Below the pieces are notes generated by a model. The model saw nothing but the letters and a program-made list of their open reading frames with translations, ran no database searches and was not told the DNA's origin. From Polaribacter dokdonensis (GTDB taxonomy: Bacteria; Bacteroidota; Bacteroidia; Flavobacteriales; Flavobacteriaceae), in contig NZ_CP101505.1 of the NCBI RefSeq assembly GCF_024362345.1, positions 1,260,001-1,324,000 on the forward strand: DNA of 64,000 bases, given 5' to 3'. Below, in pieces: positions 1 through 64,000 of this stretch (its first letter is position 1; every line of letters starts with the position of its first letter). The translations under genes were made by a program, and so were the position numbers.

Positions 1-67
1 TTGCTATATTAACACCTGTTGTTTCTAAATCGAAAAATACAATAGGTTTTGTTAGGTTTAAATTCAT
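1..67 (-). CDS. 3'-5' exonuclease (DnaQ/DEDD family), N-terminal fragment
   Basis: Only the first 22 codons are inside the window; the gene runs off the left edge. The minus strand from the ATG at 67 reads MNLNLTKPIVFFDLETTGVN and continues. The phrase FFDLETTG is the ExoI motif of DEDD 3'-5' exonucleases (DNA polymerase III epsilon-like), whose Asp and Glu bind the catalytic metal ions. In flavobacteria such short DnaQ-like proteins are usually stand-alone proofreading or RNase T-like nucleases. The identification rests on this one motif, so the subfamily cannot be named. Confidence 0.75.
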   Translation of the reverse strand, partial: MNLNLTKPIVFFDLETTGVNIA

Positions 68-125
68 ATTGAGGTTTGGTTAATTCTTAAACTTGCATTT
101 AAAAATTATATTTTTTTTAAGTTTT

Positions 126-980
126 TTATTCTTTGTTTAATTCTGTTTTAAAATCGTCTAGTTTTTCTACTAGCTTACTAGATAATTTAGGTGCTTCAAA
201 ATTACACTTCTCCAATTCTTTTAGCAATATTTCAGCAAAAATTAAACGAGCTGTAGGTTTATCATCTGCAGGAATTACAAACCAAGGTGCATTTTCTTCT
301 GAAGTGTTATTTAGAACATCTTCATAACAGGTTTGATACTCATCCCAAAGCTTGCGTTCCTTTAAATCACTTGGAGAAAACTTCCAGTTCTTTTCTGGTA
401 AATTTAGTCTTCTTAATAGTCGGTTTTTTTGCTCGTCCTTAGAAAGGTTTAAGAAAAACTTTAAAACTTTTGTTCCGTTTTTCACCAAATGGTTTTCAAA
501 CTGATTGATTCTATCCATTCTATTTAAATAGAAATCATCATTTAAATCTTCTAAACTATTTACAGTTGGTATGTTTTCTGAAAATATATATTCTGGATGC
601 ACTCTAGTTACCAAAACGTTTTCATAATGCGTTCTATTAAAAACACCAATTTTGCCTTTTTCTGGTAATACAATATAGTGTCTCCACAAAAAATCGTGTT
701 TCAACTCTAATTCTGTAGGTACTTTAAAGCTATGCACTTCTACGCCTCTTGCATTTACATCTTTAAAGACCTCTCTTATTAAGCTATCTTTACCTGAAGT
801 ATCCATGCCTTGTAAACAGATTAAAAAACCATATTTACCTTCTGCATACATTGTATCCTGTAATTCAGCTATTTTTTTACGAAGCTTTTTTAAACTTTTT
901 TTAGCATCATTAATGACCTCTTTCGTCTCAAACTGAGCTAGTTTAACCTTATTTTCTACTTTATATTTTTCTAGTTGCAT
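126..980 (-). CDS. ppk2: PPK2-family polyphosphate kinase
   Basis: A cytoplasmic enzyme of 284 residues that moves phosphate between polyphosphate and nucleotides. The PPK2 core is visible: Walker A GMDTSGKD at residues 58-65, the basic-acidic stretch HSFKVPTELELKHDFLWR at about 83-100, and the Walker-B-like FNRTHYENVL at 114-123. Length and single-domain form match one-domain PPK2 enzymes. The motif pattern resembles the class that phosphorylates AMP and/or ADP, but nucleotide choice cannot be read from sequence alone. The N-terminal 45 residues are Lys-rich and helical. It is transcribed alone on the minus strand; no clear terminator hairpin lies between it and the exonuclease fragment. Confidence 0.93.
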   Translation of the reverse strand: MQLEKYKVENKVKLAQFETKEVINDAKKSLKKLRKKIAELQDTMYAEGKYGFLICLQGMDTSGKDSLIREVFKDVNARGVEVHSFKVPTELELKHDFLWRHYIVLPEKGKIGVFNRTHYENVLVTRVHPEYIFSENIPTVNSLEDLNDDFYLNRMDRINQFENHLVKNGTKVLKFFLNLSKDEQKNRLLRRLNLPEKNWKFSPSDLKERKLWDEYQTCYEDVLNNTSEENAPWFVIPADDKPTARLIFAEILLKELEKCNFEAPKLSSKLVEKLDDFKTELNKE

Positions 981-1141
981 TCGTAAATAAATTATTCTTT
1001 AAATATAAAGAAATTAGTACTTCTAACCTCGTTTTTAGGACAAGGTTTTACTGAAATTAGTCTTAATATTTTCTTAATTATTTATATCTGAAAATAACTA
1101 ACTTTACAGCATTGATATTAAATTGATTAAAATAATTTTTA

Positions 1142-2095
1142 ATGAGATACCTAGTTTGTTTAGTTGTACTTCTTCTTTTTTCTTGTGAAAGTGAAATTCG
1201 AGAAAAAGAAGTGATTAGTGTAGCAGGAAAAAGTTTAAAGGCTATAAACCACACCTTTTATAATTATTTATATGAAAATCAGCCAGCTACAAGAACACAT
1301 ACTTCTAATTTGACCATAAGTGATGATAAAATTATGGCAATTAACAATACTGTGTTTCATTATTTTAATGAAGATCTTTCTAAAAACTACACCTACACTA
1401 CTAATTATAGTTATTCTTATAACTCTTTTGGATTATTAATTGATATTCAAACTGAAGGATTCTCTGATTTAAATCCAACAGTTAAAGTTGAAAATAGTTA
1501 TGATTTTAATTACAATGCCAATAACGAAATTACAGAGATAAATTATAGAAATAGCTTTGGTGATATACTTACAAAATACATTTTTACGTATTCAAATGAT
1601 GCTATAAATAAACGTGTTGAGTTTTACGATAGTTTTGGCTTGGTATATTACAATGAAATTGAGCTTTTAAAAGATAATAATGGTAAAATTTACAAGCAAT
1701 CATCTAAGGGTCCAGTATTGTCTACAACTAATATAAATGCGCTCTCAGAAGTATTACAAGAGGCAACTTTTGATACGAATAACAATTTAGAAACATTAGC
1801 TTTAAATGGCGAAGTTTATACAGAATTTGCTTATAGGAATACTGAAATACCAGATTTTTTAAAAAAAATAAAACTACCTTTTTTAGATGCTTTTCCTCAT
1901 CATATTTTAATGAGCGATTTCAGTCAAATTACAGCATACAATAACACTAATTTTATTCATGCAGAAATAGCTAAAAATGCATCATCAATTAATAAAGAAT
2001 ATAGTTATACTTTTAGCATAGAAAATTATCCTTTAGAGGTTGAAGTAACTGCAAACAGTAAAACCCAATATAAAACTGTATATAATTACAATTAA
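1142..2095 (+). CDS. Hypothetical lipoprotein with YD-like repeats
   Basis: This 317-residue protein begins with a lipoprotein signal (LLLLFSC, lipidated Cys at residue 15), so it should be exported and membrane-anchored. The body is rich in Tyr, Asn and Asp, with repeated strand-turn units such as YSYNSFGLLIDI and YDFNYNANNEITEI. These resemble the YD/RHS-type beta repeats of Bacteroidota DUF4595-like lipoproteins, without the length or toxin domain of an RHS protein. Its stop overlaps the stop of the convergent GH13 gene by four bases. Function is unknown and I do not recognise a close family. Confidence 0.75.
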   Translation: MRYLVCLVVLLLFSCESEIREKEVISVAGKSLKAINHTFYNYLYENQPATRTHTSNLTISDDKIMAINNTVFHYFNEDLSKNYTYTTNYSYSYNSFGLLIDIQTEGFSDLNPTVKVENSYDFNYNANNEITEINYRNSFGDILTKYIFTYSNDAINKRVEFYDSFGLVYYNEIELLKDNNGKIYKQSSKGPVLSTTNINALSEVLQEATFDTNNNLETLALNGEVYTEFAYRNTEIPDFLKKIKLPFLDAFPHHILMSDFSQITAYNNTNFIHAEIAKNASSINKEYSYTFSIENYPLEVEVTANSKTQYKTVYNYN

Positions 2096-3822
2096 ATAAT
2101 TGAACTTTTAATACCTACTTTAGACTTATGATGAACTTTTAATTCAGATGAAATTAAGTCGATAAAAAGTGTTGCTTCTTCATCCTCAAAACTCCAAGAT
2201 ATATCTATCTTATTTGAACCACTAGAATTTACTTTTATTTTACCTGAAAAGGCTTTGCAAGTATTTCTAAATCGAATTAATGCTAACTGTTTTAACACGA
2301 TTTCTTTTTGAAGACCTTCATTAATTTGTTCTAAAGATAAGTTGGTTCTGTTAATTTCTTTATGACCTCCACTACCTGCTTTATCTGCAGCTTCATAATC
2401 ATTTTTACCTGCAAATAAATCTAAGTACCAAATTTGAGGAATTCCTGGCATAAACATCTGAATAGCTCTTGCCATAAGTAATTTAGTTTCATTTTCATCT
2501 AATGCACTAAAATAAGTGGCATTTACTTGATAATAAGATATTTTATTTCCTTCTGCATCATATAAATTTTTGACTCTACCACCTCTATTTAAAATAGTAG
2601 TCATAATGTTTTCTATCTCCTTATCTTCTAATAATCCTTTATTGTATGCACCATTAACTTCTTTACCTTTTAAATCTAAAACAGGTATTCCATCATGACA
2701 ACCTAACATATTTACAGTCTTATATTTTTTGTCTACAATTTCATGAATCCATTTTAATAAGGCTGAATTATTCTTACTTTCTAAGGTATGTATGGTTAAA
2801 CCTGGCAGAAAGAAATCATAAATAAAATACCCTTCTTCAGCAACCTCTTCATGTAATTTTACTCCATATTCAGCATGAATTTCTGGCAACAACATTAAAT
2901 CATGTTCATCTGCAATATTTTTTATTTTACTTAAATAATTCCAAGTTCCTGGCGTATTAAAAAAGTTGGTTTCACCTACTTGTTTATGCAAATATGCAAA
3001 AGCATCTAATCTTAAAATTTTACCTCCATAACTACTTACTTTCTCAAGTGTTTCTTGGTAAAACTCCCATATCAAATCAGATTTTGCATTAACATCCATT
3101 TGACCTAAAAAGGTAGAATTCATATAAATGTGATGCAAAACTTGTAATTTCTGATTTGCATACGTACCAAAATCAATCGTAGCTAAATCTTCTTCCTCAT
3201 CAATAGCCTTATTAATTCTAGCACAAAGAGAACTTACATCAGCATTACTTTCCTCTAAAATAGATTCAAGTTTGCTTAGATTGATTTTATTTGAAGTGAC
3301 TTTTTGATAAAAAGTGTTCCAATATGGTTTTACAGATTCATCAGGAAAAGGCACTTGCAAAACTGGCAAACCAGACTTTCTCATAAAAAGTTTATCTAGA
3401 AAAGCTTTATGGGGTATCATTATGCCATCATTACCCATTGTTGCATTACCTTCCCAAAAGTTATTCCAGTTGATGAAGAAATCTTTGTACTTAGATTGTT
3501 CTCCATTTTTAATTAAATCTTTAAACTGAGGAGAAGCCACTGATAAATGATTCAAAACAATATCAAATTTCAACTCAATATTTAAATCTTTTAATGCTTT
3601 TAAATCTGATTTTGAGACAAGCTCTTTATTTAAATTATAATCTATGATAGAGAACCCTCTATCTAAATCACTATTAAAAAAAGTTGGCAAAACATAAAAT
3701 AAAGAAAATGCATTTTTAAATTCAGGTCTCTGAAACAGTTCTATTGTATCACTCAACTTAGACCCTATACTATCTGGATAAGCATTAAACATCACTCCAT
3801 TAGAAATTGAATTATTGTTCAT
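2092..3822 (-). CDS. GH13_18 sucrose-phosphorylase-like glycoside phosphorylase with an insertion
   Basis: Predicted cytoplasmic retaining phosphorylase, 576 residues and no signal peptide. The sequence follows sucrose phosphorylase (GtfA type): DIVLNHLS near 87-94, nucleophile D273 in ILRLDAFAYL, acid/base E314 in LLPEIHAEYG, transition-state Asp D377 in GCHDGIPVLD, and PGIPQIWYLDLFAGKND later. The family is usually about 480-510 residues. Here about 68 extra residues (roughly 172-240) sit between WNTF and QMDVNAKSD. The fructokinase gene lies 12 bp upstream in the same operon, which fits sucrose + Pi giving glucose-1-phosphate and fructose. Other GH13_18 members act on sucrose-6'-phosphate, glucosylglycerol or glucosylglycerate, so the exact substrate is inferred from context. 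Confidence 0.86.
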   Translation of the reverse strand: MNNNSISNGVMFNAYPDSIGSKLSDTIELFQRPEFKNAFSLFYVLPTFFNSDLDRGFSIIDYNLNKELVSKSDLKALKDLNIELKFDIVLNHLSVASPQFKDLIKNGEQSKYKDFFINWNNFWEGNATMGNDGIMIPHKAFLDKLFMRKSGLPVLQVPFPDESVKPYWNTFYQKVTSNKINLSKLESILEESNADVSSLCARINKAIDEEEDLATIDFGTYANQKLQVLHHIYMNSTFLGQMDVNAKSDLIWEFYQETLEKVSSYGGKILRLDAFAYLHKQVGETNFFNTPGTWNYLSKIKNIADEHDLMLLPEIHAEYGVKLHEEVAEEGYFIYDFFLPGLTIHTLESKNNSALLKWIHEIVDKKYKTVNMLGCHDGIPVLDLKGKEVNGAYNKGLLEDKEIENIMTTILNRGGRVKNLYDAEGNKISYYQVNATYFSALDENETKLLMARAIQMFMPGIPQIWYLDLFAGKNDYEAADKAGSGGHKEINRTNLSLEQINEGLQKEIVLKQLALIRFRNTCKAFSGKIKVNSSGSNKIDISWSFEDEEATLFIDLISSELKVHHKSKVGIKSSII

Positions 3823-3834
3823 AAAATGATATTA

Positions 3835-4755
3835 TTATTCTTCTAAATTAATTTCTTCTGGTAACCTACCCACATTTTGCAGTTTTAATGCAGCCAAATT
3901 CAATGCTATTTTTAAACATTTTTCTACTTCCATATTTTTTATGTAAGCATATAAAAAACCAGACCAGAAAGCATCCCCTGCACCTGTTGCATCTAAAACT
4001 TTGTCAATCTTAACTGCTGGCATTTCTATTAACTCTTTATTTCTTTGAGATAACTTTACTCCTTTACTTCCTAAAGTTAAACAGATTAAATCTACACCTG
4101 CCTTATGAAAATAACTAAAGATTTCATCATGAGGTAATACCTCTCCAAAAAATCTACGCATATCATCTTCACTAATTTTTAATAGAGGATTGTATTTACA
4201 ATAAGCCTGAATTATTTCTATTGCTTCTTCTTTGTTATCCCATAACTTATTTGCAAAATTTAAATCGATACTTAATTTACATCCTAAATCATAAGCTTCT
4301 TTTGCCTTATTTATAATTGTTGTTTGTGCTGGCTTTTTGCTTAGAGCAAAACAAGTGGTATGATATATTTTAGTCTGCTCTAATACCTCTTTAGAAATTT
4401 GCGATTCTGTAATAACACAATCTGCTTCTCTAAAAGGTATAAAATCTGGAGTACCAGATGTTCTAGACACAAAAATGACACTTGTAGGCTTAGATTTAAT
4501 GGTTTCTATGTAATCAGTTTTAACAGAAGCTGTATTTAATTTATCTAAAATATATTCTCCAAAACCATCTTTACCAACTGTAGAAATAAGGTAGGTATTT
4601 AAGCCTAATCTAGCAGTATTCATTGCAACATTAGTAGGTGAACCTCCCAAATATCTATGATAGTCTTTAGTTTCATTAATCTTTTTTTCTGATTGATGCC
4701 CAATAAAATCTATAAGCACTTCACCAACACACAAAATATCGATGGTTTTATACAA
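3835..4755 (-). CDS. PfkB-family sugar kinase, probable fructokinase
   Basis: A 306-residue cytoplasmic carbohydrate kinase of the ribokinase/PfkB fold. The N-terminus has DILCVGEVLIDFIG and the Gly-rich signature LGGSPTNVAMN. The C-terminal signature DATGAGDAFWSG (255-266) carries the anion hole and the likely catalytic base D261. It is the first gene of a two-gene operon with the sucrose-phosphorylase-like enzyme, so phosphorylating the released fructose is the best guess. Other PfkB sugars (ribose, ketodeoxygluconate) cannot be excluded. The start codon is TTG at 4755-4753: the next in-frame Met is in VAMN, which would cut off the N-terminal strand. A LacI-type operator candidate lies about 86 bp upstream. 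Confidence 0.87.
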   Translation of the reverse strand: MYKTIDILCVGEVLIDFIGHQSEKKINETKDYHRYLGGSPTNVAMNTARLGLNTYLISTVGKDGFGEYILDKLNTASVKTDYIETIKSKPTSVIFVSRTSGTPDFIPFREADCVITESQISKEVLEQTKIYHTTCFALSKKPAQTTIINKAKEAYDLGCKLSIDLNFANKLWDNKEEAIEIIQAYCKYNPLLKISEDDMRRFFGEVLPHDEIFSYFHKAGVDLICLTLGSKGVKLSQRNKELIEMPAVKIDKVLDATGAGDAFWSGFLYAYIKNMEVEKCLKIALNLAALKLQNVGRLPEEINLEE

Positions 4756-4840
4756 AGTAATATATCTTTAGTTTGGTCTAAAACTACAATACATTATTAT
4801 TTAAGATATAATCTTATAGAAATAATCGACATTTAGAGTT

Positions 4841-4855
4841 ACGAAAAGGTTTTAG
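4841..4855 (+). promoter_or_regulatory. LacI-type operator candidate between divergent sugar operons
   Basis: The 15 bases ACGAAAAGGTTTTAG form an imperfect AAAA/TTTT dyad. They match 13 of 15 positions of the minus-strand reading of the site at 33885-33899. The site sits in the middle of the 189-bp divergent region, about 86-90 bp from both the fructokinase start and the SSS symporter start, so it could control both. Its centre is GG rather than CG, which makes it the weakest of the three similar sites. No convincing TAnnTTTG element was found in this gap. Confidence 0.5.
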
Positions 4856-4944
4856 TAAACCCAAAATTCAAGTAATATTCGTAAAAAGATATCAAAAGTT
4901 ATTTTTTTCTATATTGTAATTCTAAATCAACTAAACCATTTTTA

Positions 4945-6594
4945 ATGTTATCAATTATTACTTTTATAGGCTTTACTGCTCTAGTTGCTTTTATAGCTTG
5001 GTATGCTACAAGAAAAACAGACGAAACTACTGCTGATGGATATTATTTAGCAGGCAGAAGCCTTGGTGCTATAACAATTGCAGGTTCTTTGTTACTTACT
5101 AATTTGTCTGCAGAACAAATTGTTGGTTTAAATGGTGCAGCCTTTAAGGAAGGCTTAATGGTTATGGCTTGGGAAACTCTTGCTGCAATTGCAATAATAT
5201 TTGCTGCCATCTTTTTGCTACCTAAGTATATGAAATCTGGTATTACAACTATTCCTGAATTTATAGAGACAAGATTTGATAAACAAACCAAAGGATTATT
5301 ATCACTTTTATTTTTAATTGCTTACGCAATTGTATTGTTACCTACCATTTTATATTCTGGTTCTATTGCCTTTAGCACTATGTTTGATTTACCAACTGTT
5401 TTTGGCATTTCTGAGTGGAGTGTAATATGGATTTGTGTTTGGAGTATTGGAATTATCGGAATTATCTATGCTATTTATGGAGGCCTTAAAGCTGTTGCTG
5501 TATCTGATTTAATTAATGCAATAGGACTTTTAGTTGGTGGACTTTTAATACCCATTTTTGGATTATTATTAATTGGTGATGGAAGCATTGTTGATGGTTT
5601 AGAAACCTTATGGAACACAAATCCAGAAAAGTTTAACATGGAAGGTGCAGTAGATTCTTCAATTCCTTTTGGAACACTTTTTACAGGAATGATGTTAGCG
5701 CAAATTTATTATTGGGGAACAAACCAATCTATTTTGCAACGTGTTTTTGCTGCTAAAAGTTTAAAAGAGGGTCAAAAAGGAATGATGTTGGCTGCCTTAA
5801 TAAAATTTATAATTCCCATTATTGTAGTAGTACCTGGTATTATTGCTTTTCATGTTTTTGGAAATGAATTAGGTAATCCAGACCAAGCTTATCCTGCATT
5901 AGTTAAAAAAGTGCTCCCAACTGCTTTTGTTGGTTTCTTTGCTGCTGTTTTGTTTGGTGCTGTGTTAAGTTCTTTTAATAGTTTATTAAATAGTAGTGCA
6001 ACTTTGTTTGGCTTTGATCTTTACAAAATGTACTTTAAAAAAGATGCTACAGAACAAGAAACAGTAAAAGCTGGTAAGAGATTTGGTCTTTTGGTGGCTG
6101 CTATATCTATGACAATTGCGCCTTTTATAATTTATGCTCCAGATGGTTTGTTCAGTTATATACAACAGTCTTTAGGTAGTTTAAGCGTACCTATTTTAGC
6201 TGTGGTTGTAGTTGGTGTATTCTCTAAAAAAGTCCCTGCTATTGGTGCAAAAATCGTATTAACTTTGGGTGTTGGATTATACTTAGTAAGCCTTTTAATA
6301 TTAGAACCCTTATTTAGAAATGCTGCTATAGAAGAAGCTATGGCTCAAAATATTACAGATGCTGCTCAATTAAGTATTATTAAAGCAGAAGCTTACCCTC
6401 ATTATTTGCATGTTATGGGTATTTTATTCGTGTTTAATGTATTGGTAATGTTTATTACTAGTAAAATAAAACCTAAGAAGGATGCTTACATTCCAAAGGT
6501 TACAGATTCTCTAGATGTAACTCCTTGGAGATACACCATAGTTTTTGGAATAATAATTGCCATTCTTGTTTTAGGAACCTACATCATTTTCTAA
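4945..6594 (+). CDS. Sodium:solute symporter (SSS family), probable sugar importer
   Basis: An integral membrane protein of 549 residues with about 14 hydrophobic segments, matching SSS (SLC5-like) transporters. The start region (FTALVAFIAWYATRK, then DGYYLAGRSLGAITIAGSLLLTNLSAEQIVGLNG) is the classic TM1 and LeuT-like signature of Na+/sugar symporters close to vSGLT. It is followed 10 bp later by a GH13 alpha-glucosidase, so uptake of glucose or a small alpha-glucoside is likely. It is divergent from the fructokinase/phosphorylase operon and shares its operator candidate. The substrate is not provable from sequence. Confidence 0.88.
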   Translation: MLSIITFIGFTALVAFIAWYATRKTDETTADGYYLAGRSLGAITIAGSLLLTNLSAEQIVGLNGAAFKEGLMVMAWETLAAIAIIFAAIFLLPKYMKSGITTIPEFIETRFDKQTKGLLSLLFLIAYAIVLLPTILYSGSIAFSTMFDLPTVFGISEWSVIWICVWSIGIIGIIYAIYGGLKAVAVSDLINAIGLLVGGLLIPIFGLLLIGDGSIVDGLETLWNTNPEKFNMEGAVDSSIPFGTLFTGMMLAQIYYWGTNQSILQRVFAAKSLKEGQKGMMLAALIKFIIPIIVVVPGIIAFHVFGNELGNPDQAYPALVKKVLPTAFVGFFAAVLFGAVLSSFNSLLNSSATLFGFDLYKMYFKKDATEQETVKAGKRFGLLVAAISMTIAPFIIYAPDGLFSYIQQSLGSLSVPILAVVVVGVFSKKVPAIGAKIVLTLGVGLYLVSLLILEPLFRNAAIEEAMAQNITDAAQLSIIKAEAYPHYLHVMGILFVFNVLVMFITSKIKPKKDAYIPKVTDSLDVTPWRYTIVFGIIIAILVLGTYIIF

Positions 6595-6604
6595 ATTAAT
6601 ATTT

Positions 6605-8263
6605 ATGAAAAAAACATGGTGGAAAGAAGGTATCGTTTATCAAATTTACCCAAGATCTTATAAAGATATAACTGGAAATGGTATAGGTGATATTCTAGGA
6701 ATTATAGAAAAATTAGATTATATAAAATCTTTAGGTGTAGATATTATTTGGCTATGTCCTGTTTATGAATCTCCTAATGATGATAATGGTTATGATATTT
6801 CAGATTATAGAAATATTTCTGATGAGTTTGGTGGTAATGCAGCTTTTGATTTACTCTTATCTGAAATGCATAAAAGAGGCCTAAAATTACTTATGGACTT
6901 GGTTTTAAATCATAGTTCAGATGAACATGAATGGTTTAAAGAATCTAGAAAATCTAAAGTTAATCCTTATCGTGATTATTATTTTTGGCAAGAAGCAAAA
7001 AATGGTAAAGCACCTAACAATTGGAAATCTTTTTTTAGTGGTTCAGTTTGGAAAAAAGACGAAATTACTGATGAGTACTTTTTACACTTATTTACAAAAA
7101 AACAGCCTGACTTAAATTGGGAAAACCCAAAAGTGAGAGAAGAAATTCACGATATTGTAGAGTTTTGGTGTAAAAAAGGTGTTGATGGTTTTAGAATGGA
7201 TGTGATATCATTAATCTCTAAACAAACTGATTTTCCTGACAGTCATGTACCAAATGATTATGGAGAAACTATAAAAACATATTATGCCAATGGCCCAAAA
7301 ATTCATCAATATTTGAATGAATTGAACCAAAAAGTATTGTCTAAATATGATATTATGACTGTTGGTGAAGGCCCAGGAATCGATTTAGAAACAGGTTTAG
7401 ATTACGTTCATGAAGATAGAGATGAGTTAAATATGATTTTCCATTTTGGTCACATGTTTATCGATAATGGAATTGGAGGTAAATATGACCCTATTGAGGT
7501 TTCTTTACCTATGTTTAAAAAAGTCTTTAATGATTGGGATGACAAAATTTACCCAAAAGGTTGGGGAAGTATATTTTTAGGAAATCATGATTTTTCTAGA
7601 ATGGTTTCACGATTTGGAAACACAGAAAAATATCATAATAAATCAGCAAAACTTTTAGCTCTCTTATTATTTACAATGAGAGGTACAGTTTATGTTTATC
7701 AAGGTGATGAAATTGGAATGACCAATGTTGCTTATCCTGATATTAGTTATTACAATGATGTAGAAACTTTAAATAGTTATAAGGAAGCTTTAGCACAAGG
7801 TAAAGATATGGATGCTTTTCTAAAACTAGTGCACATGCAAAGTAGAGATAATGCAAGAACACCTATGCAATGGAATTCTTCAAAAAATGCTGGATTTTCA
7901 GAAGCTAAACCTTGGTTAGAAGTAAATTCTAATTACAAAAGCATAAATGTAGAAGCACAAGAAAAAAATGAAGATTCTATTTTACATTTTTATAGAAAAA
8001 TGAGTGCTTTTCGTAAAGCAAATAAAGTAATGGTTTATGGAAATTATAAGTGTTTAAATGAAGATGACCCTCATTTGTACTTCTATAAAAGGTATGATGA
8101 TAAGGAAACCTATATTATTCTTTTAAACTTTTGTAACGATACTCAAAAAATTGATAATCAAACATTTGATATAAACAACACAACACTTTGTTTATCAAAT
8201 TACGCTGATAATTCTAACGAATATCTAAATCCTTGGGAAGCTCAGGTTCGTAAATATCTATGA
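6605..8263 (+). CDS. GH13 oligo-1,6-glucosidase/alpha-glucosidase (GH13_31-like)
   Basis: A cytoplasmic 552-residue retaining alpha-glucosidase. It opens with WWKEGIVYQIYPRSYKD and has nucleophile D199 in GFRMDVIS, acid/base E255 in TVGEGPG and D329 in FLGNHDFSR. These numbers coincide with those reported for Bacillus cereus oligo-1,6-glucosidase. The residue after the nucleophile is Val200, the state linked in this family to alpha-1,6 cleavage, whereas Thr or Ala goes with alpha-1,4. It lacks a signal peptide, so it should act on sugars imported by the SSS symporter encoded 10 bp upstream. Isomaltose-type sugars are the favoured substrates; sucrose isomers and trehalose-6-phosphate are alternatives. 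It ends 6 bp from a convergent gene. Confidence 0.9.
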   Translation: MKKTWWKEGIVYQIYPRSYKDITGNGIGDILGIIEKLDYIKSLGVDIIWLCPVYESPNDDNGYDISDYRNISDEFGGNAAFDLLLSEMHKRGLKLLMDLVLNHSSDEHEWFKESRKSKVNPYRDYYFWQEAKNGKAPNNWKSFFSGSVWKKDEITDEYFLHLFTKKQPDLNWENPKVREEIHDIVEFWCKKGVDGFRMDVISLISKQTDFPDSHVPNDYGETIKTYYANGPKIHQYLNELNQKVLSKYDIMTVGEGPGIDLETGLDYVHEDRDELNMIFHFGHMFIDNGIGGKYDPIEVSLPMFKKVFNDWDDKIYPKGWGSIFLGNHDFSRMVSRFGNTEKYHNKSAKLLALLLFTMRGTVYVYQGDEIGMTNVAYPDISYYNDVETLNSYKEALAQGKDMDAFLKLVHMQSRDNARTPMQWNSSKNAGFSEAKPWLEVNSNYKSINVEAQEKNEDSILHFYRKMSAFRKANKVMVYGNYKCLNEDDPHLYFYKRYDDKETYIILLNFCNDTQKIDNQTFDINNTTLCLSNYADNSNEYLNPWEAQVRKYL

Positions 8264-8269
8264 AATTAG

Positions 8270-9436
8270 TTATTTAGTTCTAGTTTTAAACATCAAATTA
8301 ATTGTGATTAAAGCAACAATTACTGTTAGTAGTAATAGTGTTAAAAAACTTATTTTTAAATTAAAGGTGTTTGAGATATAACCCAAAACTACTGGCCCTA
8401 AAAGAAAGCCACCAAAACCAATACCTGATACCATAGAAATACCTACAGACGCTTTTACACCTTCTATTTTACCTGCTATTCTAAAAACTTCTGGTATTAT
8501 TACTGAGAGGCCTAAACCAATTACTCCAAAACCTATAGAAGTAATTATAAAATTTGTGGTTAATACACAACAATAACCTAAAATTGCGAAAACACTACCC
8601 AAAAAAATTATTTTAATAGACCCAATTTTTGCGCTTATTCCATCACCAAAAAATCGTCCAATGGTCATCATTATAGAAAATACTAGAAAGCCAATACCTG
8701 ATAAAGTAGTGTTCTTAATATTTACAATTTCTAACAAATAAATACTGCTCCAATGTTCTATTGCACCTTCACTGCTCATAATTACCAAAGCAATTAAAGC
8801 TACAGGAATAACAGGTTTTAGTACTTTAAATGAAAAGCTATTTCCTTCTTTCTTTTCTATAGATTCGTTGATATGAAAATAATTTTTAAATAATAATAAG
8901 TTAACTACAATTATGGCTGCTGCTATTAAAACCATATGATAAAAAGGAATTGATATTACTCCTATTAACAAACTACCTATAGAAGCACCTATTACACCAC
9001 CTAAACTGAAAAAACCATGTGCAGAAGACATAATATTAATTGTATCTCTTTTCTCTATTTCAGAAACTAAAGCATTCATGGCTATATCTGTAACTCCAGA
9101 AAATATACCTACTATAAAAAGAGAAAAACATAGTGTTATATAACTATTAACAAAAACAGGTAAAGTAAAAGCTAAGGAGAAAATAACAATTCCTAAAAAA
9201 GTTAATTTACCAAGTCCTACTTTTTTTATTAATAAGGGTACTATTGGTAAAAAACTAATAATACCTAAGGCTACACAGAATAACGCAAATCCTATTTGGG
9301 CATCATTTAAGCCTAAATTAGCTTTTACATTAGGTATATAAAGCACCCAAGTACCAATCATTATATTTAGTGAACAGAAAACCCAAACTACTGAGAAATA
9401 TCGTTTATTGGTTAGAATGAGTTTTAAAGAATTCAT
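8270..9436 (-). CDS. MFS transporter
   Basis: A 388-residue membrane protein with about 12 hydrophobic segments. It resembles the YbjJ/fucose-permease branch of the major facilitator superfamily, for example VWVFCSLNIMIGTWVLYIP in TM1 and the repeated NIMSSAHGFFSLGGVIGASIG at the centre. It is the last gene of a six-gene minus-strand operon, starting 4 bp after the GH65 gene. Position suggests it moves the glucose or disaccharide released by the neighbouring hydrolases across the inner membrane. No substrate signature is recognisable. Confidence 0.84.
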   Translation of the reverse strand: MNSLKLILTNKRYFSVVWVFCSLNIMIGTWVLYIPNVKANLGLNDAQIGFALFCVALGIISFLPIVPLLIKKVGLGKLTFLGIVIFSLAFTLPVFVNSYITLCFSLFIVGIFSGVTDIAMNALVSEIEKRDTINIMSSAHGFFSLGGVIGASIGSLLIGVISIPFYHMVLIAAAIIVVNLLLFKNYFHINESIEKKEGNSFSFKVLKPVIPVALIALVIMSSEGAIEHWSSIYLLEIVNIKNTTLSGIGFLVFSIMMTIGRFFGDGISAKIGSIKIIFLGSVFAILGYCCVLTTNFIITSIGFGVIGLGLSVIIPEVFRIAGKIEGVKASVGISMVSGIGFGGFLLGPVVLGYISNTFNLKISFLTLLLLTVIVALITINLMFKTRTK

Positions 9437-9440
9437 TGGT

Positions 9441-11474
9441 CTATTTATTAATTGTAATTGTTTTTTCGTTTATTCCTACCCCTTTTAGAGTTAGAGAATT
9501 CCAATTTTTAGGCAGTTTCACTTTCAACTCTTCAACTCCATTTTCTGTAATATCTAAACCTCCTAAACCAAATAAAACCGATTGTAACATACCTCCTGCT
9601 CCTGTAGCAAAATAAGGATTTGTACCTCCAGCAGTTTCTGCTAAAACACCAAAAGGAGCTAACTCATTTGGCTGATAACTTTTCTCAAACAAGCTATATG
9701 ACTTTTTTATATCACCTAATCTAGCATACAACACAGATAAAATTGCATTACCCATTGCTGGGCCTGTTTTAGAAAGTTTAGGCTCATAATATTCTAAATC
9801 TTTTAAGATATTTTCTCTGTCAGTTACAACTTTTAAAGGATAAGAAAGCAAATTTACATCTGCTTGTTTTATAATAACTCCATCATAAGTAGCATTTTCT
9901 TTGGTTGTGCCATCAGCAAATTTTAAAATTGGAATGTTTTTAGCTACATGTCTCCAATCTTTATTTGGCTCTTTACCTAAAGCTTCAGCTGCTTTGGATG
10001 CATATTCTAAAACAGTTTTTACCATTCCATTTGTAAAGGCATTATTATCTATATTTTCTTCCCATTCATTTGCGCCAATTACATTTTTAATTTCATAATT
10101 GTTAGGTGCAGTTCTTTCTACTCTACTAATCCAAAAATCAGCAACTTCTTTTAAAACAGGATAACCTCTTGAGACCAACCATTCTTTATCTTTTGTTACT
10201 TGATAATATTTATAAAAAGCCCAACCTACAGTTGCTGTTATATGTTGTTGAAACGGACCTGTTAATGCCCAAACTGGAGTATCTTCAGAGCCATCTTCTG
10301 CAGATTCCCAAGGAAACATAGCACCATCATAACCATGTGCAAATGCATTGTCTTTAGCTGCTTGCAATCTTTCAAATCTATATTCTAATAGCGATTTTGC
10401 GATTTCTGGTTGTAAGACTAATAATGGAGGAAACATCCACAATTCTGTATCCCAAAAAACATGACCATTATAACCTAAACCAGATAAACCCATAGGTGAT
10501 AAAGAATATGCAGTACCTTTTCTAGCAAAGCTATATAAGTGATATAATGCAGATCTTACTGCTTTCTGTGATCTTAAATCTCCGCTAATTTCAATATCGC
10601 TTTTCCATAATTCTTGCCAAGCTTTTTCATGCGCTTTTTCTAAACGATTTATTCCTTCTAATCTTGCAAAAATTGTTAACCTTTCTACTTCATTATGAGG
10701 ATCATTATTATGCACAGATGACATGCTACTACCCACTAAAGCAAATCTATACGTTTCTCCTGCTTTTAATTTTTTCTTAAACTTCATTAAGTGCATATTA
10801 TAATCCCAATCTTCATGAATAATTTTTGGTTCATTACCATGATTTTCTGGAAAAATAAAAGAAGTTGAAGTTGCTACCTTTTTTCTACCTGGACTGAAAG
10901 CCACAGAAGACATTAAAGGAATTAGCACATGAGGTCTATCTATTTCTGCATATAAATTTCTAACATCTTGTAAATGATCTGGAGCTGAAATAAAATTTAT
11001 TGGCACTATTTCAACATCCTTTTTGGCTGTAATTTCAACAATACCCATAGAATTAAAGGGTAAATTTCTTAAAGACATCATCTCTTGTTTAACGCTAATT
11101 TTATCACCAACCTTAAAAGTAGTAATCAATTTAGCTGTTTGCATGTCTAAGGTTTGTTTATAGTCTGAAATTGTATTTTTTGAAATACGATTACCATCTA
11201 CCTCTAAATGCATATTCATATGACTAAAAGTCTTAAGAATATTACTTACTCTACCTCTTTGATAATAATCATACACACCATTTAATATAACTTCATTCAC
11301 CTTTAATGGTTCAGGAGATGAAACCATACCAACCATACCATTTGCTACTGTAATTCCATAGTAATTATTGGCATCAATATTTTTACCTACAATGTGCCAA
11401 GGAGATTTATCTAAATCTTGAGATTGTAGAAAAGAACAACATAAAATACTTAGGATGTAAAATTTTAGTTTCAT
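9441..11474 (-). CDS. Exported GH65 glycoside hydrolase (kojibiose-hydrolase-like)
   Basis: A 677-residue GH65 protein with an N-terminal signal peptide (about residues 1-19), placing it in the periplasm or outside. The (alpha/alpha)6 catalytic domain shows GHVFWDTELWMFPP (337-350) and GANEWEENIDNNAFTN (467-482), where E470 aligns with the general acid Glu of GPDEY in maltose phosphorylase. At 608-628 the phosphate-binding loop of phosphorylases is replaced by FGVLAETAGG. E613 is then the likely base, as reported for Bacteroidota GH65 hydrolases acting on kojibiose. I therefore infer an inverting alpha-glucoside hydrolase, not a phosphorylase. Trehalose or nigerose activity remains possible. 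It is the fifth gene of the operon, 12 bp after the GH5 gene. Confidence 0.87.
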   Translation of the reverse strand: MKLKFYILSILCCSFLQSQDLDKSPWHIVGKNIDANNYYGITVANGMVGMVSSPEPLKVNEVILNGVYDYYQRGRVSNILKTFSHMNMHLEVDGNRISKNTISDYKQTLDMQTAKLITTFKVGDKISVKQEMMSLRNLPFNSMGIVEITAKKDVEIVPINFISAPDHLQDVRNLYAEIDRPHVLIPLMSSVAFSPGRKKVATSTSFIFPENHGNEPKIIHEDWDYNMHLMKFKKKLKAGETYRFALVGSSMSSVHNNDPHNEVERLTIFARLEGINRLEKAHEKAWQELWKSDIEISGDLRSQKAVRSALYHLYSFARKGTAYSLSPMGLSGLGYNGHVFWDTELWMFPPLLVLQPEIAKSLLEYRFERLQAAKDNAFAHGYDGAMFPWESAEDGSEDTPVWALTGPFQQHITATVGWAFYKYYQVTKDKEWLVSRGYPVLKEVADFWISRVERTAPNNYEIKNVIGANEWEENIDNNAFTNGMVKTVLEYASKAAEALGKEPNKDWRHVAKNIPILKFADGTTKENATYDGVIIKQADVNLLSYPLKVVTDRENILKDLEYYEPKLSKTGPAMGNAILSVLYARLGDIKKSYSLFEKSYQPNELAPFGVLAETAGGTNPYFATGAGGMLQSVLFGLGGLDITENGVEELKVKLPKNWNSLTLKGVGINEKTITINK

Positions 11475-11486
11475 GATTTATTGATT

Positions 11487-12524
11487 TTATTTTTTGGGAT
11501 TTCGTTCTTTTAAAGCAAGGCTTCTATATGAACTGCCCCAATTGTTATTGTTTACATTATTTGGATTACCATCTTTGGTTAAAAGTGCATCTTGATCATT
11601 TTCATCATATTTCCAAAGCCAAGCTGCTAATGAAATGCCAGAATCACTCAATAAATCTAACAAAGGATTGGGATTCATTAAAACACCTGAATTTACAGGA
11701 GCAATTTCACCAAAAAATACAGGTAAGTTTTTATTTTCTAAGACAGATAGTCTTTGAGACATATTGTCTTCTGAATCTATCAACCATTTTTCGTAGGCAT
11801 GAATATCAAACAAAACATTAGTTTTTCCATTTAAAAAGGAGCTACCTACATTTATTAATACACTTTCATCTTGACCTTGTTCTGCACAAGGAATTAGAAT
11901 TATACTAGAGGTTTTATTTCTTACAATTTGATATAGTGTTGTCATATCACTCAACCAAATATCATCTGTATAACCATCTGCTCTGTCAAAACGATATGGC
12001 TCGTTCCAAACTTCTATCCAAACATCATCTTGATCTTTAAAAGTTTCTGCCCATAATTCTAATTGATTTATAAAATCAGAATAAAAAAATGTTTCTGTTG
12101 GTTTTTTACCTGTAAATAAATTCTCTGTTGTTCCATCCCATCCAAAAGGACATAAAATAGTGATAAGATTATTTGCTCTATTTTCTGCTACAATAGCTTC
12201 TAAAGAATGTAACCATTGATTGTTTGAGTCTAAAATGGGTGTTCCAGAAACAGGGTTTTCTTTTACATTACCTACAAATTCTCTGGTAATATCTAAATTC
12301 CAATTAATCAAATCTTGACTACCTACTCCAAAACTTTGTAAAGTATTTGCTCCTATTAATTGAATTGGATTGGCATTGTACGTAATTTTATTATCAATAA
12401 TATTATATCCTTTAACTTCTACTGCATTACTAATGTCACTATTACTACAAGCATATATACTCAATGAAATACAAACCATCAAAAAGAGGTTTTTCAAAAA
12501 TTTATATGCTTTTGATAATGTCAT
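11487..12524 (-). CDS. GH5-type glycoside hydrolase lipoprotein
   Basis: A 345-residue lipoprotein (signal ending SIYAC, Cys26) with a TIM-barrel of GH5/clan-A type. The acid/base is E175 in EVWNEPY and the nucleophile E273 in VFFGEIAP; HAY at 242-244 fits the conserved His/Tyr before the nucleophile. Clan-A enzymes of this kind normally cut beta-linkages (glucans, mannans, glycosides), which is unusual among the alpha-glucoside genes around it. The subfamily cannot be told from sequence. It lies between the trehalase and GH65 genes with 12-bp gaps, so it belongs to the same transcript. Confidence 0.82.
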   Translation of the reverse strand: MTLSKAYKFLKNLFLMVCISLSIYACSNSDISNAVEVKGYNIIDNKITYNANPIQLIGANTLQSFGVGSQDLINWNLDITREFVGNVKENPVSGTPILDSNNQWLHSLEAIVAENRANNLITILCPFGWDGTTENLFTGKKPTETFFYSDFINQLELWAETFKDQDDVWIEVWNEPYRFDRADGYTDDIWLSDMTTLYQIVRNKTSSIILIPCAEQGQDESVLINVGSSFLNGKTNVLFDIHAYEKWLIDSEDNMSQRLSVLENKNLPVFFGEIAPVNSGVLMNPNPLLDLLSDSGISLAAWLWKYDENDQDALLTKDGNPNNVNNNNWGSSYRSLALKERNPKK

Positions 12525-12536
12525 TTAAGGATTTAA

Positions 12537-14396
12537 TTATTCGCTTTTAAAAAGTTTATTTGGTGCCACCAAATTATTTAAGGATGCAATATTATTTTCA
12601 GAAAGTAAAGTTAACCCATACTGAAATGAAGCATTCATCCACCCAAAACCTTCTTGAGTAATGTATTCAAAATCGGTACCTACATTTCCATACTCTGCAA
12701 ATACTTTATGGGTTGCAGCAACCACATCATATTTTTCAGGAATTGTACCATTATAATTTACGGCATTAATTGTAATCATATACAACCATCTATATACCAA
12801 TTCTTGCAATTCATTTTGAAACCCATGCAATTTTAAGCCTTTCCAAATCATCATTTGATGAGGAGCCCAACCATTAGGATAATCCCACTGACGTTGAATG
12901 GCATCTTTTGGCAAATTAGCATTCATGTTTCTTGAAGTACCTGCAATACCACCTTCTTCTTTAAGCTGATTCATTAAAGAAGTTACCATTATTTTTGCAT
13001 CGTTTTTATGTATTCCTGTCCAAAGAGGAATATAATTAGAAGCACTTTCGAAAAGAGTTTGCTTTTCAGTCTTAAAATTATAATCAAAAAACTGTCCTTT
13101 TTCTTGATTCCACATTAAAGAATACATTTTTTCTAATCTCTGATTGGCTTTGTTTTGCCATTGATTAGAAGAGTAATCTTCAAATATATTATTGAAGTGT
13201 GCTTTTATGATTTGTGCAAAATCTGTTTCGTATTTGTGTAATAAACTATTTAACGCAACTGTATTTAAATCAGCACAAACGTCATCTAACCTCCAAGAAG
13301 TATCATGCCCTGATTCACGCAAACTCCTGTCATGTGTAAAATACGCATCTAACTTTGGTTCTTTAATTGTATTAGATTGATACTGGGCTACAAAATCATC
13401 TAAACTAAGTTTATGCTTTTTAGCATAACTGGCTAAAACTTCATCAAAATGACCTCTTTCTGTTTCTGGAGGTATGCCTATTCCTTCTGCAAAATATCTG
13501 TTTAAGCCATTTTCTGTTAAACGCTTTCCTTCTACCATCCAAACCGTTTCGTATTCTTTAATAGCAGTTTTTAAATGGCTTTTTAACCAATTTAAATCTT
13601 GAGTAATTTCGAATACCTCTAGAATAATACTTGTATAAAAAGGAGGCTGAGTTCTGGTTAAATAATAGCTTCTATTTGCATTTAATATTTTGCCATAATT
13701 TTCGATTTGATATTGAAAATTATCGGCCATTGCTTTTGCTAAATTAACTTTACCATCGCAAATTAAACCTACAGCTTCAAAATAACTATCCCAACCATAC
13801 ATTTCATTAAATCTACCTCCTGGAACCACAAAGGGTACTGCTTTTATATCATTCCTATTTTTCTCTAATTTTAAACTAAGAATACCTGGTTTATCATTAA
13901 TAGATTTTACAAATTCAGGAGTAATATTAACAGGCAATTTTACTGTATTAATGGGTAATTTATTTTCTAAATTCTTATAATAAGAAAATGCTATTTTATC
14001 TGAGTATGGAATGTAGACTGGTAATATTTTAGATGTAAGTTCATCATTCTTGGTATCTGCTATTAATGCTTCAATACCTTGTTCATCCATACTTCTTGTA
14101 AGCCCTTTCCAATAGAAATCTTTAATCATTCTAGAAATTCTATTGGCAGGCAACTCATTTATATTGTTATAATTTATTTCTGCAATAGTTTTACCTAGTT
14201 GTTTTTGAATTACTAATTCTTGCAACAAATTCGATAACTGGTAAGTTCCTTTAATTTCCACCTCTTTATCTTCTTCAGTAGTTAAGGTAAAAGATTTTGG
14301 GCCTTGATCTTCTATGGTGATTTTTTTATCTCCATCTGTATCTTCTTGCCTTAGTAATTTAGTAAGTGTATTTAAAATATGTATTTTAAAAATCAT
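12537..14396 (-). CDS. Neutral-type trehalase (GH37) with N-terminal Ca-binding domain
   Basis: A cytoplasmic 619-residue trehalase (trehalose + water giving two glucose), no signal peptide. Residues 1-35 form the trehalase Ca-binding domain known from fungal neutral trehalases, with loop EDTDGDKKITIED (18-30). GTYQLSNLLQEL (50-61) follows. Both trehalase signatures are present: PGGRFNEMYGWDSY (192-205) and QWDYPNGWAP (about 501-511). RESGHDTSWR (360-369) gives catalytic D365. Many segments (ILNANRSYYL, GIPPETE, KEPKLD) read like yeast Nth1 rather than E. coli TreA/TreF. The phospho-regulated N-terminal extension of Nth1 is absent. The ATG overlaps the upstream transporter stop (ATGA), indicating translational coupling and suggesting that transporter imports trehalose. 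Confidence 0.94.
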   Translation of the reverse strand: MIFKIHILNTLTKLLRQEDTDGDKKITIEDQGPKSFTLTTEEDKEVEIKGTYQLSNLLQELVIQKQLGKTIAEINYNNINELPANRISRMIKDFYWKGLTRSMDEQGIEALIADTKNDELTSKILPVYIPYSDKIAFSYYKNLENKLPINTVKLPVNITPEFVKSINDKPGILSLKLEKNRNDIKAVPFVVPGGRFNEMYGWDSYFEAVGLICDGKVNLAKAMADNFQYQIENYGKILNANRSYYLTRTQPPFYTSIILEVFEITQDLNWLKSHLKTAIKEYETVWMVEGKRLTENGLNRYFAEGIGIPPETERGHFDEVLASYAKKHKLSLDDFVAQYQSNTIKEPKLDAYFTHDRSLRESGHDTSWRLDDVCADLNTVALNSLLHKYETDFAQIIKAHFNNIFEDYSSNQWQNKANQRLEKMYSLMWNQEKGQFFDYNFKTEKQTLFESASNYIPLWTGIHKNDAKIMVTSLMNQLKEEGGIAGTSRNMNANLPKDAIQRQWDYPNGWAPHQMMIWKGLKLHGFQNELQELVYRWLYMITINAVNYNGTIPEKYDVVAATHKVFAEYGNVGTDFEYITQEGFGWMNASFQYGLTLLSENNIASLNNLVAPNKLFKSE

Positions 14397-15622
14397 TCAG
14401 AAACCGCTATTTCTCTTTTAGACATTTTATCTATTAATAACACAAAAATGATGAGAAGAATCATAGGAATTAATAAAAAGTAAAATGCATTTGCACCACC
14501 TACACTTTCAAATAATTCACCCACAACTCTAGAACCAATTGTACCTCCTAAAGCAGAAAAAATGATAATTAATCCAGACATTGAAGAGTGCAGTCTTTTT
14601 GGTAAAGAACTTAAAACTGTTGAATTTAAAAGCGGGTAAATTGGGGCAATAAACAAACCTATTAAAGGTAAAATAAAACCTAATGTTGGAACATCACTTA
14701 TAGATGTAATTTCAACAAGATCTACACTTTCTTTTAATTGTGGTAACACAAATAATAAGATTGCTCCAGAAATTACTATACAGATTATTACCAATAAAAC
14801 CCAAGATATTCTTTTGGTTAAGTAGCCAGCCACAAAACGTCCTAATGCTAAAGAAAGTGCAAAAATAATAGCCATTTGTACACTTAATTTTTCTGAGAAA
14901 AAGAAAATTTTCTCATTAAAACGTGGCAGCCAAGTCATGATTCCTTGTTCTATCATAACAAATAAAAATGCAGAAATGATAAAAACCAAAACAAGTGGTA
15001 CTATCATCAACTTAGCAGATGCTTGTAAATCTTCTTTTAGACTATTGCCTGTAGCTTCAACTGTATATTCTACTTTTGAAAAGAACAGGAATAGAAAAGA
15101 TATTAAAATCAAAAAACATAAAACATAGTAAACGTTTAACCAGCTATTTGGATCGTCTGAATAAAAGAAAGGAAATAGAATATAAGCCAAAGCTATACCT
15201 ACCATAAAAAAACCCTCTATAGAGCTCATTAAAGATGAATGCTCCTCTTTGGATTCTGTAACTAAACCAATTAAGGAATACACAGATAGTTTGATGAGTG
15301 CAAAACTTACACCTATAGATAAGAATAAAACTTTGGTATACACAAAAGAATTCCCAAAAACCATAACCAAACATCCAAAGAAAACAATGGCTAAGGCTGT
15401 TAACATTGCTTTTTTATAACCAAATCTTGGTAAAAATGATGCTATAAAAAAAGAGACAATTGCAATTGGCAAATCTTTAAAAGCCTCTAAAAGGGAAGCC
15501 TGAGATTCTGAAACTCCATAAACATTAATTGATTTTGCTATTACAATACCAACACTATTTAAAAGAATTGCAAAGACAAAATAATTTAAATAGATAGAAA
15601 TTTTAATTCCAAGGTTCTTCAT
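14393..15622 (-). CDS. MFS transporter, probable trehalose/disaccharide importer
   Basis: A 409-residue inner-membrane protein with about 12 hydrophobic segments and the MFS intracellular loop signature (FLPRFGYKKA after TM2). Its stop codon overlaps the trehalase start by four bases, the tightest coupling in this operon. The best functional guess is therefore supply of trehalose to that cytoplasmic enzyme. It starts 14 bp after the SUT-like transporter gene. The family does not reveal substrate, so the role is an inference from position. Confidence 0.85.
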   Translation of the reverse strand: MKNLGIKISIYLNYFVFAILLNSVGIVIAKSINVYGVSESQASLLEAFKDLPIAIVSFFIASFLPRFGYKKAMLTALAIVFFGCLVMVFGNSFVYTKVLFLSIGVSFALIKLSVYSLIGLVTESKEEHSSLMSSIEGFFMVGIALAYILFPFFYSDDPNSWLNVYYVLCFLILISFLFLFFSKVEYTVEATGNSLKEDLQASAKLMIVPLVLVFIISAFLFVMIEQGIMTWLPRFNEKIFFFSEKLSVQMAIIFALSLALGRFVAGYLTKRISWVLLVIICIVISGAILLFVLPQLKESVDLVEITSISDVPTLGFILPLIGLFIAPIYPLLNSTVLSSLPKRLHSSMSGLIIIFSALGGTIGSRVVGELFESVGGANAFYFLLIPMILLIIFVLLIDKMSKREIAVSE

Positions 15623-15636
15623 AGATTAAATTTTAA

Positions 15637-16971
15637 TTAATCGTTTGCAACTTCTACATCAGTATCAATAGCTGTTTTAGGAACATTTAAACGACTTGCT
15701 AAGAAAGCAGAAATTGCAAAGAAAACACCTGCAAATAACATAGCGTTTATAGCATTATCTCCTAAAATATATTTATAAATTGGTCCAAAACTTAATGTTT
15801 GAATAAACATTGGTATTACAATCATCATATTTAAAATACCCATATAAACACCTCTTCTATCTTGAGGAACAATTTTGGAAACCATTGTATAAGGAATACC
15901 CATCATTGCAGCCCAACCAATACCAAATAAAACCATAGGAATTAGCACTAAAGTTGGATCTGAAATATATGGAATTGCAAAAAGAGCAACAGCTGTCCCT
16001 AATAGGCTTAAAGCATATATTTTTTTACCTCCAAATTTTAATGTTAAAGGCACCAATGCCAATGCTACTAACATTGTAACTGTATTGTAAGTTAAACTCA
16101 TTTTTGCTGCTTGAGAAGCTGCCTCTGATGTAGTGTACCCTAAAGTTTTTTTGAACAAAGGTGTTGTAAATTGCCAATAAATGAATAATGCATACCATTG
16201 AAATAAATATACTCCACCAATTTTCCACATAAACTTTGGCATCTCTTTTACAGCATCTATAATTTCTGTAAAAGGCTGTGTAATTCTCTGACTAAAAGGT
16301 AAACTTTTAATTTTATTAATTTCTTCTAACTCTTCATCTGCTGGAGGAATTTCTGGTGTTTTAAAAACTGAATATAAAATGGTAGTTAACGATAAAAATG
16401 CTCCAATAAAAAAAGAATAGTAAAGCCATTGAGGAATGGTACCTGTTTCTTCTACAGATTCACCTCCAAACCAATATTGAAATAAAACAATAGATCCGTT
16501 TGCTAATAAAATTCCTGCACCTACAAATAAACTTTGCATTTGATACCCTAAACTCAATTGTTTTTCTGGCAATTTATCACCTACAAAAGCTCTATAAGGC
16601 TCCATAGCCATGTTGTTACCAACATCTAAAATCCATAATAAACCAACAGCAAACCATAGCACAGGACTATGAGGAAAAGCAAATAAACAGACACTACCTA
16701 ACAATGCTCCAATTAAAAAGTAAGGTTTTCTTCTTCCCCATCTTTTAGACCATGTTTTATCTGACATTGCACCAATAATTGGTTGTACAATTAAGCCTGT
16801 TACAGGACCTGCAATATTTAAAATTGGTAGCATATCTTCAGGAGCTCCTAGATATAAAAATATAGGATTAATTGCGGTTTGCTGCAATCCAAAACTATAT
16901 TGAATTCCTAAGAATCCAACATTCATATTAAAAATTTGCCAAAAGGATAATTTCGGTTTGCTTAGTTTCAT
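15637..16971 (-). CDS. Sucrose/maltose transporter-like MFS protein (SLC45/GPH type)
   Basis: A 444-residue membrane protein with 12 predicted segments. The N-terminus carries hallmarks of the SUT/SLC45 branch: NMNVGFLGIQYSFGLQQT, then GAMSDKTWSKRWGRRKPYFLIG, whose RWGRRKP loop is highly conserved in plant sucrose and bacterial maltose/sucrose transporters. It is the first gene of the six-gene minus-strand operon. A LacI-type operator candidate lies about 170 bp upstream. Proton-coupled uptake of sucrose, maltose or a similar disaccharide is expected. Confidence 0.88.
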   Translation of the reverse strand: MKLSKPKLSFWQIFNMNVGFLGIQYSFGLQQTAINPIFLYLGAPEDMLPILNIAGPVTGLIVQPIIGAMSDKTWSKRWGRRKPYFLIGALLGSVCLFAFPHSPVLWFAVGLLWILDVGNNMAMEPYRAFVGDKLPEKQLSLGYQMQSLFVGAGILLANGSIVLFQYWFGGESVEETGTIPQWLYYSFFIGAFLSLTTILYSVFKTPEIPPADEELEEINKIKSLPFSQRITQPFTEIIDAVKEMPKFMWKIGGVYLFQWYALFIYWQFTTPLFKKTLGYTTSEAASQAAKMSLTYNTVTMLVALALVPLTLKFGGKKIYALSLLGTAVALFAIPYISDPTLVLIPMVLFGIGWAAMMGIPYTMVSKIVPQDRRGVYMGILNMMIVIPMFIQTLSFGPIYKYILGDNAINAMLFAGVFFAISAFLASRLNVPKTAIDTDVEVAND

Positions 16972-17140
16972 GTTTTAGTTTTTAATCTTGACAATTACAG
17001 TTTGATAAGGTTTTTAAATTTACCTTATTATTTTTAATTACAAGTGAATTTTAAAGATTGATTGACACCCTTTCTATTAGCAATCTATTTAATAATTTTT
17101 ATAAATAAGAAATATTTAAAAATAAAATTAAGTTGCAACA

Positions 17141-17155
17141 CCGAAAACGATTTAG
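17141..17155 (-). promoter_or_regulatory. LacI-type operator candidate of the alpha-glucoside operon
   Basis: CCGAAAACGATTTAG on the plus strand differs by one base from the minus-strand reading of the site at 33885-33899. The core AAAACGATTT is a one-mismatch version of the palindrome AAAACGTTTT, with the central CpG typical of LacI-family operators. It lies 170 bp upstream of the SUT-like transporter that opens the operon. The gap 16972-17268 otherwise shows only AT-rich sequence and the terminator of the haloperoxidase operon. Confidence 0.55.
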
Positions 17156-17208
17156 GCCATTTATATATGGACCTAGATAAGTCTAAAAAAATTTAATTAA
17201 TACTTATT

Positions 17209-17244
17209 AAAAAAGGTCTTACTCTTTTTACAGAATAAGACCTT
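17209..17244 (-). terminator. Rho-independent terminator after the haloperoxidase gene
   Basis: Inverted repeat AAGGTCTTA (17213-17221) / TAAGACCTT (17236-17244) with a 14-base loop. On the minus strand the second arm runs into a T-rich tract, as expected for termination of the operon ending at 17269. It separates that operon from the alpha-glucoside operon starting at 16971. Confidence 0.85.
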
Positions 17245-17268
17245 CTAAAAATTATAATTTCTTAAAAA

Positions 17269-18621
17269 TTAATTTGTAGCTGCTAATTTTTGAGTAATAA
17301 AAGCACCTACATTTCTACCTTGTTCCACACCCACTTCTACTGCTGCTCTGTAATGAATACCTCCATACATTCTGCTAATTGCGGCTTCATCTGCAGCATC
17401 TGAAAAAGAATCAAAACTTCTAACAGGTAAGCCAAAAGGCACTTCTGTATCATCATCAAAAGCAAAGTTATCTCCAAAAATTGAGGTTAAAACCGTTGAT
17501 GCTGCTCCTGAAACAACAGAGTGACCACTTGTATATTCTGGAAAAGGTGGTGTCTGTAAAATTGGCACCCAATCTTGATCTATATTTTGATTGATTAACG
17601 TTTCTGGACGAATTAAGTTACTTCTATATTTTTCATCCCAACAACTAATAAAAGCATCTGCAATAGCTAAAGAAGTTTTAGTATATGCATTTACAGTTTC
17701 CATAAAATTAGCATCGGTTTTTTTAGCTGCTATTTTAACAATTCCAATCCAATGAGCTCCTGGAGAAATTTTCTTAGTAGCAAACATAAAATGACCTCTA
17801 GTTACAGACACAAAAGGATTACAATCCCAAAACTGTGCAATTGCTATTTCTTCTGAGGTATCACCCTCTTTGGTAATTTCTTCACTAATGGTATACACTT
17901 CTAATAACTCCTTATAAAAATCAGAATCTTTATCTAAAGAAAATTCTGGTGGTGGAATTGGTTTAAACTGATCTGCAGTTTCTAAAAGAAAAGGTCTAAT
18001 CTTACTCCAATGAGGCTCTATACCTTCCATATAAGCAGGAGGTGTTGGTTGCCAACGAGAAGGATCATCTGTATCTACAGTAAACTTTTCCATAGTTCTT
18101 GTTTGGTTGTAATTGTCTTTATCCATCCAAGATTTGATATGGTCTACTACTTTTAACGCATAATTTTTAGAAGCTACAAATTCCTCATTGTTGATGTCTT
18201 GCCATTTTACAAATAACGAGTCTTTTACAACATCTATTCTATCTTCAGAAAAGACAAGCATTTTACTAACCTCCATATGTGCAATTAAAGCAGACAATTT
18301 TAAATTTACAGGTTCAGTTTCACTGGCTTTAGGTATAGCTTTTAAACCTGCAACAGTATTTGACAAGGTTGTATATACACTATCTTTTTGTACCAAAATT
18401 TCGTAAGCAGCTACATTTGGGTAAGCAAAAACTCTACTTGCAACTGGAGGAGAAAAAATATCGTGTATCATAATTTGAGATACTTTATCTACTGAAGCAT
18501 GATAATCTTCTGGAGTGATAACAATAGGTTCATTGCTTGTATTACAGCTATATATAACTGCAATTAAAAATATTAATTTTATCGATTTTAAAACTACTTG
18601 TAATGACTTGCTCATAAACAT
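17269..18621 (-). CDS. Vanadium-dependent haloperoxidase/PAP2-superfamily lipoprotein
   Basis: A 450-residue lipoprotein (signal ending VIYSC, Cys26), so it acts outside the cytoplasm. All vanadate- or phosphate-binding positions of vanadium haloperoxidases and PAP2 phosphatases are present with proper spacing: K331-x6-R338-P339, S365-G366-H367 in YTSGHS, and R417-x5-H423 in SRMYGGIH. Length and the helical N-terminal half match Bacteroidota haloperoxidases rather than short PAP2 phosphatases. It could oxidise bromide or iodide with peroxide, but the halide, or a phosphatase role, cannot be decided. It starts 6 bp after the last VCBS/ASPIC gene and ends the operon. Confidence 0.86.
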   Translation of the reverse strand: MFMSKSLQVVLKSIKLIFLIAVIYSCNTSNEPIVITPEDYHASVDKVSQIMIHDIFSPPVASRVFAYPNVAAYEILVQKDSVYTTLSNTVAGLKAIPKASETEPVNLKLSALIAHMEVSKMLVFSEDRIDVVKDSLFVKWQDINNEEFVASKNYALKVVDHIKSWMDKDNYNQTRTMEKFTVDTDDPSRWQPTPPAYMEGIEPHWSKIRPFLLETADQFKPIPPPEFSLDKDSDFYKELLEVYTISEEITKEGDTSEEIAIAQFWDCNPFVSVTRGHFMFATKKISPGAHWIGIVKIAAKKTDANFMETVNAYTKTSLAIADAFISCWDEKYRSNLIRPETLINQNIDQDWVPILQTPPFPEYTSGHSVVSGAASTVLTSIFGDNFAFDDDTEVPFGLPVRSFDSFSDAADEAAISRMYGGIHYRAAVEVGVEQGRNVGAFITQKLAATN

Positions 18622-18627
18622 TTACTC

Positions 18628-21600
18628 TTATTTACTATTTGTAATGAAGGATTGCCCATTATTTGACAGTACTAATAAACTATCTTTTTTAATCGGCATT
18701 ATTTTTCTACCAAAGAAATTTCTAGGAAGATTTAAAGACTTATTTTCTTTAAAATTACCATCTATAAATAGAAATTGTCCTCCTGAATTTGAACTACTTT
18801 TCCCTAATTCTGTTACAAAACCATCAAAATTACCAGTATAAAAAACTTGATTGTCTTTTACGTAAAGATCTTCAATGGTGCTAAATTGAGCTTCTTTAGG
18901 AAAAGGAATTTTAGTAAATGATTTACCATCATTTATAAATGCCATAGAACGTAATTCGTATAGATTTTTAGTGGTTAAAATATCTTTTGTTTCTTTTAAA
19001 TCTAGATCTTCAATAGAATTTACCTCTGCAAAAGTAATATATTTTAAAAACTTTTTCTTGATTATTGGTAGCTGTTGAATCAGTTTTTCTTTTGTTGCAA
19101 ATGGTACATTTGTACCAAAATAATTGTAAAAAATGATAGGGTCTATTTTGTAGTTTTTATCAAAATCATCTACGTACATCTTAACAGGTTTTTCAACACT
19201 AGCTTTCCATTTAAAGTTAAGCCCAATGTTGCCTGCTAAAATATCTAAGTTACCATCATTATTAATATCTTCTAATGCAATTGCATTCCACATACCATTT
19301 GTGTTATTCAACCCAAATTCTTTAGTTTTATTTTCAAGATTTCCTTCTTTATTGATTGAAAGTATAGTAATTGGCATCCAATCTCCTGCAAGGATTAATT
19401 CTACAAGCCCATCATTATTTAAGTCAGCCCATTTGCTGTCTGTAATCATTCCAAATCTTTTCTTAAACTGAATTTCAAAATTGGTGTTTCCAGTATTTTT
19501 AAGAATATAGCTAAAAGGTGATAAACCATAAGCATTTGGAATAGATCTACTACCAATAAAAAGATCTAACATACCATCATTATTAAAGTCATAACAAGAC
19601 ACAGAACCACCATTTGTAGCTAAAAGTGTAGCATTTAGTTTGGTAAAATTAGCTTTACCATCATTTATATAAACACGATCTTCTAATAGAGGATCTCCTT
19701 CTTCATAATCACTACCACCACTTAAAGCATAAATATCTAAGTCGTTATCATTATCAATATCAAAAGCAATTGCATCTACATCTTCATACATGCTATCTTC
19801 TTTAAAAATTTCTAATTTTTTCTTTGAAAATTTGCCTTGATTATTTTGCATGAATAAAGCTGGTTCTTGATTTCTTGCTCCCCCAATAAAAATATCTTGC
19901 AAACCATCTCCATTAAAATCTGCTTGCACATAAGATGGACCTTCTGTTGACAGTTTCTCTGGAATTAAACCTTCTTTTTCATAATCTAAAAAAGTATTTT
20001 CTTTGTGTTGATAATTAAACTCTTTCAGCTCTTTCTTAGTCTTATTTGTGTAAGTGTAAAGAGAGGTTTGCTCTTTAGTTATAGTATTTTCTTGGTTTAT
20101 TGCTAACTCTTTTACAACCTTGCTTGTATTGTCAATCCAAATAATTTGAAGCGAATCTACTATTGAAGCATTTGCTAGACCAAAATGCACTTTTCGAGTA
20201 GAACTAGATAAAAATCCTTTAACCGTATTTTGCTCTTTATAATAAGTTTTACCTTCCGCAAATAGATAAATTTTAGCTCCATTTGTGTTTATACCTTTAT
20301 TATCATCAAAAATATTGAGTGTAATAAAGTTTTTATTTTTTGTTTTATTCTCAAGGATGCTTGCTGTTTCATTAATGTTATTTACAACAATGTCCAAATC
20401 TCCATCTAAATCTAAATCTGAATATGCAGCTCCATTAGAATATGTTTTTGAATAGTTTTGATTGGTTTTCTCGAATTTTAAATCACCATTATTTTGAAAT
20501 AATACATTTTGAAGTTTTAGAGTAGGCATCACCTCTATTAACTTTTGCTCTAAAGTGTCTTGCAATGTTTCTGTGTATTTGGCAAAATCTACATTGCTTA
20601 TATAGTTGATATAGTCTAAATCATTGGGTCTTTTGTAAATTCCGTTTGTAATGTAAACATCATTGAAACCATCATTATTATAGTCAAAAATTAGAGGAGA
20701 CCAGCTCCAATCTGTTGCATGTGTACTTGTATATAAAGCAACATCTGTAAACTCATTTCCTTGATTTAGTTGCAAATGATTTCTAGAATATTGTTGTTGA
20801 AAACCAAAAGACTTTTTTATTTCATTTACTTTGTCTGAGTCTTCTCCTCCAGATTTTAAGAATACATCAGCTTTATAAGGCATCATGTCTAATGTGATAA
20901 TATCTGGTTGCGTATCATTATTTAAATCACCTGAATCTACACCCATTGTAAATCTAGAGGTATGATTAAAATATTTTTCACTAGATTCTGTAAAAGTTTT
21001 ATCGCCATTATTGATGTATAAATAATCATTTTCATGAAAATCATTACCCACATAAATATCTATAAAACCGTCTTTATTTACATCTGATGTTGTTATTGCC
21101 AAACCATAACCAAGAGCACTATTGTAGATGCCTGCCTTTTTAGTGACATCCATAAATTTTTGAACTCCTTTTTCTGATTGATTTTCGAATAAAATATCAC
21201 CTGCTAACACATCACTTTTTTCTCGTAAATCCTTATTACCATAAGAATAAGTAGAATGTACAGAATGATTTAGCAGATACATATCCATGTCTCCATCTTT
21301 ATCGTAATCAAAAAAAGAAGCTTGAGTAGAAAAGCCTGAAAAATCTAATCCATACTCTTCTGCTTGCTCTTTAAAAGTAGCATCTCCTTGATTGATGTAT
21401 AATTCATTTTTAGACTGTAAGCTTTTGTATTTACCTACTTTACATACATAAATATCAAGCAAACCATCATTATTAATATCTACCATTGTTACTCCTGTAG
21501 ACCAAGAATCCTGTTGACTAATGTTACTTTTTAAAGAAATATTTTCGAATTGAAGATTACCTTTATTAAGGTATAACTGATCTGCTTTTTGATTGGCTGT

Positions 21601-21852
21601 AAAGTAAATATCATCTAAACCATCATTATTTATATCACCTAAAGCAACTCCACCTCCATTATAATAATACAAATATTCAATAATATTTAAATCTCCTTTT
21701 GGAGTTAAATCATTAGAAAAACTAACCCCAGAAAGATTAGCTTTAACTTCTTGAAACTGATTTCTATTTAAATTTTCCGATAATTCTTCTGTGTCATTTT
21801 TAGAACAACCTATGATTACTAATAACGTTATGAAACTTAATTTTTTAATCAT
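18628..21852 (-). CDS. VCBS/FG-GAP repeat lipoprotein with ASPIC/UnbV domain (copy 1)
   Basis: A 1074-residue lipoprotein (LLVIIGC, Cys16). The chain is built of FG-GAP/VCBS beta-propeller blades carrying acidic Ca-binding loops such as GDINNDGLDDIYFT, DYDKDGDMD and DLDLDGDLDIVVNN. An ASPIC/UnbV domain lies at about 505-600 (FLSSSTRKVHFGL), followed by a second set of blades. This CRTAC1-like architecture suggests two propellers joined by ASPIC, exposed at the cell surface or in the periplasm. The molecular role is unknown; ligand binding or adhesion is plausible. It is the last of three paralogues and is 6 bp ahead of the haloperoxidase. Confidence 0.87.
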   Translation of the reverse strand: MIKKLSFITLLVIIGCSKNDTEELSENLNRNQFQEVKANLSGVSFSNDLTPKGDLNIIEYLYYYNGGGVALGDINNDGLDDIYFTANQKADQLYLNKGNLQFENISLKSNISQQDSWSTGVTMVDINNDGLLDIYVCKVGKYKSLQSKNELYINQGDATFKEQAEEYGLDFSGFSTQASFFDYDKDGDMDMYLLNHSVHSTYSYGNKDLREKSDVLAGDILFENQSEKGVQKFMDVTKKAGIYNSALGYGLAITTSDVNKDGFIDIYVGNDFHENDYLYINNGDKTFTESSEKYFNHTSRFTMGVDSGDLNNDTQPDIITLDMMPYKADVFLKSGGEDSDKVNEIKKSFGFQQQYSRNHLQLNQGNEFTDVALYTSTHATDWSWSPLIFDYNNDGFNDVYITNGIYKRPNDLDYINYISNVDFAKYTETLQDTLEQKLIEVMPTLKLQNVLFQNNGDLKFEKTNQNYSKTYSNGAAYSDLDLDGDLDIVVNNINETASILENKTKNKNFITLNIFDDNKGINTNGAKIYLFAEGKTYYKEQNTVKGFLSSSTRKVHFGLANASIVDSLQIIWIDNTSKVVKELAINQENTITKEQTSLYTYTNKTKKELKEFNYQHKENTFLDYEKEGLIPEKLSTEGPSYVQADFNGDGLQDIFIGGARNQEPALFMQNNQGKFSKKKLEIFKEDSMYEDVDAIAFDIDNDNDLDIYALSGGSDYEEGDPLLEDRVYINDGKANFTKLNATLLATNGGSVSCYDFNNDGMLDLFIGSRSIPNAYGLSPFSYILKNTGNTNFEIQFKKRFGMITDSKWADLNNDGLVELILAGDWMPITILSINKEGNLENKTKEFGLNNTNGMWNAIALEDINNDGNLDILAGNIGLNFKWKASVEKPVKMYVDDFDKNYKIDPIIFYNYFGTNVPFATKEKLIQQLPIIKKKFLKYITFAEVNSIEDLDLKETKDILTTKNLYELRSMAFINDGKSFTKIPFPKEAQFSTIEDLYVKDNQVFYTGNFDGFVTELGKSSSNSGGQFLFIDGNFKENKSLNLPRNFFGRKIMPIKKDSLLVLSNNGQSFITNSK

Positions 21853-21854
21853 AA

Positions 21855-24800
21855 TTAATATTTATAAACGTTTAATGAATCGTTATTTCTAGAAATGAAC
21901 AATTGATTTTTAATGACTTGTAAGTCTCTAATTTGCCCATTTACTTTTAAACCTTTTCCTGATTTATGAAATTCAAAATTCAGATTTCCTTTGTTTTCTA
22001 AATAAGTTCCAAAAGAAGCATCATACCTGCCAAATTCAGGTTTTACTCCATTTAAATTACCTCCAAGAATTATGTCTTGATCTCCATCTTTATCAAAATC
22101 TGAAATAGCGATTGCATATACAGGAGAAAGTTGTGCTTCTAAAGGCAGATTTAAAACATCAAAATTAAAATTACCTTGATTTATTAGTGCTAAAGAATTC
22201 AATGTATTTGCCTCTAACTTTGTACTCTCTTTCAATTGTGTTTCTGTAAAAATATCTGAAATTGTTGCATTTTTAAATGATTGATAATCTGGATATTTCT
22301 TGCTTAAGTATTTTAATTGATCTACCAAATTATGACGTAAAGCATATGGATACAATTTACCATCTTTACCAGTAAAAGACAAGATAGGATCTAAGAAACC
22401 ATTTTTATCATAATCATTTACGAACAATTGAATTGGGCTTTCCTTACTTGCCTTAAATCTACTATTTAAACCATGATTACCTAAAACTAAATCTAGATCT
22501 CCATCATTATCTAAATCTGCTTTTTCTAAAGTATTCCACCAACCTTTTAAGTTTGATAAAGGATGATTTTCTAACTTAAAAAAAACTCCGTTTTTGTTTT
22601 CAAAAACATGAACTCCCATAAACTCACCAATTACCACTAAATCTTCAAAATCATCATTATTAAGGTCGATAAATAATGCATCTGTAATCATTCCTAAATC
22701 AGTAAATACTGAAGTATTTGCATTTGAAAAATTTCCTTCACCATCATTTAGCAATAAAAATCCTGAACCTGGCACTCCATAAGAATTAGGTATTGCTCTT
22801 TCTCCTACAAAAAGATCTATATCATTATCATTATCTACATCTGCAACTGTAACTGTGCTTGTACTATGATACCCTTGTTGAGTTGGTAATTTTTGATTTG
22901 ATAAAGTAAAATTTCCTTTACCATCATTCATATATAATTTATCTAAGTAATTAGCGCTAAATTTTGTGGTTTCTATACCTCCACTACAAACGTAAAGATC
23001 TAAATCTCCATCTGCATCTGCATCAAACAAAACACTTTCTGCATCTTCTGCTGATCTTTGTAGATTAAATGCTTCAGATTCTTTTTGTACAAAAGAGTTG
23101 CCTTTCTTTAAAAATATACTAGAAGCTTTTCCTTTTGAACCACCTATAAAAATATCTTCTTCACCATCATTATTTATGTCTCCAACACTCATTTTAGGGC
23201 CTTCTGTACTTCTCATAAATGGCAACAATCTTTCTACATTAAAATCTACATAATTGTTTTCTTTGTGTTTAAAGTCTAAAACCTTATTTACTTTGGTAAA
23301 TAGTTGATTATTAGCTTTATCTAATTGCTTTGTAATTACTGCATCTTTTTCAAAAAGTGTTATAGTTTGGTCTGCTTGCACATTATTTATGGTAGTAGAT
23401 TTACCTGAAGGCCAAATTACGTGTAAAGATAAATTTCCTACATTTTGAAACCCAAAATTAGGTCTATTATCCATAGAAGATTGAAAACCTCTTACAGGTT
23501 GTTGCTCTAAAAAATAATTTTCATCATCATTTGTGAGTTGCAACTTTGCTCCAATAGCATCTTTGTTTGCACCTTCACCTTTTAGAATGACTTTTACATG
23601 ATGGGTATTTTCTACATTATTTCTATATACAAATAATGGCATGTTTACATTATTTACAATCAAGTCTAAATCTCCATCATTATCTAAATCTCCATAAGCT
23701 GCACCATTAGAAAATCCTTTAGTATCTAAACCATTTTGTTCTAATTCAAATTTTAGGTTTCCTTGATTAATGTAAGCATGATTCTTTACTTTATTAGATG
23801 GAATTATATCTATAAGTTTTTTGTAATCTACCTTATCATTTGTAACTATAGATTGTATAATTTCTTGGTTAGACACATATCTCAAGTAATCTTGATCTGT
23901 TAAATCTTTGTAAATACCATTTGCAATAAATAGGTCTTTTAAACCATCATTATTCATATCAAAAAAGATAGCACCCCAACTCCAATCTGATGCTTCTACT
24001 CCACTAAATCTACCAACTTCATTAAAAGTTAAATCGGTATTATTAAGTTGTAGCATGTTTCTTGTAAACTGATGATAATAATCGTTTTTAAGATTGTATT
24101 GGTATTTGTTCCAATCTTCGAAAGTAGTTACTGTTTTTAATCTTTCATATTCACTAGGCAACATTTCTGTTACAAAAATTTCGTTATAACCATCATTATT
24201 AATATCTGCAGCATCTGCACCCATAGATGCTCCACTAATTGAATTAATTGATGTTGTTAACTGCTCTTTAAAAGATCCATTTTGTTGATTAATGTATAAG
24301 TAATCTCTTTCGAAAAAATCATTAGATATATACATATCTTCCCAACCATCGTTGTTAAAATCACTTACTGTAATACCTAAACCAAAACCAATTACACTTC
24401 CATAAATTCCTGCTTGTTCACTAACATCTATGAATTTACCATTTCTGTTTTCGAAAAGTTTATCACCTCCTAAAACATCTCTTTTAGGGCGCTCATTTTT
24501 GGTAAGATTAAAACTACCAATTGCTTGATATGAATTGTTTAATAAATAAACATCTAAATCTCCATCTTTATCATAATCAAAAAAAGAAGCATGCGTAGAA
24601 AAGCCCAAATCTGCTAAACCATATTCTTCAGCACTTTCTGTAAAAGTTAAATCGCCATTATTTATAAATAATTCATTTTGCTTGTTATCTCCCTTAACAT
24701 CACCTGAATTACAAACATAAATATCTAAAAAACCATCTGCATTAATATCTACCATAGAAACTCCTGTAGACCATGCTTTTGTACCAATAACTTTAGCATC

Positions 24801-25115
24801 TTCAGAAATATCTTCGAATTGAAAATCGCCTTTGTTTATGTATAATTTATTGTCTGATAAATTTGAAGTTAAGTATACATCTTGCAAACCATCATTATTA
24901 ACATCACCAATTGCTACTCCTCCTCCATTATAGAAATTTCGGTATTTATAAACATTAAAATCATTGGTAGATTCTAAGTTATTTGCAAAATCAATTCCTG
25001 TCTTTTCTGAGGAGAGTAGTTGGAATTGTGGCAGTTCTTCTTGTTTTTTATCACAAGAGAAAATGATTAACAGCAGAATTAGTGGGAGTTTTCTAAACAT
25101 TCTTTTATTTAACAA
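21855..25115 (-). CDS. VCBS/FG-GAP repeat lipoprotein with ASPIC/UnbV domain (copy 2)
   Basis: A 1086-residue paralogue with lipobox LLIIFSC (Cys21 from the first Met). It has the same order of parts: FG-GAP blades (GDVNNDGLQDVYLT, DYDKDGDLDVYLLN), an ASPIC/UnbV domain at about 498-585 (RGFQSSMDNRPNFGF, HVIWPSG), then a second propeller (DINNDGEEDIFIGG). The stop is 2 bp before the next paralogue and the start overlaps the small lipoprotein gene upstream by 11 bp, so one transcript is nearly certain. A Met at residue 6 is a possible later start and would keep the signal peptide. Confidence 0.86.
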   Translation of the reverse strand: MLNKRMFRKLPLILLLIIFSCDKKQEELPQFQLLSSEKTGIDFANNLESTNDFNVYKYRNFYNGGGVAIGDVNNDGLQDVYLTSNLSDNKLYINKGDFQFEDISEDAKVIGTKAWSTGVSMVDINADGFLDIYVCNSGDVKGDNKQNELFINNGDLTFTESAEEYGLADLGFSTHASFFDYDKDGDLDVYLLNNSYQAIGSFNLTKNERPKRDVLGGDKLFENRNGKFIDVSEQAGIYGSVIGFGLGITVSDFNNDGWEDMYISNDFFERDYLYINQQNGSFKEQLTTSINSISGASMGADAADINNDGYNEIFVTEMLPSEYERLKTVTTFEDWNKYQYNLKNDYYHQFTRNMLQLNNTDLTFNEVGRFSGVEASDWSWGAIFFDMNNDGLKDLFIANGIYKDLTDQDYLRYVSNQEIIQSIVTNDKVDYKKLIDIIPSNKVKNHAYINQGNLKFELEQNGLDTKGFSNGAAYGDLDNDGDLDLIVNNVNMPLFVYRNNVENTHHVKVILKGEGANKDAIGAKLQLTNDDENYFLEQQPVRGFQSSMDNRPNFGFQNVGNLSLHVIWPSGKSTTINNVQADQTITLFEKDAVITKQLDKANNQLFTKVNKVLDFKHKENNYVDFNVERLLPFMRSTEGPKMSVGDINNDGEEDIFIGGSKGKASSIFLKKGNSFVQKESEAFNLQRSAEDAESVLFDADADGDLDLYVCSGGIETTKFSANYLDKLYMNDGKGNFTLSNQKLPTQQGYHSTSTVTVADVDNDNDIDLFVGERAIPNSYGVPGSGFLLLNDGEGNFSNANTSVFTDLGMITDALFIDLNNDDFEDLVVIGEFMGVHVFENKNGVFFKLENHPLSNLKGWWNTLEKADLDNDGDLDLVLGNHGLNSRFKASKESPIQLFVNDYDKNGFLDPILSFTGKDGKLYPYALRHNLVDQLKYLSKKYPDYQSFKNATISDIFTETQLKESTKLEANTLNSLALINQGNFNFDVLNLPLEAQLSPVYAIAISDFDKDGDQDIILGGNLNGVKPEFGRYDASFGTYLENKGNLNFEFHKSGKGLKVNGQIRDLQVIKNQLFISRNNDSLNVYKY

Positions 25116-25683
25116 GTGAATTGTATTTGTATTCTAAATTTTCAATAAGTACAGAGACATCTCTGTCTGACTCTATCTTAACTTGAATTTGTCTGTTGCC
25201 ATCAACTTTTACGATAGCATTATTTTTTGTGGTGATAAATTCGTTTCCTGGATACCATTTTAGCAAAGTATCTTTTACTGCTGGCAACAATTTATCTGAT
25301 TGTAAATCTTTGTTCCAAGGAGCCCAAGCAGAATATGAAAATTTCATATCCATGGCTGTAATCTTATTGTAAGCATTGAATCTTGCATAAAATAGCATAA
25401 CCATTCTTTTAGTGGCTTCAAGACTATCTTTTGGCTCTAAAATAGTTTGCACATAGTCATTATTTTGCCCATGTGTTGCTATACCTTCTTTGTTTAACTC
25501 CCAACAAATATCATAAAATTCTTTTCTGGTTTGCCCAAACTCTAATCCATGAAAAATAGAGTCATATCTATTACCACTTGCCAATTCATCTTTCACCAGT
25601 TTTGTGTAGTCTGATTGACATGAATAGATTAGAAAAAAACTAAAAGTAAAAATTAGAAGTTTATAAATTTTAAATGTTCTCAT
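25105..25683 (-). CDS. Small lipoprotein of unknown function between VCBS paralogues
   Basis: I do not recognise a family. From the ATG at 25683 the product is 192 residues with lipobox FFLIYSC (Cys22). This start leaves a 4-bp gap after the upstream stop; an ATG six codons earlier (25701) would overlap the upstream gene. The body is mixed alpha/beta with aromatic-rich stretches (FSYSAWAPWNKD) and a C-terminal strand-rich part. It ends inside the start of VCBS copy 2 (11-bp overlap). Tight placement between two paralogues suggests a partner of the VCBS/ASPIC proteins, but nothing in the sequence gives a function. Confidence 0.72.
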   Translation of the reverse strand: MRTFKIYKLLIFTFSFFLIYSCQSDYTKLVKDELASGNRYDSIFHGLEFGQTRKEFYDICWELNKEGIATHGQNNDYVQTILEPKDSLEATKRMVMLFYARFNAYNKITAMDMKFSYSAWAPWNKDLQSDKLLPAVKDTLLKWYPGNEFITTKNNAIVKVDGNRQIQVKIESDRDVSVLIENLEYKYNSLVK

Positions 25684-25687
25684 TGAA

Positions 25688-28600
25688 TTAATTGTTATCA
25701 TTTACCTTTAAAAACACTAAGTTTTCGTTATTAATTGTTGTTATAATATAATTTTTATTATTGATTTTTGTTTTATGAAAATCTCTAATTTGGCCTTTAA
25801 TATCTAATGAGGTTACTGCTCCAAATTGAGAACCATAGTCATTACCTAACATTAACCATCCATAAGATGCATCTTGACGTCCAAATTGTGGTTTCACTAA
25901 ATATTGATTTCCTCCAAACAAAACATCTAGTATACCATCATTATTCACATCTAAAGTTTCTATAGCTTCTATATTAGAATATTGAATTTCATTTGGCAAA
26001 CTATGCATGGTAAAAGTATTGTTTTCATTCAAAAATAAAGCTGATTTAGTAACAGTAATATCTCTAAAAATAGCCTTTTCTAATTGTTCTTTTGTAAAAA
26101 TTGTAGCCATGCTTGCATTGGCATAATCTTTATAATAACGCAGTTTGGTTTTTAAACTTACAATTTGCGAGATTAACTCATCTCTATCTAAAATAGGGTA
26201 ATATTTTCCATTTTTAGCATAACAGATTATCTGTTCTACTTTTCCATTATTATCAAAATCAGAGATATAAATACGTAAATTATTTTTGAAAAATGTATTC
26301 TCTCCTTTATTACCTGCAATAATATCTAAATCTCCATCATTATCTATATCTACAGTTTTAAAAGTTTTCCAAAAACCTGAATAGTTTTGTAGTTGATATT
26401 CTATGGTTTTATTAACCAATTGACCCTCAATATTTAAAAAGATAGATATGGGCATCCATTCACCAGAGATGATTAAATCTTTCAGTCCATCTTTATTGAT
26501 GTCTTTCCATTCTGAATCTGTAATTAAACCAAGGTTTTGCAAATCCAATTGCTCAGAAATCACAAAGTTATTATTTCCTTTGTTTTCTAATAAATAACCA
26601 TTTACTGGCAAGCCATATGCTTCGACTTTAAAACGCTCACCAATAAATATATCTTCATCACCATCATTATCATAATCATAAGTACTTACAGTAGATGAAC
26701 TTATAGGTTGTTTAAATGGTAAACCATTTTGTGCTTTGGTAAAGTTACCTAAACCATCATTTATATAAAGACGATCATGCAATAAAAAATCAAATTTTGA
26801 ATAAGATTTTCCTCCACTTGTAACATATAAATCTAAATCACCATCATTATCACTATCAAAAAATACTGCATCTGTGTCTTCTGATGATTTATTTGTAATA
26901 AATGGTTGAGAAACAGATATAAACTCATCTGAATTCTGAGATAAAAACAATTGCCCCAATTGACCTTTTGCACCACCAATATAATAATCTAGTTTGCCAT
27001 CTTTATTTACGTCTGCACTTGCAACATTAGGGCCTTCATTACTAAACATTTCTGGTAGTAATTGCTCTCTATTAAAATCTACAAATTTGTTTTCTTGATG
27101 CTTAAAATCAAATAAAGATGTTTTTTTGGAAATAAAGCTTCTTTCTGAATTTGATGTTAAAAAGTCATATTCATTATTAGTATTAGGTTGATTGTAGGTG
27201 TATTGTTTATTCGTTTTTAGACTCTTAAATAATGATATACTTGAATTTGGCCAAGTAATTTTAAGACTATCAATTTTATCTGTATTTCCAACCCCAAAAA
27301 CTAAGTTTGTTGATACTGAGCTTTGAAATCCTCTTGAAGGATAATTTTCTAAAACACTGTACTTATTATCATAGTATATTTCAGCTTTTGCCCCAATTGC
27401 AAATTTATTTTTTGCTCCACCTAATAATTTAACAGCTACACTTTTATTCTGAGTACTATCAGTTTGATTTTCATAAATAAAAGCAGGCATATTTACATTG
27501 TTAACTACCAAATCTAAATCACCATCATTATCTAAATCTGAATACGCACTTCCGTTACTAAAACTAGGTTTTTGCAATCCCCAATCATTAGTTTTATCTT
27601 CAAAATTAAAATCACCTAGATTTTTATGCATTGAATTTGGAAGGGCTTTAGAAGGCATTAATTCAATTAAATTTTGAATTACATCACTCCCATTTTTAAT
27701 CATTTCTTTAATACGTTTGCCATCCTCCATATAATTCAGATAGTCTCTATCTAACAAATCTTTATAAATACCATTACTGATAAATACATCTTTCAATCCA
27801 TCATTATCTGCATCAAATAATAATGAAGACCAACTCCACTCAGAGTTAGAAACATTAGAAAACCTACTTACCTCTAAAAATTTACTTTTTCCTAAGTTTT
27901 GGTGAAGAGCATTTCTACTAAATTGATGATGATAACCGTTTTTAACTGCTGCATCATACTTATTCCAAGATTCAAAAATTGTTTTAGTACGTTGTCTGTC
28001 TAAATTTTTAGGTAACATTTCTGTAACCATAATATCTGTAAACGAATCATTATTTAAGTCTGCTGCATCTGCACCCATAGAACCCATAGAAATAGATTCC
28101 ATTTGACTTGTTAGCTCTTCTTTAAAAGTACCATCTTTTTGATTGATATATAAATAATCTCGCTCAAAAAAGTCATTTGAAACAAAGATATCTGGCCATG
28201 AATCATTGTCATAATCACTAACTGTGATTCCTAAACCAAAACCAATTGCACTAGAATAAATATTTGCTTCTTTAGAAACGTCTGTAAAAAAGCCATCGTC
28301 ATTTCTTAATAATTTATTTCCATTTATAGAAGGCACATCTCTCTGATTCTTAATGAAATCGTAATTACCTACAGAACGTATGGAGTTATTTAAAAGGTAA
28401 CAATCTAAATCGCCATCTTTATCATAATCAAAAAAGTTAGCTTGCACTGCAAGACCTGTAATATTTAAACCATACTTTGCAGATTGTTCAGAGAATGTTA
28501 AATCGCCATTATTAATATACAATTCATTATGTCTGTTTTCTTCTCTTGGTGGACCTGCTTTACATACATAAATATCTAGAAAACCATCATTATTTATATC

Positions 28601-28951
28601 TACAAAACTAACTCCTGAACACCAGCTATCTTTAGAAGCAACCTTAGCTGTTTTGGTAATATCTTCAAATTGAAAATTACCTTTGTTTAAATACAATTGA
28701 TTATCGACTAAATTTCCTGTAAAAAAAATATCATCTAAACCATCGTTATTTATATCACCCAAAGCCACACCTCCACCATTATAAAAGTTCTTATAGGTGT
28801 ATGGATTTAAAGCTTCTGTTACCAATAAATCGTTTGAAAAAGTAATTCCTGAATTGTTCTTTTCTAGAAAGAGGGTTTTATCATTTTTAACATCTTTACA
28901 AGAGGTAAAAATTATAAGAAGTATTACACAAATTCTATAATTAATAGTCAT
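25688..28951 (-). CDS. VCBS/FG-GAP repeat lipoprotein with ASPIC/UnbV domain (copy 3, first in operon)
   Basis: A 1087-residue lipoprotein with lipobox IIFTSC (Cys18). Blades with acidic loops (GDINNDGLDDIFFTG, DYDKDGDLDCYLLN, DADNDGLKDVFISNG) flank an ASPIC/UnbV domain at about 497-585 (RGFQSSVSTNLVFGV, SLKITWPNSS). It is the first gene of the operon, with a -7 element TATATTTG about 55-60 bp upstream of the ATG. It is more similar in layout and phrase order to copy 2 than to copy 1. Expected location is the outer membrane or periplasm; function is unknown. Confidence 0.87.
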   Translation of the reverse strand: MTINYRICVILLIIFTSCKDVKNDKTLFLEKNNSGITFSNDLLVTEALNPYTYKNFYNGGGVALGDINNDGLDDIFFTGNLVDNQLYLNKGNFQFEDITKTAKVASKDSWCSGVSFVDINNDGFLDIYVCKAGPPREENRHNELYINNGDLTFSEQSAKYGLNITGLAVQANFFDYDKDGDLDCYLLNNSIRSVGNYDFIKNQRDVPSINGNKLLRNDDGFFTDVSKEANIYSSAIGFGLGITVSDYDNDSWPDIFVSNDFFERDYLYINQKDGTFKEELTSQMESISMGSMGADAADLNNDSFTDIMVTEMLPKNLDRQRTKTIFESWNKYDAAVKNGYHHQFSRNALHQNLGKSKFLEVSRFSNVSNSEWSWSSLLFDADNDGLKDVFISNGIYKDLLDRDYLNYMEDGKRIKEMIKNGSDVIQNLIELMPSKALPNSMHKNLGDFNFEDKTNDWGLQKPSFSNGSAYSDLDNDGDLDLVVNNVNMPAFIYENQTDSTQNKSVAVKLLGGAKNKFAIGAKAEIYYDNKYSVLENYPSRGFQSSVSTNLVFGVGNTDKIDSLKITWPNSSISLFKSLKTNKQYTYNQPNTNNEYDFLTSNSERSFISKKTSLFDFKHQENKFVDFNREQLLPEMFSNEGPNVASADVNKDGKLDYYIGGAKGQLGQLFLSQNSDEFISVSQPFITNKSSEDTDAVFFDSDNDGDLDLYVTSGGKSYSKFDFLLHDRLYINDGLGNFTKAQNGLPFKQPISSSTVSTYDYDNDGDEDIFIGERFKVEAYGLPVNGYLLENKGNNNFVISEQLDLQNLGLITDSEWKDINKDGLKDLIISGEWMPISIFLNIEGQLVNKTIEYQLQNYSGFWKTFKTVDIDNDGDLDIIAGNKGENTFFKNNLRIYISDFDNNGKVEQIICYAKNGKYYPILDRDELISQIVSLKTKLRYYKDYANASMATIFTKEQLEKAIFRDITVTKSALFLNENNTFTMHSLPNEIQYSNIEAIETLDVNNDGILDVLFGGNQYLVKPQFGRQDASYGWLMLGNDYGSQFGAVTSLDIKGQIRDFHKTKINNKNYIITTINNENLVFLKVNDNN

Positions 28952-29005
28952 TAAATGATAAAAATAAATTTATAGATGAAAGATATAAAAATCGATTATT
29001 TGTTT

Positions 29006-29013
29006 CAAATATA
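29006..29013 (-). promoter_or_regulatory. Bacteroidota -7 element of the VCBS/haloperoxidase operon
   Basis: The minus strand reads TATATTTG, an exact TAnnTTTG match, about 55 bp upstream of the first VCBS gene. The susD terminator lies just upstream, which supports an independent transcription unit. No clear -33 TTG box is seen. Confidence 0.6.
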
Positions 29014-29072
29014 AAAATAAGAAGAGGTTAAATTTGAGATTATTTTGCGCTTTTAAAACGCTAGTAAATCTT

Positions 29073-29114
29073 ATAAAAAAATAAAACGGGTTGCTAATAG
29101 TTAAGCAACCCGTT
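29073..29114 (-). terminator. Rho-independent terminator after susD
   Basis: Strong hairpin AACGGGTTGCT (29085-29095) / AGCAACCCGTT (29104-29114) with an 8-base loop. On the minus strand it is followed by a T-rich tract (A-rich on plus, 29073-29084). It lies 27 bp after the susD stop and ends the susCD transcript. Confidence 0.92.
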
Positions 29115-29140
29115 CTTGATATTAAACAAAGTTTAGTAAA

Positions 29141-30748
29141 TTAATATCCAGGATTTTGAGTCAAAGTTCCTCCACTTGCATCAATCTGCTCTTGTGGAAT
29201 TGGGAACAATGTCTTGTGAGCATCGCTGTTAGTTTTCTCCCACCAAGAATCACCCCATTTTCCAAAACGGATTAAATCTTGACGACGCGTAACCTCCATA
29301 AACATTTCTCTACCTCTTTCTGCTAAAAATTCATCAGCAGTTAAAGAGCCTAAAGGAGTTGTTAAACCTGCTCTATTTCTTATAGTATTTACATCAGACA
29401 AAGCCATGTTCCAGTCTCCTGCAGCTCTAGCCATACCTTCTGCTCTTATTAAATATAAATCACCTAAACGTATAATTGGGTAATCATTATCCATATTATC
29501 TTGTCCACCTTGTCTAAAGCTGAATTTCCCTAAACGTGCACCACCTTCTCTAGAAGCATTTGGCTCTAATTCGTTTATTGCTGCTGTATAAGTTAGCTCT
29601 AAATCTGATGATTCTGCATAATCTACAATTACAGATCCTTGATAATCTAATTGAGTACCAATGATAAAGTTCGCTTTTTTACGATCATCTGCAGCATCAT
29701 AAGAATTATAAAATTCTTCTAAAGCTGAATATCCATTCCAAGGCTGAGATGATAAGTTGTACGAAAACTGATTTGCATAGTGCAAAGTCATACGTGCAAA
29801 GTTCATATTTGGTCCTGAAACATTGTCATAAGGAATAGACCAAACCATTTCTGGGTTGTTTCCGTTATTAGGTGCAAAAATAGTTGCATAACCACTTAAC
29901 ATATCTGGATCTGTATCTACTGCAGGTCTTTTACCTGGGTTTTCTACTTGGTATCCACTATCCACTAACATATATCCTCCATTGTCAATTACATACCCTG
30001 CAGCCATTGCAGCTTCTGAATATCTTGGAGTACCTGTATATACTTCAGCATTTAAATATAATTTAGCTAATAAACCTAAAGCTGCGAATTGATTAATTCT
30101 GTAAACTTCTTGGTCTGTTGTTAAAGGACTTGCTGATAAATCCATACCTGCAGTAATAGAAGGTACACCTAAAGCAGCTAATAATTCAGTTTCAACAAAG
30201 TTGAAAACTTGAGCTCTATTTGACTGAGGAGCATCTACACCTGGGGTTGTAACAATTTTTACATTACCCCACATGTCTAATAACCTGTAGTAGAAAAATG
30301 CTCTTAACGCTCTAACTTGAGCAGTTTGATTTGCATCTAAGCTACCAGCTAATAAGTTATTACACTCACCAATTGCACTATACTGCTGACCCCAAGCACC
30401 ATTAATTGGTCCATTAGTAGAAGTATAAGTATGTCTGTGCATGTCAATCCAAATTCCACCATCAAACCAGTCACCACCTTTTTGCGTAATTGCCATTTCA
30501 TCTGAAGATACAGATTGAACTGACCAATAACCACCATGGTTTGCTGATCCTGATTCTCTTAATTGAGCGAATGCAGAGTTTATTGCATCTGAAGGTCCTG
30601 CACCTCCACCATCAAAACTACCAAAAGATGGTTCTGAGCCGTTAAATGATTCTGTTTGTTCACCTACAAGTACTTCATCTAAATCTGTACAAGCGTTGAA
30701 AGAAATCAGAACACAAGAAACTGTAAATAATAAAAGTATTTTTTTCAT
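29141..30748 (-). CDS. susD: SusD/RagB-family glycan-binding lipoprotein
   Basis: A 535-residue outer-membrane lipoprotein (signal ending ISFNAC, Cys20) that caps the partner SusC and captures ligand. SusD features are visible: TPR-like helices with QVRALRAFFYYRLLDMWGNVKIVTTPG, the C-terminal YPIIRLGDLYLIRAEGMARAAGDW, and the end EERGREMF-like segment AERGREMFMEVTRRQDLIRFGKW. It starts 13 bp after susC. The ligand cannot be told from sequence; neighbouring genes suggest a glycoside or oligosaccharide. Confidence 0.95.
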   Translation of the reverse strand: MKKILLLFTVSCVLISFNACTDLDEVLVGEQTESFNGSEPSFGSFDGGGAGPSDAINSAFAQLRESGSANHGGYWSVQSVSSDEMAITQKGGDWFDGGIWIDMHRHTYTSTNGPINGAWGQQYSAIGECNNLLAGSLDANQTAQVRALRAFFYYRLLDMWGNVKIVTTPGVDAPQSNRAQVFNFVETELLAALGVPSITAGMDLSASPLTTDQEVYRINQFAALGLLAKLYLNAEVYTGTPRYSEAAMAAGYVIDNGGYMLVDSGYQVENPGKRPAVDTDPDMLSGYATIFAPNNGNNPEMVWSIPYDNVSGPNMNFARMTLHYANQFSYNLSSQPWNGYSALEEFYNSYDAADDRKKANFIIGTQLDYQGSVIVDYAESSDLELTYTAAINELEPNASREGGARLGKFSFRQGGQDNMDNDYPIIRLGDLYLIRAEGMARAAGDWNMALSDVNTIRNRAGLTTPLGSLTADEFLAERGREMFMEVTRRQDLIRFGKWGDSWWEKTNSDAHKTLFPIPQEQIDASGGTLTQNPGY

Positions 30749-30761
30749 TTTTATGTGTTTG

Positions 30762-33746
30762 TTAAAAATTAATGTTAATTCCTAAAGTAACTGTTCTAGA
30801 AGCAAAGTAATTATATCTTCTATCAATACCAGGAGTTAATGGGTCTGCACCAGCAGTTAAGAAACCTCCATTATCAACTGAACCTCTATCCGTAAATGCA
30901 GGTTCTGGATCTGCACCTGAATAGTTAGTGATCGTAAATAAATTTTGTCCTGTTAAAGATACTCTAATGTCTTTAAAGTATTTGCTGTCTTCAGAGATAT
31001 CAAATGAGTATCCTAAAGAAATGTTATCTAATTTAAGGAAATCTGCTTTCTCAACATATAAAGAACTAAACTTAGCGTTTGTAATGTTTGGATCTGCATA
31101 TTCTGTGTTGATATAGTTATAAGAACCTTGAGAACCAACTCTTGGCTCATAAAATACTCTAAAGTTGTTTACTAAACTGTGACCGAAGGCACCTCTAAAG
31201 AATGCATTTAAATCCCAATTTTTATATCTAACAGTGTGTGTCCATCCTAATTCGAAATCTGGAATACCTTTACCTAATTTAGTTAAATCTCCGTCAATAA
31301 CTCCATCTCCATCAGAATCAACTGCATTACCAAATTCTTGGTTTACATCAATACTACCATCTCCATTTACATCTACAAAGTTCTGGCTACCATTAGTAAC
31401 TGTACCATCCCATAAAGCTCCATAAATTTGACCAATTTCCTGACCTTCTGCAACTAAGATTACGTTAGTATCATTTTGTCCTGGTGCTCCTAAATTACCT
31501 CTTAAACCTGGAAGGTTATAAGAATCTAAAGTAGTTTTGTAACTAGATAAAATTATTCCTGAATTATAAGTTAAATCATTTTTCTTAATGATGTCATAGT
31601 TTACTGCTAATTCAAAACCATTAGTAGATAAATCTCCACCATTTTCAACTCTTCTTCCTGAAGGATATACAGCAATATCTACTGCTCTTTCTAAGATAAA
31701 GTCAGATACTTTTCTAGTATATAAATCTAAAGTAGCATTTAATCTACCAGAAGTAAATTCGAAACCTAAATTAGTTTCTGCTTTCTCTTCCCATTTTAAA
31801 TCTGGGTTAGCATCTGTTAACCTTTGGTTACTTAATAAATTTGAAGTTGGCTCAAATTTAGAGTAAGCTAAACCATAATCAGATGGTAAAGATCCTGTAA
31901 CACCATAACCTAGACGTACTTTGAATAAATCTACGTTGTCTAACTGTAAATATTTATTAAGATCTGCACCAATACCTAATGCTGGAAAAAGACCCCATTT
32001 ATTGTTTTCTCCTAATTTACTAGATCCTTCTCTTCTAATAGATGCATTAAAATAAATTGCATCATCGAAAGTTACATTTAATCTTGTAAAGAATGCTATA
32101 ATCTTCTGGTCTGGAGATTTGTTACTATTAACCTCAATAAAACCACCATTTAATTGATCTTGAGACCATTCTAAAGCGTTGATATACGCTAAATCATCAT
32201 TTGGAAAATCTCCTGCAGCTAAGAAATAGTTAAAGAAATTTTCTTGTTGCCAAGAATAACCAGCAGTAAGTTTAAAGTCTAATTTATCTGTAGGCTTAAA
32301 ATTATAGTCTCCATAAACTTCAAATAATTTAAAGTCTCTGTCTTCTGTATATAATCTTGCTAAACCTTTACGAAATGGATTATCTGCTCCACCTCTAAAT
32401 AAAGAAGTAGTTTTGTAATACTCACCATTAGTTAAGTTCGTAGACTGTTGAGAATATAATGCATTTAAGCTAATATTATCTGTAACAGTATATTTGAAGT
32501 TTGCTGAATATGTAAATTCACTTCTCTCTCCATAATTCTGATTTTGATCCTGGATTGATACTGGATTGAAACTATCAAATAAACCTAAAGTTTCGAAGTA
32601 ACCTCCATAAGGATCACCATTATATGGATAAGGTGAATCCGCACCTAAAACAGGAGCTGTTGGATTATATAAAACTGCATATCTTAAAGCTTCATTAAAT
32701 CCGAAATCAGATTCTCTTTGCGTATAAGATGCATTAAAATCTACTTTTAATTTATCATTTAATAATTTAGTACTTGCTTGAAATCTTGTATTGAATTGAT
32801 CGAAACCAGAATTCTTTAAGATACCTTCTGCATTTCTAAAGTTAGCAGAAACTCTAAAGCTTGTATCATCATAACCACCAGTAATTGCAACATTGTTTAC
32901 TGTTGTTACAGCATTTCTTGTTACTAAATCTAACCAGTCTGTTCTACTTCCTAAATCTGTACCACCTGCAGCAACAAACTCATCACCAGTCATGTTCTGA
33001 ACTTGATTCTGTATAGAAGACATTGCAACAGATCCATTATAAGAAACCTGTGTTTCGCCTGCCCTACCTCTTTTAGTAGTTACAATAATTACACCACTTG
33101 AACCACGAGAACCGTAGATTGCAGCAGCAGAACCATCTTTTAACACTGTCATACTAGCAATATCACTTGGATCGATATTGTTTAAAGAAGCACCAATAAC
33201 ACCATCAATAACAATTAATGGTTGTGAATTAGAACCTACAGTAGAAATACCTCTTAATCTAATTACAGCATCTGTATTAGGATCTCCACCTTTGTTGTAG
33301 ATACTTAAACCAGATACCTTACCTTGTAGTAATTCTGATGCACTGTTTACAGTACCCTTGTTAAAAGCCTCTTCATCTACTTTAGTAACTGAAGATGTAA
33401 TTTCTTTTTTAGTAGTACTACCATAACCAACAACGATAATTTCATCTAATTGATTACTTTCTTCTGATAAAGTTAAATTTATCGTAGAAGATGTACCTAC
33501 AGTTCTTTCTTCAGTCTTATATCCTAAAGATCTAAAAACTAACACATCTCCTTGATTTGCTTTAATAGAGTATTTTCCATCAAAGTCTGTTTGAGTACCT
33601 GTAGTAGTGCCTTTAATATTTACACTCACACCAGGCAAACCACCTGTGGCATCTGAAACAACACCAGTAATAGTTTGACCATACATAATACCACCAACCA
33701 AAAAGAGGAATGGCAGAATTAATTTTTTAAGTAACTTGTTTTTCAT
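30762..33746 (-). CDS. susC: SusC/RagA-family TonB-dependent outer-membrane transporter
   Basis: A 994-residue TonB-dependent transporter with a signal peptide (about 1-23, ending YGQ). An N-terminal carboxypeptidase-regulatory-like domain follows (ITGVVSDATGGLPGVSV, TDFDGKYSI). Next are a TonB-box-like DEIIVVGYG, the plug (LIVIDGVIG, IYGSRGSSGVIIVTTKRG at about 190-225) and a long beta-barrel ending in VTLGININF with a terminal Phe. It imports oligosaccharides across the outer membrane using TonB energy, with SusD as lid. A LacI-type operator candidate lies 139 bp upstream; no anti-sigma/ECF pair or HTCS regulator is adjacent. Substrate unknown. Confidence 0.96.
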   Translation of the reverse strand: MKNKLLKKLILPFLFLVGGIMYGQTITGVVSDATGGLPGVSVNIKGTTTGTQTDFDGKYSIKANQGDVLVFRSLGYKTEERTVGTSSTINLTLSEESNQLDEIIVVGYGSTTKKEITSSVTKVDEEAFNKGTVNSASELLQGKVSGLSIYNKGGDPNTDAVIRLRGISTVGSNSQPLIVIDGVIGASLNNIDPSDIASMTVLKDGSAAAIYGSRGSSGVIIVTTKRGRAGETQVSYNGSVAMSSIQNQVQNMTGDEFVAAGGTDLGSRTDWLDLVTRNAVTTVNNVAITGGYDDTSFRVSANFRNAEGILKNSGFDQFNTRFQASTKLLNDKLKVDFNASYTQRESDFGFNEALRYAVLYNPTAPVLGADSPYPYNGDPYGGYFETLGLFDSFNPVSIQDQNQNYGERSEFTYSANFKYTVTDNISLNALYSQQSTNLTNGEYYKTTSLFRGGADNPFRKGLARLYTEDRDFKLFEVYGDYNFKPTDKLDFKLTAGYSWQQENFFNYFLAAGDFPNDDLAYINALEWSQDQLNGGFIEVNSNKSPDQKIIAFFTRLNVTFDDAIYFNASIRREGSSKLGENNKWGLFPALGIGADLNKYLQLDNVDLFKVRLGYGVTGSLPSDYGLAYSKFEPTSNLLSNQRLTDANPDLKWEEKAETNLGFEFTSGRLNATLDLYTRKVSDFILERAVDIAVYPSGRRVENGGDLSTNGFELAVNYDIIKKNDLTYNSGIILSSYKTTLDSYNLPGLRGNLGAPGQNDTNVILVAEGQEIGQIYGALWDGTVTNGSQNFVDVNGDGSIDVNQEFGNAVDSDGDGVIDGDLTKLGKGIPDFELGWTHTVRYKNWDLNAFFRGAFGHSLVNNFRVFYEPRVGSQGSYNYINTEYADPNITNAKFSSLYVEKADFLKLDNISLGYSFDISEDSKYFKDIRVSLTGQNLFTITNYSGADPEPAFTDRGSVDNGGFLTAGADPLTPGIDRRYNYFASRTVTLGININF

Positions 33747-33884
33747 TTAAAGATTGGGTTTTAGTTAATTTTTTTCAAAAACTACATATTATGCTATTGA
33801 TGAAAAGTGATTAAATTTAATGTAATATTAACAAATTTTTATGATTACGTTATGAATTTAATAAAATTTCTCCGAAAAAATTAT

Positions 33885-33899
33885 CTAAAACGTTTTCGG
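33885..33899 (-). promoter_or_regulatory. LacI-type operator candidate upstream of susC
   Basis: The plus strand reads CTAAAACGTTTTCGG, containing the perfect 10-bp palindrome AAAACGTTTT (33887-33896) with the central CpG seen in many LacI-family operators. It lies 139 bp upstream of the susC start and 12 bp beyond the stop of the DUF1080 gene. It matches the sites at 17141 (14/15) and 4841 (13/15). The rest of the 33747-33910 gap is AT-rich with no clear hairpin. Confidence 0.6.
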
Positions 33900-33910
33900 C
33901 TTTGTCTTTT

Positions 33911-34693
33911 TTAGAGCTTTCTTATCCAGATATTTCTGTAGCTAACCCCACTGTTATCTTGGTGATCTTGTAATTTGATAGGTTGCTCATCATGAGCATT
34001 ATACTTAGGCCAACCAATGTATTCAGTGGTTCCTTCTAATTCAAAATTATCTTGCACTAACACTCCATTATGCAATACTGTAATTGTTGCTTTTTCTTTG
34101 ATTTGTCCATTTTCGTCAAAAATTGGTTGATGATAAATAATATCATAAGTATTCCATTTTCCTGTTGCTGAACTTGCTTTTGCTAATGGAATTGACTGCT
34201 TGTAAATTGAACCCACTTGCCCATTTACATACGTGTCATTATCATTATTATCTAATACCTGAACCTCATACCTGTTTTGCAGAAAAACGCCACTATTACT
34301 TCTATTTTGACCATCTGCTCTTACTTCTTCTGATGACTTCCATTCTAAATGCAATTGAACTGACCCAAAATTTTGTTTGGTTTGAATATCACCAGCTTTA
34401 TTTTTAACAGTCATGCTTTTATCAGCATTTAAAATCCACTGCACTTCTGTAGAATCTTTAGAGGAAATCCACTCATTAAAATTTGTACCATCAAATAAGA
34501 CAATAGCATCTGAAGGTATGTTGGTTTCTGAATTTACAGTTACAGTTGGTGGCTTGGGTTCCCAAACTTCAGTTTCTTCGGGCTTTGTAGGCTCTGCTTC
34601 CTGCGTCTCAATAACCTCTGGTTTCTTATCTGTTTTTTGGTTACATGCAAGCACAAAAAGTCCTATTGAAAAAAGTATTATGATTTTTTTCAT
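33911..34693 (-). CDS. DUF1080 (3-keto-disaccharide hydrolase domain) lipoprotein
   Basis: A 260-residue lipoprotein (LFVLAC, Cys17), followed by a Pro/Glu-rich linker to about residue 55 and one DUF1080 beta-sandwich. Family phrases are ALFDG-like IVLFDGTNFNEWIS, FGSVQLHLEWKS, NSGVFLQNRYEVQVLDN and GVSYRNIWIRKL. DUF1080 proteins cleave or bind 3-keto glycosides in the pathway known from Bacteroides, so action on oxidised glycosides in the periplasm is expected. It is the last gene of the minus-strand operon starting at 39180, 23 bp after the isomerase gene. Catalytic residues are not assignable with confidence. Confidence 0.88.
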   Translation of the reverse strand: MKKIIILFSIGLFVLACNQKTDKKPEVIETQEAEPTKPEETEVWEPKPPTVTVNSETNIPSDAIVLFDGTNFNEWISSKDSTEVQWILNADKSMTVKNKAGDIQTKQNFGSVQLHLEWKSSEEVRADGQNRSNSGVFLQNRYEVQVLDNNDNDTYVNGQVGSIYKQSIPLAKASSATGKWNTYDIIYHQPIFDENGQIKEKATITVLHNGVLVQDNFELEGTTEYIGWPKYNAHDEQPIKLQDHQDNSGVSYRNIWIRKL

Positions 34694-34716
34694 TCTATTT
34701 ATTTATAAATTATAGT

Positions 34717-35775
34717 TTAAATTCCTAAAATTCTATTTATGTGATTCTGATCAATATCATCCTTGCTTCCTGCAAAATCATCAAAGCGTTTATCGGTAAC
34801 TTCAATAATATGATCTTGTATAAATTTTACGCCTTCTCTAGCTCCTTGTTCTGGACTTTTAATAATACATTCCCATTCTAAAACTGCCCAAACATCACAG
34901 CCATATTCTGTAAGCTTAGAAAATACTTTTTTAAAGTCTACTTGACCATCTCCAGGAGATCTGTAACGACCTGCTCTGTCTTTCCAATCATTATAACCAC
35001 CAAACATTCCTTTTTTACCTGAAGGATTAAATTCAGAATCCTTAACATGAAACGCTTTTATAAATTCATGATAATGATCTATGTATTTTACATAATCTAA
35101 TTGTTGTAACACAAAATGAGATGGGTCATACAAAATATTAACTGCTGAGTGATTATTTGTAGCTGCTAAAAAACGTTCGAATGTATCTCCATCATGAATA
35201 TCTTCTACAGGATGTACCTCATAACAAACATTCACATCATTCTCTTTAAAGGTATCTAATATTGGCAACCATCTATTTGCTAATTCTTTAAAACCAGTTT
35301 CTACTAAACCTTTAGGTTGTTGTGGCCAAGGATGCATTACTGGCCATAATAAAGAGCCTGAAAAAGTTGCATGATTATTTAAGCCTAATCTTCTACTTAC
35401 AATACCTGCTTTTTTCATTTGATCTACAGCCCATAAAGTTCTTTCTTTTGGCTTACCATGTAATTCTTTAGGCGCAAAAACATCGAACATTAAATCATGA
35501 GCAGAATGAACTGCAACCAACTGACCTTGAATATGAGTTGAGAGCTCTGTAATTTCTAATCCGAAAGAATTTATTTTGCCTTTAAACTCATCACAATAAG
35601 TCTGGCTTTCGGCTGCAATATCTAAATCAATTATAGATTTATCTAGTGTTGGTATTTGTATACCTTTATACCCAAGATTTGATGCCCATTTACACAAACC
35701 TTCTAAAGTATTAAATGGCTCCTTATCTCCCATAAACTGAGCTAAGAAAACTGCTGGCCCTTTTATCGTAGTCAT
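34717..35775 (-). CDS. Sugar phosphate isomerase/epimerase family TIM barrel (cytoplasmic)
   Basis: A 352-residue xylose-isomerase-like TIM-barrel (AP endonuclease 2 fold) without signal peptide. Metal-site strands are seen at NVCYEVHPVEDIHDGDTF, LYDPSHFV, AFHVKDSEF and AVLEWECII, giving the usual Glu/Asp/His ligands. Members of this branch act on keto-sugars, for example 3-keto-glucose or hydroxypyruvate-type compounds. Together with Gfo/Idh and DUF1080 neighbours, it may rearrange or cleave a 3-keto sugar. It is 16 bp after the Gfo/Idh gene. The precise reaction is not provable. Confidence 0.86.
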   Translation of the reverse strand: MTTIKGPAVFLAQFMGDKEPFNTLEGLCKWASNLGYKGIQIPTLDKSIIDLDIAAESQTYCDEFKGKINSFGLEITELSTHIQGQLVAVHSAHDLMFDVFAPKELHGKPKERTLWAVDQMKKAGIVSRRLGLNNHATFSGSLLWPVMHPWPQQPKGLVETGFKELANRWLPILDTFKENDVNVCYEVHPVEDIHDGDTFERFLAATNNHSAVNILYDPSHFVLQQLDYVKYIDHYHEFIKAFHVKDSEFNPSGKKGMFGGYNDWKDRAGRYRSPGDGQVDFKKVFSKLTEYGCDVWAVLEWECIIKSPEQGAREGVKFIQDHIIEVTDKRFDDFAGSKDDIDQNHINRILGI

Positions 35776-35791
35776 ATTCTAAAATCTTCTT

Positions 35792-36931
35792 TTAATAATT
35801 ATGGATATCTACCCATACATTTCCTTTTGTATGAGATTCTACAGCTTTTTCTATAAAACTCATACCTCTAACTCCATCTATCATAGTAGGAAACTCTGCA
35901 GCATTATAAGGTTGTTTTAAGATGGCTTTTGCAACACCTTTATAAATATTACCCATAGAATCAAAAATTCCTTCTGGATGACCTGGAGGTAATTTTGTGC
36001 CATCTAAAGATAAGTCTGAATTGTATTCATGACCTGGCTTTAAAACTTGCAATGGTTTACCATCTTGCATTAAATACAGATAGTTAGGATTTTCTTGTTC
36101 CCATTTTAAACCTGCTTTTTTTCCATAAACCTTTACTACAAAACTATTTTCTTCACCAGTTGCAATTTGACTTGCACAGATAACTCCTTTCACATTATTT
36201 GAACACCTTAAAAGTACTGTGCCATCAATATCCATTTTATTATCTGAATACAGATAATTTAAATCTGCTAAGATGGATTCTACCTTTAAACCTGACACAT
36301 ATTCTAACATATCAAAAGCGTGCGTACCAATATCTCCTATACAACAACTTATTCCTGATTTTTCAGGATTTAACCTCCAAGTTGAAGATCTTTTTTCTAT
36401 ATCGTGAATAATTGGATTGATCCAACCTTGATAATATTGTGCATCCACCTTTTGTATTTCTCCTAAATCTCCATTTTTGATCATATGTTTCATTTGACGA
36501 ATCATAGGATAACCAGTATAGGTGTATGTTACAGCAAATACAGTTTTTGCTTTCTGTAAAGTTTGATGCAAAATTTCTGCTTCTGCAAATGTGGTTGTCA
36601 TTGGTTTTTCACAAATAACATTAAAACCATTTTCTAAAAGACTTTTTGCCATTGGAAAATGTAAAAAGTTTGGAGTCAAAATAGATATTACTTGCATCCT
36701 CTCACTTTCTGGTAATGCTAATTCTTTTTGAATTAAGGTATCTAAGTTTTCATAAACTCTACTTGCTGATAAATCTAACTGTTCTGCAAATTTTAAATTT
36801 TCTTGGTAATCTACATTAAACACACCACCCACTAATTCATATTTATCGAACATAGATGATGCAACTCTGTGCAAGATTCCAATTAGTGAATCTCCTCCAC
36901 CTCCTAAAATGCCAAATTTAATTTTCCCCAT
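35792..36931 (-). CDS. Gfo/Idh/MocA-family oxidoreductase
   Basis: A 379-residue NAD(P)-dependent sugar oxidoreductase. The N-terminal Rossmann fold begins with GILGGGGDSLIG (7-18); CEKPMTTT (107-114) holds the conserved EKP Lys; GDIGTHAFDMLEYVSG near 200-215 supplies the catalytic His. No signal peptide, so it is cytoplasmic. Family members oxidise a sugar hydroxyl, commonly C3 of glucosides, or interconvert 3-keto sugars. It lies between an isomerase and a permease in a five-gene operon. The double-Gly N-terminal loop with Asp is slightly different from the usual GxGxxG. Confidence 0.9.
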   Translation of the reverse strand: MGKIKFGILGGGGDSLIGILHRVASSMFDKYELVGGVFNVDYQENLKFAEQLDLSASRVYENLDTLIQKELALPESERMQVISILTPNFLHFPMAKSLLENGFNVICEKPMTTTFAEAEILHQTLQKAKTVFAVTYTYTGYPMIRQMKHMIKNGDLGEIQKVDAQYYQGWINPIIHDIEKRSSTWRLNPEKSGISCCIGDIGTHAFDMLEYVSGLKVESILADLNYLYSDNKMDIDGTVLLRCSNNVKGVICASQIATGEENSFVVKVYGKKAGLKWEQENPNYLYLMQDGKPLQVLKPGHEYNSDLSLDGTKLPPGHPEGIFDSMGNIYKGVAKAILKQPYNAAEFPTMIDGVRGMSFIEKAVESHTKGNVWVDIHNY

Positions 36932-36938
36932 TTTAATT

Positions 36939-38168
36939 TTAAGATTTATATTCTACTTTTTCATTCTTAAAAAAGAATCCAAAAATCAGCATTACAACAA
37001 CAGCAAATATTGCTGGAAACATCCAAATATTTTGCCAAGCATGTAAACCTTCTTCTACAATATTTTGATCTACAATTTTACCTGCAACCCAAAAACCAAC
37101 CAACATACCAACTCCATAAGTTGCTAATGTTATTAAACCTTGTGCTGCACTTTTAATTTTTTCGCCTGCTTTAGAATCCGTATAAATTTGACCTGATACA
37201 AAAAAGAAGTCGTAACAAATACCATGTAAAGCAATACCGATAATCAGCATAAAAAATAAATCGCCACTATTACCATAAGCGAATAACAAGTAACGAATTA
37301 CCCAAGCTAGCATTCCAAATAAAACTGTTTTTTTAAATCCATATTTTTTGAAGTAAAAAGGTAACAATAGCATAAATGCTACTTCTGAAATTTGCCCTAA
37401 TGAAGCCCAAGCTGTAGAATTATCAACTTTATATTCAGTTAAAAACAAACTAATATTTTGATAATAAAAAGCCAATGGAATACATATTAAAAAAGAAGAG
37501 ATAAAGAAAACAAAGAAGTTTTTATCTTTAAATAATTGTAAAGCTTCCAAGCCTAAAATATCTGATATGGATGCTTTTTCATCCTTATTCGCAGAAGGTG
37601 GCGTTTTTGGTAAAAAGAAACTGAATACTCCTAAAACTACAGAAGCAATGGCTACCATAATAAATGTATTTGATAACATACCTGAAGCAATATTTGCTTC
37701 AGAATCCCATTTAAAAACAAAACTGATAGCTAAACCTGCTATAATCCAACCAATTGTTCCCCAAACTCTAACCATAGGAAATTGTTTAGCAGGGTCTTTC
37801 ATTTGATTAAAAGAAACTGAATTTACCAAGGCTAAAGTTGGCATGTAAGCTATCATATACCCTAAAACATAAGGATAAAACACATTAAATTCGGTTGATT
37901 GCGCCATTAAATACATTAAACCTGCACCAATTAAATGTAGAATTGCCAGAATCTTTTCTGCGTTAATATATCTATCTGCAATTAAGCCAATAATAAAAGG
38001 CGCTATAATAGCTCCCCAAGATTGTGTAGAATAAGCCATACCTGTTTCAGCCCCAGAAGCACCTAAATTATTTCCTAAAAAAGTACCCATGGTTACAAAC
38101 CATCCTCCCCAAATAAAAAATTCGAGAAACATCATAAAAGACAATTGGTATTGAATTGATTTTTTCAT
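36939..38168 (-). CDS. Nucleoside:H+ symporter-like MFS permease
   Basis: A 409-residue membrane protein with 12 segments that matches the NHS/NupG family: YQLSFMMFLEFFIWGGWFVTMGTFL in TM1, IIGLIADRYINAEKIL in the TM2-3 loop and QFPMVRVWGTIGWI in TM5. In Bacteroidota, NupG-like proteins next to Gfo/Idh and sugar-isomerase genes probably carry sugars or modified sugars rather than nucleosides. It is 7 bp upstream of the Gfo/Idh gene. Substrate here is an inference. Confidence 0.86.
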   Translation of the reverse strand: MKKSIQYQLSFMMFLEFFIWGGWFVTMGTFLGNNLGASGAETGMAYSTQSWGAIIAPFIIGLIADRYINAEKILAILHLIGAGLMYLMAQSTEFNVFYPYVLGYMIAYMPTLALVNSVSFNQMKDPAKQFPMVRVWGTIGWIIAGLAISFVFKWDSEANIASGMLSNTFIMVAIASVVLGVFSFFLPKTPPSANKDEKASISDILGLEALQLFKDKNFFVFFISSFLICIPLAFYYQNISLFLTEYKVDNSTAWASLGQISEVAFMLLLPFYFKKYGFKKTVLFGMLAWVIRYLLFAYGNSGDLFFMLIIGIALHGICYDFFFVSGQIYTDSKAGEKIKSAAQGLITLATYGVGMLVGFWVAGKIVDQNIVEEGLHAWQNIWMFPAIFAVVVMLIFGFFFKNEKVEYKS

Positions 38169-38190
38169 TGTTGATTTTGCTTAATTAATT

Positions 38191-39180
38191 TTATAGCTGC
38201 TTTGCAGATTTTAATAGTAAATCTCTTATTACAATTACTCCTTCTTTTTCAGACAATCTATCTCCTTCATATTCTACTCCAATAAATCCATTATATTCTG
38301 CTTCTTTGACAATCTTTAATATTCTAACAAAATCTAATGTTGTTTCATTACCATTTTCATCAAAATCATAAGCTTTTGCACTTACAGCTTCTGCTTCTGG
38401 CATCATTAACTCAATACCTCTATACTTATCTTTATACTCTTCTTCACAATCACCCCATTTTGCTCCATCTTTTCTCTTCACACACCAATTACCAAAATCT
38501 GGAAGCGTTCCACAATTCTCCATATTCACTTCTTTAATGGCTGCCATTAAAAGATCTGCATCCGAAGATAACCAACCATGATTTTCACAAAGAACATTTA
38601 TATTTTTTGTTGCTGCATAAGTTGATAATTTCTTTAAACCATCTACAACAGCAGTTCTCCAAATTTCTGGATCATTGGTTCCAAAAGTATTCACACGTAT
38701 AGAATGACAACCAAGTTTTGCAGCAGCATCAATCCATTTTTTATGATTTTCGACAGCAGCATTTCTAACATCTTCACTAGGATCTGCCAAATCTCCTTCT
38801 CCATCTACCATAATTAAAACATTCTGCAGACCATGTTTTTTACTTAAAACATTCAATGAATCTATAACTGCATCAAAACCCATCTCTTGAATTTGATTCA
38901 TGTAAAGGTGATTTACATATTCTAACCCCTCAAAACCCATGTTCTTAGACATTTCTGCAAATTGAAATGGACTAACACCATCATCATTAAAAGTTCTATG
39001 CAAAGACCATTGTGCTAATGACAATTTAAAGAAAGGTGTTGCATTATCTTTAACAGCCAAAGCTGTATCCTCTGAATTTTGAGATTCCTTTTTTACCTCA
39101 TTTTTACAACTAACAAATAGTAGCGATAAAACAAAAAGTAATGATAATAAGTTTGATTTTTTATTGAAAATAAAGTTCAT
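38191..39180 (-). CDS. Sugar isomerase/epimerase-fold lipoprotein
   Basis: A 329-residue protein with lipobox LLFVSC (Cys25), so unlike its cytoplasmic cousin at 34717 it acts outside the inner membrane. The mature part is a xylose-isomerase-like TIM barrel: FKLSLAQWSLHRTF, GFEGLEYVNHLY, SIRVNTFG, NVLCENHGWLSSD, GTLPDFGNW, FIGVEYEGD. The Glu/His/Asp metal ligands appear conserved. It is first in the operon 39180-33911. A periplasmic isomerase or lyase acting on 3-keto sugars made by the GMC enzyme would fit, but this is inference. Confidence 0.86.
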   Translation of the reverse strand: MNFIFNKKSNLLSLLFVLSLLFVSCKNEVKKESQNSEDTALAVKDNATPFFKLSLAQWSLHRTFNDDGVSPFQFAEMSKNMGFEGLEYVNHLYMNQIQEMGFDAVIDSLNVLSKKHGLQNVLIMVDGEGDLADPSEDVRNAAVENHKKWIDAAAKLGCHSIRVNTFGTNDPEIWRTAVVDGLKKLSTYAATKNINVLCENHGWLSSDADLLMAAIKEVNMENCGTLPDFGNWCVKRKDGAKWGDCEEEYKDKYRGIELMMPEAEAVSAKAYDFDENGNETTLDFVRILKIVKEAEYNGFIGVEYEGDRLSEKEGVIVIRDLLLKSAKQL

Positions 39181-39264
39181 TTTCTAAGGTATTTTTGGTT
39201 GATTGAAAACTAAAATTATAAAACTGAAATTATTTTAGTGTCTATAATTATTCAGTGAAAAATT

Positions 39265-40314
39265 TTAAACACTCTCAAAAACTCTTTTTCGAAAGATTAT
39301 TGGAGTACATTTTTCTTGCTTTTTAAACATTGTTGCAAAATACTGACTGGTTGAAAAACCACACAAATAGGCAACATCACTTATATTAATATCTGGTTGT
39401 TCTATCAATACCTTTTTAGCCATTTCAATACGCTTTAACATTAAATATTTCATAGGTGTTAAATTAGTTAATTGCTTGCAATGATGCGTAAACCTAGTTA
39501 AACCAACCCCTGAAGATCTTGCCATTTTTTCTACAGTCCAATTTTCTGGTAAATTAAGTTCTAACTCTTTTAAAAATAACTTTACACTTCTAGAACTATT
39601 GGTTAAATTCTCATTCAAAGAAACTTCATCTACAATTAAAAGTTCTAATAAAAGCAGCAATAAATTATTTACTAAAATTCGTATTTTAGAAGCTTTATCT
39701 CCTTCATTATCAGAATCTACTGCTTTACCTATTTTTTGAAAACACTCACGAATTCGCTTATCTGCTTTCCAACAAATCTTTTCATTATGCCTTAAAATGT
39801 TTGTCAACTTTTCCAAATCTTTAGGTGCTAGAAAAATCCAATCTGGCCATTTCCAATTTTGATGTGGCCTTCTCACATTCAAATCTAAAATTAACCAATA
39901 GAATTTACCCATACCTATTGACGGACTACCAACCTTATGCATTTCCCAAGGCCTAGTAATCGTTAAACTATTAGGAACCAGCTCCATCTCTTCTCCTTGC
40001 TGTGCATAAGGCATTGTTCCTGATTCTAAAAAATGTATTTCTATACCTTCATTTCTATGCCAATCTAAACCCCAATCTTGAGGTTTATTTGCATCCCAAT
40101 ACCCAATACTATTTATACCCAAAGTATCATCTGTTAATCGATCTCCAGGATATGTGTATCTCGCTAATGCTTTAAACTTTAATTTGTTTCTATTCACGGC
40201 ATCAATTAAAGGCAAGCATGTGTCTGCATGATACTCAATTTCACCCACCTTAAATGGTGTTATATTTTGTACATTTAATTTCATTGAAAAATATTGAACA
40301 TTATAAAAGTGCAA
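39265..40314 (-). CDS. AraC-family transcriptional regulator
   Basis: A 349-residue regulator with an N-terminal cupin-like sensor (HRNEGIEIHFLESGTMPYAQQG, about 85-110). The C-terminal double helix-turn-helix is at about 255-345 (WTVEKMARSSGVGLTRFTHHCKQL; INISDVAYLCGFSTSQYFATMFKK). A second ATG at residue 11 (MKLNVQNITP) is also possible. It is divergent from the GMC oxidoreductase operon and sits 84 bp upstream of the 39180-33911 operon on the same strand, so it could sense a sugar and control both. The cupin probably binds a carbohydrate. Confidence 0.92.
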   Translation of the reverse strand: MHFYNVQYFSMKLNVQNITPFKVGEIEYHADTCLPLIDAVNRNKLKFKALARYTYPGDRLTDDTLGINSIGYWDANKPQDWGLDWHRNEGIEIHFLESGTMPYAQQGEEMELVPNSLTITRPWEMHKVGSPSIGMGKFYWLILDLNVRRPHQNWKWPDWIFLAPKDLEKLTNILRHNEKICWKADKRIRECFQKIGKAVDSDNEGDKASKIRILVNNLLLLLLELLIVDEVSLNENLTNSSRSVKLFLKELELNLPENWTVEKMARSSGVGLTRFTHHCKQLTNLTPMKYLMLKRIEMAKKVLIEQPDINISDVAYLCGFSTSQYFATMFKKQEKCTPIIFRKRVFESV

Positions 40315-40402
40315 AATAAGTAATATTGAATTATGAATTATTAAAATTTCTTAATTTTAATTTTTGAATATCATAATTAATCGACGTAAAAAGCTATATA
40401 TC

Positions 40403-42118
40403 ATGAATGATAACAATAAGAATATGGAAGATCAGCAATTTGATGCCATTGTAGTTGGTACTGGAATTTCTGGTGGTTGGGCTGCTAAAGAGCTTTGTGA
40501 AAATGGATTAAAAACATTAGTACTAGAAAGAGGAAGAATGGTAGAGCATGGAGATTATCCTACTGCACATTTAGATCCTTGGGATTTACCAAATGGAGGA
40601 AAAGCAACTCAAGAAATCATAAATAGAAAGCCTAAACAACATAGAACAGGTTATACTACACAAGCTGCAAGAGAACACTTTTTTGTTGATGATATAAAGC
40701 ACCCATATAATGAAGATAAAAGATTCGATTGGATAAGAGGTTATCATGTTGGAGGAAGATCTTTAATGTGGGGAAGACAAAGTTACAGGTTAAGTGATAT
40801 CGATTTTGAAGCTAACAAAAAAGAAGGTATAGCTGTAGATTGGCCAGTTCGTTATAAAGATATTGAGCCTTGGTATGACAAAGTTGAAGAATACATTGGA
40901 GTTAGTGGACAGAACTTAGGCTTAAAGCAATTGCCAGATCAAAAGCTACTAAAACCAATGAACCTAAATTGTGTAGAAGAGCATTTGCAAGCTAAAATAG
41001 AAGAAAATTTTGATGATGATCGAGTTTTAACTATTGGTAGAACTGCACATATTACAGAAGGTACAAAAGAAGGTATGGGTAGAAGTACTTGTCAATATAG
41101 AAACAGATGTATGAGAGGCTGTCCATTTGGAGCTTATTTTAGCAGTAATTCATCTACACTTCCTGCAGCAGACGCAACAGGTAATATGACACTTAGACCA
41201 AACTCTATTGTTCACGAGGTTATTTATGATGATGAAACTAAAAAAGCAACTGGAGTTAGAGTAATAGATGCAGAAACAAAAGAAAGCCATGTATATAAAG
41301 CTAAAGTGATTTTCTTGTGTGCATCAGCAATAGCATCAGCATCAATTTTATTACAATCTAAGTCAGAACGTTTTCCTAATGGATTAGGAAATGACAGTGG
41401 AGAGTTAGGTCATAACCTTATGGATCATCATTTTCATGTTGGAGCTTCTGCAAAAGTTGATGGTTTTGAAGACAAATATGTAAAAGGTAGAAGACCAAAT
41501 GGAGTATACATACCTAGATTTAGAAATTTAGGAGGAAATACAGAAGTTAAATCTTTTAAGAGAGGTTATGGCTATCAAGGAGGAGCAAGTAGATCCTCTA
41601 CTTCAGAAATGGTTGCAGAATTAAAATATGGACCAAAATTAGCCGAAGAAATATTAAAACCTGGTGAATGGAGAGTAAACTTATTAGCTTTCGGAGAAAC
41701 ACTTCCAGATCATAAAAATAGAATGTATTTAGATGAAAGTAAAAAAGACGATTGGGGTTTACCTACAATCACTTTTGATGCTGAATTTGGAGAAAATGAA
41801 TTTGCGATGCGTAAAGACATGCAAGAGCAAGCGAAAAAAATGTTAGAATCTGCAGGTTATAAAGATGTGCAAGGTTATGACAATGGAGGTATGGCTATGG
41901 GATTAGGTATTCATGAAATGGGTACTGCAAGAATGGGTAGAGATCCAAAAACATCTGTATTAAATGGAAATAATCAAATTCATGCTTGTAAAAATGTATA
42001 CGTAACAGATGGTGCTTTTATGACTTCTTCAGGTTGTCAAAATCCGTCATTAAGTTATATGGCATTTACTGCAAGAGCAGCAAACCATGCAGCAAATGAA
42101 TTAAAAAAGAACTCATAA
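40403..42118 (+). CDS. GMC oxidoreductase, probable FAD glycoside 3-dehydrogenase with Fe-S motif
   Basis: A 571-residue FAD enzyme. The dinucleotide-binding fold starts DAIVVGTGISGGWAAKELCENG and ends LVLERG; H504 (GIHEMG) and N547 (GCQNPS) are the likely catalytic pair. C230-x5-C236-x3-C240 in the segment TCQYRNRCMRGCPFGA corresponds to the [3Fe-4S] Cys cluster of bacterial FAD glucose dehydrogenases. This points to electron transfer to a carrier rather than oxidase activity. The ATG at 40403 is chosen: upstream extension would need a TTG inside the AT-rich promoter. It has no signal peptide of its own and probably leaves with the Tat-signal small subunit encoded 10 bp downstream. Confidence 0.88.
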   Translation: MNDNNKNMEDQQFDAIVVGTGISGGWAAKELCENGLKTLVLERGRMVEHGDYPTAHLDPWDLPNGGKATQEIINRKPKQHRTGYTTQAAREHFFVDDIKHPYNEDKRFDWIRGYHVGGRSLMWGRQSYRLSDIDFEANKKEGIAVDWPVRYKDIEPWYDKVEEYIGVSGQNLGLKQLPDQKLLKPMNLNCVEEHLQAKIEENFDDDRVLTIGRTAHITEGTKEGMGRSTCQYRNRCMRGCPFGAYFSSNSSTLPAADATGNMTLRPNSIVHEVIYDDETKKATGVRVIDAETKESHVYKAKVIFLCASAIASASILLQSKSERFPNGLGNDSGELGHNLMDHHFHVGASAKVDGFEDKYVKGRRPNGVYIPRFRNLGGNTEVKSFKRGYGYQGGASRSSTSEMVAELKYGPKLAEEILKPGEWRVNLLAFGETLPDHKNRMYLDESKKDDWGLPTITFDAEFGENEFAMRKDMQEQAKKMLESAGYKDVQGYDNGGMAMGLGIHEMGTARMGRDPKTSVLNGNNQIHACKNVYVTDGAFMTSSGCQNPSLSYMAFTARAANHAANELKKNS

Positions 42119-42128
42119 AACTATAAAT

Positions 42129-42725
42129 ATGAAACGTAGAGAAGCCATAAAAAATATAGGATTTGCAGCTGGATTTGCAGTGATTGCTCCAAGTTTTTTG
42201 AGTATGTTGCAAAGCTGTACTACAGAAGAACTTTGGACACCTAAATTTTTAAAAGAAGAAGAACAAAAAGCACTTATAAGTATTGTAGATATTATTTTAC
42301 CAAAAACTGAGAATACACCTTCAGCCACTGAAATGAATGTTCCTCAATTCATAGATAAATATATAGACGAAGTTTTGGAGCTAGAAGATCAAGAAATAAC
42401 AAGAGCTGGTTTTGATAGTATCATAGCTAAACTAAAAACCAATAGTGATGACTCTATAGATGATGTTACTGTAGAACAATACACTGCTCTGTTAGACAAA
42501 CATTTACTAGTAAAAGACCAAGATGATGCTGAAAGATTAGCGAACCCTGAATCTGAATTGATGACAACTTCAGAATTTTTGGGGCAAATAAAATGGATGA
42601 CCATCAACGCTTTCTTAAGCTCTGAATATGTTGGAGAAAATATTTTGGTTTATGAACCTGTACCAACAGCTTATTATTGTGGAGATCTGCAAGAGTTAAC
42701 AGGAGGAAAATCATACTCTTTGTAA
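42129..42725 (+). CDS. Gluconate 2-dehydrogenase subunit 3-family protein (Tat hitchhiker subunit)
   Basis: A 198-residue small subunit. The N-terminus MKRREAIKNIGFAAGFAVIAP is Tat-like (twin Arg), followed by SMLQSC, which may be a lipobox (Cys30). The mature part reads EEQKALISIVDIILPKTENTPSATEMNVPQFIDKYID, the hallmark of gluconate_2-dh3 proteins, which carry a GMC catalytic subunit across the membrane. It lies 10 bp after the GMC gene. It should place the dehydrogenase in the periplasm, probably membrane-tethered. The cytochrome c subunit that often completes this complex is not in the window. Confidence 0.9.
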   Translation: MKRREAIKNIGFAAGFAVIAPSFLSMLQSCTTEELWTPKFLKEEEQKALISIVDIILPKTENTPSATEMNVPQFIDKYIDEVLELEDQEITRAGFDSIIAKLKTNSDDSIDDVTVEQYTALLDKHLLVKDQDDAERLANPESELMTTSEFLGQIKWMTINAFLSSEYVGENILVYEPVPTAYYCGDLQELTGGKSYSL

Positions 42726-42760
42726 AAAAAATCAACTAACCATTGTAATAACAGTAAGGA

Positions 42761-43555
42761 ATGAAACGTAATTATTTATTAATAACAGTTTTGTTTTTTG
42801 CTGTTTTTTTTAGTTGTAAAAATCAAGAAAATAAAACTACAGAAACTGAGGAATGGGTTTCCATTTTTAATGGTAAAAACTTAGAGGGATGGACACCTAA
42901 AATTAATGGCTATCAACTAGGTGATAACTATAAAAATACATTTAGAGTACAAAATGGAATTTTAAAAGTTTCATATAGTAATTATGATACATTTACAAAT
43001 CAGTTTGGTCATATCTTTTACAAAAATACTTTCCAGAAATATAAATTGAAACTTCAATATAGATTTGTAGATCAACAAGTTAGTGGTGGTGAAGCTTGGG
43101 CTACTAAAAATAGTGGCATTATGTTACATTGCCAAGACCCGAAAACAATGCTTTTAAACCAGGAATTCCCTATTTCTTTAGAAGCTCAATTATTAGGTGG
43201 AGTAGACAAAACCATACAAAGACCATCAGGTAATTTATGCACACCTGGCACTCATGTTGAAATGCGAAATAAAAAGATTACAGATCATTGTATAATTTCT
43301 AGTAGCGAAACCTATTATGATAATCAATGGATTACTGCAGAAGTTAGAGTTACAGATAGTATTATTGAACATTACATAAACAGTAAATTGGTAATTTCTT
43401 ATACCAACCCAACTATTGGAGGTCAATTTTTAGAAACTGCTTCAAAAGAGATTCAGGCTAAAGATGGCCAAAAATTAAAAGGTGGCTTCATCTCTTTACA
43501 AAGCGAAAGCCACCCAATTGAATTTAAAAATATTCAAATTCTAGAATTAAAATAA
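42761..43555 (+). CDS. DUF1080 (3-keto-disaccharide hydrolase domain) lipoprotein
   Basis: A 264-residue lipoprotein (FFAVFFSC, Cys19) with a DUF1080 beta-sandwich: WVSIFNGKNLEGWTPKI, FGHIFYKNTFQKYKLKLQYRF, AWATKNSGIMLHCQDP and GFISLQSESHPIEFKNIQIL. It follows the GMC enzyme and its small subunit on the same strand with a 35-bp gap. The order fits oxidation of a glycoside at C3 followed by cleavage of the 3-keto product in the periplasm. It is a diverged paralogue of the DUF1080 protein at 33911 and lacks its Pro/Glu linker. It ends 9 bp before the convergent azurin gene. Confidence 0.88.
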   Translation: MKRNYLLITVLFFAVFFSCKNQENKTTETEEWVSIFNGKNLEGWTPKINGYQLGDNYKNTFRVQNGILKVSYSNYDTFTNQFGHIFYKNTFQKYKLKLQYRFVDQQVSGGEAWATKNSGIMLHCQDPKTMLLNQEFPISLEAQLLGGVDKTIQRPSGNLCTPGTHVEMRNKKITDHCIISSSETYYDNQWITAEVRVTDSIIEHYINSKLVISYTNPTIGGQFLETASKEIQAKDGQKLKGGFISLQSESHPIEFKNIQILELK

Positions 43556-43564
43556 TGTCTTTTT

Positions 43565-44101
43565 TTATTCTACAATAAACTTACCTTTCATCATTGCAAA
43601 ATGTGCAGGGAAACTGCAGATAAAATCATACTCACCTGAGGCTGGTGCAGTAAACTCTATGGTTGTAGTTTCACCTCCACCAATCATTTTTGTATGCACA
43701 ATAACATCATTAGATCCTTCAGGAATGTAGTCATTGTCTTTTGAGGCAGCTGCAGCAGAAGCAAATGTCGACATTTTTACACCTTGCTTTAAAATTACTA
43801 CATTATGTCCCATAATCTTTTTATCTAATTTACCTGTATGAGTTAATGTCAATTTTACTTTTTGATTTGCTTTTACGTTTATTTTTCTAGTACTAAATTT
43901 CATTTTATCGCTAGTTGAAATAAACACATTCGCAACACCATTTTCATCAACAATTACAGTAGGTTTTTTCTCTTCTTTTTTCTTTTTTACAACTGCTGTT
44001 TTCTTAACCTTTTTTTCAGTAGTTTTTGCTTCTTCCTTCTTATCATTTCCACAACTTAAAAAGAGGGTAGCTCCTATTATTACTAGTAAAATTCGTTTCA
44101 T
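43565..44101 (-). CDS. azu: Azurin-type cupredoxin lipoprotein
   Basis: A 178-residue periplasmic type-1 copper protein that carries single electrons. The lipobox is LFLSC (Cys17). A Lys/Glu-rich tether (about 21-47) follows, then the azurin domain. Copper ligands are visible with azurin spacing: H99 (MGHNVVIL), then C162-x4-H167-x3-M171 (CSFPAHFAMM). The convergent neighbours on the plus strand are the GMC dehydrogenase set, so azurin may accept their electrons. It may equally serve the general respiratory chain. It is transcribed alone, divergent from the LacI gene. Confidence 0.93.
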   Translation of the reverse strand: MKRILLVIIGATLFLSCGNDKKEEAKTTEKKVKKTAVVKKKKEEKKPTVIVDENGVANVFISTSDKMKFSTRKINVKANQKVKLTLTHTGKLDKKIMGHNVVILKQGVKMSTFASAAAASKDNDYIPEGSNDVIVHTKMIGGGETTTIEFTAPASGEYDFICSFPAHFAMMKGKFIVE

Positions 44102-44204
44102 TATATGTTAATTTGATTATTTAATAAATATATAAATTTTTGTCCTAAAAGCATACAGTTTACCCCTTAAATTTTTCTAAATAAAGAATAAAAATGGTAC
44201 CTTT

Positions 44205-44219
44205 CTAAAAAGTTTTAAA
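44205..44219 (+). promoter_or_regulatory. Possible autoregulatory operator of the LacI gene
   Basis: CTAAAAAGTTTTAAA, two bases ahead of the LacI ATG, shares 11 of 15 positions with the susC operator candidate and keeps an AAAA/TTTT dyad. A near-consensus -7 element TACCTTTC (44198-44205) abuts it, so binding here would block transcription. The match is weak in AT-rich DNA and lacks the central CpG. Confidence 0.3.
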
Positions 44220-44221
44220 CG

Positions 44222-45265
44222 ATGCAAAAAACTAATTTAAAAGAGATTGCAAAAACACTTGGATTTTCTGTAGCAACAGTTTCTAAGGCGTTAAATGGTT
44301 ACTCTGATGTTAGTGAAAAAACAAAGAAATTAGTCTTAGATTTAGCTGAAGAATTAAACTATACACCTAACTCATTTGCAGTTAATTTAAGAACCAAAGA
44401 ATCTAAAACCATTGGTGTTATTATACCAACAATGGTGCATTATTTTTTTTCTAATATCATTGATAGCATTTTAAAAGATTGCGAAGAAAGAGGTTACATG
44501 GTTATTATCATGCAATCAAATGAAAATTACGAGCTAGAAAAAAAACAAGTAGATTTACTTTTAAGTAAAGGTGTAGATGGTATTTTAATTTCTTTATCGA
44601 ATAAAACAAGAGACACTTCTCACCTAAAAAAAATCATAAATTCAGGAATCCCCTTAATTCTTTTTGACAAAATTGATAAGAACATAAAATGTTCTAAAAT
44701 CATAAATGATGATAGAAAAGCAGCTTATAATGCTGTGTGTCATCTTATTAAAAATGGCAATAAAAGAATTGCTCATTTCAGAGGCGCACTAAATCCGCAA
44801 AATTCAATTGATCGATTTTTAGGATACAAAAAAGCTTTAACCGATAATAATATTGAATACGATCCTTCTTTGGTCTACGAATGCAAAAACAACAATAGAG
44901 ATGATTTTGTTGAAGGAGCAGAATTGGCAAAACAATTAATGATAGATCATAAAGATAATGTTGATGCTATTTTTACGGTTAACGACTTAATTTCTATTGG
45001 AACCTTAAACTACTTTAATAGAAATAACATTAAAGTACCAGAAGAAATTGAATTATTTGGATTTAGCAATTGGTTTATGACAAACGTTACAACTCCTTCT
45101 ATTTCATCAGTAGAGCAAAATGCCAATAAAATAGGCAAAAAGGCTGCAGAAATTTTGTTTAAAGAGCTCGAACAAAAAGCCAATGAAGAAGAAATTTTGT
45201 ACGAAACACATATTATTGAAACTGAATTAATTTTTAGAGATTCTACTAGTAATAAAATAAAATAA
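44222..45265 (+). CDS. LacI-family transcriptional regulator
   Basis: A 347-residue regulator. The N-terminal helix-turn-helix (LKEIAKTLGFSVATVSKALNGYSDVSEKTK, about 6-35) includes the VATVSKALN recognition helix, followed by the hinge NYTPNSFAVNLRTK. The rest is a periplasmic-binding-protein-like effector domain (TIGVIIPTMVHYFFSNII, FTVNDLISIGTLNYF, ELFGFSNWFMT). It probably binds a sugar or sugar phosphate. It is not next to a sugar operon on its own strand. However, three LacI-type operator candidates upstream of sugar operons in this window make it a good candidate regulator of them. Confidence 0.94.
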   Translation: MQKTNLKEIAKTLGFSVATVSKALNGYSDVSEKTKKLVLDLAEELNYTPNSFAVNLRTKESKTIGVIIPTMVHYFFSNIIDSILKDCEERGYMVIIMQSNENYELEKKQVDLLLSKGVDGILISLSNKTRDTSHLKKIINSGIPLILFDKIDKNIKCSKIINDDRKAAYNAVCHLIKNGNKRIAHFRGALNPQNSIDRFLGYKKALTDNNIEYDPSLVYECKNNNRDDFVEGAELAKQLMIDHKDNVDAIFTVNDLISIGTLNYFNRNNIKVPEEIELFGFSNWFMTNVTTPSISSVEQNANKIGKKAAEILFKELEQKANEEEILYETHIIETELIFRDSTSNKIK

Positions 45266-45341
45266 TTATCTTTAACTTAAGACATCAGTAGTAATACTGA
45301 AATTTTTATACATACCTTGTCCCTACAATAATCGAATAAAA

Positions 45342-45503
45342 ATGCCAAAGAAGGGGAAAGAAAAAAATACTGCCAATAAAGCCAAACACTCTAAGCTGAT
45401 GCAACAAAAAATCAGTAAGGTTAAGTTAAAAAAACAACTTCATAAAGAGCGTTTAAAGGCTATAATACAAAAGGTTAATCAAGAAAAAAAGAAAGAAGAA
45501 TGA
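45342..45503 (+). CDS. 53-residue very basic small protein
   Basis: A short reading frame starting MPKKGKEKNTANKAKHSKLM and ending QEKKKEE. It contains 18 Lys and no Cys or Trp, and is predicted helical with amphipathic stretches. Its stop overlaps the start of the SGNH hydrolase gene (ATGA), a strong sign of real, coupled translation. The gap of 76 bp after the LacI gene could hold its promoter, though no TAnnTTTG element is clear. I do not recognise a family; RNA, DNA or polyanion binding is possible from charge alone. Confidence 0.62.
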   Translation: MPKKGKEKNTANKAKHSKLMQQKISKVKLKKQLHKERLKAIIQKVNQEKKKEE

Positions 45504-46288
45504 GCATAAAATATTACTTAGGTAGTATTATATCTCTACCTCTTTTACCCATATTATTTTTGCAAGGAAAAAAAATTAGAGCAAATGTTCCAAAACTTCC
45601 AGAGGCAAAAAATCCTAAAGGATACATCAAAAAAACATCTACCAAAACATTAAAAATGTTGGTAATTGGCGAGAGTACAATTGCAGGTGTTGGTGTAGAT
45701 TTTCATGAAAATGGGTTTACAGGTATTTTAGCAAAAACTATTGCAGGCCAATCTGAAGTTTCTGTTTTATGGCAAGTTTACGCCAAAAGTGGCTACACAG
45801 CTAAAATGGTTAGAAGAAGGTTGTTACCAAAAATAGAAGATACTACTGCAGATTTAATTGTTATTGGTTTAGGAGGTAATGATGCTTTTAAACTGAACTC
45901 TCCAGATGTTTGGATAATTCAGATTAATAAATTAATTAAAGATTTAAAAAGAAAGTACCCAAAAACACCTATTTATTTTACAAATATGCCCCCTATAAAG
46001 GAGTTTCCTGCATTTACTAAATCGATAAAATTTGTAATTGGAAATTTGGTAGAACTTTTAGGAAAGCGTTTGTACAAAAGAGTTAAAAACAAAAACAATG
46101 TTTATTATAATAATGAACTAATTACTTTAGAAAGTTGGCAAGAGAAATATAATTTATCAGATGATGTATCTACTTTTTTTAGTGATGGTGTTCATCCTTC
46201 TAAATTAACTTATCAACTTTGGGGAAAAGATATGGCCAATTTTATTATGAAAACCAAAAGCTTTCAATCATGGTTGCAGAAGAAATAA
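45500..46288 (+). CDS. SGNH/GDSL-family hydrolase
   Basis: A 262-residue esterase-like protein. An N-terminal hydrophobic stretch (SIISLPLLPILFLQG, about 9-23) may be a signal anchor. The SGNH blocks are present: nucleophile S59 in VIGESTIAG, the GGND block (GLGGNDAF), and D229-x2-H232 in FFSDGVHPSK. Such enzymes hydrolyse acyl esters of lipids or sugars. It overlaps the small basic protein at its start and the cupin gene at its end by 19 bp, so the three form one operon. Confidence 0.9.
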   Translation: MSIKYYLGSIISLPLLPILFLQGKKIRANVPKLPEAKNPKGYIKKTSTKTLKMLVIGESTIAGVGVDFHENGFTGILAKTIAGQSEVSVLWQVYAKSGYTAKMVRRRLLPKIEDTTADLIVIGLGGNDAFKLNSPDVWIIQINKLIKDLKRKYPKTPIYFTNMPPIKEFPAFTKSIKFVIGNLVELLGKRLYKRVKNKNNVYYNNELITLESWQEKYNLSDDVSTFFSDGVHPSKLTYQLWGKDMANFIMKTKSFQSWLQKK

Positions 46289-46770
46289 TAGAACATTTTC
46301 AACTTACAGAACATCCAGAAGGTGGTTATTTTAAAGAAACCTACAGAAGCTCAATTACTATAAAACCAGAGAATTTAGACCAAAAATTTGATGGAAATAG
46401 AAATTTATGTACTGGTATCTTATTCTTATTAACATCTCAAAAATTTTCTGCTTTTCATAAAATTAAGCAAGATGAAGTTTGGCATTTTTACAAAGGAAGT
46501 ACCTTAAAACTACACATGATTTCACCTGAAGGTGATTACACTTTTAAACTTATTGGTACTAATTTTGCTTTGGGAGAAATTCCTCAATTTACAGTACCTG
46601 CTTATTGGTATTTTGCAGCAGAAGTTATTGCACCAAAATCATTTTGTTTTGTGGGCTGTACAGTTTCACCAGGCTTTGATTTTAGAGATTTTACACTACC
46701 TTCTTTCCAAGAATTATCAAAAGAATTTCCTGAGCATAAATCAATTATAAAAAGTCTAACTCACCATTAA
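46270..46770 (+). CDS. DUF985-family cupin
   Basis: A 166-residue single-domain cupin of the DUF985 family. Visible phrases are EHPEGGYFKETYRS, the cupin motif FSAFHKIKQDEVWHFYKGSTLKLH, and AYWYFAAEV...FCFVGCTVSPGFDF. The ATG at 46270 is preferred over one at 46219, because the family begins at EEIIEHFQLTEHPEGG and the longer start would extend deep into the SGNH gene. Members resemble sugar-nucleotide epimerase-like cupins; substrate is unknown. Confidence 0.86.
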   Translation: MVAEEIIEHFQLTEHPEGGYFKETYRSSITIKPENLDQKFDGNRNLCTGILFLLTSQKFSAFHKIKQDEVWHFYKGSTLKLHMISPEGDYTFKLIGTNFALGEIPQFTVPAYWYFAAEVIAPKSFCFVGCTVSPGFDFRDFTLPSFQELSKEFPEHKSIIKSLTHH

Positions 46771-46777
46771 CTAAAAA

Positions 46778-46812
46778 AGCTCTGAATTTTAAAATTCAGA
46801 GCTTTTTTTTTA
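46778..46812. terminator. Bidirectional terminator between the cupin and DUF6952 genes
   Basis: Perfect inverted repeat AGCTCTGAATT / AATTCAGAGCT spanning 46778-46803, with A-run before and T-run (to about 46812) after it. It can end both the plus-strand cupin operon and the minus-strand redox operon. Confidence 0.9.
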
Positions 46813-46832
46813 TAAAATTTGAAACTATAATC

Positions 46833-47090
46833 CTATTTATCAATAGATCCTAAAACACGTTTCATAAAATTATTTAATGCCTCTTTTTTTGGAGCACCAT
46901 CTTTAATCATTTTATCTACTTCAATTGCTCCATACATATTAGAAATTAACTCACCAATAACATCTAATTCTTCATCTTTTAAAGAAGGAACTTCTGTTAA
47001 AGCCTCTAAAGTTTCTATAGTTTCTAAAACGTAATCTTGATCGTTTTCTTCAATAAAACTGGTTAAATGTTTAATTACTGGTAATTTCAT
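46833..47090 (-). CDS. DUF6952-family protein
   Basis: An 85-residue acidic, all-helical protein (MKLPVIKHLTSFIEENDQDY at the start). It matches the small DUF6952 family that flavobacteria encode next to thioredoxin and peroxiredoxin. No Cys is present, so it is not itself a thiol redox carrier. It starts 3 bp after the thioredoxin gene and is surely co-transcribed with it. Function unknown. Confidence 0.82.
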   Translation of the reverse strand: MKLPVIKHLTSFIEENDQDYVLETIETLEALTEVPSLKDEELDVIGELISNMYGAIEVDKMIKDGAPKKEALNNFMKRVLGSIDK

Positions 47091-47093
47091 AAT

Positions 47094-47402
47094 TTATTGA
47101 ATTTCTGACACTAAGTCTTTTAAAACATCAAACTTATTAGTTTGTGTTTGATTTTTTTTCTCTCCTCCTACAAAAGTTGCAAAAGTTGGTAAGTTGCTTA
47201 CATCTGCCAACTTTCTGCTTTCAGGAAATTTTTCAGCATCTACCATTACAAATTTTATTTCATCATTCTCATTAGCCAATTTTTTAAATTTTGGCTTCAT
47301 AATTCTACAATTTCCACACCAAGTTGCTGAGTATTGTACAATTACTTTCTCATTTCCTTCTACAATAACTTGTAAATTATCTTCTGTTAAATCTTGTACC
47401 AT
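47094..47402 (-). CDS. Thioredoxin-family protein
   Basis: A 102-residue single-domain cytoplasmic thioredoxin. The redox motif is C29-G-N-C32 in SATWCGNCRIMKP, a variant of CGPC with Asn in place of Pro, which should raise the redox potential. The cis-Pro is in NLPTF near residue 79. It sits 63 bp downstream of the peroxiredoxin gene and probably recycles it. Confidence 0.92.
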   Translation of the reverse strand: MVQDLTEDNLQVIVEGNEKVIVQYSATWCGNCRIMKPKFKKLANENDEIKFVMVDAEKFPESRKLADVSNLPTFATFVGGEKKNQTQTNKFDVLKDLVSEIQ

Positions 47403-47465
47403 AATAATTTTCTTTTGAATTATGAGTTGTAAACAAAAGTTTACAACTCATAACCTATATTAAAT

Positions 47466-48107
47466 TTAGTGACTAGCTAAATACTCTTTAGTTCCTTTGG
47501 CATTTGCTTGCATTGCCTCTTTACCTTCTTCCCAATTTGCAGGACAAACTTCTCCATTTTTCTGTACATGAGAATAAGCATCAATTAAACGTAAAAACTC
47601 ATTTACGTTTCTACCAACTGGCATATGGTTAATACCTTCATGAAATACTGTACCTTCTTCGTCAATTAAATAAGTTGCTCTATAAGTTACATTATCACCT
47701 TCTACTTGAACAGTTCCAGTCTCTTCATCATATACTTCATTAGAAATATCTAAAATTCCTAAAATAGATGATAAATTTCTGTTGCTATCTGCTAAAATTG
47801 GGTAAGTAACACCTTCTATACCTCCATTATCTTTAGAAGTACTTAACCAAGCAAAATGCACTTCTGCAGTATCACAAGAAGCACCAATTACTACAGTGTT
47901 TCTTTTTTCGAATTCTGGTAATGCTTCTTGAAAAGCATGTAATTCTGTAGGACATACAAAAGTAAAATCTTTTGGATACCAAAATAACAACACCTTCTTG
48001 TTATTATTTACTGCTTCTTCTAATACATTTAACTTAAATGTATCTCCCAAATCGTTCATTGCGTTTACGTTAAGATCTGGAAATTTTTTACCAACTGCTG
48101 TTGCCAT
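47466..48107 (-). CDS. Typical 2-Cys peroxiredoxin (AhpC/Prx1 type)
   Basis: A 213-residue peroxidase that reduces H2O2, organic peroxides or peroxynitrite. The peroxidatic Cys is C52 in FTFVCPTEL, with Thr and Arg of the active site nearby; the resolving Cys is C188 in GEVCPANW near the C-terminus. It is the first gene of a peroxiredoxin-thioredoxin-DUF6952 operon, divergent from katG, and has a TATATTTG -7 element about 40 bp upstream. Confidence 0.94.
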   Translation of the reverse strand: MATAVGKKFPDLNVNAMNDLGDTFKLNVLEEAVNNNKKVLLFWYPKDFTFVCPTELHAFQEALPEFEKRNTVVIGASCDTAEVHFAWLSTSKDNGGIEGVTYPILADSNRNLSSILGILDISNEVYDEETGTVQVEGDNVTYRATYLIDEEGTVFHEGINHMPVGRNVNEFLRLIDAYSHVQKNGEVCPANWEEGKEAMQANAKGTKEYLASH

Positions 48108-48143
48108 ATTAATTATTATTTATGATTATTATATTTTCAGCTG

Positions 48144-48151
48144 CAAATATA
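48144..48151 (-). promoter_or_regulatory. Bacteroidota -7 element of the peroxiredoxin operon
   Basis: Minus-strand TATATTTG, an exact TAnnTTTG match, 37 bp upstream of the peroxiredoxin ATG. This predicts a short untranslated leader of about 30 bases. Confidence 0.6.
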
Positions 48152-48226
48152 TTTTTAATGCTTACATTCTATGACACATCCCAAACTATTTAATTTATAG
48201 TAGAATAAGCTTTAATTATCTTAATT

Positions 48227-48244
48227 ATTACAAAATTTTATAAT
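48227..48244 (+). promoter_or_regulatory. Palindrome A in the prx-katG divergent region
   Basis: ATTACAAAATTTTATAAT is a nearly perfect dyad around AAAATTTT. A second related dyad lies at 48288. Both lie in the 230-bp region between two peroxide-defence operons, so they could bind a peroxide regulator such as OxyR or PerR. No direct match to a known box is claimed. Confidence 0.4.
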
Positions 48245-48287
48245 CACTTTTACTTATAATTAAATAATTATTATAGATAAAAATTAT

Positions 48288-48304
48288 TTACGAAAATTTT
48301 GTAA
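48288..48304 (+). promoter_or_regulatory. Palindrome B overlapping the katG promoter
   Basis: TTACGAAAATTTTGTAA is a dyad with a one-base offset and resembles palindrome A at 48227. It overlaps the first bases of the katG -7 element, the position expected for a repressor site. Confidence 0.42.
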
Positions 48305-48309
48305 TTTTG
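48302..48309 (+). promoter_or_regulatory. Bacteroidota -7 element of katG
   Basis: TAATTTTG, an exact TAnnTTTG match, 29 bp upstream of the katG ATG. Confidence 0.6.
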
Positions 48310-48325
48310 ATGTAATAATTCTTAA

Positions 48326-50542
<2,217 letters not shown>

Positions 50543-50562
50543 GATTATTATTTCATATAAAT

Positions 50563-50600
50563 AAAAAGAGGAAATATATTACATATTTCCTCTTTTTTTA
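50563..50600. terminator. Bidirectional terminator after katG
   Basis: A 15-bp stem AAAAAGAGGAAATAT (50563-50577) / ATATTTCCTCTTTTT (50583-50597) with loop ATTAC, flanked by A- and T-runs. It serves katG on plus and the operon ending at 50598 on minus. Confidence 0.9.
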
Positions 50601-51149
50601 ATCATTATTTTCATCATCACCTTGCAGTAAAGGATGATCTTCTATATCTAAACCAACTACTTTAATAATACTTACTACTGCATTAAAAAGCATCAAAACA
50701 ACACTAATTAAACCACCACTTAAAATTGAAGAAATAATTAAAGTAGCGTAGTAAATATAAGTATACCAATCACTTGGCACATTATCTGCTTCAGTAACTG
50801 GTAGGTTAAAAAACTGAAATATAATCATAGCTGCAACGAAAACAACTGTATCAATTTTTGCAATTAAAATTATGTGCTTATAATGACTTTTATTCAATTT
50901 AGATTTAGACCCAGAGCTAACGCTTATTAAAGTTAATAACAACGCTAAAATTGTAGCTGATGCTAATACAATTGTATTACAAAGTGTATTAAAACCTGGT
51001 AAAGATGAACGTATTAATTCTTTTGCTTCATAACCACTTAAATTACCTAAAGCAAATGCACCTATTCCTGTAAAAATAGTTGCAATTACTCCACCAATTA
51101 TAGCACGTTTATTGTAATTAGATAAGTTTAAAAATTTAAATATGTCCAT
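50598..51149 (-). CDS. Hypothetical four-helix membrane protein
   Basis: A 183-residue protein with four hydrophobic segments, at about 17-38, 57-78, 95-115 and 130-165, and an acidic C-terminus (DDENND). I do not recognise a family. Its ATG shares bases with the stop of the sigma-54 regulator gene upstream (TAATG), so its translation is coupled to that gene. It is the last gene of the operon starting at 56317. Confidence 0.8.
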   Translation of the reverse strand: MDIFKFLNLSNYNKRAIIGGVIATIFTGIGAFALGNLSGYEAKELIRSSLPGFNTLCNTIVLASATILALLLTLISVSSGSKSKLNKSHYKHIILIAKIDTVVFVAAMIIFQFFNLPVTEADNVPSDWYTYIYYATLIISSILSGGLISVVLMLFNAVVSIIKVVGLDIEDHPLLQGDDENND

Positions 51150-52312
51150 TATTTACTTGCAAATAACTTAATATCATTTGCAGAAACCTCTTTTTCACCT
51201 AATATAATTAAGCGTTCTACAACATTTCTTAACTCTCTAATATTACCTGTCCAATCGTATTTTTGTAAAAGTACTATAGCTTCATCAGAAAATATTTTTC
51301 TTGGAGTACCTTGCTCTTGAGATATTTTTGCTGCAAAGAAGTCTACTAATAATGGTACATCTTCTCTCCTATCATTTAAGGAAGGTACTTTAATTAAAAT
51401 TACAGCTAATCTGTGATACAAATCTTCTCTAAATCTGCCTTCTGCAATTTCCTGTTTTAAGTTTTTATTGGTTGCTGCAACAATTCTTACATTAACCTTA
51501 ATATCTTTATCAGAACCAACTCTTTGTATTTTATTTTCTTGTAAAGCTCGTAGTACTTTTGCTTGTGCAGATAAACTCATGTCTCCTATTTCATCAAGAA
51601 AAATGGTACCTCCATTTGCAGCTTCAAATTTACCTGCTCTATCTTTATTAGCTCCTGTAAAAGAACCTTTTACATGACCAAAAAGCTCACTTTCTATTAA
51701 CTCTGATGGAATTGCAGCACAGTTTACCTCGATCATTGGTGCTTTAGAACGTGCAGACTTTTCATGAAGCCAATGTGCAACTAACTCCTTACCTGTTCCA
51801 TTGGGGCCTGTAATTAACACTCTTGCATCTGTATCTGCAACTTTTTCTATAATATCTTTAATATGAGAAATTGCATCACTCTCACCTATCATTTCGTAAT
51901 TCTTGCTTACTTTTTTCTTAAGTCTTTTATTTTCTACAACTAAAACCTTTTTGTCTAAGGCGTTTCTTACTGTATTTAAAAGTCTATTTAAATCTGGTGG
52001 TTTAGATATGTAATCAAATGCTCCTAAACGCATTGTATTTACTGCTGTATCTAAATCTCCATGACCAGATATCATAACAATTGGCACTTCAGGTTTTATT
52101 TTCTTGGCTTTTTCTAAAACCTCAACCCCATCCATTTTTGGCATTTTAATATCGCAAAGAACTAAATCATAATCATTATTTTTTATCATTTCCATTCCTT
52201 GCAAACCATCTTCTGCTTCCTCTACATTATAGGCATCATTTTCTTCAGAAATAATTTTCTTTAATACCCTACGAATTGCAGCTTCATCCTCTATAATTAA
52301 TATTTTTGACAT
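51149..52312 (-). CDS. NtrC-like sigma-54 response regulator lacking the Fis DNA-binding domain
   Basis: A 387-residue regulator. The receiver domain (1-120) has phospho-acceptor D54 (LVLCDIKMPKMDG). The AAA+ domain has Walker A GPNGTGKE (169-176), the sigma-54 loop GSFTGA (216-221, variant of GAFTGA), Walker B IFLDEIGD (237-244), the arginine finger region near 295-302 and GNIRELRN (357-364). The protein stops soon after, with no C-terminal helix-turn-helix, so it may activate sigma-54 RNA polymerase without binding DNA itself. No histidine kinase is adjacent. It starts directly after the DUF6268 gene. Confidence 0.92.
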   Translation of the reverse strand: MSKILIIEDEAAIRRVLKKIISEENDAYNVEEAEDGLQGMEMIKNNDYDLVLCDIKMPKMDGVEVLEKAKKIKPEVPIVMISGHGDLDTAVNTMRLGAFDYISKPPDLNRLLNTVRNALDKKVLVVENKRLKKKVSKNYEMIGESDAISHIKDIIEKVADTDARVLITGPNGTGKELVAHWLHEKSARSKAPMIEVNCAAIPSELIESELFGHVKGSFTGANKDRAGKFEAANGGTIFLDEIGDMSLSAQAKVLRALQENKIQRVGSDKDIKVNVRIVAATNKNLKQEIAEGRFREDLYHRLAVILIKVPSLNDRREDVPLLVDFFAAKISQEQGTPRKIFSDEAIVLLQKYDWTGNIRELRNVVERLIILGEKEVSANDIKLFASK

Positions 52313-53185
52313 CTATATTTTAAATTTTATTCCTGTTCGTAAATAAAATGCATTTACTCGATCTAAAGTAAAAACATTTTCTCTGTCTTTATCTCTTAAA
52401 ACATTGTTCATTCTAAGTGTATAACCTGTATATGTATATAGAACCAAATGTTTATTTAATAAATATTCATAGCCTAAACCAGAAACCACAACAGATAATG
52501 AAACATTATCTACCTGCTGATTTAATACTGCTGTAGGCCTTTGTAAATGTGCAAAATAACCATCTATGCTAACAAATGCTTGTATGGTATTTTTTTCTTT
52601 AAAGTAATATTTTACATTCGACTTTGGAACTCCTGCATTAAAAGACCAAGATTCATTTACTTGTCTAAAATAACTTACAAATGGTAATGGAAAAGGTATA
52701 CCTGTGGTTGTATTATAAGTTAAACCTAGAATTAATCTATAAGGCCTTTTTAAGGTTGTCGCTTTAGTTCTATCATTCACAAAGAACACACCACCATTTA
52801 AAAACAAATCATCTCCTGTAATTTTTTCTGTTAAGGTAGATGCTAATCTTGGTGTTATTTTAAATCCAGTTCTCCACCTTTCATTTATCTTAAAGGTGTA
52901 TCCTAAATTAATATCGATTACTGTAAGAGTTTCTAAAAGTGATTTATCAAAAGGATAGGCATCATTTAAATTTAAAAAAATTCTATTGTATTCTGCACCC
53001 ACAAAAATATATCTGTCCTTTTTTAATTTTATAGGATAATTAAGTAACGCTCTAATTCTTGTGTATTGATCTTCTGAATTACTTTTAGGAATAAAAGAAT
53101 ATTCTAGCCTCGCTAAATCTGTAAGTTGGGCATTCGAAATACCTACTGACAATAGAAACAGCAGCACCAAAAGACTCTTTTTCAT
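52313..53185 (-). CDS. DUF6268-type outer-membrane beta-barrel protein
   Basis: A 290-residue exported protein (signal MKKSLLVLLFLLSVGISNAQ, cleavage after about residue 19). It consists of repeated amphipathic beta strands (YIFVGAEYNRIFLN, WRTGFKITPRLAST, YLRTGIKFKI) and ends with an aromatic-basic strand suitable for BAM insertion. It fits the DUF6268 family of flavobacterial outer-membrane proteins. No function is known. It is in the ABC-MscS-regulator operon with no spacer to the regulator gene. Confidence 0.8.
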   Translation of the reverse strand: MKKSLLVLLFLLSVGISNAQLTDLARLEYSFIPKSNSEDQYTRIRALLNYPIKLKKDRYIFVGAEYNRIFLNLNDAYPFDKSLLETLTVIDINLGYTFKINERWRTGFKITPRLASTLTEKITGDDLFLNGGVFFVNDRTKATTLKRPYRLILGLTYNTTTGIPFPLPFVSYFRQVNESWSFNAGVPKSNVKYYFKEKNTIQAFVSIDGYFAHLQRPTAVLNQQVDNVSLSVVVSGLGYEYLLNKHLVLYTYTGYTLRMNNVLRDKDRENVFTLDRVNAFYLRTGIKFKI

Positions 53186-53190
53186 AGTTA

Positions 53191-54057
53191 TTATTTTTCA
53201 CTAAACATATGCACATCTCTTTGAGGAAAAGGAATGGTTATGTTATTTTCTCTAAAAGCTTTATCTATCTCAAAGCGAATATTACTTTGGGTAAATCTAA
53301 CCTCGAAACTGTTATTTAAGGTAAATGCAACTTTAAAATTTAAACTACTATCTGCAAAATCTGTAAATAATACTACAGGAGCAGGATTTTCTAAAACAGT
53401 AGGTTGTGCAGTTGCAACCTCTAGCAATATTTTTTTTACTAACTCTACATCTGAACCATATGCAACACCAACATCTACACTTTCTCTAGTTTCAGTTCCA
53501 TTTTCGGTCCAATTAAATAAAATATTAGTTAAATATAAGTGATTTGGAATTACCAATACTTTGTTATCAATAGTTACTGCTCTAGTTGTTCTTAATCGAA
53601 TATCTAAAACACGCCCTACTTTACCTTCTAATTCTATAATATCTCCAACATGAACAGATTGATCTACTAAAATTATAATTCCAGAAAAAATATCTTGAAA
53701 CAAAGTCTGCAAAGCTAAACCTACACCAATTAAAAGAGCTGCTGAAGCTGCAAAAACAGCTGTTACATTTACTCCTGATGTATGCATTGCAATTAAGAAT
53801 ATGATTAAAAAGACAATCCATCTTATATAACCAAACACAGTAACAAACTTAAGTTTGTCATTATTTGGCATATTTCTAGTAATAAACTTTCTAAATAGTT
53901 TTAAAACAAATGATGTTACTACTAAAGCAACAACTACAAAAAGTAATCCTCTTACAGTAATACTTATTTCTTCACTAAAAATAAATTTAAAGTCTAAAAT
54001 AGAAGTTGTTTCTTCAACAATAGTGTCTTTAACTTTTTCTAAGGTTTCTTGTTGCAT
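53191..54057 (-). CDS. MscS-family mechanosensitive ion channel
   Basis: A 288-residue inner-membrane channel that releases solutes on hypo-osmotic stress. Three transmembrane helices (about 32-52, 72-90, 98-122) are followed by the beta domain. The pore-lining helix is VNVTAVFAASAALLIGVGLA, then QTLFQDIFSGIIILVDQSVHVGD, matching the MscS TM3/beta-domain junction. The 28-residue N-terminal extension is acidic. Its start abuts the ABC permease stop. Confidence 0.94.
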   Translation of the reverse strand: MQQETLEKVKDTIVEETTSILDFKFIFSEEISITVRGLLFVVVALVVTSFVLKLFRKFITRNMPNNDKLKFVTVFGYIRWIVFLIIFLIAMHTSGVNVTAVFAASAALLIGVGLALQTLFQDIFSGIIILVDQSVHVGDIIELEGKVGRVLDIRLRTTRAVTIDNKVLVIPNHLYLTNILFNWTENGTETRESVDVGVAYGSDVELVKKILLEVATAQPTVLENPAPVVLFTDFADSSLNFKVAFTLNNSFEVRFTQSNIRFEIDKAFRENNITIPFPQRDVHMFSEK

Positions 54058-55383
54058 TTATCCTTTATATTTTAACCATTTGTACAAATCTTTATACGTT
54101 GGTTTTTTACCATACATTAAAATACCAACTCTATATATTTTGGCTGCCAACCAAACCATAAAAACAAAAGTAACTAAAAGCAAGGTCATAGAAATTGCTA
54201 GTTCGTACCAAGAAACTCCAAAAGGAACTCTCATTAACATAACAATAGGGCTTGTTAAAGGTATGTAAGAAAATGCTACAGAAATTGGTCCATGAGGATC
54301 ACTAATTACAGTTGCAAACCCTACATAAACTGCCAAAATTAATGGCAACATAATTGGTAACATAAATTGCTGGGTGTCTGTTTCATTATCTACAGCAGCT
54401 CCAACTGCAGCAAATAAAGAACTGTATAACATGTAACCTCCTAAGAAATAAAAGATGAATAATAAGAAAAGTTTTAATATTGGTAATCTTAAAATTTCCT
54501 GAACAATTACTTGCATTTTATCTGCACCTGCTGCTTGTTTTGCAGCCTCTAATTGTTCTGCAGATATATTTTCGGTTTGCATTTCTACCATATCAACTCC
54601 AAATACAGAAGATGCCACTGTTGTAATTATAAAAATGATAATACCCCAAATAAAGAATTGTAACAAACCTGCAGAAGCATTACCAATAATTTTACCCAGC
54701 ATTAATTGAAACGGTTTTACAGAAGATACTATAACTTCTATAATTCTACTTGTCTTTTCTTCAATAACACTTCTCATTACAGATGTTCCATAGACCATAA
54801 CAAAAACCATCAATAAATAACCTGCTATGGCTCCTACTCCTATTTTTAAGCCGTTTATTAATTTGGATGATTCTTCTCCAGAAAAATTATACATTTTAAT
54901 ATCAGACTGCACTCTAGATGCGTTAATTTTATCAATATCAATTCCGAAGTTATTTAATTTTTCATTTCGAATTTTAGATTCTACTTTACCTTCTAAAGAA
55001 TTCATTACAGACATTCCTGGAGAATCTTTTGAATAAAATTCTATAGATTTTGCTAAGATTTCTAAACTATCTTGTTGTGGTATTATAAGCGCTCCATAAA
55101 AATCACCTTCCTCTACTTTCTTCTTTGTTTCTTCTACTCCATAAGAAGTAAAGTCTTTATAATGTAGTGATTTAGTGTCTTTAAAATCTTCTTTAGAAAA
55201 TAAACCAGAATTATCTACATAAACAATTTCTTTAATTTTCTCATCGTTCTTTTTCATTAAGAAAAAAACCAAAGCACCCATTCCTACCATAATTAGCGGA
55301 CTCAAAAAAGTCATCACTATAAACGATTTATTACGAACCTTAGCAATAAATTCTCTCTGTATAATTAGTTTTAATTTACTCAT
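54058..55383 (-). CDS. ABC-2 type transporter permease (NatB-like)
   Basis: A 441-residue permease with an N-terminal TM (SFIVMTFLSPLIMVGMGALVFFL), a large extracytoplasmic domain (about 45-185) and about five C-terminal TMs. The phrase GTSVMRSVIEEKTSRIIEVIVSSVKPFQLMLGKI is typical of NatB/ABC-2 permeases. It pairs with the ATPase encoded 4 bp upstream. The exported substrate is not known; Na+ or a peptide are family possibilities. Confidence 0.92.
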   Translation of the reverse strand: MSKLKLIIQREFIAKVRNKSFIVMTFLSPLIMVGMGALVFFLMKKNDEKIKEIVYVDNSGLFSKEDFKDTKSLHYKDFTSYGVEETKKKVEEGDFYGALIIPQQDSLEILAKSIEFYSKDSPGMSVMNSLEGKVESKIRNEKLNNFGIDIDKINASRVQSDIKMYNFSGEESSKLINGLKIGVGAIAGYLLMVFVMVYGTSVMRSVIEEKTSRIIEVIVSSVKPFQLMLGKIIGNASAGLLQFFIWGIIIFIITTVASSVFGVDMVEMQTENISAEQLEAAKQAAGADKMQVIVQEILRLPILKLFLLFIFYFLGGYMLYSSLFAAVGAAVDNETDTQQFMLPIMLPLILAVYVGFATVISDPHGPISVAFSYIPLTSPIVMLMRVPFGVSWYELAISMTLLLVTFVFMVWLAAKIYRVGILMYGKKPTYKDLYKWLKYKG

Positions 55384-55387
55384 CTTC

Positions 55388-56317
55388 TTATTGATTTTTA
55401 CTTACTGCCTGAATAAAAATATCGTTTGCACTTGGTATTAACTCTACAAAATGTTGTACTTGACCTTTACTTGTTAAAAAAGATAACAAATCATTAGAAG
55501 AATCATTTGCTCCTAATTTCACATTCATAGTCAATTCATTTCCTAACAATTTAAAGTCTGCAGGAAAAACCTGAAAACTCTCTTTTAAACTCGCTTCTAC
55601 CTCTTTTGGATTTGATGTATGTAAACCAACTTGAAAGGTATTGGTTCTAAACTGACGTTTAATATCAGATAATTTACCATCTAAAATTTTGTTAGATTTA
55701 TTAATAAGCGCAATTTCATCACACATTTCTTCTACAGACTCCATTCTATGGGTAGAAAAAATAATGGTAGCTCCTTCATCTCTTAATTGCAGAATCTCCT
55801 TTGCAATAATTTGAGCGTTTATAGGATCAAAACCAGAAAAAGGTTCATCAAAAATTAATAATTTAGGATTGTGCATTACAGTTACAATAAACTGCACTTT
55901 TTGAGCCATTCCTTTAGAGAGTTCTTCAATTTTCTTATTCCACCAAGCCATTATATCAAACTTCTCAAACCAATATTTTAGTCTTTTCTTAGCTTCTGCT
56001 TTACTTAAACCTTTTAATTGTGCCAAGTACAAAGCTTGTTCACCAACCTTCATCGATTTATACAAACCACGTTCTTCTGGTAAATAACCAATATCTGCTG
56101 TATGTTTTGGTGCTAATGGCTCTCCATCTAAAAAAACGGTTCCAGAATCAGCCATCGTAATTTGGTTGATAATTCTAATTAAAGAAGTTTTACCTGCTCC
56201 ATTTGGTCCTAATAAACCATAAACACTACCTTTTGGTATATGGATAGACACATCATTCAATGCCCTAAAATCTCCATAATTCTTTACAACATTATTAATT
56301 TCTAATAAATTACTCAT
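55388..56317 (-). CDS. ABC transporter ATP-binding protein with DUF4162-type C-terminus
   Basis: A 309-residue ATPase. Walker A GPNGAGKTS (about 38-46), Q-loop region, signature LSKGMAQK (a variant of LSGGQ), Walker B LLIFDEP and the H-loop STHRMESVEEM are present. The C-terminal 90 residues form the DUF4162 domain found on NatA-type ATPases. It is the first gene of a six-gene minus-strand operon: ATPase, permease, MscS, DUF6268, NtrC-like regulator, membrane protein. Confidence 0.95.
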   Translation of the reverse strand: MSNLLEINNVVKNYGDFRALNDVSIHIPKGSVYGLLGPNGAGKTSLIRIINQITMADSGTVFLDGEPLAPKHTADIGYLPEERGLYKSMKVGEQALYLAQLKGLSKAEAKKRLKYWFEKFDIMAWWNKKIEELSKGMAQKVQFIVTVMHNPKLLIFDEPFSGFDPINAQIIAKEILQLRDEGATIIFSTHRMESVEEMCDEIALINKSNKILDGKLSDIKRQFRTNTFQVGLHTSNPKEVEASLKESFQVFPADFKLLGNELTMNVKLGANDSSNDLLSFLTSKGQVQHFVELIPSANDIFIQAVSKNQ

Positions 56318-56359
56318 TGGCTTTTTAATTAATTGAATTCAAAAAGAAAACTCTTCTTA

Positions 56360-56367
56360 CAAACTTA
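56360..56367 (-). promoter_or_regulatory. Bacteroidota -7 element of the ABC/MscS operon
   Basis: Minus-strand TAAGTTTG, an exact TAnnTTTG match, 43 bp upstream of the ATPase start. Confidence 0.55.
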
Positions 56368-56421
56368 CATATTTTAATTAGTAAAGAAAACATAGATAAT
56401 GTTACAAATAAATAAAATGTT

Positions 56422-56478
56422 AAATTTACTATGCATGCATAACTTTTTTTAAATTTACTATGCATGCATAGTAAATTT
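56422..56478 (+). promoter_or_regulatory. Double MarR operator upstream of the fad operon
   Basis: AAATTTACTATGCATGCATA occurs at 56422-56441 and again at 56451-56470, a direct repeat with a 29-bp period. The second copy extends to a perfect 28-bp palindrome (56451-56478). It ends 4 bp before the -7 element of the MarR gene, so a MarR dimer bound here would cover the promoter. Confidence 0.8.
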
Positions 56479-56481
56479 TTA

Positions 56482-56489
56482 TATCTTTG
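56482..56489 (+). promoter_or_regulatory. Bacteroidota -7 element of the marR-fadNAE operon
   Basis: TATCTTTG, an exact TAnnTTTG match, ending only 5 bp before the MarR ATG at 56495. Transcription would start at or next to the start codon, predicting a leaderless or nearly leaderless mRNA. Confidence 0.65.
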
Positions 56490-56494
56490 ATGTC

Positions 56495-56950
56495 ATGGAT
56501 AAAAATAAATCTATAGATCATCAATTACGAGCAACTTGGCAAGCAGTTGCAAAAATGTATAATGAACAAGCTACAAACTATAGTAGTACAATGTCTATGG
56601 CATTTGTTTTACTTACTATAGACAAAGATAAAGGTACACCAAGTACTGCATTAGGGCCTTTAATGGGTATGGAACCAACAAGTCTTTCTAGAATTTTAAA
56701 ATCAATGGAAGAAAAAGGTGCAATTTCTAGAGAAAAAAACCCAGATGATGGTAGAAGTGTAATTATTAAACTTACAGATTATGGTTTAGAAATGCGTAAG
56801 TTTTCTAAAAGCCATGTATATCAGTTTAATAATGTAGTGAGAGAATATGTTACAGAAGACGAATTAGAATCTTTCTTTAAAGTGATGGTTACCATCAATA
56901 AACTAATTGCTGAAAAGAAAATTTTTGAACCTATTAATCAAGATAAATAA
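56495..56950 (+). CDS. MarR-family transcriptional regulator of fatty-acid oxidation
   Basis: A 151-residue winged-helix regulator: GPLMGMEPTSLSRILKSMEEKGAISREKNPDDGRSVIIKLTDYG holds the recognition helix and the wing, with the DGRS wing tip. It is the first gene of the fadNAE operon, 17 bp upstream of fadN. The palindromic operator in its promoter suggests autorepression and control of beta-oxidation, presumably relieved by a fatty acid or acyl-CoA. Confidence 0.93.
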   Translation: MDKNKSIDHQLRATWQAVAKMYNEQATNYSSTMSMAFVLLTIDKDKGTPSTALGPLMGMEPTSLSRILKSMEEKGAISREKNPDDGRSVIIKLTDYGLEMRKFSKSHVYQFNNVVREYVTEDELESFFKVMVTINKLIAEKKIFEPINQDK

Positions 56951-56967
56951 AATCAAACTATAAACAA

Positions 56968-59373
56968 ATGACAAGAAGAATTAAAAAAGTAGCCATTATT
57001 GGATCTGGAATTATGGGATCTGGTATTGCATGTCACTTTGCGAATATTGGTGTAGAAGTTCTTTTATTGGATATTGTTCCAAGAGAATTAACTGATAAAG
57101 AAAAAGCAAAAGGACTTACATTAGAAGACAAAGTAGTTCGTAATCGTTTAGTAAATGATGCTTTAGCAGCTTCTTTAAAATCAAAACCATCACCTATTTA
57201 TAGTCAAAAATTTGCAAGTAGAATTACTACTGGTAATATTGATGATGATTTGCACCTTATAAAAGATGTAGATTGGGTAATGGAAGTTGTTGTAGAAAGA
57301 TTAGATATTAAAAAATCTGTTTTCGAAAAAATTGAAGAACACAGAACACCTGGTACTTTAATTACTTCAAATACATCTGGTATTCCTATCAAATTTATGA
57401 ACGAGGGTAGAAGTGAAGATTTCCAGAAACATTTTGCTGTAACTCACTTCTTTAATCCACCAAGATATTTAAAACTTTTCGAAGTTGTTCCTGGGCCAAA
57501 TTGCAAACAAGAAGTAACAGACTTTTTAATGATGTATGGTGATAAATTTTTAGGTAAAACTTCGGTTTTAGCAAAAGACACACCAGCCTTTATAGGTAAT
57601 AGAATTGGTATTTTCGGTATTATGAGTTTGTTCCATATTGTAAAAGAAATGGACTTAACTATAGAGGAAGTAGACAAATTAACTGGGCCAGTTATTGGTC
57701 GTCCAAAATCTGCAACGTTTAGAACTATAGATGTTGTTGGTTTAGACACATTAGTACATACTGCAAATGGAGTTAAAGACAATTGTCCTGAAGATGAAAT
57801 GAGAGAGCAGTTTGTAATTCCTGATTTTGTAAACCATATGATGGAAAACAAAATGTTAGGTAGCAAAACAAAACAAGGTTTTTATAAAATGACAAAAGAT
57901 GCTAATGGTAAAAGAAACATTTTATCATTAGACTTAAATACTTTAGAATATAGAGAAAAGAAAAAAGCAAAATTTGCAACTTTAGAATTAACAAAAACTA
58001 TTGATAATGTTGCAGATCGTTTTAAAGTTTTAGTTACTGGTAAAGACAAAGCAGGTGAATTTTACAGAAAGTCATTTGCAGCAATGTTTGCTTATGTACA
58101 AAATAGAATTCCAGAAATCTCTGACGAATTATACAGAATAGATGATGGTTTAAGAGCAGGTTTTGGTTGGGAACATGGACCATTCCAAATTTGGGATGCT
58201 GTTGGTGTAGCCAAAGGTGTAGAAATGATGAAGGCAGAAGGTCATGAAATTGCATCTTGGGTAGAAGAAATGTTATTAAATAACAATGATTCTTTCTACA
58301 CTGTAAAAGATGGAGCTACGTATTATTATGATGTAGTAACAAAAACACAAACTAAAAAACCAGGTCAAGATTCATTTATCATTTTAGATAATATTAGAAA
58401 ATCGAATCAAGTTTGGAAAAACTCTGGTGCAGTAATTGAAGATTTAGGAGATGGAATTTTAAACTTAGAATTCCAATCTAAAATGAATACTATAGGTGGT
58501 GATGTTTTAGCAGCTGTAAACAAAGCAATAGATTTAGCTGAAAAGAACTATCAAGGGTTAGTTGTTGGTAATCAAGCAGCAAACTTCTCTGTAGGTGCCA
58601 ATATTGGTATGATTTTTATGATGGCAGCAGAACAAGAGTATGATGAGCTTAACATGGCTATTAAATACTTTCAAGACACAATGATGCGTATGCGTTACTC
58701 TGCAATACCAACTATTTCTGCTCCTCATGGAATGGCTTTAGGTGGTGGATGTGAAATTTCTTTACACGCAGATAAAGTAGTTGCAGCAGCAGAAACTTAT
58801 ATGGGTCTTGTAGAATTTGGAGTTGGTGTAATTCCTGGTGGAGGTGGTTCTAAAGAAATGGCCTTAAGAGCTTCTGATAAGTTTGATAAGGGTGATGTTC
58901 AATTAAATGTTTTACAAGAACACTTTTTAACAATTGGTATGGCTAAAGTAGCAACTTCTGCTTATGAAGCTTTCGATTTAGGATTATTACAAAAAGGGAA
59001 AGACGTAGTTGTTGTAAATAAAGACAGACAAATAGCACAAGCTAAAAAACACGCAGTTTTAATGGCTGAAGCTGGTTATACACAACCAGTAAAACGTAAA
59101 GATGTTTTAGTATTAGGTAAGCAGGCATTAGGTATGTTTTTAGTAGGAACAGATTCTATGGAAGCTAGTAACTATATATCTGCTCACGATCAAAAAATAG
59201 CTAACAAATTAGCATATGTAATGGCTGGTGGAGATTTATCTGAACCAACCAAAGTATCAGAGCAATATTTATTAGACATCGAACGTGAAGCATTTTTAAG
59301 TTTATGTACAGAACGTAAAACTTTAGAAAGAATTCAGCACATGTTAAAAACAGGTAAACCTTTAAGAAACTAA
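56968..59373 (+). CDS. fadN: 3-hydroxyacyl-CoA dehydrogenase/enoyl-CoA hydratase fusion (FadN type)
   Basis: An 801-residue bifunctional beta-oxidation enzyme. The dehydrogenase comes first: Rossmann motif VAIIGSGIMGSGIACHFANIG (7-27) and the catalytic His in VTHFFNPPRY (about 159). The crotonase-like hydratase is C-terminal, with GMALGGGCEISLHAD and GLVEFGVGVIPGGGG supplying the oxyanion hole and Glu residues. This order is the reverse of E. coli FadB and equals Bacillus FadN. It is 4 bp upstream of the thiolase. Cytoplasmic. Confidence 0.94.
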   Translation: MTRRIKKVAIIGSGIMGSGIACHFANIGVEVLLLDIVPRELTDKEKAKGLTLEDKVVRNRLVNDALAASLKSKPSPIYSQKFASRITTGNIDDDLHLIKDVDWVMEVVVERLDIKKSVFEKIEEHRTPGTLITSNTSGIPIKFMNEGRSEDFQKHFAVTHFFNPPRYLKLFEVVPGPNCKQEVTDFLMMYGDKFLGKTSVLAKDTPAFIGNRIGIFGIMSLFHIVKEMDLTIEEVDKLTGPVIGRPKSATFRTIDVVGLDTLVHTANGVKDNCPEDEMREQFVIPDFVNHMMENKMLGSKTKQGFYKMTKDANGKRNILSLDLNTLEYREKKKAKFATLELTKTIDNVADRFKVLVTGKDKAGEFYRKSFAAMFAYVQNRIPEISDELYRIDDGLRAGFGWEHGPFQIWDAVGVAKGVEMMKAEGHEIASWVEEMLLNNNDSFYTVKDGATYYYDVVTKTQTKKPGQDSFIILDNIRKSNQVWKNSGAVIEDLGDGILNLEFQSKMNTIGGDVLAAVNKAIDLAEKNYQGLVVGNQAANFSVGANIGMIFMMAAEQEYDELNMAIKYFQDTMMRMRYSAIPTISAPHGMALGGGCEISLHADKVVAAAETYMGLVEFGVGVIPGGGGSKEMALRASDKFDKGDVQLNVLQEHFLTIGMAKVATSAYEAFDLGLLQKGKDVVVVNKDRQIAQAKKHAVLMAEAGYTQPVKRKDVLVLGKQALGMFLVGTDSMEASNYISAHDQKIANKLAYVMAGGDLSEPTKVSEQYLLDIEREAFLSLCTERKTLERIQHMLKTGKPLRN

Positions 59374-59377
59374 GAAA

Positions 59378-60568
59378 ATGAAAACAGCATATATAGTAAA
59401 AGCATATAGAACAGCAGTTGGTAAAGCTCCAAAAGGACTGTTTAGATTTAAAAGAGCAGATGAATTAGCTGCAGAAACCATTCAATATATGATGAATGAA
59501 CTGCCTGATTTTGATAAAAAAAGAATTGATGATGTTATTGTAGGTAATGCAATGCCAGAAGGTTCTCAAGGTTTAAACATGGCACGTTTAATCTCTTTAA
59601 TGGGGTTAGATATTGTTGATGTTCCTGGGGTCACTGTAAACCGTTTTTGTTCATCAGGTTTAGAAACAATTGGTATGGCTGTTGCAAAAATTCAATCTGG
59701 AATGGCAGATTGTATTATTGCAGGTGGTGCAGAAAGCATGAGTTCAGTGCCAATGACAGGTTTTAAACCAGAATTAAATTATGATACAGTTGCTGCTGGT
59801 CATGAAGAATACTATTGGGGAATGGGTAATACTGCAGAAGCAGTTGCCAATGAATTTAAAGTATCTAGAGAAGATCAAGATGAGTTTGCTTTAAACTCGC
59901 ACTTAAAAGCTTTGAAAGCGTTAGAAGAAAACAGATTCCAAGACCAAATAGTACCTATTGATGTAGAGCAAACTTACGTTGATGCAAATGGTAAAAAAGC
60001 TACTAAAAAGTACACTGTAAATAAAGATGAAGGCCCAAGAAAAGGTTCTAATCTTGCAGGTTTAGCAAGATTACGTCCTGTATTTGCTGCTAATGGTAGT
60101 GTAACTGCTGGTAATTCATCTCAAATGAGTGATGGAGCTGCATTTGCAATGATAATGAGTGAAGATATGGTTAAAGAATTAAATCTAGAACCAATTGCAA
60201 GAATGGTAAGTTATGCTGCTGCTGGTGTACCTCCAAGAATAATGGGTATTGGTCCAGTTGCTGCAATTCCAAAAGCATTAAAACAAGCAGGTTTAAATCA
60301 AAACGATGTAGGTTTAATTGAGCTGAATGAAGCGTTTGCTTCTCAATCTTTAGCTGTAATTCGTGAATTAGGCTTAAATCCAGATATCATCAATGTAAAT
60401 GGTGGTGCAATTGCTTTAGGTCATCCATTAGGTTGTACAGGTGCTAAATTATCTGTTCAATTATTTGATGAAATGCGTAAAAGAGAAATGAATAACAAAT
60501 ACGGAATGGTAACCATGTGTGTTGGAACAGGACAAGGTGCTGCTGGTATTTTTGAATTTTTAAACTAA
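59378..60568 (+). CDS. fadA: Acetyl-CoA C-acyltransferase (3-ketoacyl-CoA thiolase)
   Basis: A 396-residue thiolase performing the last step of beta-oxidation. Nucleophile C91 is in VNRFCSSGLETIG, H349 in GGAIALGHPLGCTGA and C381 in MCVGTGQG. GGAESMSSVPM is also typical. It lies between fadN (4 bp) and fadE (22 bp) in one operon. Confidence 0.96.
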   Translation: MKTAYIVKAYRTAVGKAPKGLFRFKRADELAAETIQYMMNELPDFDKKRIDDVIVGNAMPEGSQGLNMARLISLMGLDIVDVPGVTVNRFCSSGLETIGMAVAKIQSGMADCIIAGGAESMSSVPMTGFKPELNYDTVAAGHEEYYWGMGNTAEAVANEFKVSREDQDEFALNSHLKALKALEENRFQDQIVPIDVEQTYVDANGKKATKKYTVNKDEGPRKGSNLAGLARLRPVFAANGSVTAGNSSQMSDGAAFAMIMSEDMVKELNLEPIARMVSYAAAGVPPRIMGIGPVAAIPKALKQAGLNQNDVGLIELNEAFASQSLAVIRELGLNPDIINVNGGAIALGHPLGCTGAKLSVQLFDEMRKREMNNKYGMVTMCVGTGQGAAGIFEFLN

Positions 60569-60590
60569 ACTCCCCAAAAAATATAATATT

Positions 60591-62399
60591 ATGGAAACAA
60601 CAAATAAAGAAATTTTAAGAGGAGGACAATTCCTTGTAAAAGAATCAAAGTGCGAAGACATTTTTACTCCAGAAGATTTTTCTGAAGAGCAAGTAATGAT
60701 GAAAGAAGCTGTAAAAGAATTTACGGATAGAGAAATTGTTGCACATAGAGATCGTTTTGAAGCTAAAGATTATGCTTTAACAGAAGAAGTAATGAAGAAA
60801 GCTGGTGAACTTGGCTTTTTAGGTGTAGCTGTTCCTGAAGAATATGGAGGAATGGGTATGGGTTTTGTTTCAACAATGATTACTTGTGAGTATATTTCTA
60901 GTGGAAATGGTTCTTTAAGTACAGCTTTTGGTGCGCATACAGGAATTGGTACAATGCCAATTACACTATATGGTACAGAAGAGCAGAAACAAAAATATGT
61001 GCCAAAATTAGCCTCTGGTGAATGGATGGGTGCATATTGTTTAACTGAACCAGGTGCTGGTTCTGATGCTAACTCTGGTAAAACTACTGCAGAATTAACA
61101 GAAGATGGTAAATCATATAAAATTAACGGACAAAAAATGTGGATCTCAAATGCAGGTTTTTGTAATTTGATGATTGTTTTTGCACGTATAGAAAATGATA
61201 AAAACATTACTGGTTTTATAGTAGAATATGATGCTGAAAATCCTAATGGAATTACCTTAGGAGAAGAAGAACATAAATTAGGTATTAGAGCAAGTTCTAC
61301 AAGACAAGTATTTTTTAATGATACTGTTGTACCTGCAGAAAACATGTTATCTGTTAGAGGTGGTGGATTTAAAATTGCTGTAAACGCATTAAATGTTGGT
61401 CGTATTAAATTAGCTGCTGCTTGTATCGATTCTCAAAGAAGAGTTTTAACAACAGCATTACAATATGCTAACGAAAGAAAACAATTTAAAACTCCTATTG
61501 CAGATTTTGGTGCTATTAAAGCAAAATTAGCAGAAATGGCTACTAACTGTTATGCAGGTGAATCTGCAAGTTACAGAGCTGCTAAAGATATTGAAGACAG
61601 AATTGAAATGAGAATGGCTGCAGGTAATTCTCATCAAGAAGCAGAATTAAAAGGTGTAGAAGAATATGCAATTGAATGTTCTATTCTTAAAGTAACAGTA
61701 TCTGAAGATGTACAAGCGTGTGCAGATGAAGGAATTCAGATTTTTGGAGGAATGGGATTCTCTGAAGAAACACCTATGGAAGCTGCTTGGAGAGATGCAA
61801 GAATTGCACGTATTTATGAAGGTACAAACGAGATTAACAGAATGTTATCTGTAGGTATGTTGATTAAAAAAGCAATGAAAGGTCATGTAGATTTATTAGG
61901 CCCAGCAACAGCAGTAGCAGATGAATTAATGGGTATTCCATCTTTTGACACACCAGATTATTCTGAGTTGTTTGCAGAAGAAAAAGAAATGATTGCTAAA
62001 TTAAAGAAGGTGTTTTTAATGGTTGCAGGTTCTGCAATTCAAAAATACGGACCAGATTTAGAGCAACATCAACAACTTTTAATGGCTGCTGCTAACATTT
62101 TAAACGAAGTGTACATGGCAGAATCTACTTTATTACGTGCAGAGAAAAATGCTAAACGTTTTGGTGAAGATGCTCAAAAAGGTCAAATAGCCATGGCTAA
62201 ATTATACTTATATAATGCTGTAGAAATTGTTGCTAAAAATGGTAGAGAAGGTATCATATCTTTTGCAGAAGGTGATGAACAACGTATGCTATTAATGGGA
62301 TTAAAGCGTTTTACAAAGTACGCAAATTACCCAAATGTAGTTGCTTTACGTAACCAAATTGCAGACATAATGAAAGCAGAAAACAAGTATACTTTTTAG
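60591..62399 (+). CDS. fadE: Acyl-CoA dehydrogenase, long form
   Basis: A 602-residue FAD enzyme for the first oxidation of acyl-CoA. The N-terminal domain reads EFTDREIVAHRDRFE. The FAD/acyl-CoA core holds YCLTEPGAGSDANSGKTTA and KMWISNAGF; QIFGGMGFSEETPMEAAWRDARIARIYEGTNEI includes the helix region after the catalytic Glu. About 200 extra C-terminal residues beyond the usual 380-400 make it VLCAD/ACAD9-like, fitting long-chain substrates. Last gene of the operon, followed by a terminator. Confidence 0.95.
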   Translation: METTNKEILRGGQFLVKESKCEDIFTPEDFSEEQVMMKEAVKEFTDREIVAHRDRFEAKDYALTEEVMKKAGELGFLGVAVPEEYGGMGMGFVSTMITCEYISSGNGSLSTAFGAHTGIGTMPITLYGTEEQKQKYVPKLASGEWMGAYCLTEPGAGSDANSGKTTAELTEDGKSYKINGQKMWISNAGFCNLMIVFARIENDKNITGFIVEYDAENPNGITLGEEEHKLGIRASSTRQVFFNDTVVPAENMLSVRGGGFKIAVNALNVGRIKLAAACIDSQRRVLTTALQYANERKQFKTPIADFGAIKAKLAEMATNCYAGESASYRAAKDIEDRIEMRMAAGNSHQEAELKGVEEYAIECSILKVTVSEDVQACADEGIQIFGGMGFSEETPMEAAWRDARIARIYEGTNEINRMLSVGMLIKKAMKGHVDLLGPATAVADELMGIPSFDTPDYSELFAEEKEMIAKLKKVFLMVAGSAIQKYGPDLEQHQQLLMAAANILNEVYMAESTLLRAEKNAKRFGEDAQKGQIAMAKLYLYNAVEIVAKNGREGIISFAEGDEQRMLLMGLKRFTKYANYPNVVALRNQIADIMKAENKYTF

Positions 62400-62426
62400 A
62401 ACAAATTGAAGTAAATAACTTGCCAA

Positions 62427-62456
62427 AAAAGACCATTTTTATTAATGGTCTTTTTT
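62427..62456 (+). terminator. Rho-independent terminator after fadE
   Basis: Stem AAAAGACCATT (62427-62437) / AATGGTCTTTT (62444-62454) followed by T residues. It ends the marR-fadNAE transcript 28 bp after the fadE stop. Confidence 0.9.
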
Positions 62457-62458
62457 AG

Positions 62459-62466
62459 TATATTTG
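62459..62466 (+). promoter_or_regulatory. Bacteroidota -7 element of the M28 peptidase gene
   Basis: TATATTTG, an exact TAnnTTTG match, 38 bp upstream of the ATG at 62505. It lies just after the fadE terminator, which supports a separate unit and the later start codon. Confidence 0.62.
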
Positions 62467-62504
62467 CACTGATTTTCCCCGATTTTATTAGACAAATAAT
62501 AACA

Positions 62505-63476
62505 ATGAAAACAAAATTACTTCCTGTTTTTACCCTTATTGTTCTATTAATGGGTTGTAGTGAACCTAGAGTAATAGATATTAATAGTGATAAGCTATTA
62601 TCAGACTTAAAAATTCTTGCAGATGACGCTTTAGAAGGTAGAGCTTTTTCTAAAGAAGGGAATATTAAGACTCAGAAAATAATTATTGATGAATTTAATA
62701 AAATAGGTTTACAACCAGTAATTGGTGGTAACTTATTGCATAAATTTAATCATAACTTTACTGGCAAAGTAAGGCAAGAAGTTTTTCCTATAGAAAAACC
62801 TTTAGAAGATTTATCAAACGTTAAAGACACAATAGTTTCTGGAGCCAATATTGTAGGTATGCTTAAAGGCCAATCTAACAAAACTTTTGTAATTACTGCT
62901 CATTATGATCATTTAGGAGTAAGAAATGGTAGAATTTACAATGGTGCAGATGATAACGCATCTGGAACTGCAGCCTTATTTACAATAGCAAAATACTTTA
63001 AAGATAAACCAACAAAACATAATTTAATTTTTGCTGCTGTAGATGGTGAAGAAATAGGTTCTATTGGAGCAGACTATTTCTTAAAAGATTATTTAAATAA
63101 AGACAACATCAGTTTAAATATAAATATGGATATGATTGCTCATAGTGATTATGATCCAGAATTATTTGCTAGTGGATTACATCATTATCCAGACTTAAGA
63201 GATCCTTTAGAGGATATTGAATCTGAAAAAATTATTTTATTATTTGGACATGATGATCCTGATAATAAACAACAATCAGACTGGACTTTCTCTTCTGACC
63301 ATAGAGTTTTTCACAGAGAAAAAATTCCTTTCATCTATTTTGGTGTTCCTGATCATAAAGATTATCACAGGCATACAGATACTTATGGAACTATAAATGA
63401 AGAATTTTATATAGAAGCTGTAAAAATTGTTATCAAGGCAATTGAAAACTTTGACGAAGAATTAGCTGAACACTAA
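62505..63476 (+). CDS. M28-family zinc aminopeptidase lipoprotein
   Basis: A 323-residue exported peptidase (LLMGC lipobox, Cys18). The zinc-site motifs are present: HYDHLG with His and Asp, GADDNASGTA with the bridging Asp, DGEEIGSIG with the catalytic Glu-Glu pair, NMDMIAHSD and the late His in YHRHTDTYG. It should trim peptides in the periplasm or at the surface. An in-frame ATG at 62445 exists but lies inside the fadE terminator and before the promoter, so 62505 is used. Confidence 0.92.
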   Translation: MKTKLLPVFTLIVLLMGCSEPRVIDINSDKLLSDLKILADDALEGRAFSKEGNIKTQKIIIDEFNKIGLQPVIGGNLLHKFNHNFTGKVRQEVFPIEKPLEDLSNVKDTIVSGANIVGMLKGQSNKTFVITAHYDHLGVRNGRIYNGADDNASGTAALFTIAKYFKDKPTKHNLIFAAVDGEEIGSIGADYFLKDYLNKDNISLNINMDMIAHSDYDPELFASGLHHYPDLRDPLEDIESEKIILLFGHDDPDNKQQSDWTFSSDHRVFHREKIPFIYFGVPDHKDYHRHTDTYGTINEEFYIEAVKIVIKAIENFDEELAEH

Positions 63477-63481
63477 AAAAT

Positions 63482-63514
63482 AAAAAAGATTACTAATTGT
63501 AATCTTTTTTTTTG
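63482..63514 (+). terminator. Rho-independent terminator after the M28 gene
   Basis: A 12-bp stem AAAAAAGATTAC (63482-63493) / GTAATCTTTTTT (63499-63510) with loop TAATT and following T-run. Confidence 0.9.
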
Positions 63515-63581
63515 CTTGATAGTTAACTATTAAATAAAGTAAAGTTTAGTAAACTTATCTCTTTAATCCATTTATTATGAA

Positions 63582-63589
63582 TACTTTTG
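63582..63589 (+). promoter_or_regulatory. Bacteroidota -7 element of the J-domain gene
   Basis: TACTTTTG, an exact TAnnTTTG match, 21 bp upstream of the ATG at 63610. Confidence 0.6.
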
Positions 63590-63609
63590 CGCAAAATTTG
63601 AAACACTAA

Positions 63610-64000
63610 ATGAAACGTATTAAAGAATATAAAAAGCTTTTTAATGTTGAAGGCAGCATTGACTTGAAAGAATTAAAGAGTACATATAGAAGTCTCGTAA
63701 AAGAATGGCATCCTGATAAATTTACAGATCCTGATAAAAAAGCAGAAGCAGAAATTGTAAGTACAAGAATTATTGATGGTTATCACTTTTTGGTAAGTAT
63801 TGCTCCCGAAACTAAAAAGGCAAATTTAGAGGCATATAAAACTACGATTACTGAATTTCAAGTTGCAGATTGGCATCATAAAAGTATGCTATTAGAAGTT
63901 ACTTTTACAGATGGTAATACTTATGAATACTTTGGTGTAAGTAAAATTTTGTTTGGTAAATTCATTAACGCAAAATCAATCAATAATTTTGGGAAGAGAA
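63610..64000 (+). CDS. J-domain/KTSC-domain protein, N-terminal part
   Basis: The first 130 codons of a gene that runs off the right edge. Residues 1-65 form a J-domain (YKKLFNVEGSIDLKELKSTY), and the Hsp70-stimulating HPD is in KEWHPDKFTDPDKK. After a helical linker, a KTSC-like domain appears (DWHHKSMLLEVTFTDGNTYE then YFGVSKILFGKFINAKSINN). The pairing suggests a DnaK co-chaperone with a small nucleic-acid- or protein-binding add-on. Similar J-KTSC proteins are known in Bacteroidota. The remainder is outside the window. Confidence 0.85.
   Translation, partial: MKRIKEYKKLFNVEGSIDLKELKSTYRSLVKEWHPDKFTDPDKKAEAEIVSTRIIDGYHFLVSIAPETKKANLEAYKTTITEFQVADWHHKSMLLEVTFTDGNTYEYFGVSKILFGKFINAKSINNFGKR

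Follow-up and report, generated by a model that had tools for sequence, protein, structure and literature searches.

Three short palindromic sites in the window, by which we mean the whole analysed stretch of 64,000 nucleotides from Polaribacter dokdonensis, are best read as operators of one LacI regulon for sucrose and alpha-glucoside use. We put the probability of this reading at about 0.75. From sequence comparison, the LacI-family protein encoded at 44222 most likely binds sites C and B, and possibly site A. The original prediction had joined the alpha-glucoside operons to susCD through one LacI-type regulon, and this link is supported by an operator model made from relatives, by the position of the site before susC and by the single gene run in relatives. 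The features of the window are as follows.

2092-3822, minus strand, GH13 sucrose-phosphorylase-like enzyme (TIGR03852, 325.8 bits, just below the cut-off of 334.4), in block 2092..4755
3835-4755, minus strand, PfkB fructokinase-like protein, in block 2092..4755
4841..4856, unstranded, site A, candidate LacI operator ACGAAAAGGTTTTAGT, between the fructokinase/sucrose-phosphorylase-like operon (minus) and the SSS/GH13 operon (plus)
4945..8263, plus strand, SSS symporter and GH13 oligo-1,6-glucosidase-like enzyme
8270-9436, minus strand, MFS protein, in block 8270..12524
9441-11474, minus strand, GH65 kojibiose hydrolase (NF053734, 1101.3 bits), in block 8270..12524
11487-12524, minus strand, GH5-type protein, in block 8270..12524
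12537-14396, minus strand, GH37 trehalase, in block 12537..16971
14393-15622, minus strand, MFS protein, in block 12537..16971
15637-16971, minus strand, SUT-type symporter, in block 12537..16971
17141..17156, unstranded, site B, candidate LacI operator CCGAAAACGATTTAGG, some 170 bp upstream of SUT
17269..18621, minus strand, PAP2-family protein, close to a solved vanadium-dependent haloperoxidase
18628..28951, minus strand, three FG-GAP/ASPIC-UnbV proteins and a 198-aa protein of the susCD block, in similar order in Winogradskyella
29141..30748, minus strand, SusD-type lipoprotein (PF07980)
30762..33746, minus strand, SusC-type TonB-linked receptor (TIGR04056, 598.6 bits)
33884..33899, unstranded, site C, candidate LacI operator TCTAAAACGTTTTCGG, centred some 146 bp upstream of susC
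33911..44101, unstranded, 3-ketoglycoside-type module, between susC and LacI
44205..44219, plus strand, weak site CTAAAAAGTTTTAAA of the original prediction, also kept in the relative G064
44222..45265, plus strand, LacI-family regulator (LacIw), the proposed regulator (PF00356, PF00532 and PF13377 above cut-off)

Direct reading of the sequence places the 15-mers at 4841-4855 on the minus strand (CTAAAACCTTTTCGT, site A), 17141-17155 on the minus strand (CTAAATCGTTTTCGG, site B) and 33885-33899 on the plus strand (CTAAAACGTTTTCGG, site C). They had been said to agree at 12-14 of 15 positions, and the pairs indeed share 12 (A-B), 13 (A-C) and 14 (B-C). The perfect palindrome announced for the susC site, AAAACGTTTT, is present in C. 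CTAAAA replaces CGAAAA in one half of all three sites. All three are intergenic and upstream of carbohydrate operons, as described. Site A is flanked by the divergent starts of the fructokinase-like (4755) and SSS (4945) genes, and site B lies about 170 bp upstream of the SUT start at 16971. Site C is found 139 bp upstream of the susC start at 33746 and 12 bp past the end of the upstream gene.

The bare 15-mer occurs with at most two mismatches at 22 places in the 3.09-Mb genome, against 37 for a reversed control. At this literal level the motif does not rise above background frequency, and the genome-wide enrichment foreseen for it was not seen. A pattern search of this kind does not tell signal from background, and the sites were therefore tested without recourse to the window, with a matrix made from relatives. 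Orthologues of the LacI at 44222 were sought in 97 sampled genomes of the genus and in named genomes (nearly all Flavobacteriaceae). The named set comprises at least 80 LacI loci, four of which are also among the genus loci. Leaving out the window genome, the relative G064, the four duplicate loci and LacI frames shorter than about 850 bp gave 105 upstream regions. Among the matches listed, the palindrome CGAAAACGTTTTCG is found upstream of the orthologues with no, at most one and at most two mismatches in 68, 78 and 83 of these regions, while random stretches of the same loci, some of them overlapping the true region, gave 2.2, 2.7 and 3.1. CGAAAACGTTTTCG is frequently embedded in TCGAAAACGTTTTCGA, the commonest operator form in relatives, and the palindrome is frequently doubled, with copies 20-21 bp apart.

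The 80 named loci alone give a similar count among the matches listed: the best site has zero, one and two mismatches in 46, 9 and 4 loci, so that 59 of 80 carry a site with at most two mismatches just upstream of LacI. Of the 21 loci without a site in the region searched, again among the matches listed, 14 carry one at another place of the stretch fetched and 7 carry none anywhere in it. The sites elsewhere are mostly beside SusC, GH65, GH32 or sugar-transporter genes; two are inside a LacI frame that was probably called too early, and one has a sugar transporter on one side and an SSS gene on the other. The main matrix, named LacIw, was built from 144 sites of relatives with the window excluded. 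It ranks C, B and A as the first three places in the 64 kb (scores 21.7, 17.8 and 13.2; the fourth place scores 7.1). Dinucleotide shuffling, repeated 100 times, yielded on average 0.01 matches at or above the score of A and 0 at that of B. A matrix from 93 sites of named records, which excludes five records of the window's genus, returns the same order (21.6, 18.5 and 15.2; next 9.1), and so does one from 51 genus sites only, although here A (8.4) is barely above the fourth match (6.8). Chance matching is thus disfavoured, and these comparisons confirm sites A, B and C as genuine candidate sites.

In 21 same-genus loci from 20 genomes, LacI is divergent from a frame of 871-877 aa, which is a TonB receptor by Pfam in the one tested. 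SUT, fructokinase and a sucrose-phosphorylase-like GH13 then follow in 18 of the 21. In G027, G097, G078 and G067 the genes divergent from LacI encode SusC-SusD and FG-GAP proteins, and in the first two PAP2, SUT, MFS and trehalase (GH37) are found farther along the LacI/SusC run. SUT orthologues were searched in 11 named genomes, nine of which were examined further. Five Winogradskyella genomes (G123, G125, G127, G128 and G129) carry them at 82-92% identity, and all five loci present one run of MFS, trehalase, MFS, SUT, (short genes), PAP2, three FG-GAP genes, SusD, SusC, the site and LacI. Four of the Winogradskyella genomes have, divergent from LacI, a susC orthologue with 55-69% identity. 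The distance from site centre to SusC is 149-152 bp in these four, 148 bp in G128, whose SusC is more distant, and 146 bp in the window. Confluentibacter and Yeosuana have the same run with a GH65 gene separating LacI from the site, and in Hyunsoonleella LacI is a few genes beyond the run. A Hyunsoonleella site before fructokinase/GH13 (score 27.4) is a counterpart of site A, and a Seonamhaeicola site (26.9) lies before a GH13 gene beside LacI.

Between 33.7 and 12.5 kb, the gene order of the window is that of the Winogradskyella run. Since that run continues from susC through FG-GAP, PAP2 and SUT to trehalase, the "13 kb gap" between susCD and the alpha-glucoside island is part of the locus. 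What had been read as a gap consists of the FG-GAP and PAP2 genes of the locus. Conservation of the site upstream of orthologues is borne out before susC; a separate site immediately before SUT was seen only in G064 among the loci scanned. The 3-ketoglycoside genes (33.9-44.1 kb) comprise 3-keto-disaccharide hydrolases, TIM barrels, Gfo/Idh, a Nuc_H symporter, AraC, GMC and cupredoxin genes. They sit between susC and LacI in the window genome and in G064; in four of five Winogradskyella the module is mostly at the far end of the locus, and the G128 stretch shows two of its genes. A 3KDH-type gene is found upstream of a more distant SusC in G007, G010, G014 and G086, with further module genes where the stretch reaches. 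The window has the gene content of a PUL, with adjacent SusC and SusD genes and co-located carbohydrate-active enzymes, which form a single gene run in relatives. Operator candidates in common occur across it, and its genes may be co-regulated by one signal. A local LacI regulon of known kind, dispersed in this genome, is well supported; the order of evolutionary events at the locus is something we infer.

A repressor released by sugar from three promoters is the most likely mechanism, where we infer the binding, repression rather than activation, and the inducer. A LacI dimer would occupy the palindrome when sugar is absent. Bound LacI would repress susCD with the FG-GAP/PAP2 genes, the SUT-MFS-trehalase-kojibiose hydrolase genes, and also SSS/GH13 and fructokinase/sucrose phosphorylase, until released by a sugar or a sugar phosphate. 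A simple consensus search for Bacteroidetes-type promoters near the sites gave nothing convincing, so the geometry of the sites does not separate repression from activation. Sucrose or a sucrose product is a likely inducer, since SUT, fructokinase and the sucrose-phosphorylase-like enzyme are the commonest LacI partners in the genus loci fetched. The closest solved chain to the sucrose-phosphorylase-like GH13 is named putative sucrose phosphorylase (662.6 bits).

Synteny suggests that susCD imports sucrose or other alpha-glucoside sugars. On this point one alternative departs from the regulon reading, with which it is otherwise compatible: the regulatory link would be real and the import claim wrong, as susCD with the FG-GAP and haloperoxidase proteins would handle another substrate, for example a larger algal glycan or glycoside. 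The susC block does contain three FG-GAP/ASPIC proteins and one haloperoxidase-like protein, for which disaccharide uptake offers no obvious role. However, SUT, MFS and trehalase follow the block in relatives, and other relatives have a single TonB receptor replacing susCD beside SUT, fructokinase and GH13. On balance we consider a different substrate unlikely.

As for the regulator, the gene at 44222 does encode a LacI protein as predicted, carrying the HTH (PF00356, 50.4 bits, cut-off 27) and sugar-domain (PF00532, 103.2 bits; PF13377, 88.9 bits) profiles of the LacI/GalR family. It is one of four LacI genes in this single-contig 3.09-Mb genome. In our tree, 35 sampled LacI orthologues form one clade (support 100/99.9), separate from 18 sequences of the maltose, 1713316, 329-aa and 2396089 LacI, and the window LacI falls within a subclade whose members are mostly SusCD-linked. 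An orthologue in G093, 96% identical, also speaks for LacI 44222 as the regulator: its start region is missing, a stop lies inside the frame, and no susC match was found in G093 at E 1e-100. Most orthologues have what is expected of a LacI/GalR operator, a palindrome, usually with central CG, near the regulated or their own gene. In the window, candidates A-C are present and none is found at the start of LacI 44222 itself. The weaker site proposed there, CTAAAAAGTTTTAAA, exists as sequence, but its matrix score of -5.3 puts it at rank 21 in the window, which gives the claim no support. By sequence, the window LacI is without a recognisable operator of its own in this lineage. It is the probable regulator of sites C and B, and possibly of A.

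The palindrome is not confined to sugar loci. In the 3.09-Mb genome, 29 places are within two mismatches of it, and 15 of them are intergenic by frame calls. These include the three of the window and two at the maltose LacI. Others lie upstream of the genes for GAPDH, PGK, enolase, aldolase and pyrophosphatase, and of a 158-aa gene that has pyruvate kinase next to it downstream. The remaining four are by AsnC-type, aldehyde dehydrogenase and DHFR/CBM48 genes, with one far from any called gene. The 97 genus genomes contain 77 exact palindromes: 44 are within 600 bp of an orthologue of LacI 44222, 11 are close to the maltose LacI and the other 22 lie at further places. Of these 22, five precede SusC genes, and six precede a 327-344-aa gene that is followed by a GAPDH relative and proved to be phosphofructokinase in all three cases tested. 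Three precede the 158-aa gene, and pyruvate kinase came next in the single case tested. The last eight are at various places, including an E1 dehydrogenase gene, GH13 genes and one place in coding DNA.

The presence of the motifs follows that of LacI. Of 55 genomes with LacI, CGAAATCGATTTCG is found in 45 and CGAAAACGTTTTCG in 34 (Fisher 1e-8 and 2e-5, uncorrected for genome kinship), and neither was found in any of the 14 genomes at least 90% complete that lack a LacI match at E 1e-40. Among the matches listed, 12 of 29 loci of relatives have CGAAATCGATTTCG at GAPDH, nine before the gene and three in a frame running into it; 11 others are in one other conserved coding gene, 4 in other frames and 2 between other genes. 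With so many copies within coding genes, CGAAATCGATTTCG is not solely a promoter site. Tentatively, and at somewhat less than even odds, we propose that LacI paralogues of Flavobacteriaceae form a network of two tiers around one shared palindrome, in which sugar-specific LacIs (LacI 44222 and the maltose LacI) would act alongside a widespread LacI, a Cra-like governor of glycolysis. As a lead, the targets of this governor would be fructose-bisphosphate aldolase, GAPDH, PGK, enolase, pyruvate kinase and phosphofructokinase. If true, the susC site would couple outer-membrane sugar uptake to glycolytic control, and the palindromes before SusC in genomes without a sugar-specific LacI would be accounted for.

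Other LacI paralogues share the operator core, and the sites could be LacI-type operators read by one of them: the widespread LacI at genome position 1713316 or a relative of it, which may govern glycolysis genes, or, for site A, the maltose LacI at 104118. This would fit the presence of that core before maltose LacI genes and, both here and in related genomes, before genes of glycolysis. It would also fit five relatives. An exact palindrome lies between a 3KDH-type gene and a SusC gene in G007, G010, G014 and G086, as does site C, and before a SusC gene in G061; no orthologue of LacI 44222 was found in these five genomes, which are 71-90% complete. Another LacI may therefore serve their palindromes, though at this completeness a LacI gene may also have been missed. 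G010, G014 and G086 have one 329-aa LacI each, G061 has one match and G007 none. A mal-type matrix, made from 28 upstream sites of maltose LacI loci with no centre rule, gives 4.6 for C, 4.8 for B and 13.5 for A, against 21.7, 17.8 and 13.2 by LacIw. With these scores, B and C are unlike maltose sites and lack the ACGA...TCGT ends of that type, and A is ambiguous; in G064 site A fits the mal-type matrix (19.5) better than LacIw (15.9). Furthermore, LacI 44222 orthologues are physically linked to susC/SUT and the palindrome in many genera. Against LacI 1713316 only this linkage speaks, as the matrix comparison covers LacIw and mal sites only. We regard reading by a paralogue as improbable and retain the regulon under LacI 44222. 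Because LacI paralogues in these bacteria have a common operator core, the assignment of the regulator needs binding tests.

Site A is the weakest of the three. By matrix score, C, B and A are 2nd, 4th and 10th among the 29 genomic places, and two higher-scoring places than A fall inside genes; in two Winogradskyella loci the matrix also matches coding DNA (14.9 and 16.5). Three of the 29 places lie within these 653 bp of promoter, where 0.006 are expected (P 3e-8, an overstated value as the promoters were chosen after the sites had been seen). The relative G064 (95% for LacI and 99% for susC against the window genome) carries site C with identical letters; the surrounding region is nearly identical too, which leaves this conservation with little weight. 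Site B in G064 is a conserved block with flanking DNA diverged on one side, and the letters of site A differ (LacIw 13.2 in the window and 15.9 in G064). That the sites are chance A+T-rich matches is hardly credible and, from the sequence comparisons, already strongly disfavoured for B and C: the 22 against 37 places of the bare 15-mer and the two coding places above A would agree with it, but the matrix made without the window ranks the three sites first, B is kept in G064 amid change, and a site before susC is at similar position in another genus.

In the literature searched (including the available text of PMC5507952, PMC12125979 and PMC10766802) the operator was not found described, which is no proof of its absence from print. 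The LacI-type regulons KdgR, UxaR, UxmR and UxuR of Bacteroides are assigned to glucuronate, galacturonate and mannuronate in the available part of PMC3878776. They resemble our case as LacI-family regulators of sugar pathways, described by comparative genomics in the same phylum (PMC3878776). For polysaccharide loci the same part names SusR-like, hybrid two-component and ECF-sigma systems (PMC3878776). The dextran locus of Flavobacterium johnsoniae likewise has SusC/SusD with a GH65 kojibiose hydrolase; in contrast, its named regulator is a SusR homologue, and the word LacI is absent from the available portion of the text (PMC10316084). The maltose LacI locus of the same genome (104118, L046) also has LacI beside SusC/SusD/SusE and MFS, with a similar operator core. 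It differs in the ACGA...TCGT ends, which are kept at upstream sites in 28 of 28 relatives' loci and are missing from B and C.

Another comparison is with the sux locus of Xanthomonas campestris, which according to the available text comprises the LacI-type repressor SuxR, the MFS protein SuxC, the TonB receptor SuxA and the amylosucrase SuxB (PMC1790865). There SuxR represses and sucrose induces (PMC1790865). Both systems combine a LacI-type regulator with neighbouring genes for a sugar transporter of the inner membrane, for a TonB receptor and for a sucrose enzyme, and 18 of the genus loci fetched have this gene content of the sux type (LacI, SUT-like, TonB receptor, sucrose enzyme; TonB by Pfam in one). 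The characterised TonB receptors of Bacteroidetes are not very significantly similar to those of Xanthomonas in the same portion of text (PMC1790865). The window has a SusCD pair where sux has a lone TonB receptor, and many relatives also have a lone receptor. It further differs from sux in having a sucrose-phosphorylase-like enzyme with fructokinase and further alpha-glucosidases. What looks like several gene groups in one genome is, in relatives, a continuous run next to the regulator, and the sites are retained. For a susCD locus our analysis offers an operator and a regulator that can be tested; two of the papers cited name SusR-like, hybrid two-component or ECF-sigma systems for loci of this kind (PMC3878776, PMC10316084).

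All three candidate operators in the window, A, B and C, carry the half-site variant CTAAAA in place of CGAAAA in one operator half. This variant is also found in operators of Flavobacterium and Arenibacter (loci L293, L304, L336, L339 and L362).

A 3-ketoglycoside-type module (window 33911-44101) lies between susC and the gene of the LacI-family regulator, and the same arrangement is observed in the relative G064. The module also adjoins the LacI gene at locus L305 and in the genomes G081 and G116, and in Winogradskyella it occupies the distal end of the locus. The susCD gene block includes a PAP2 gene and three FG-GAP/ASPIC genes, likewise in Winogradskyella. The PAP2 protein (window 17269-18621) gives a 431-residue alignment (699 bits) with 4cit, a solved vanadium-dependent haloperoxidase from Zobellia. 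In the relative G093, the cupredoxin gene directly adjoins PAP2. The G093 LacI (L189, about 8681-9514) is 96% identical, lacks the start region and contains an internal stop; no susC match at E 1e-100 was found in this genome.

LacI-type palindromes are also found in the own genome upstream of GAPDH, a 158-aa/pyruvate kinase pair, PGK, aldolase and enolase.

Own genome 7326, 1968946, 2197607, 2611972, 2916667 (loci L261, L259, L274, L277, L281): palindromes at glycolysis genes

In relatives, such palindromes lie upstream of phosphofructokinase-GAPDH and of the pyruvate kinase pair. Pfam tests cover the genes at L393, L398, L401 and L405, and those at L397, L399, L408, L410 and L411 are putative members of these gene groups. 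The glycolysis-gene palindromes may represent a Cra-like LacI glycolysis regulon.
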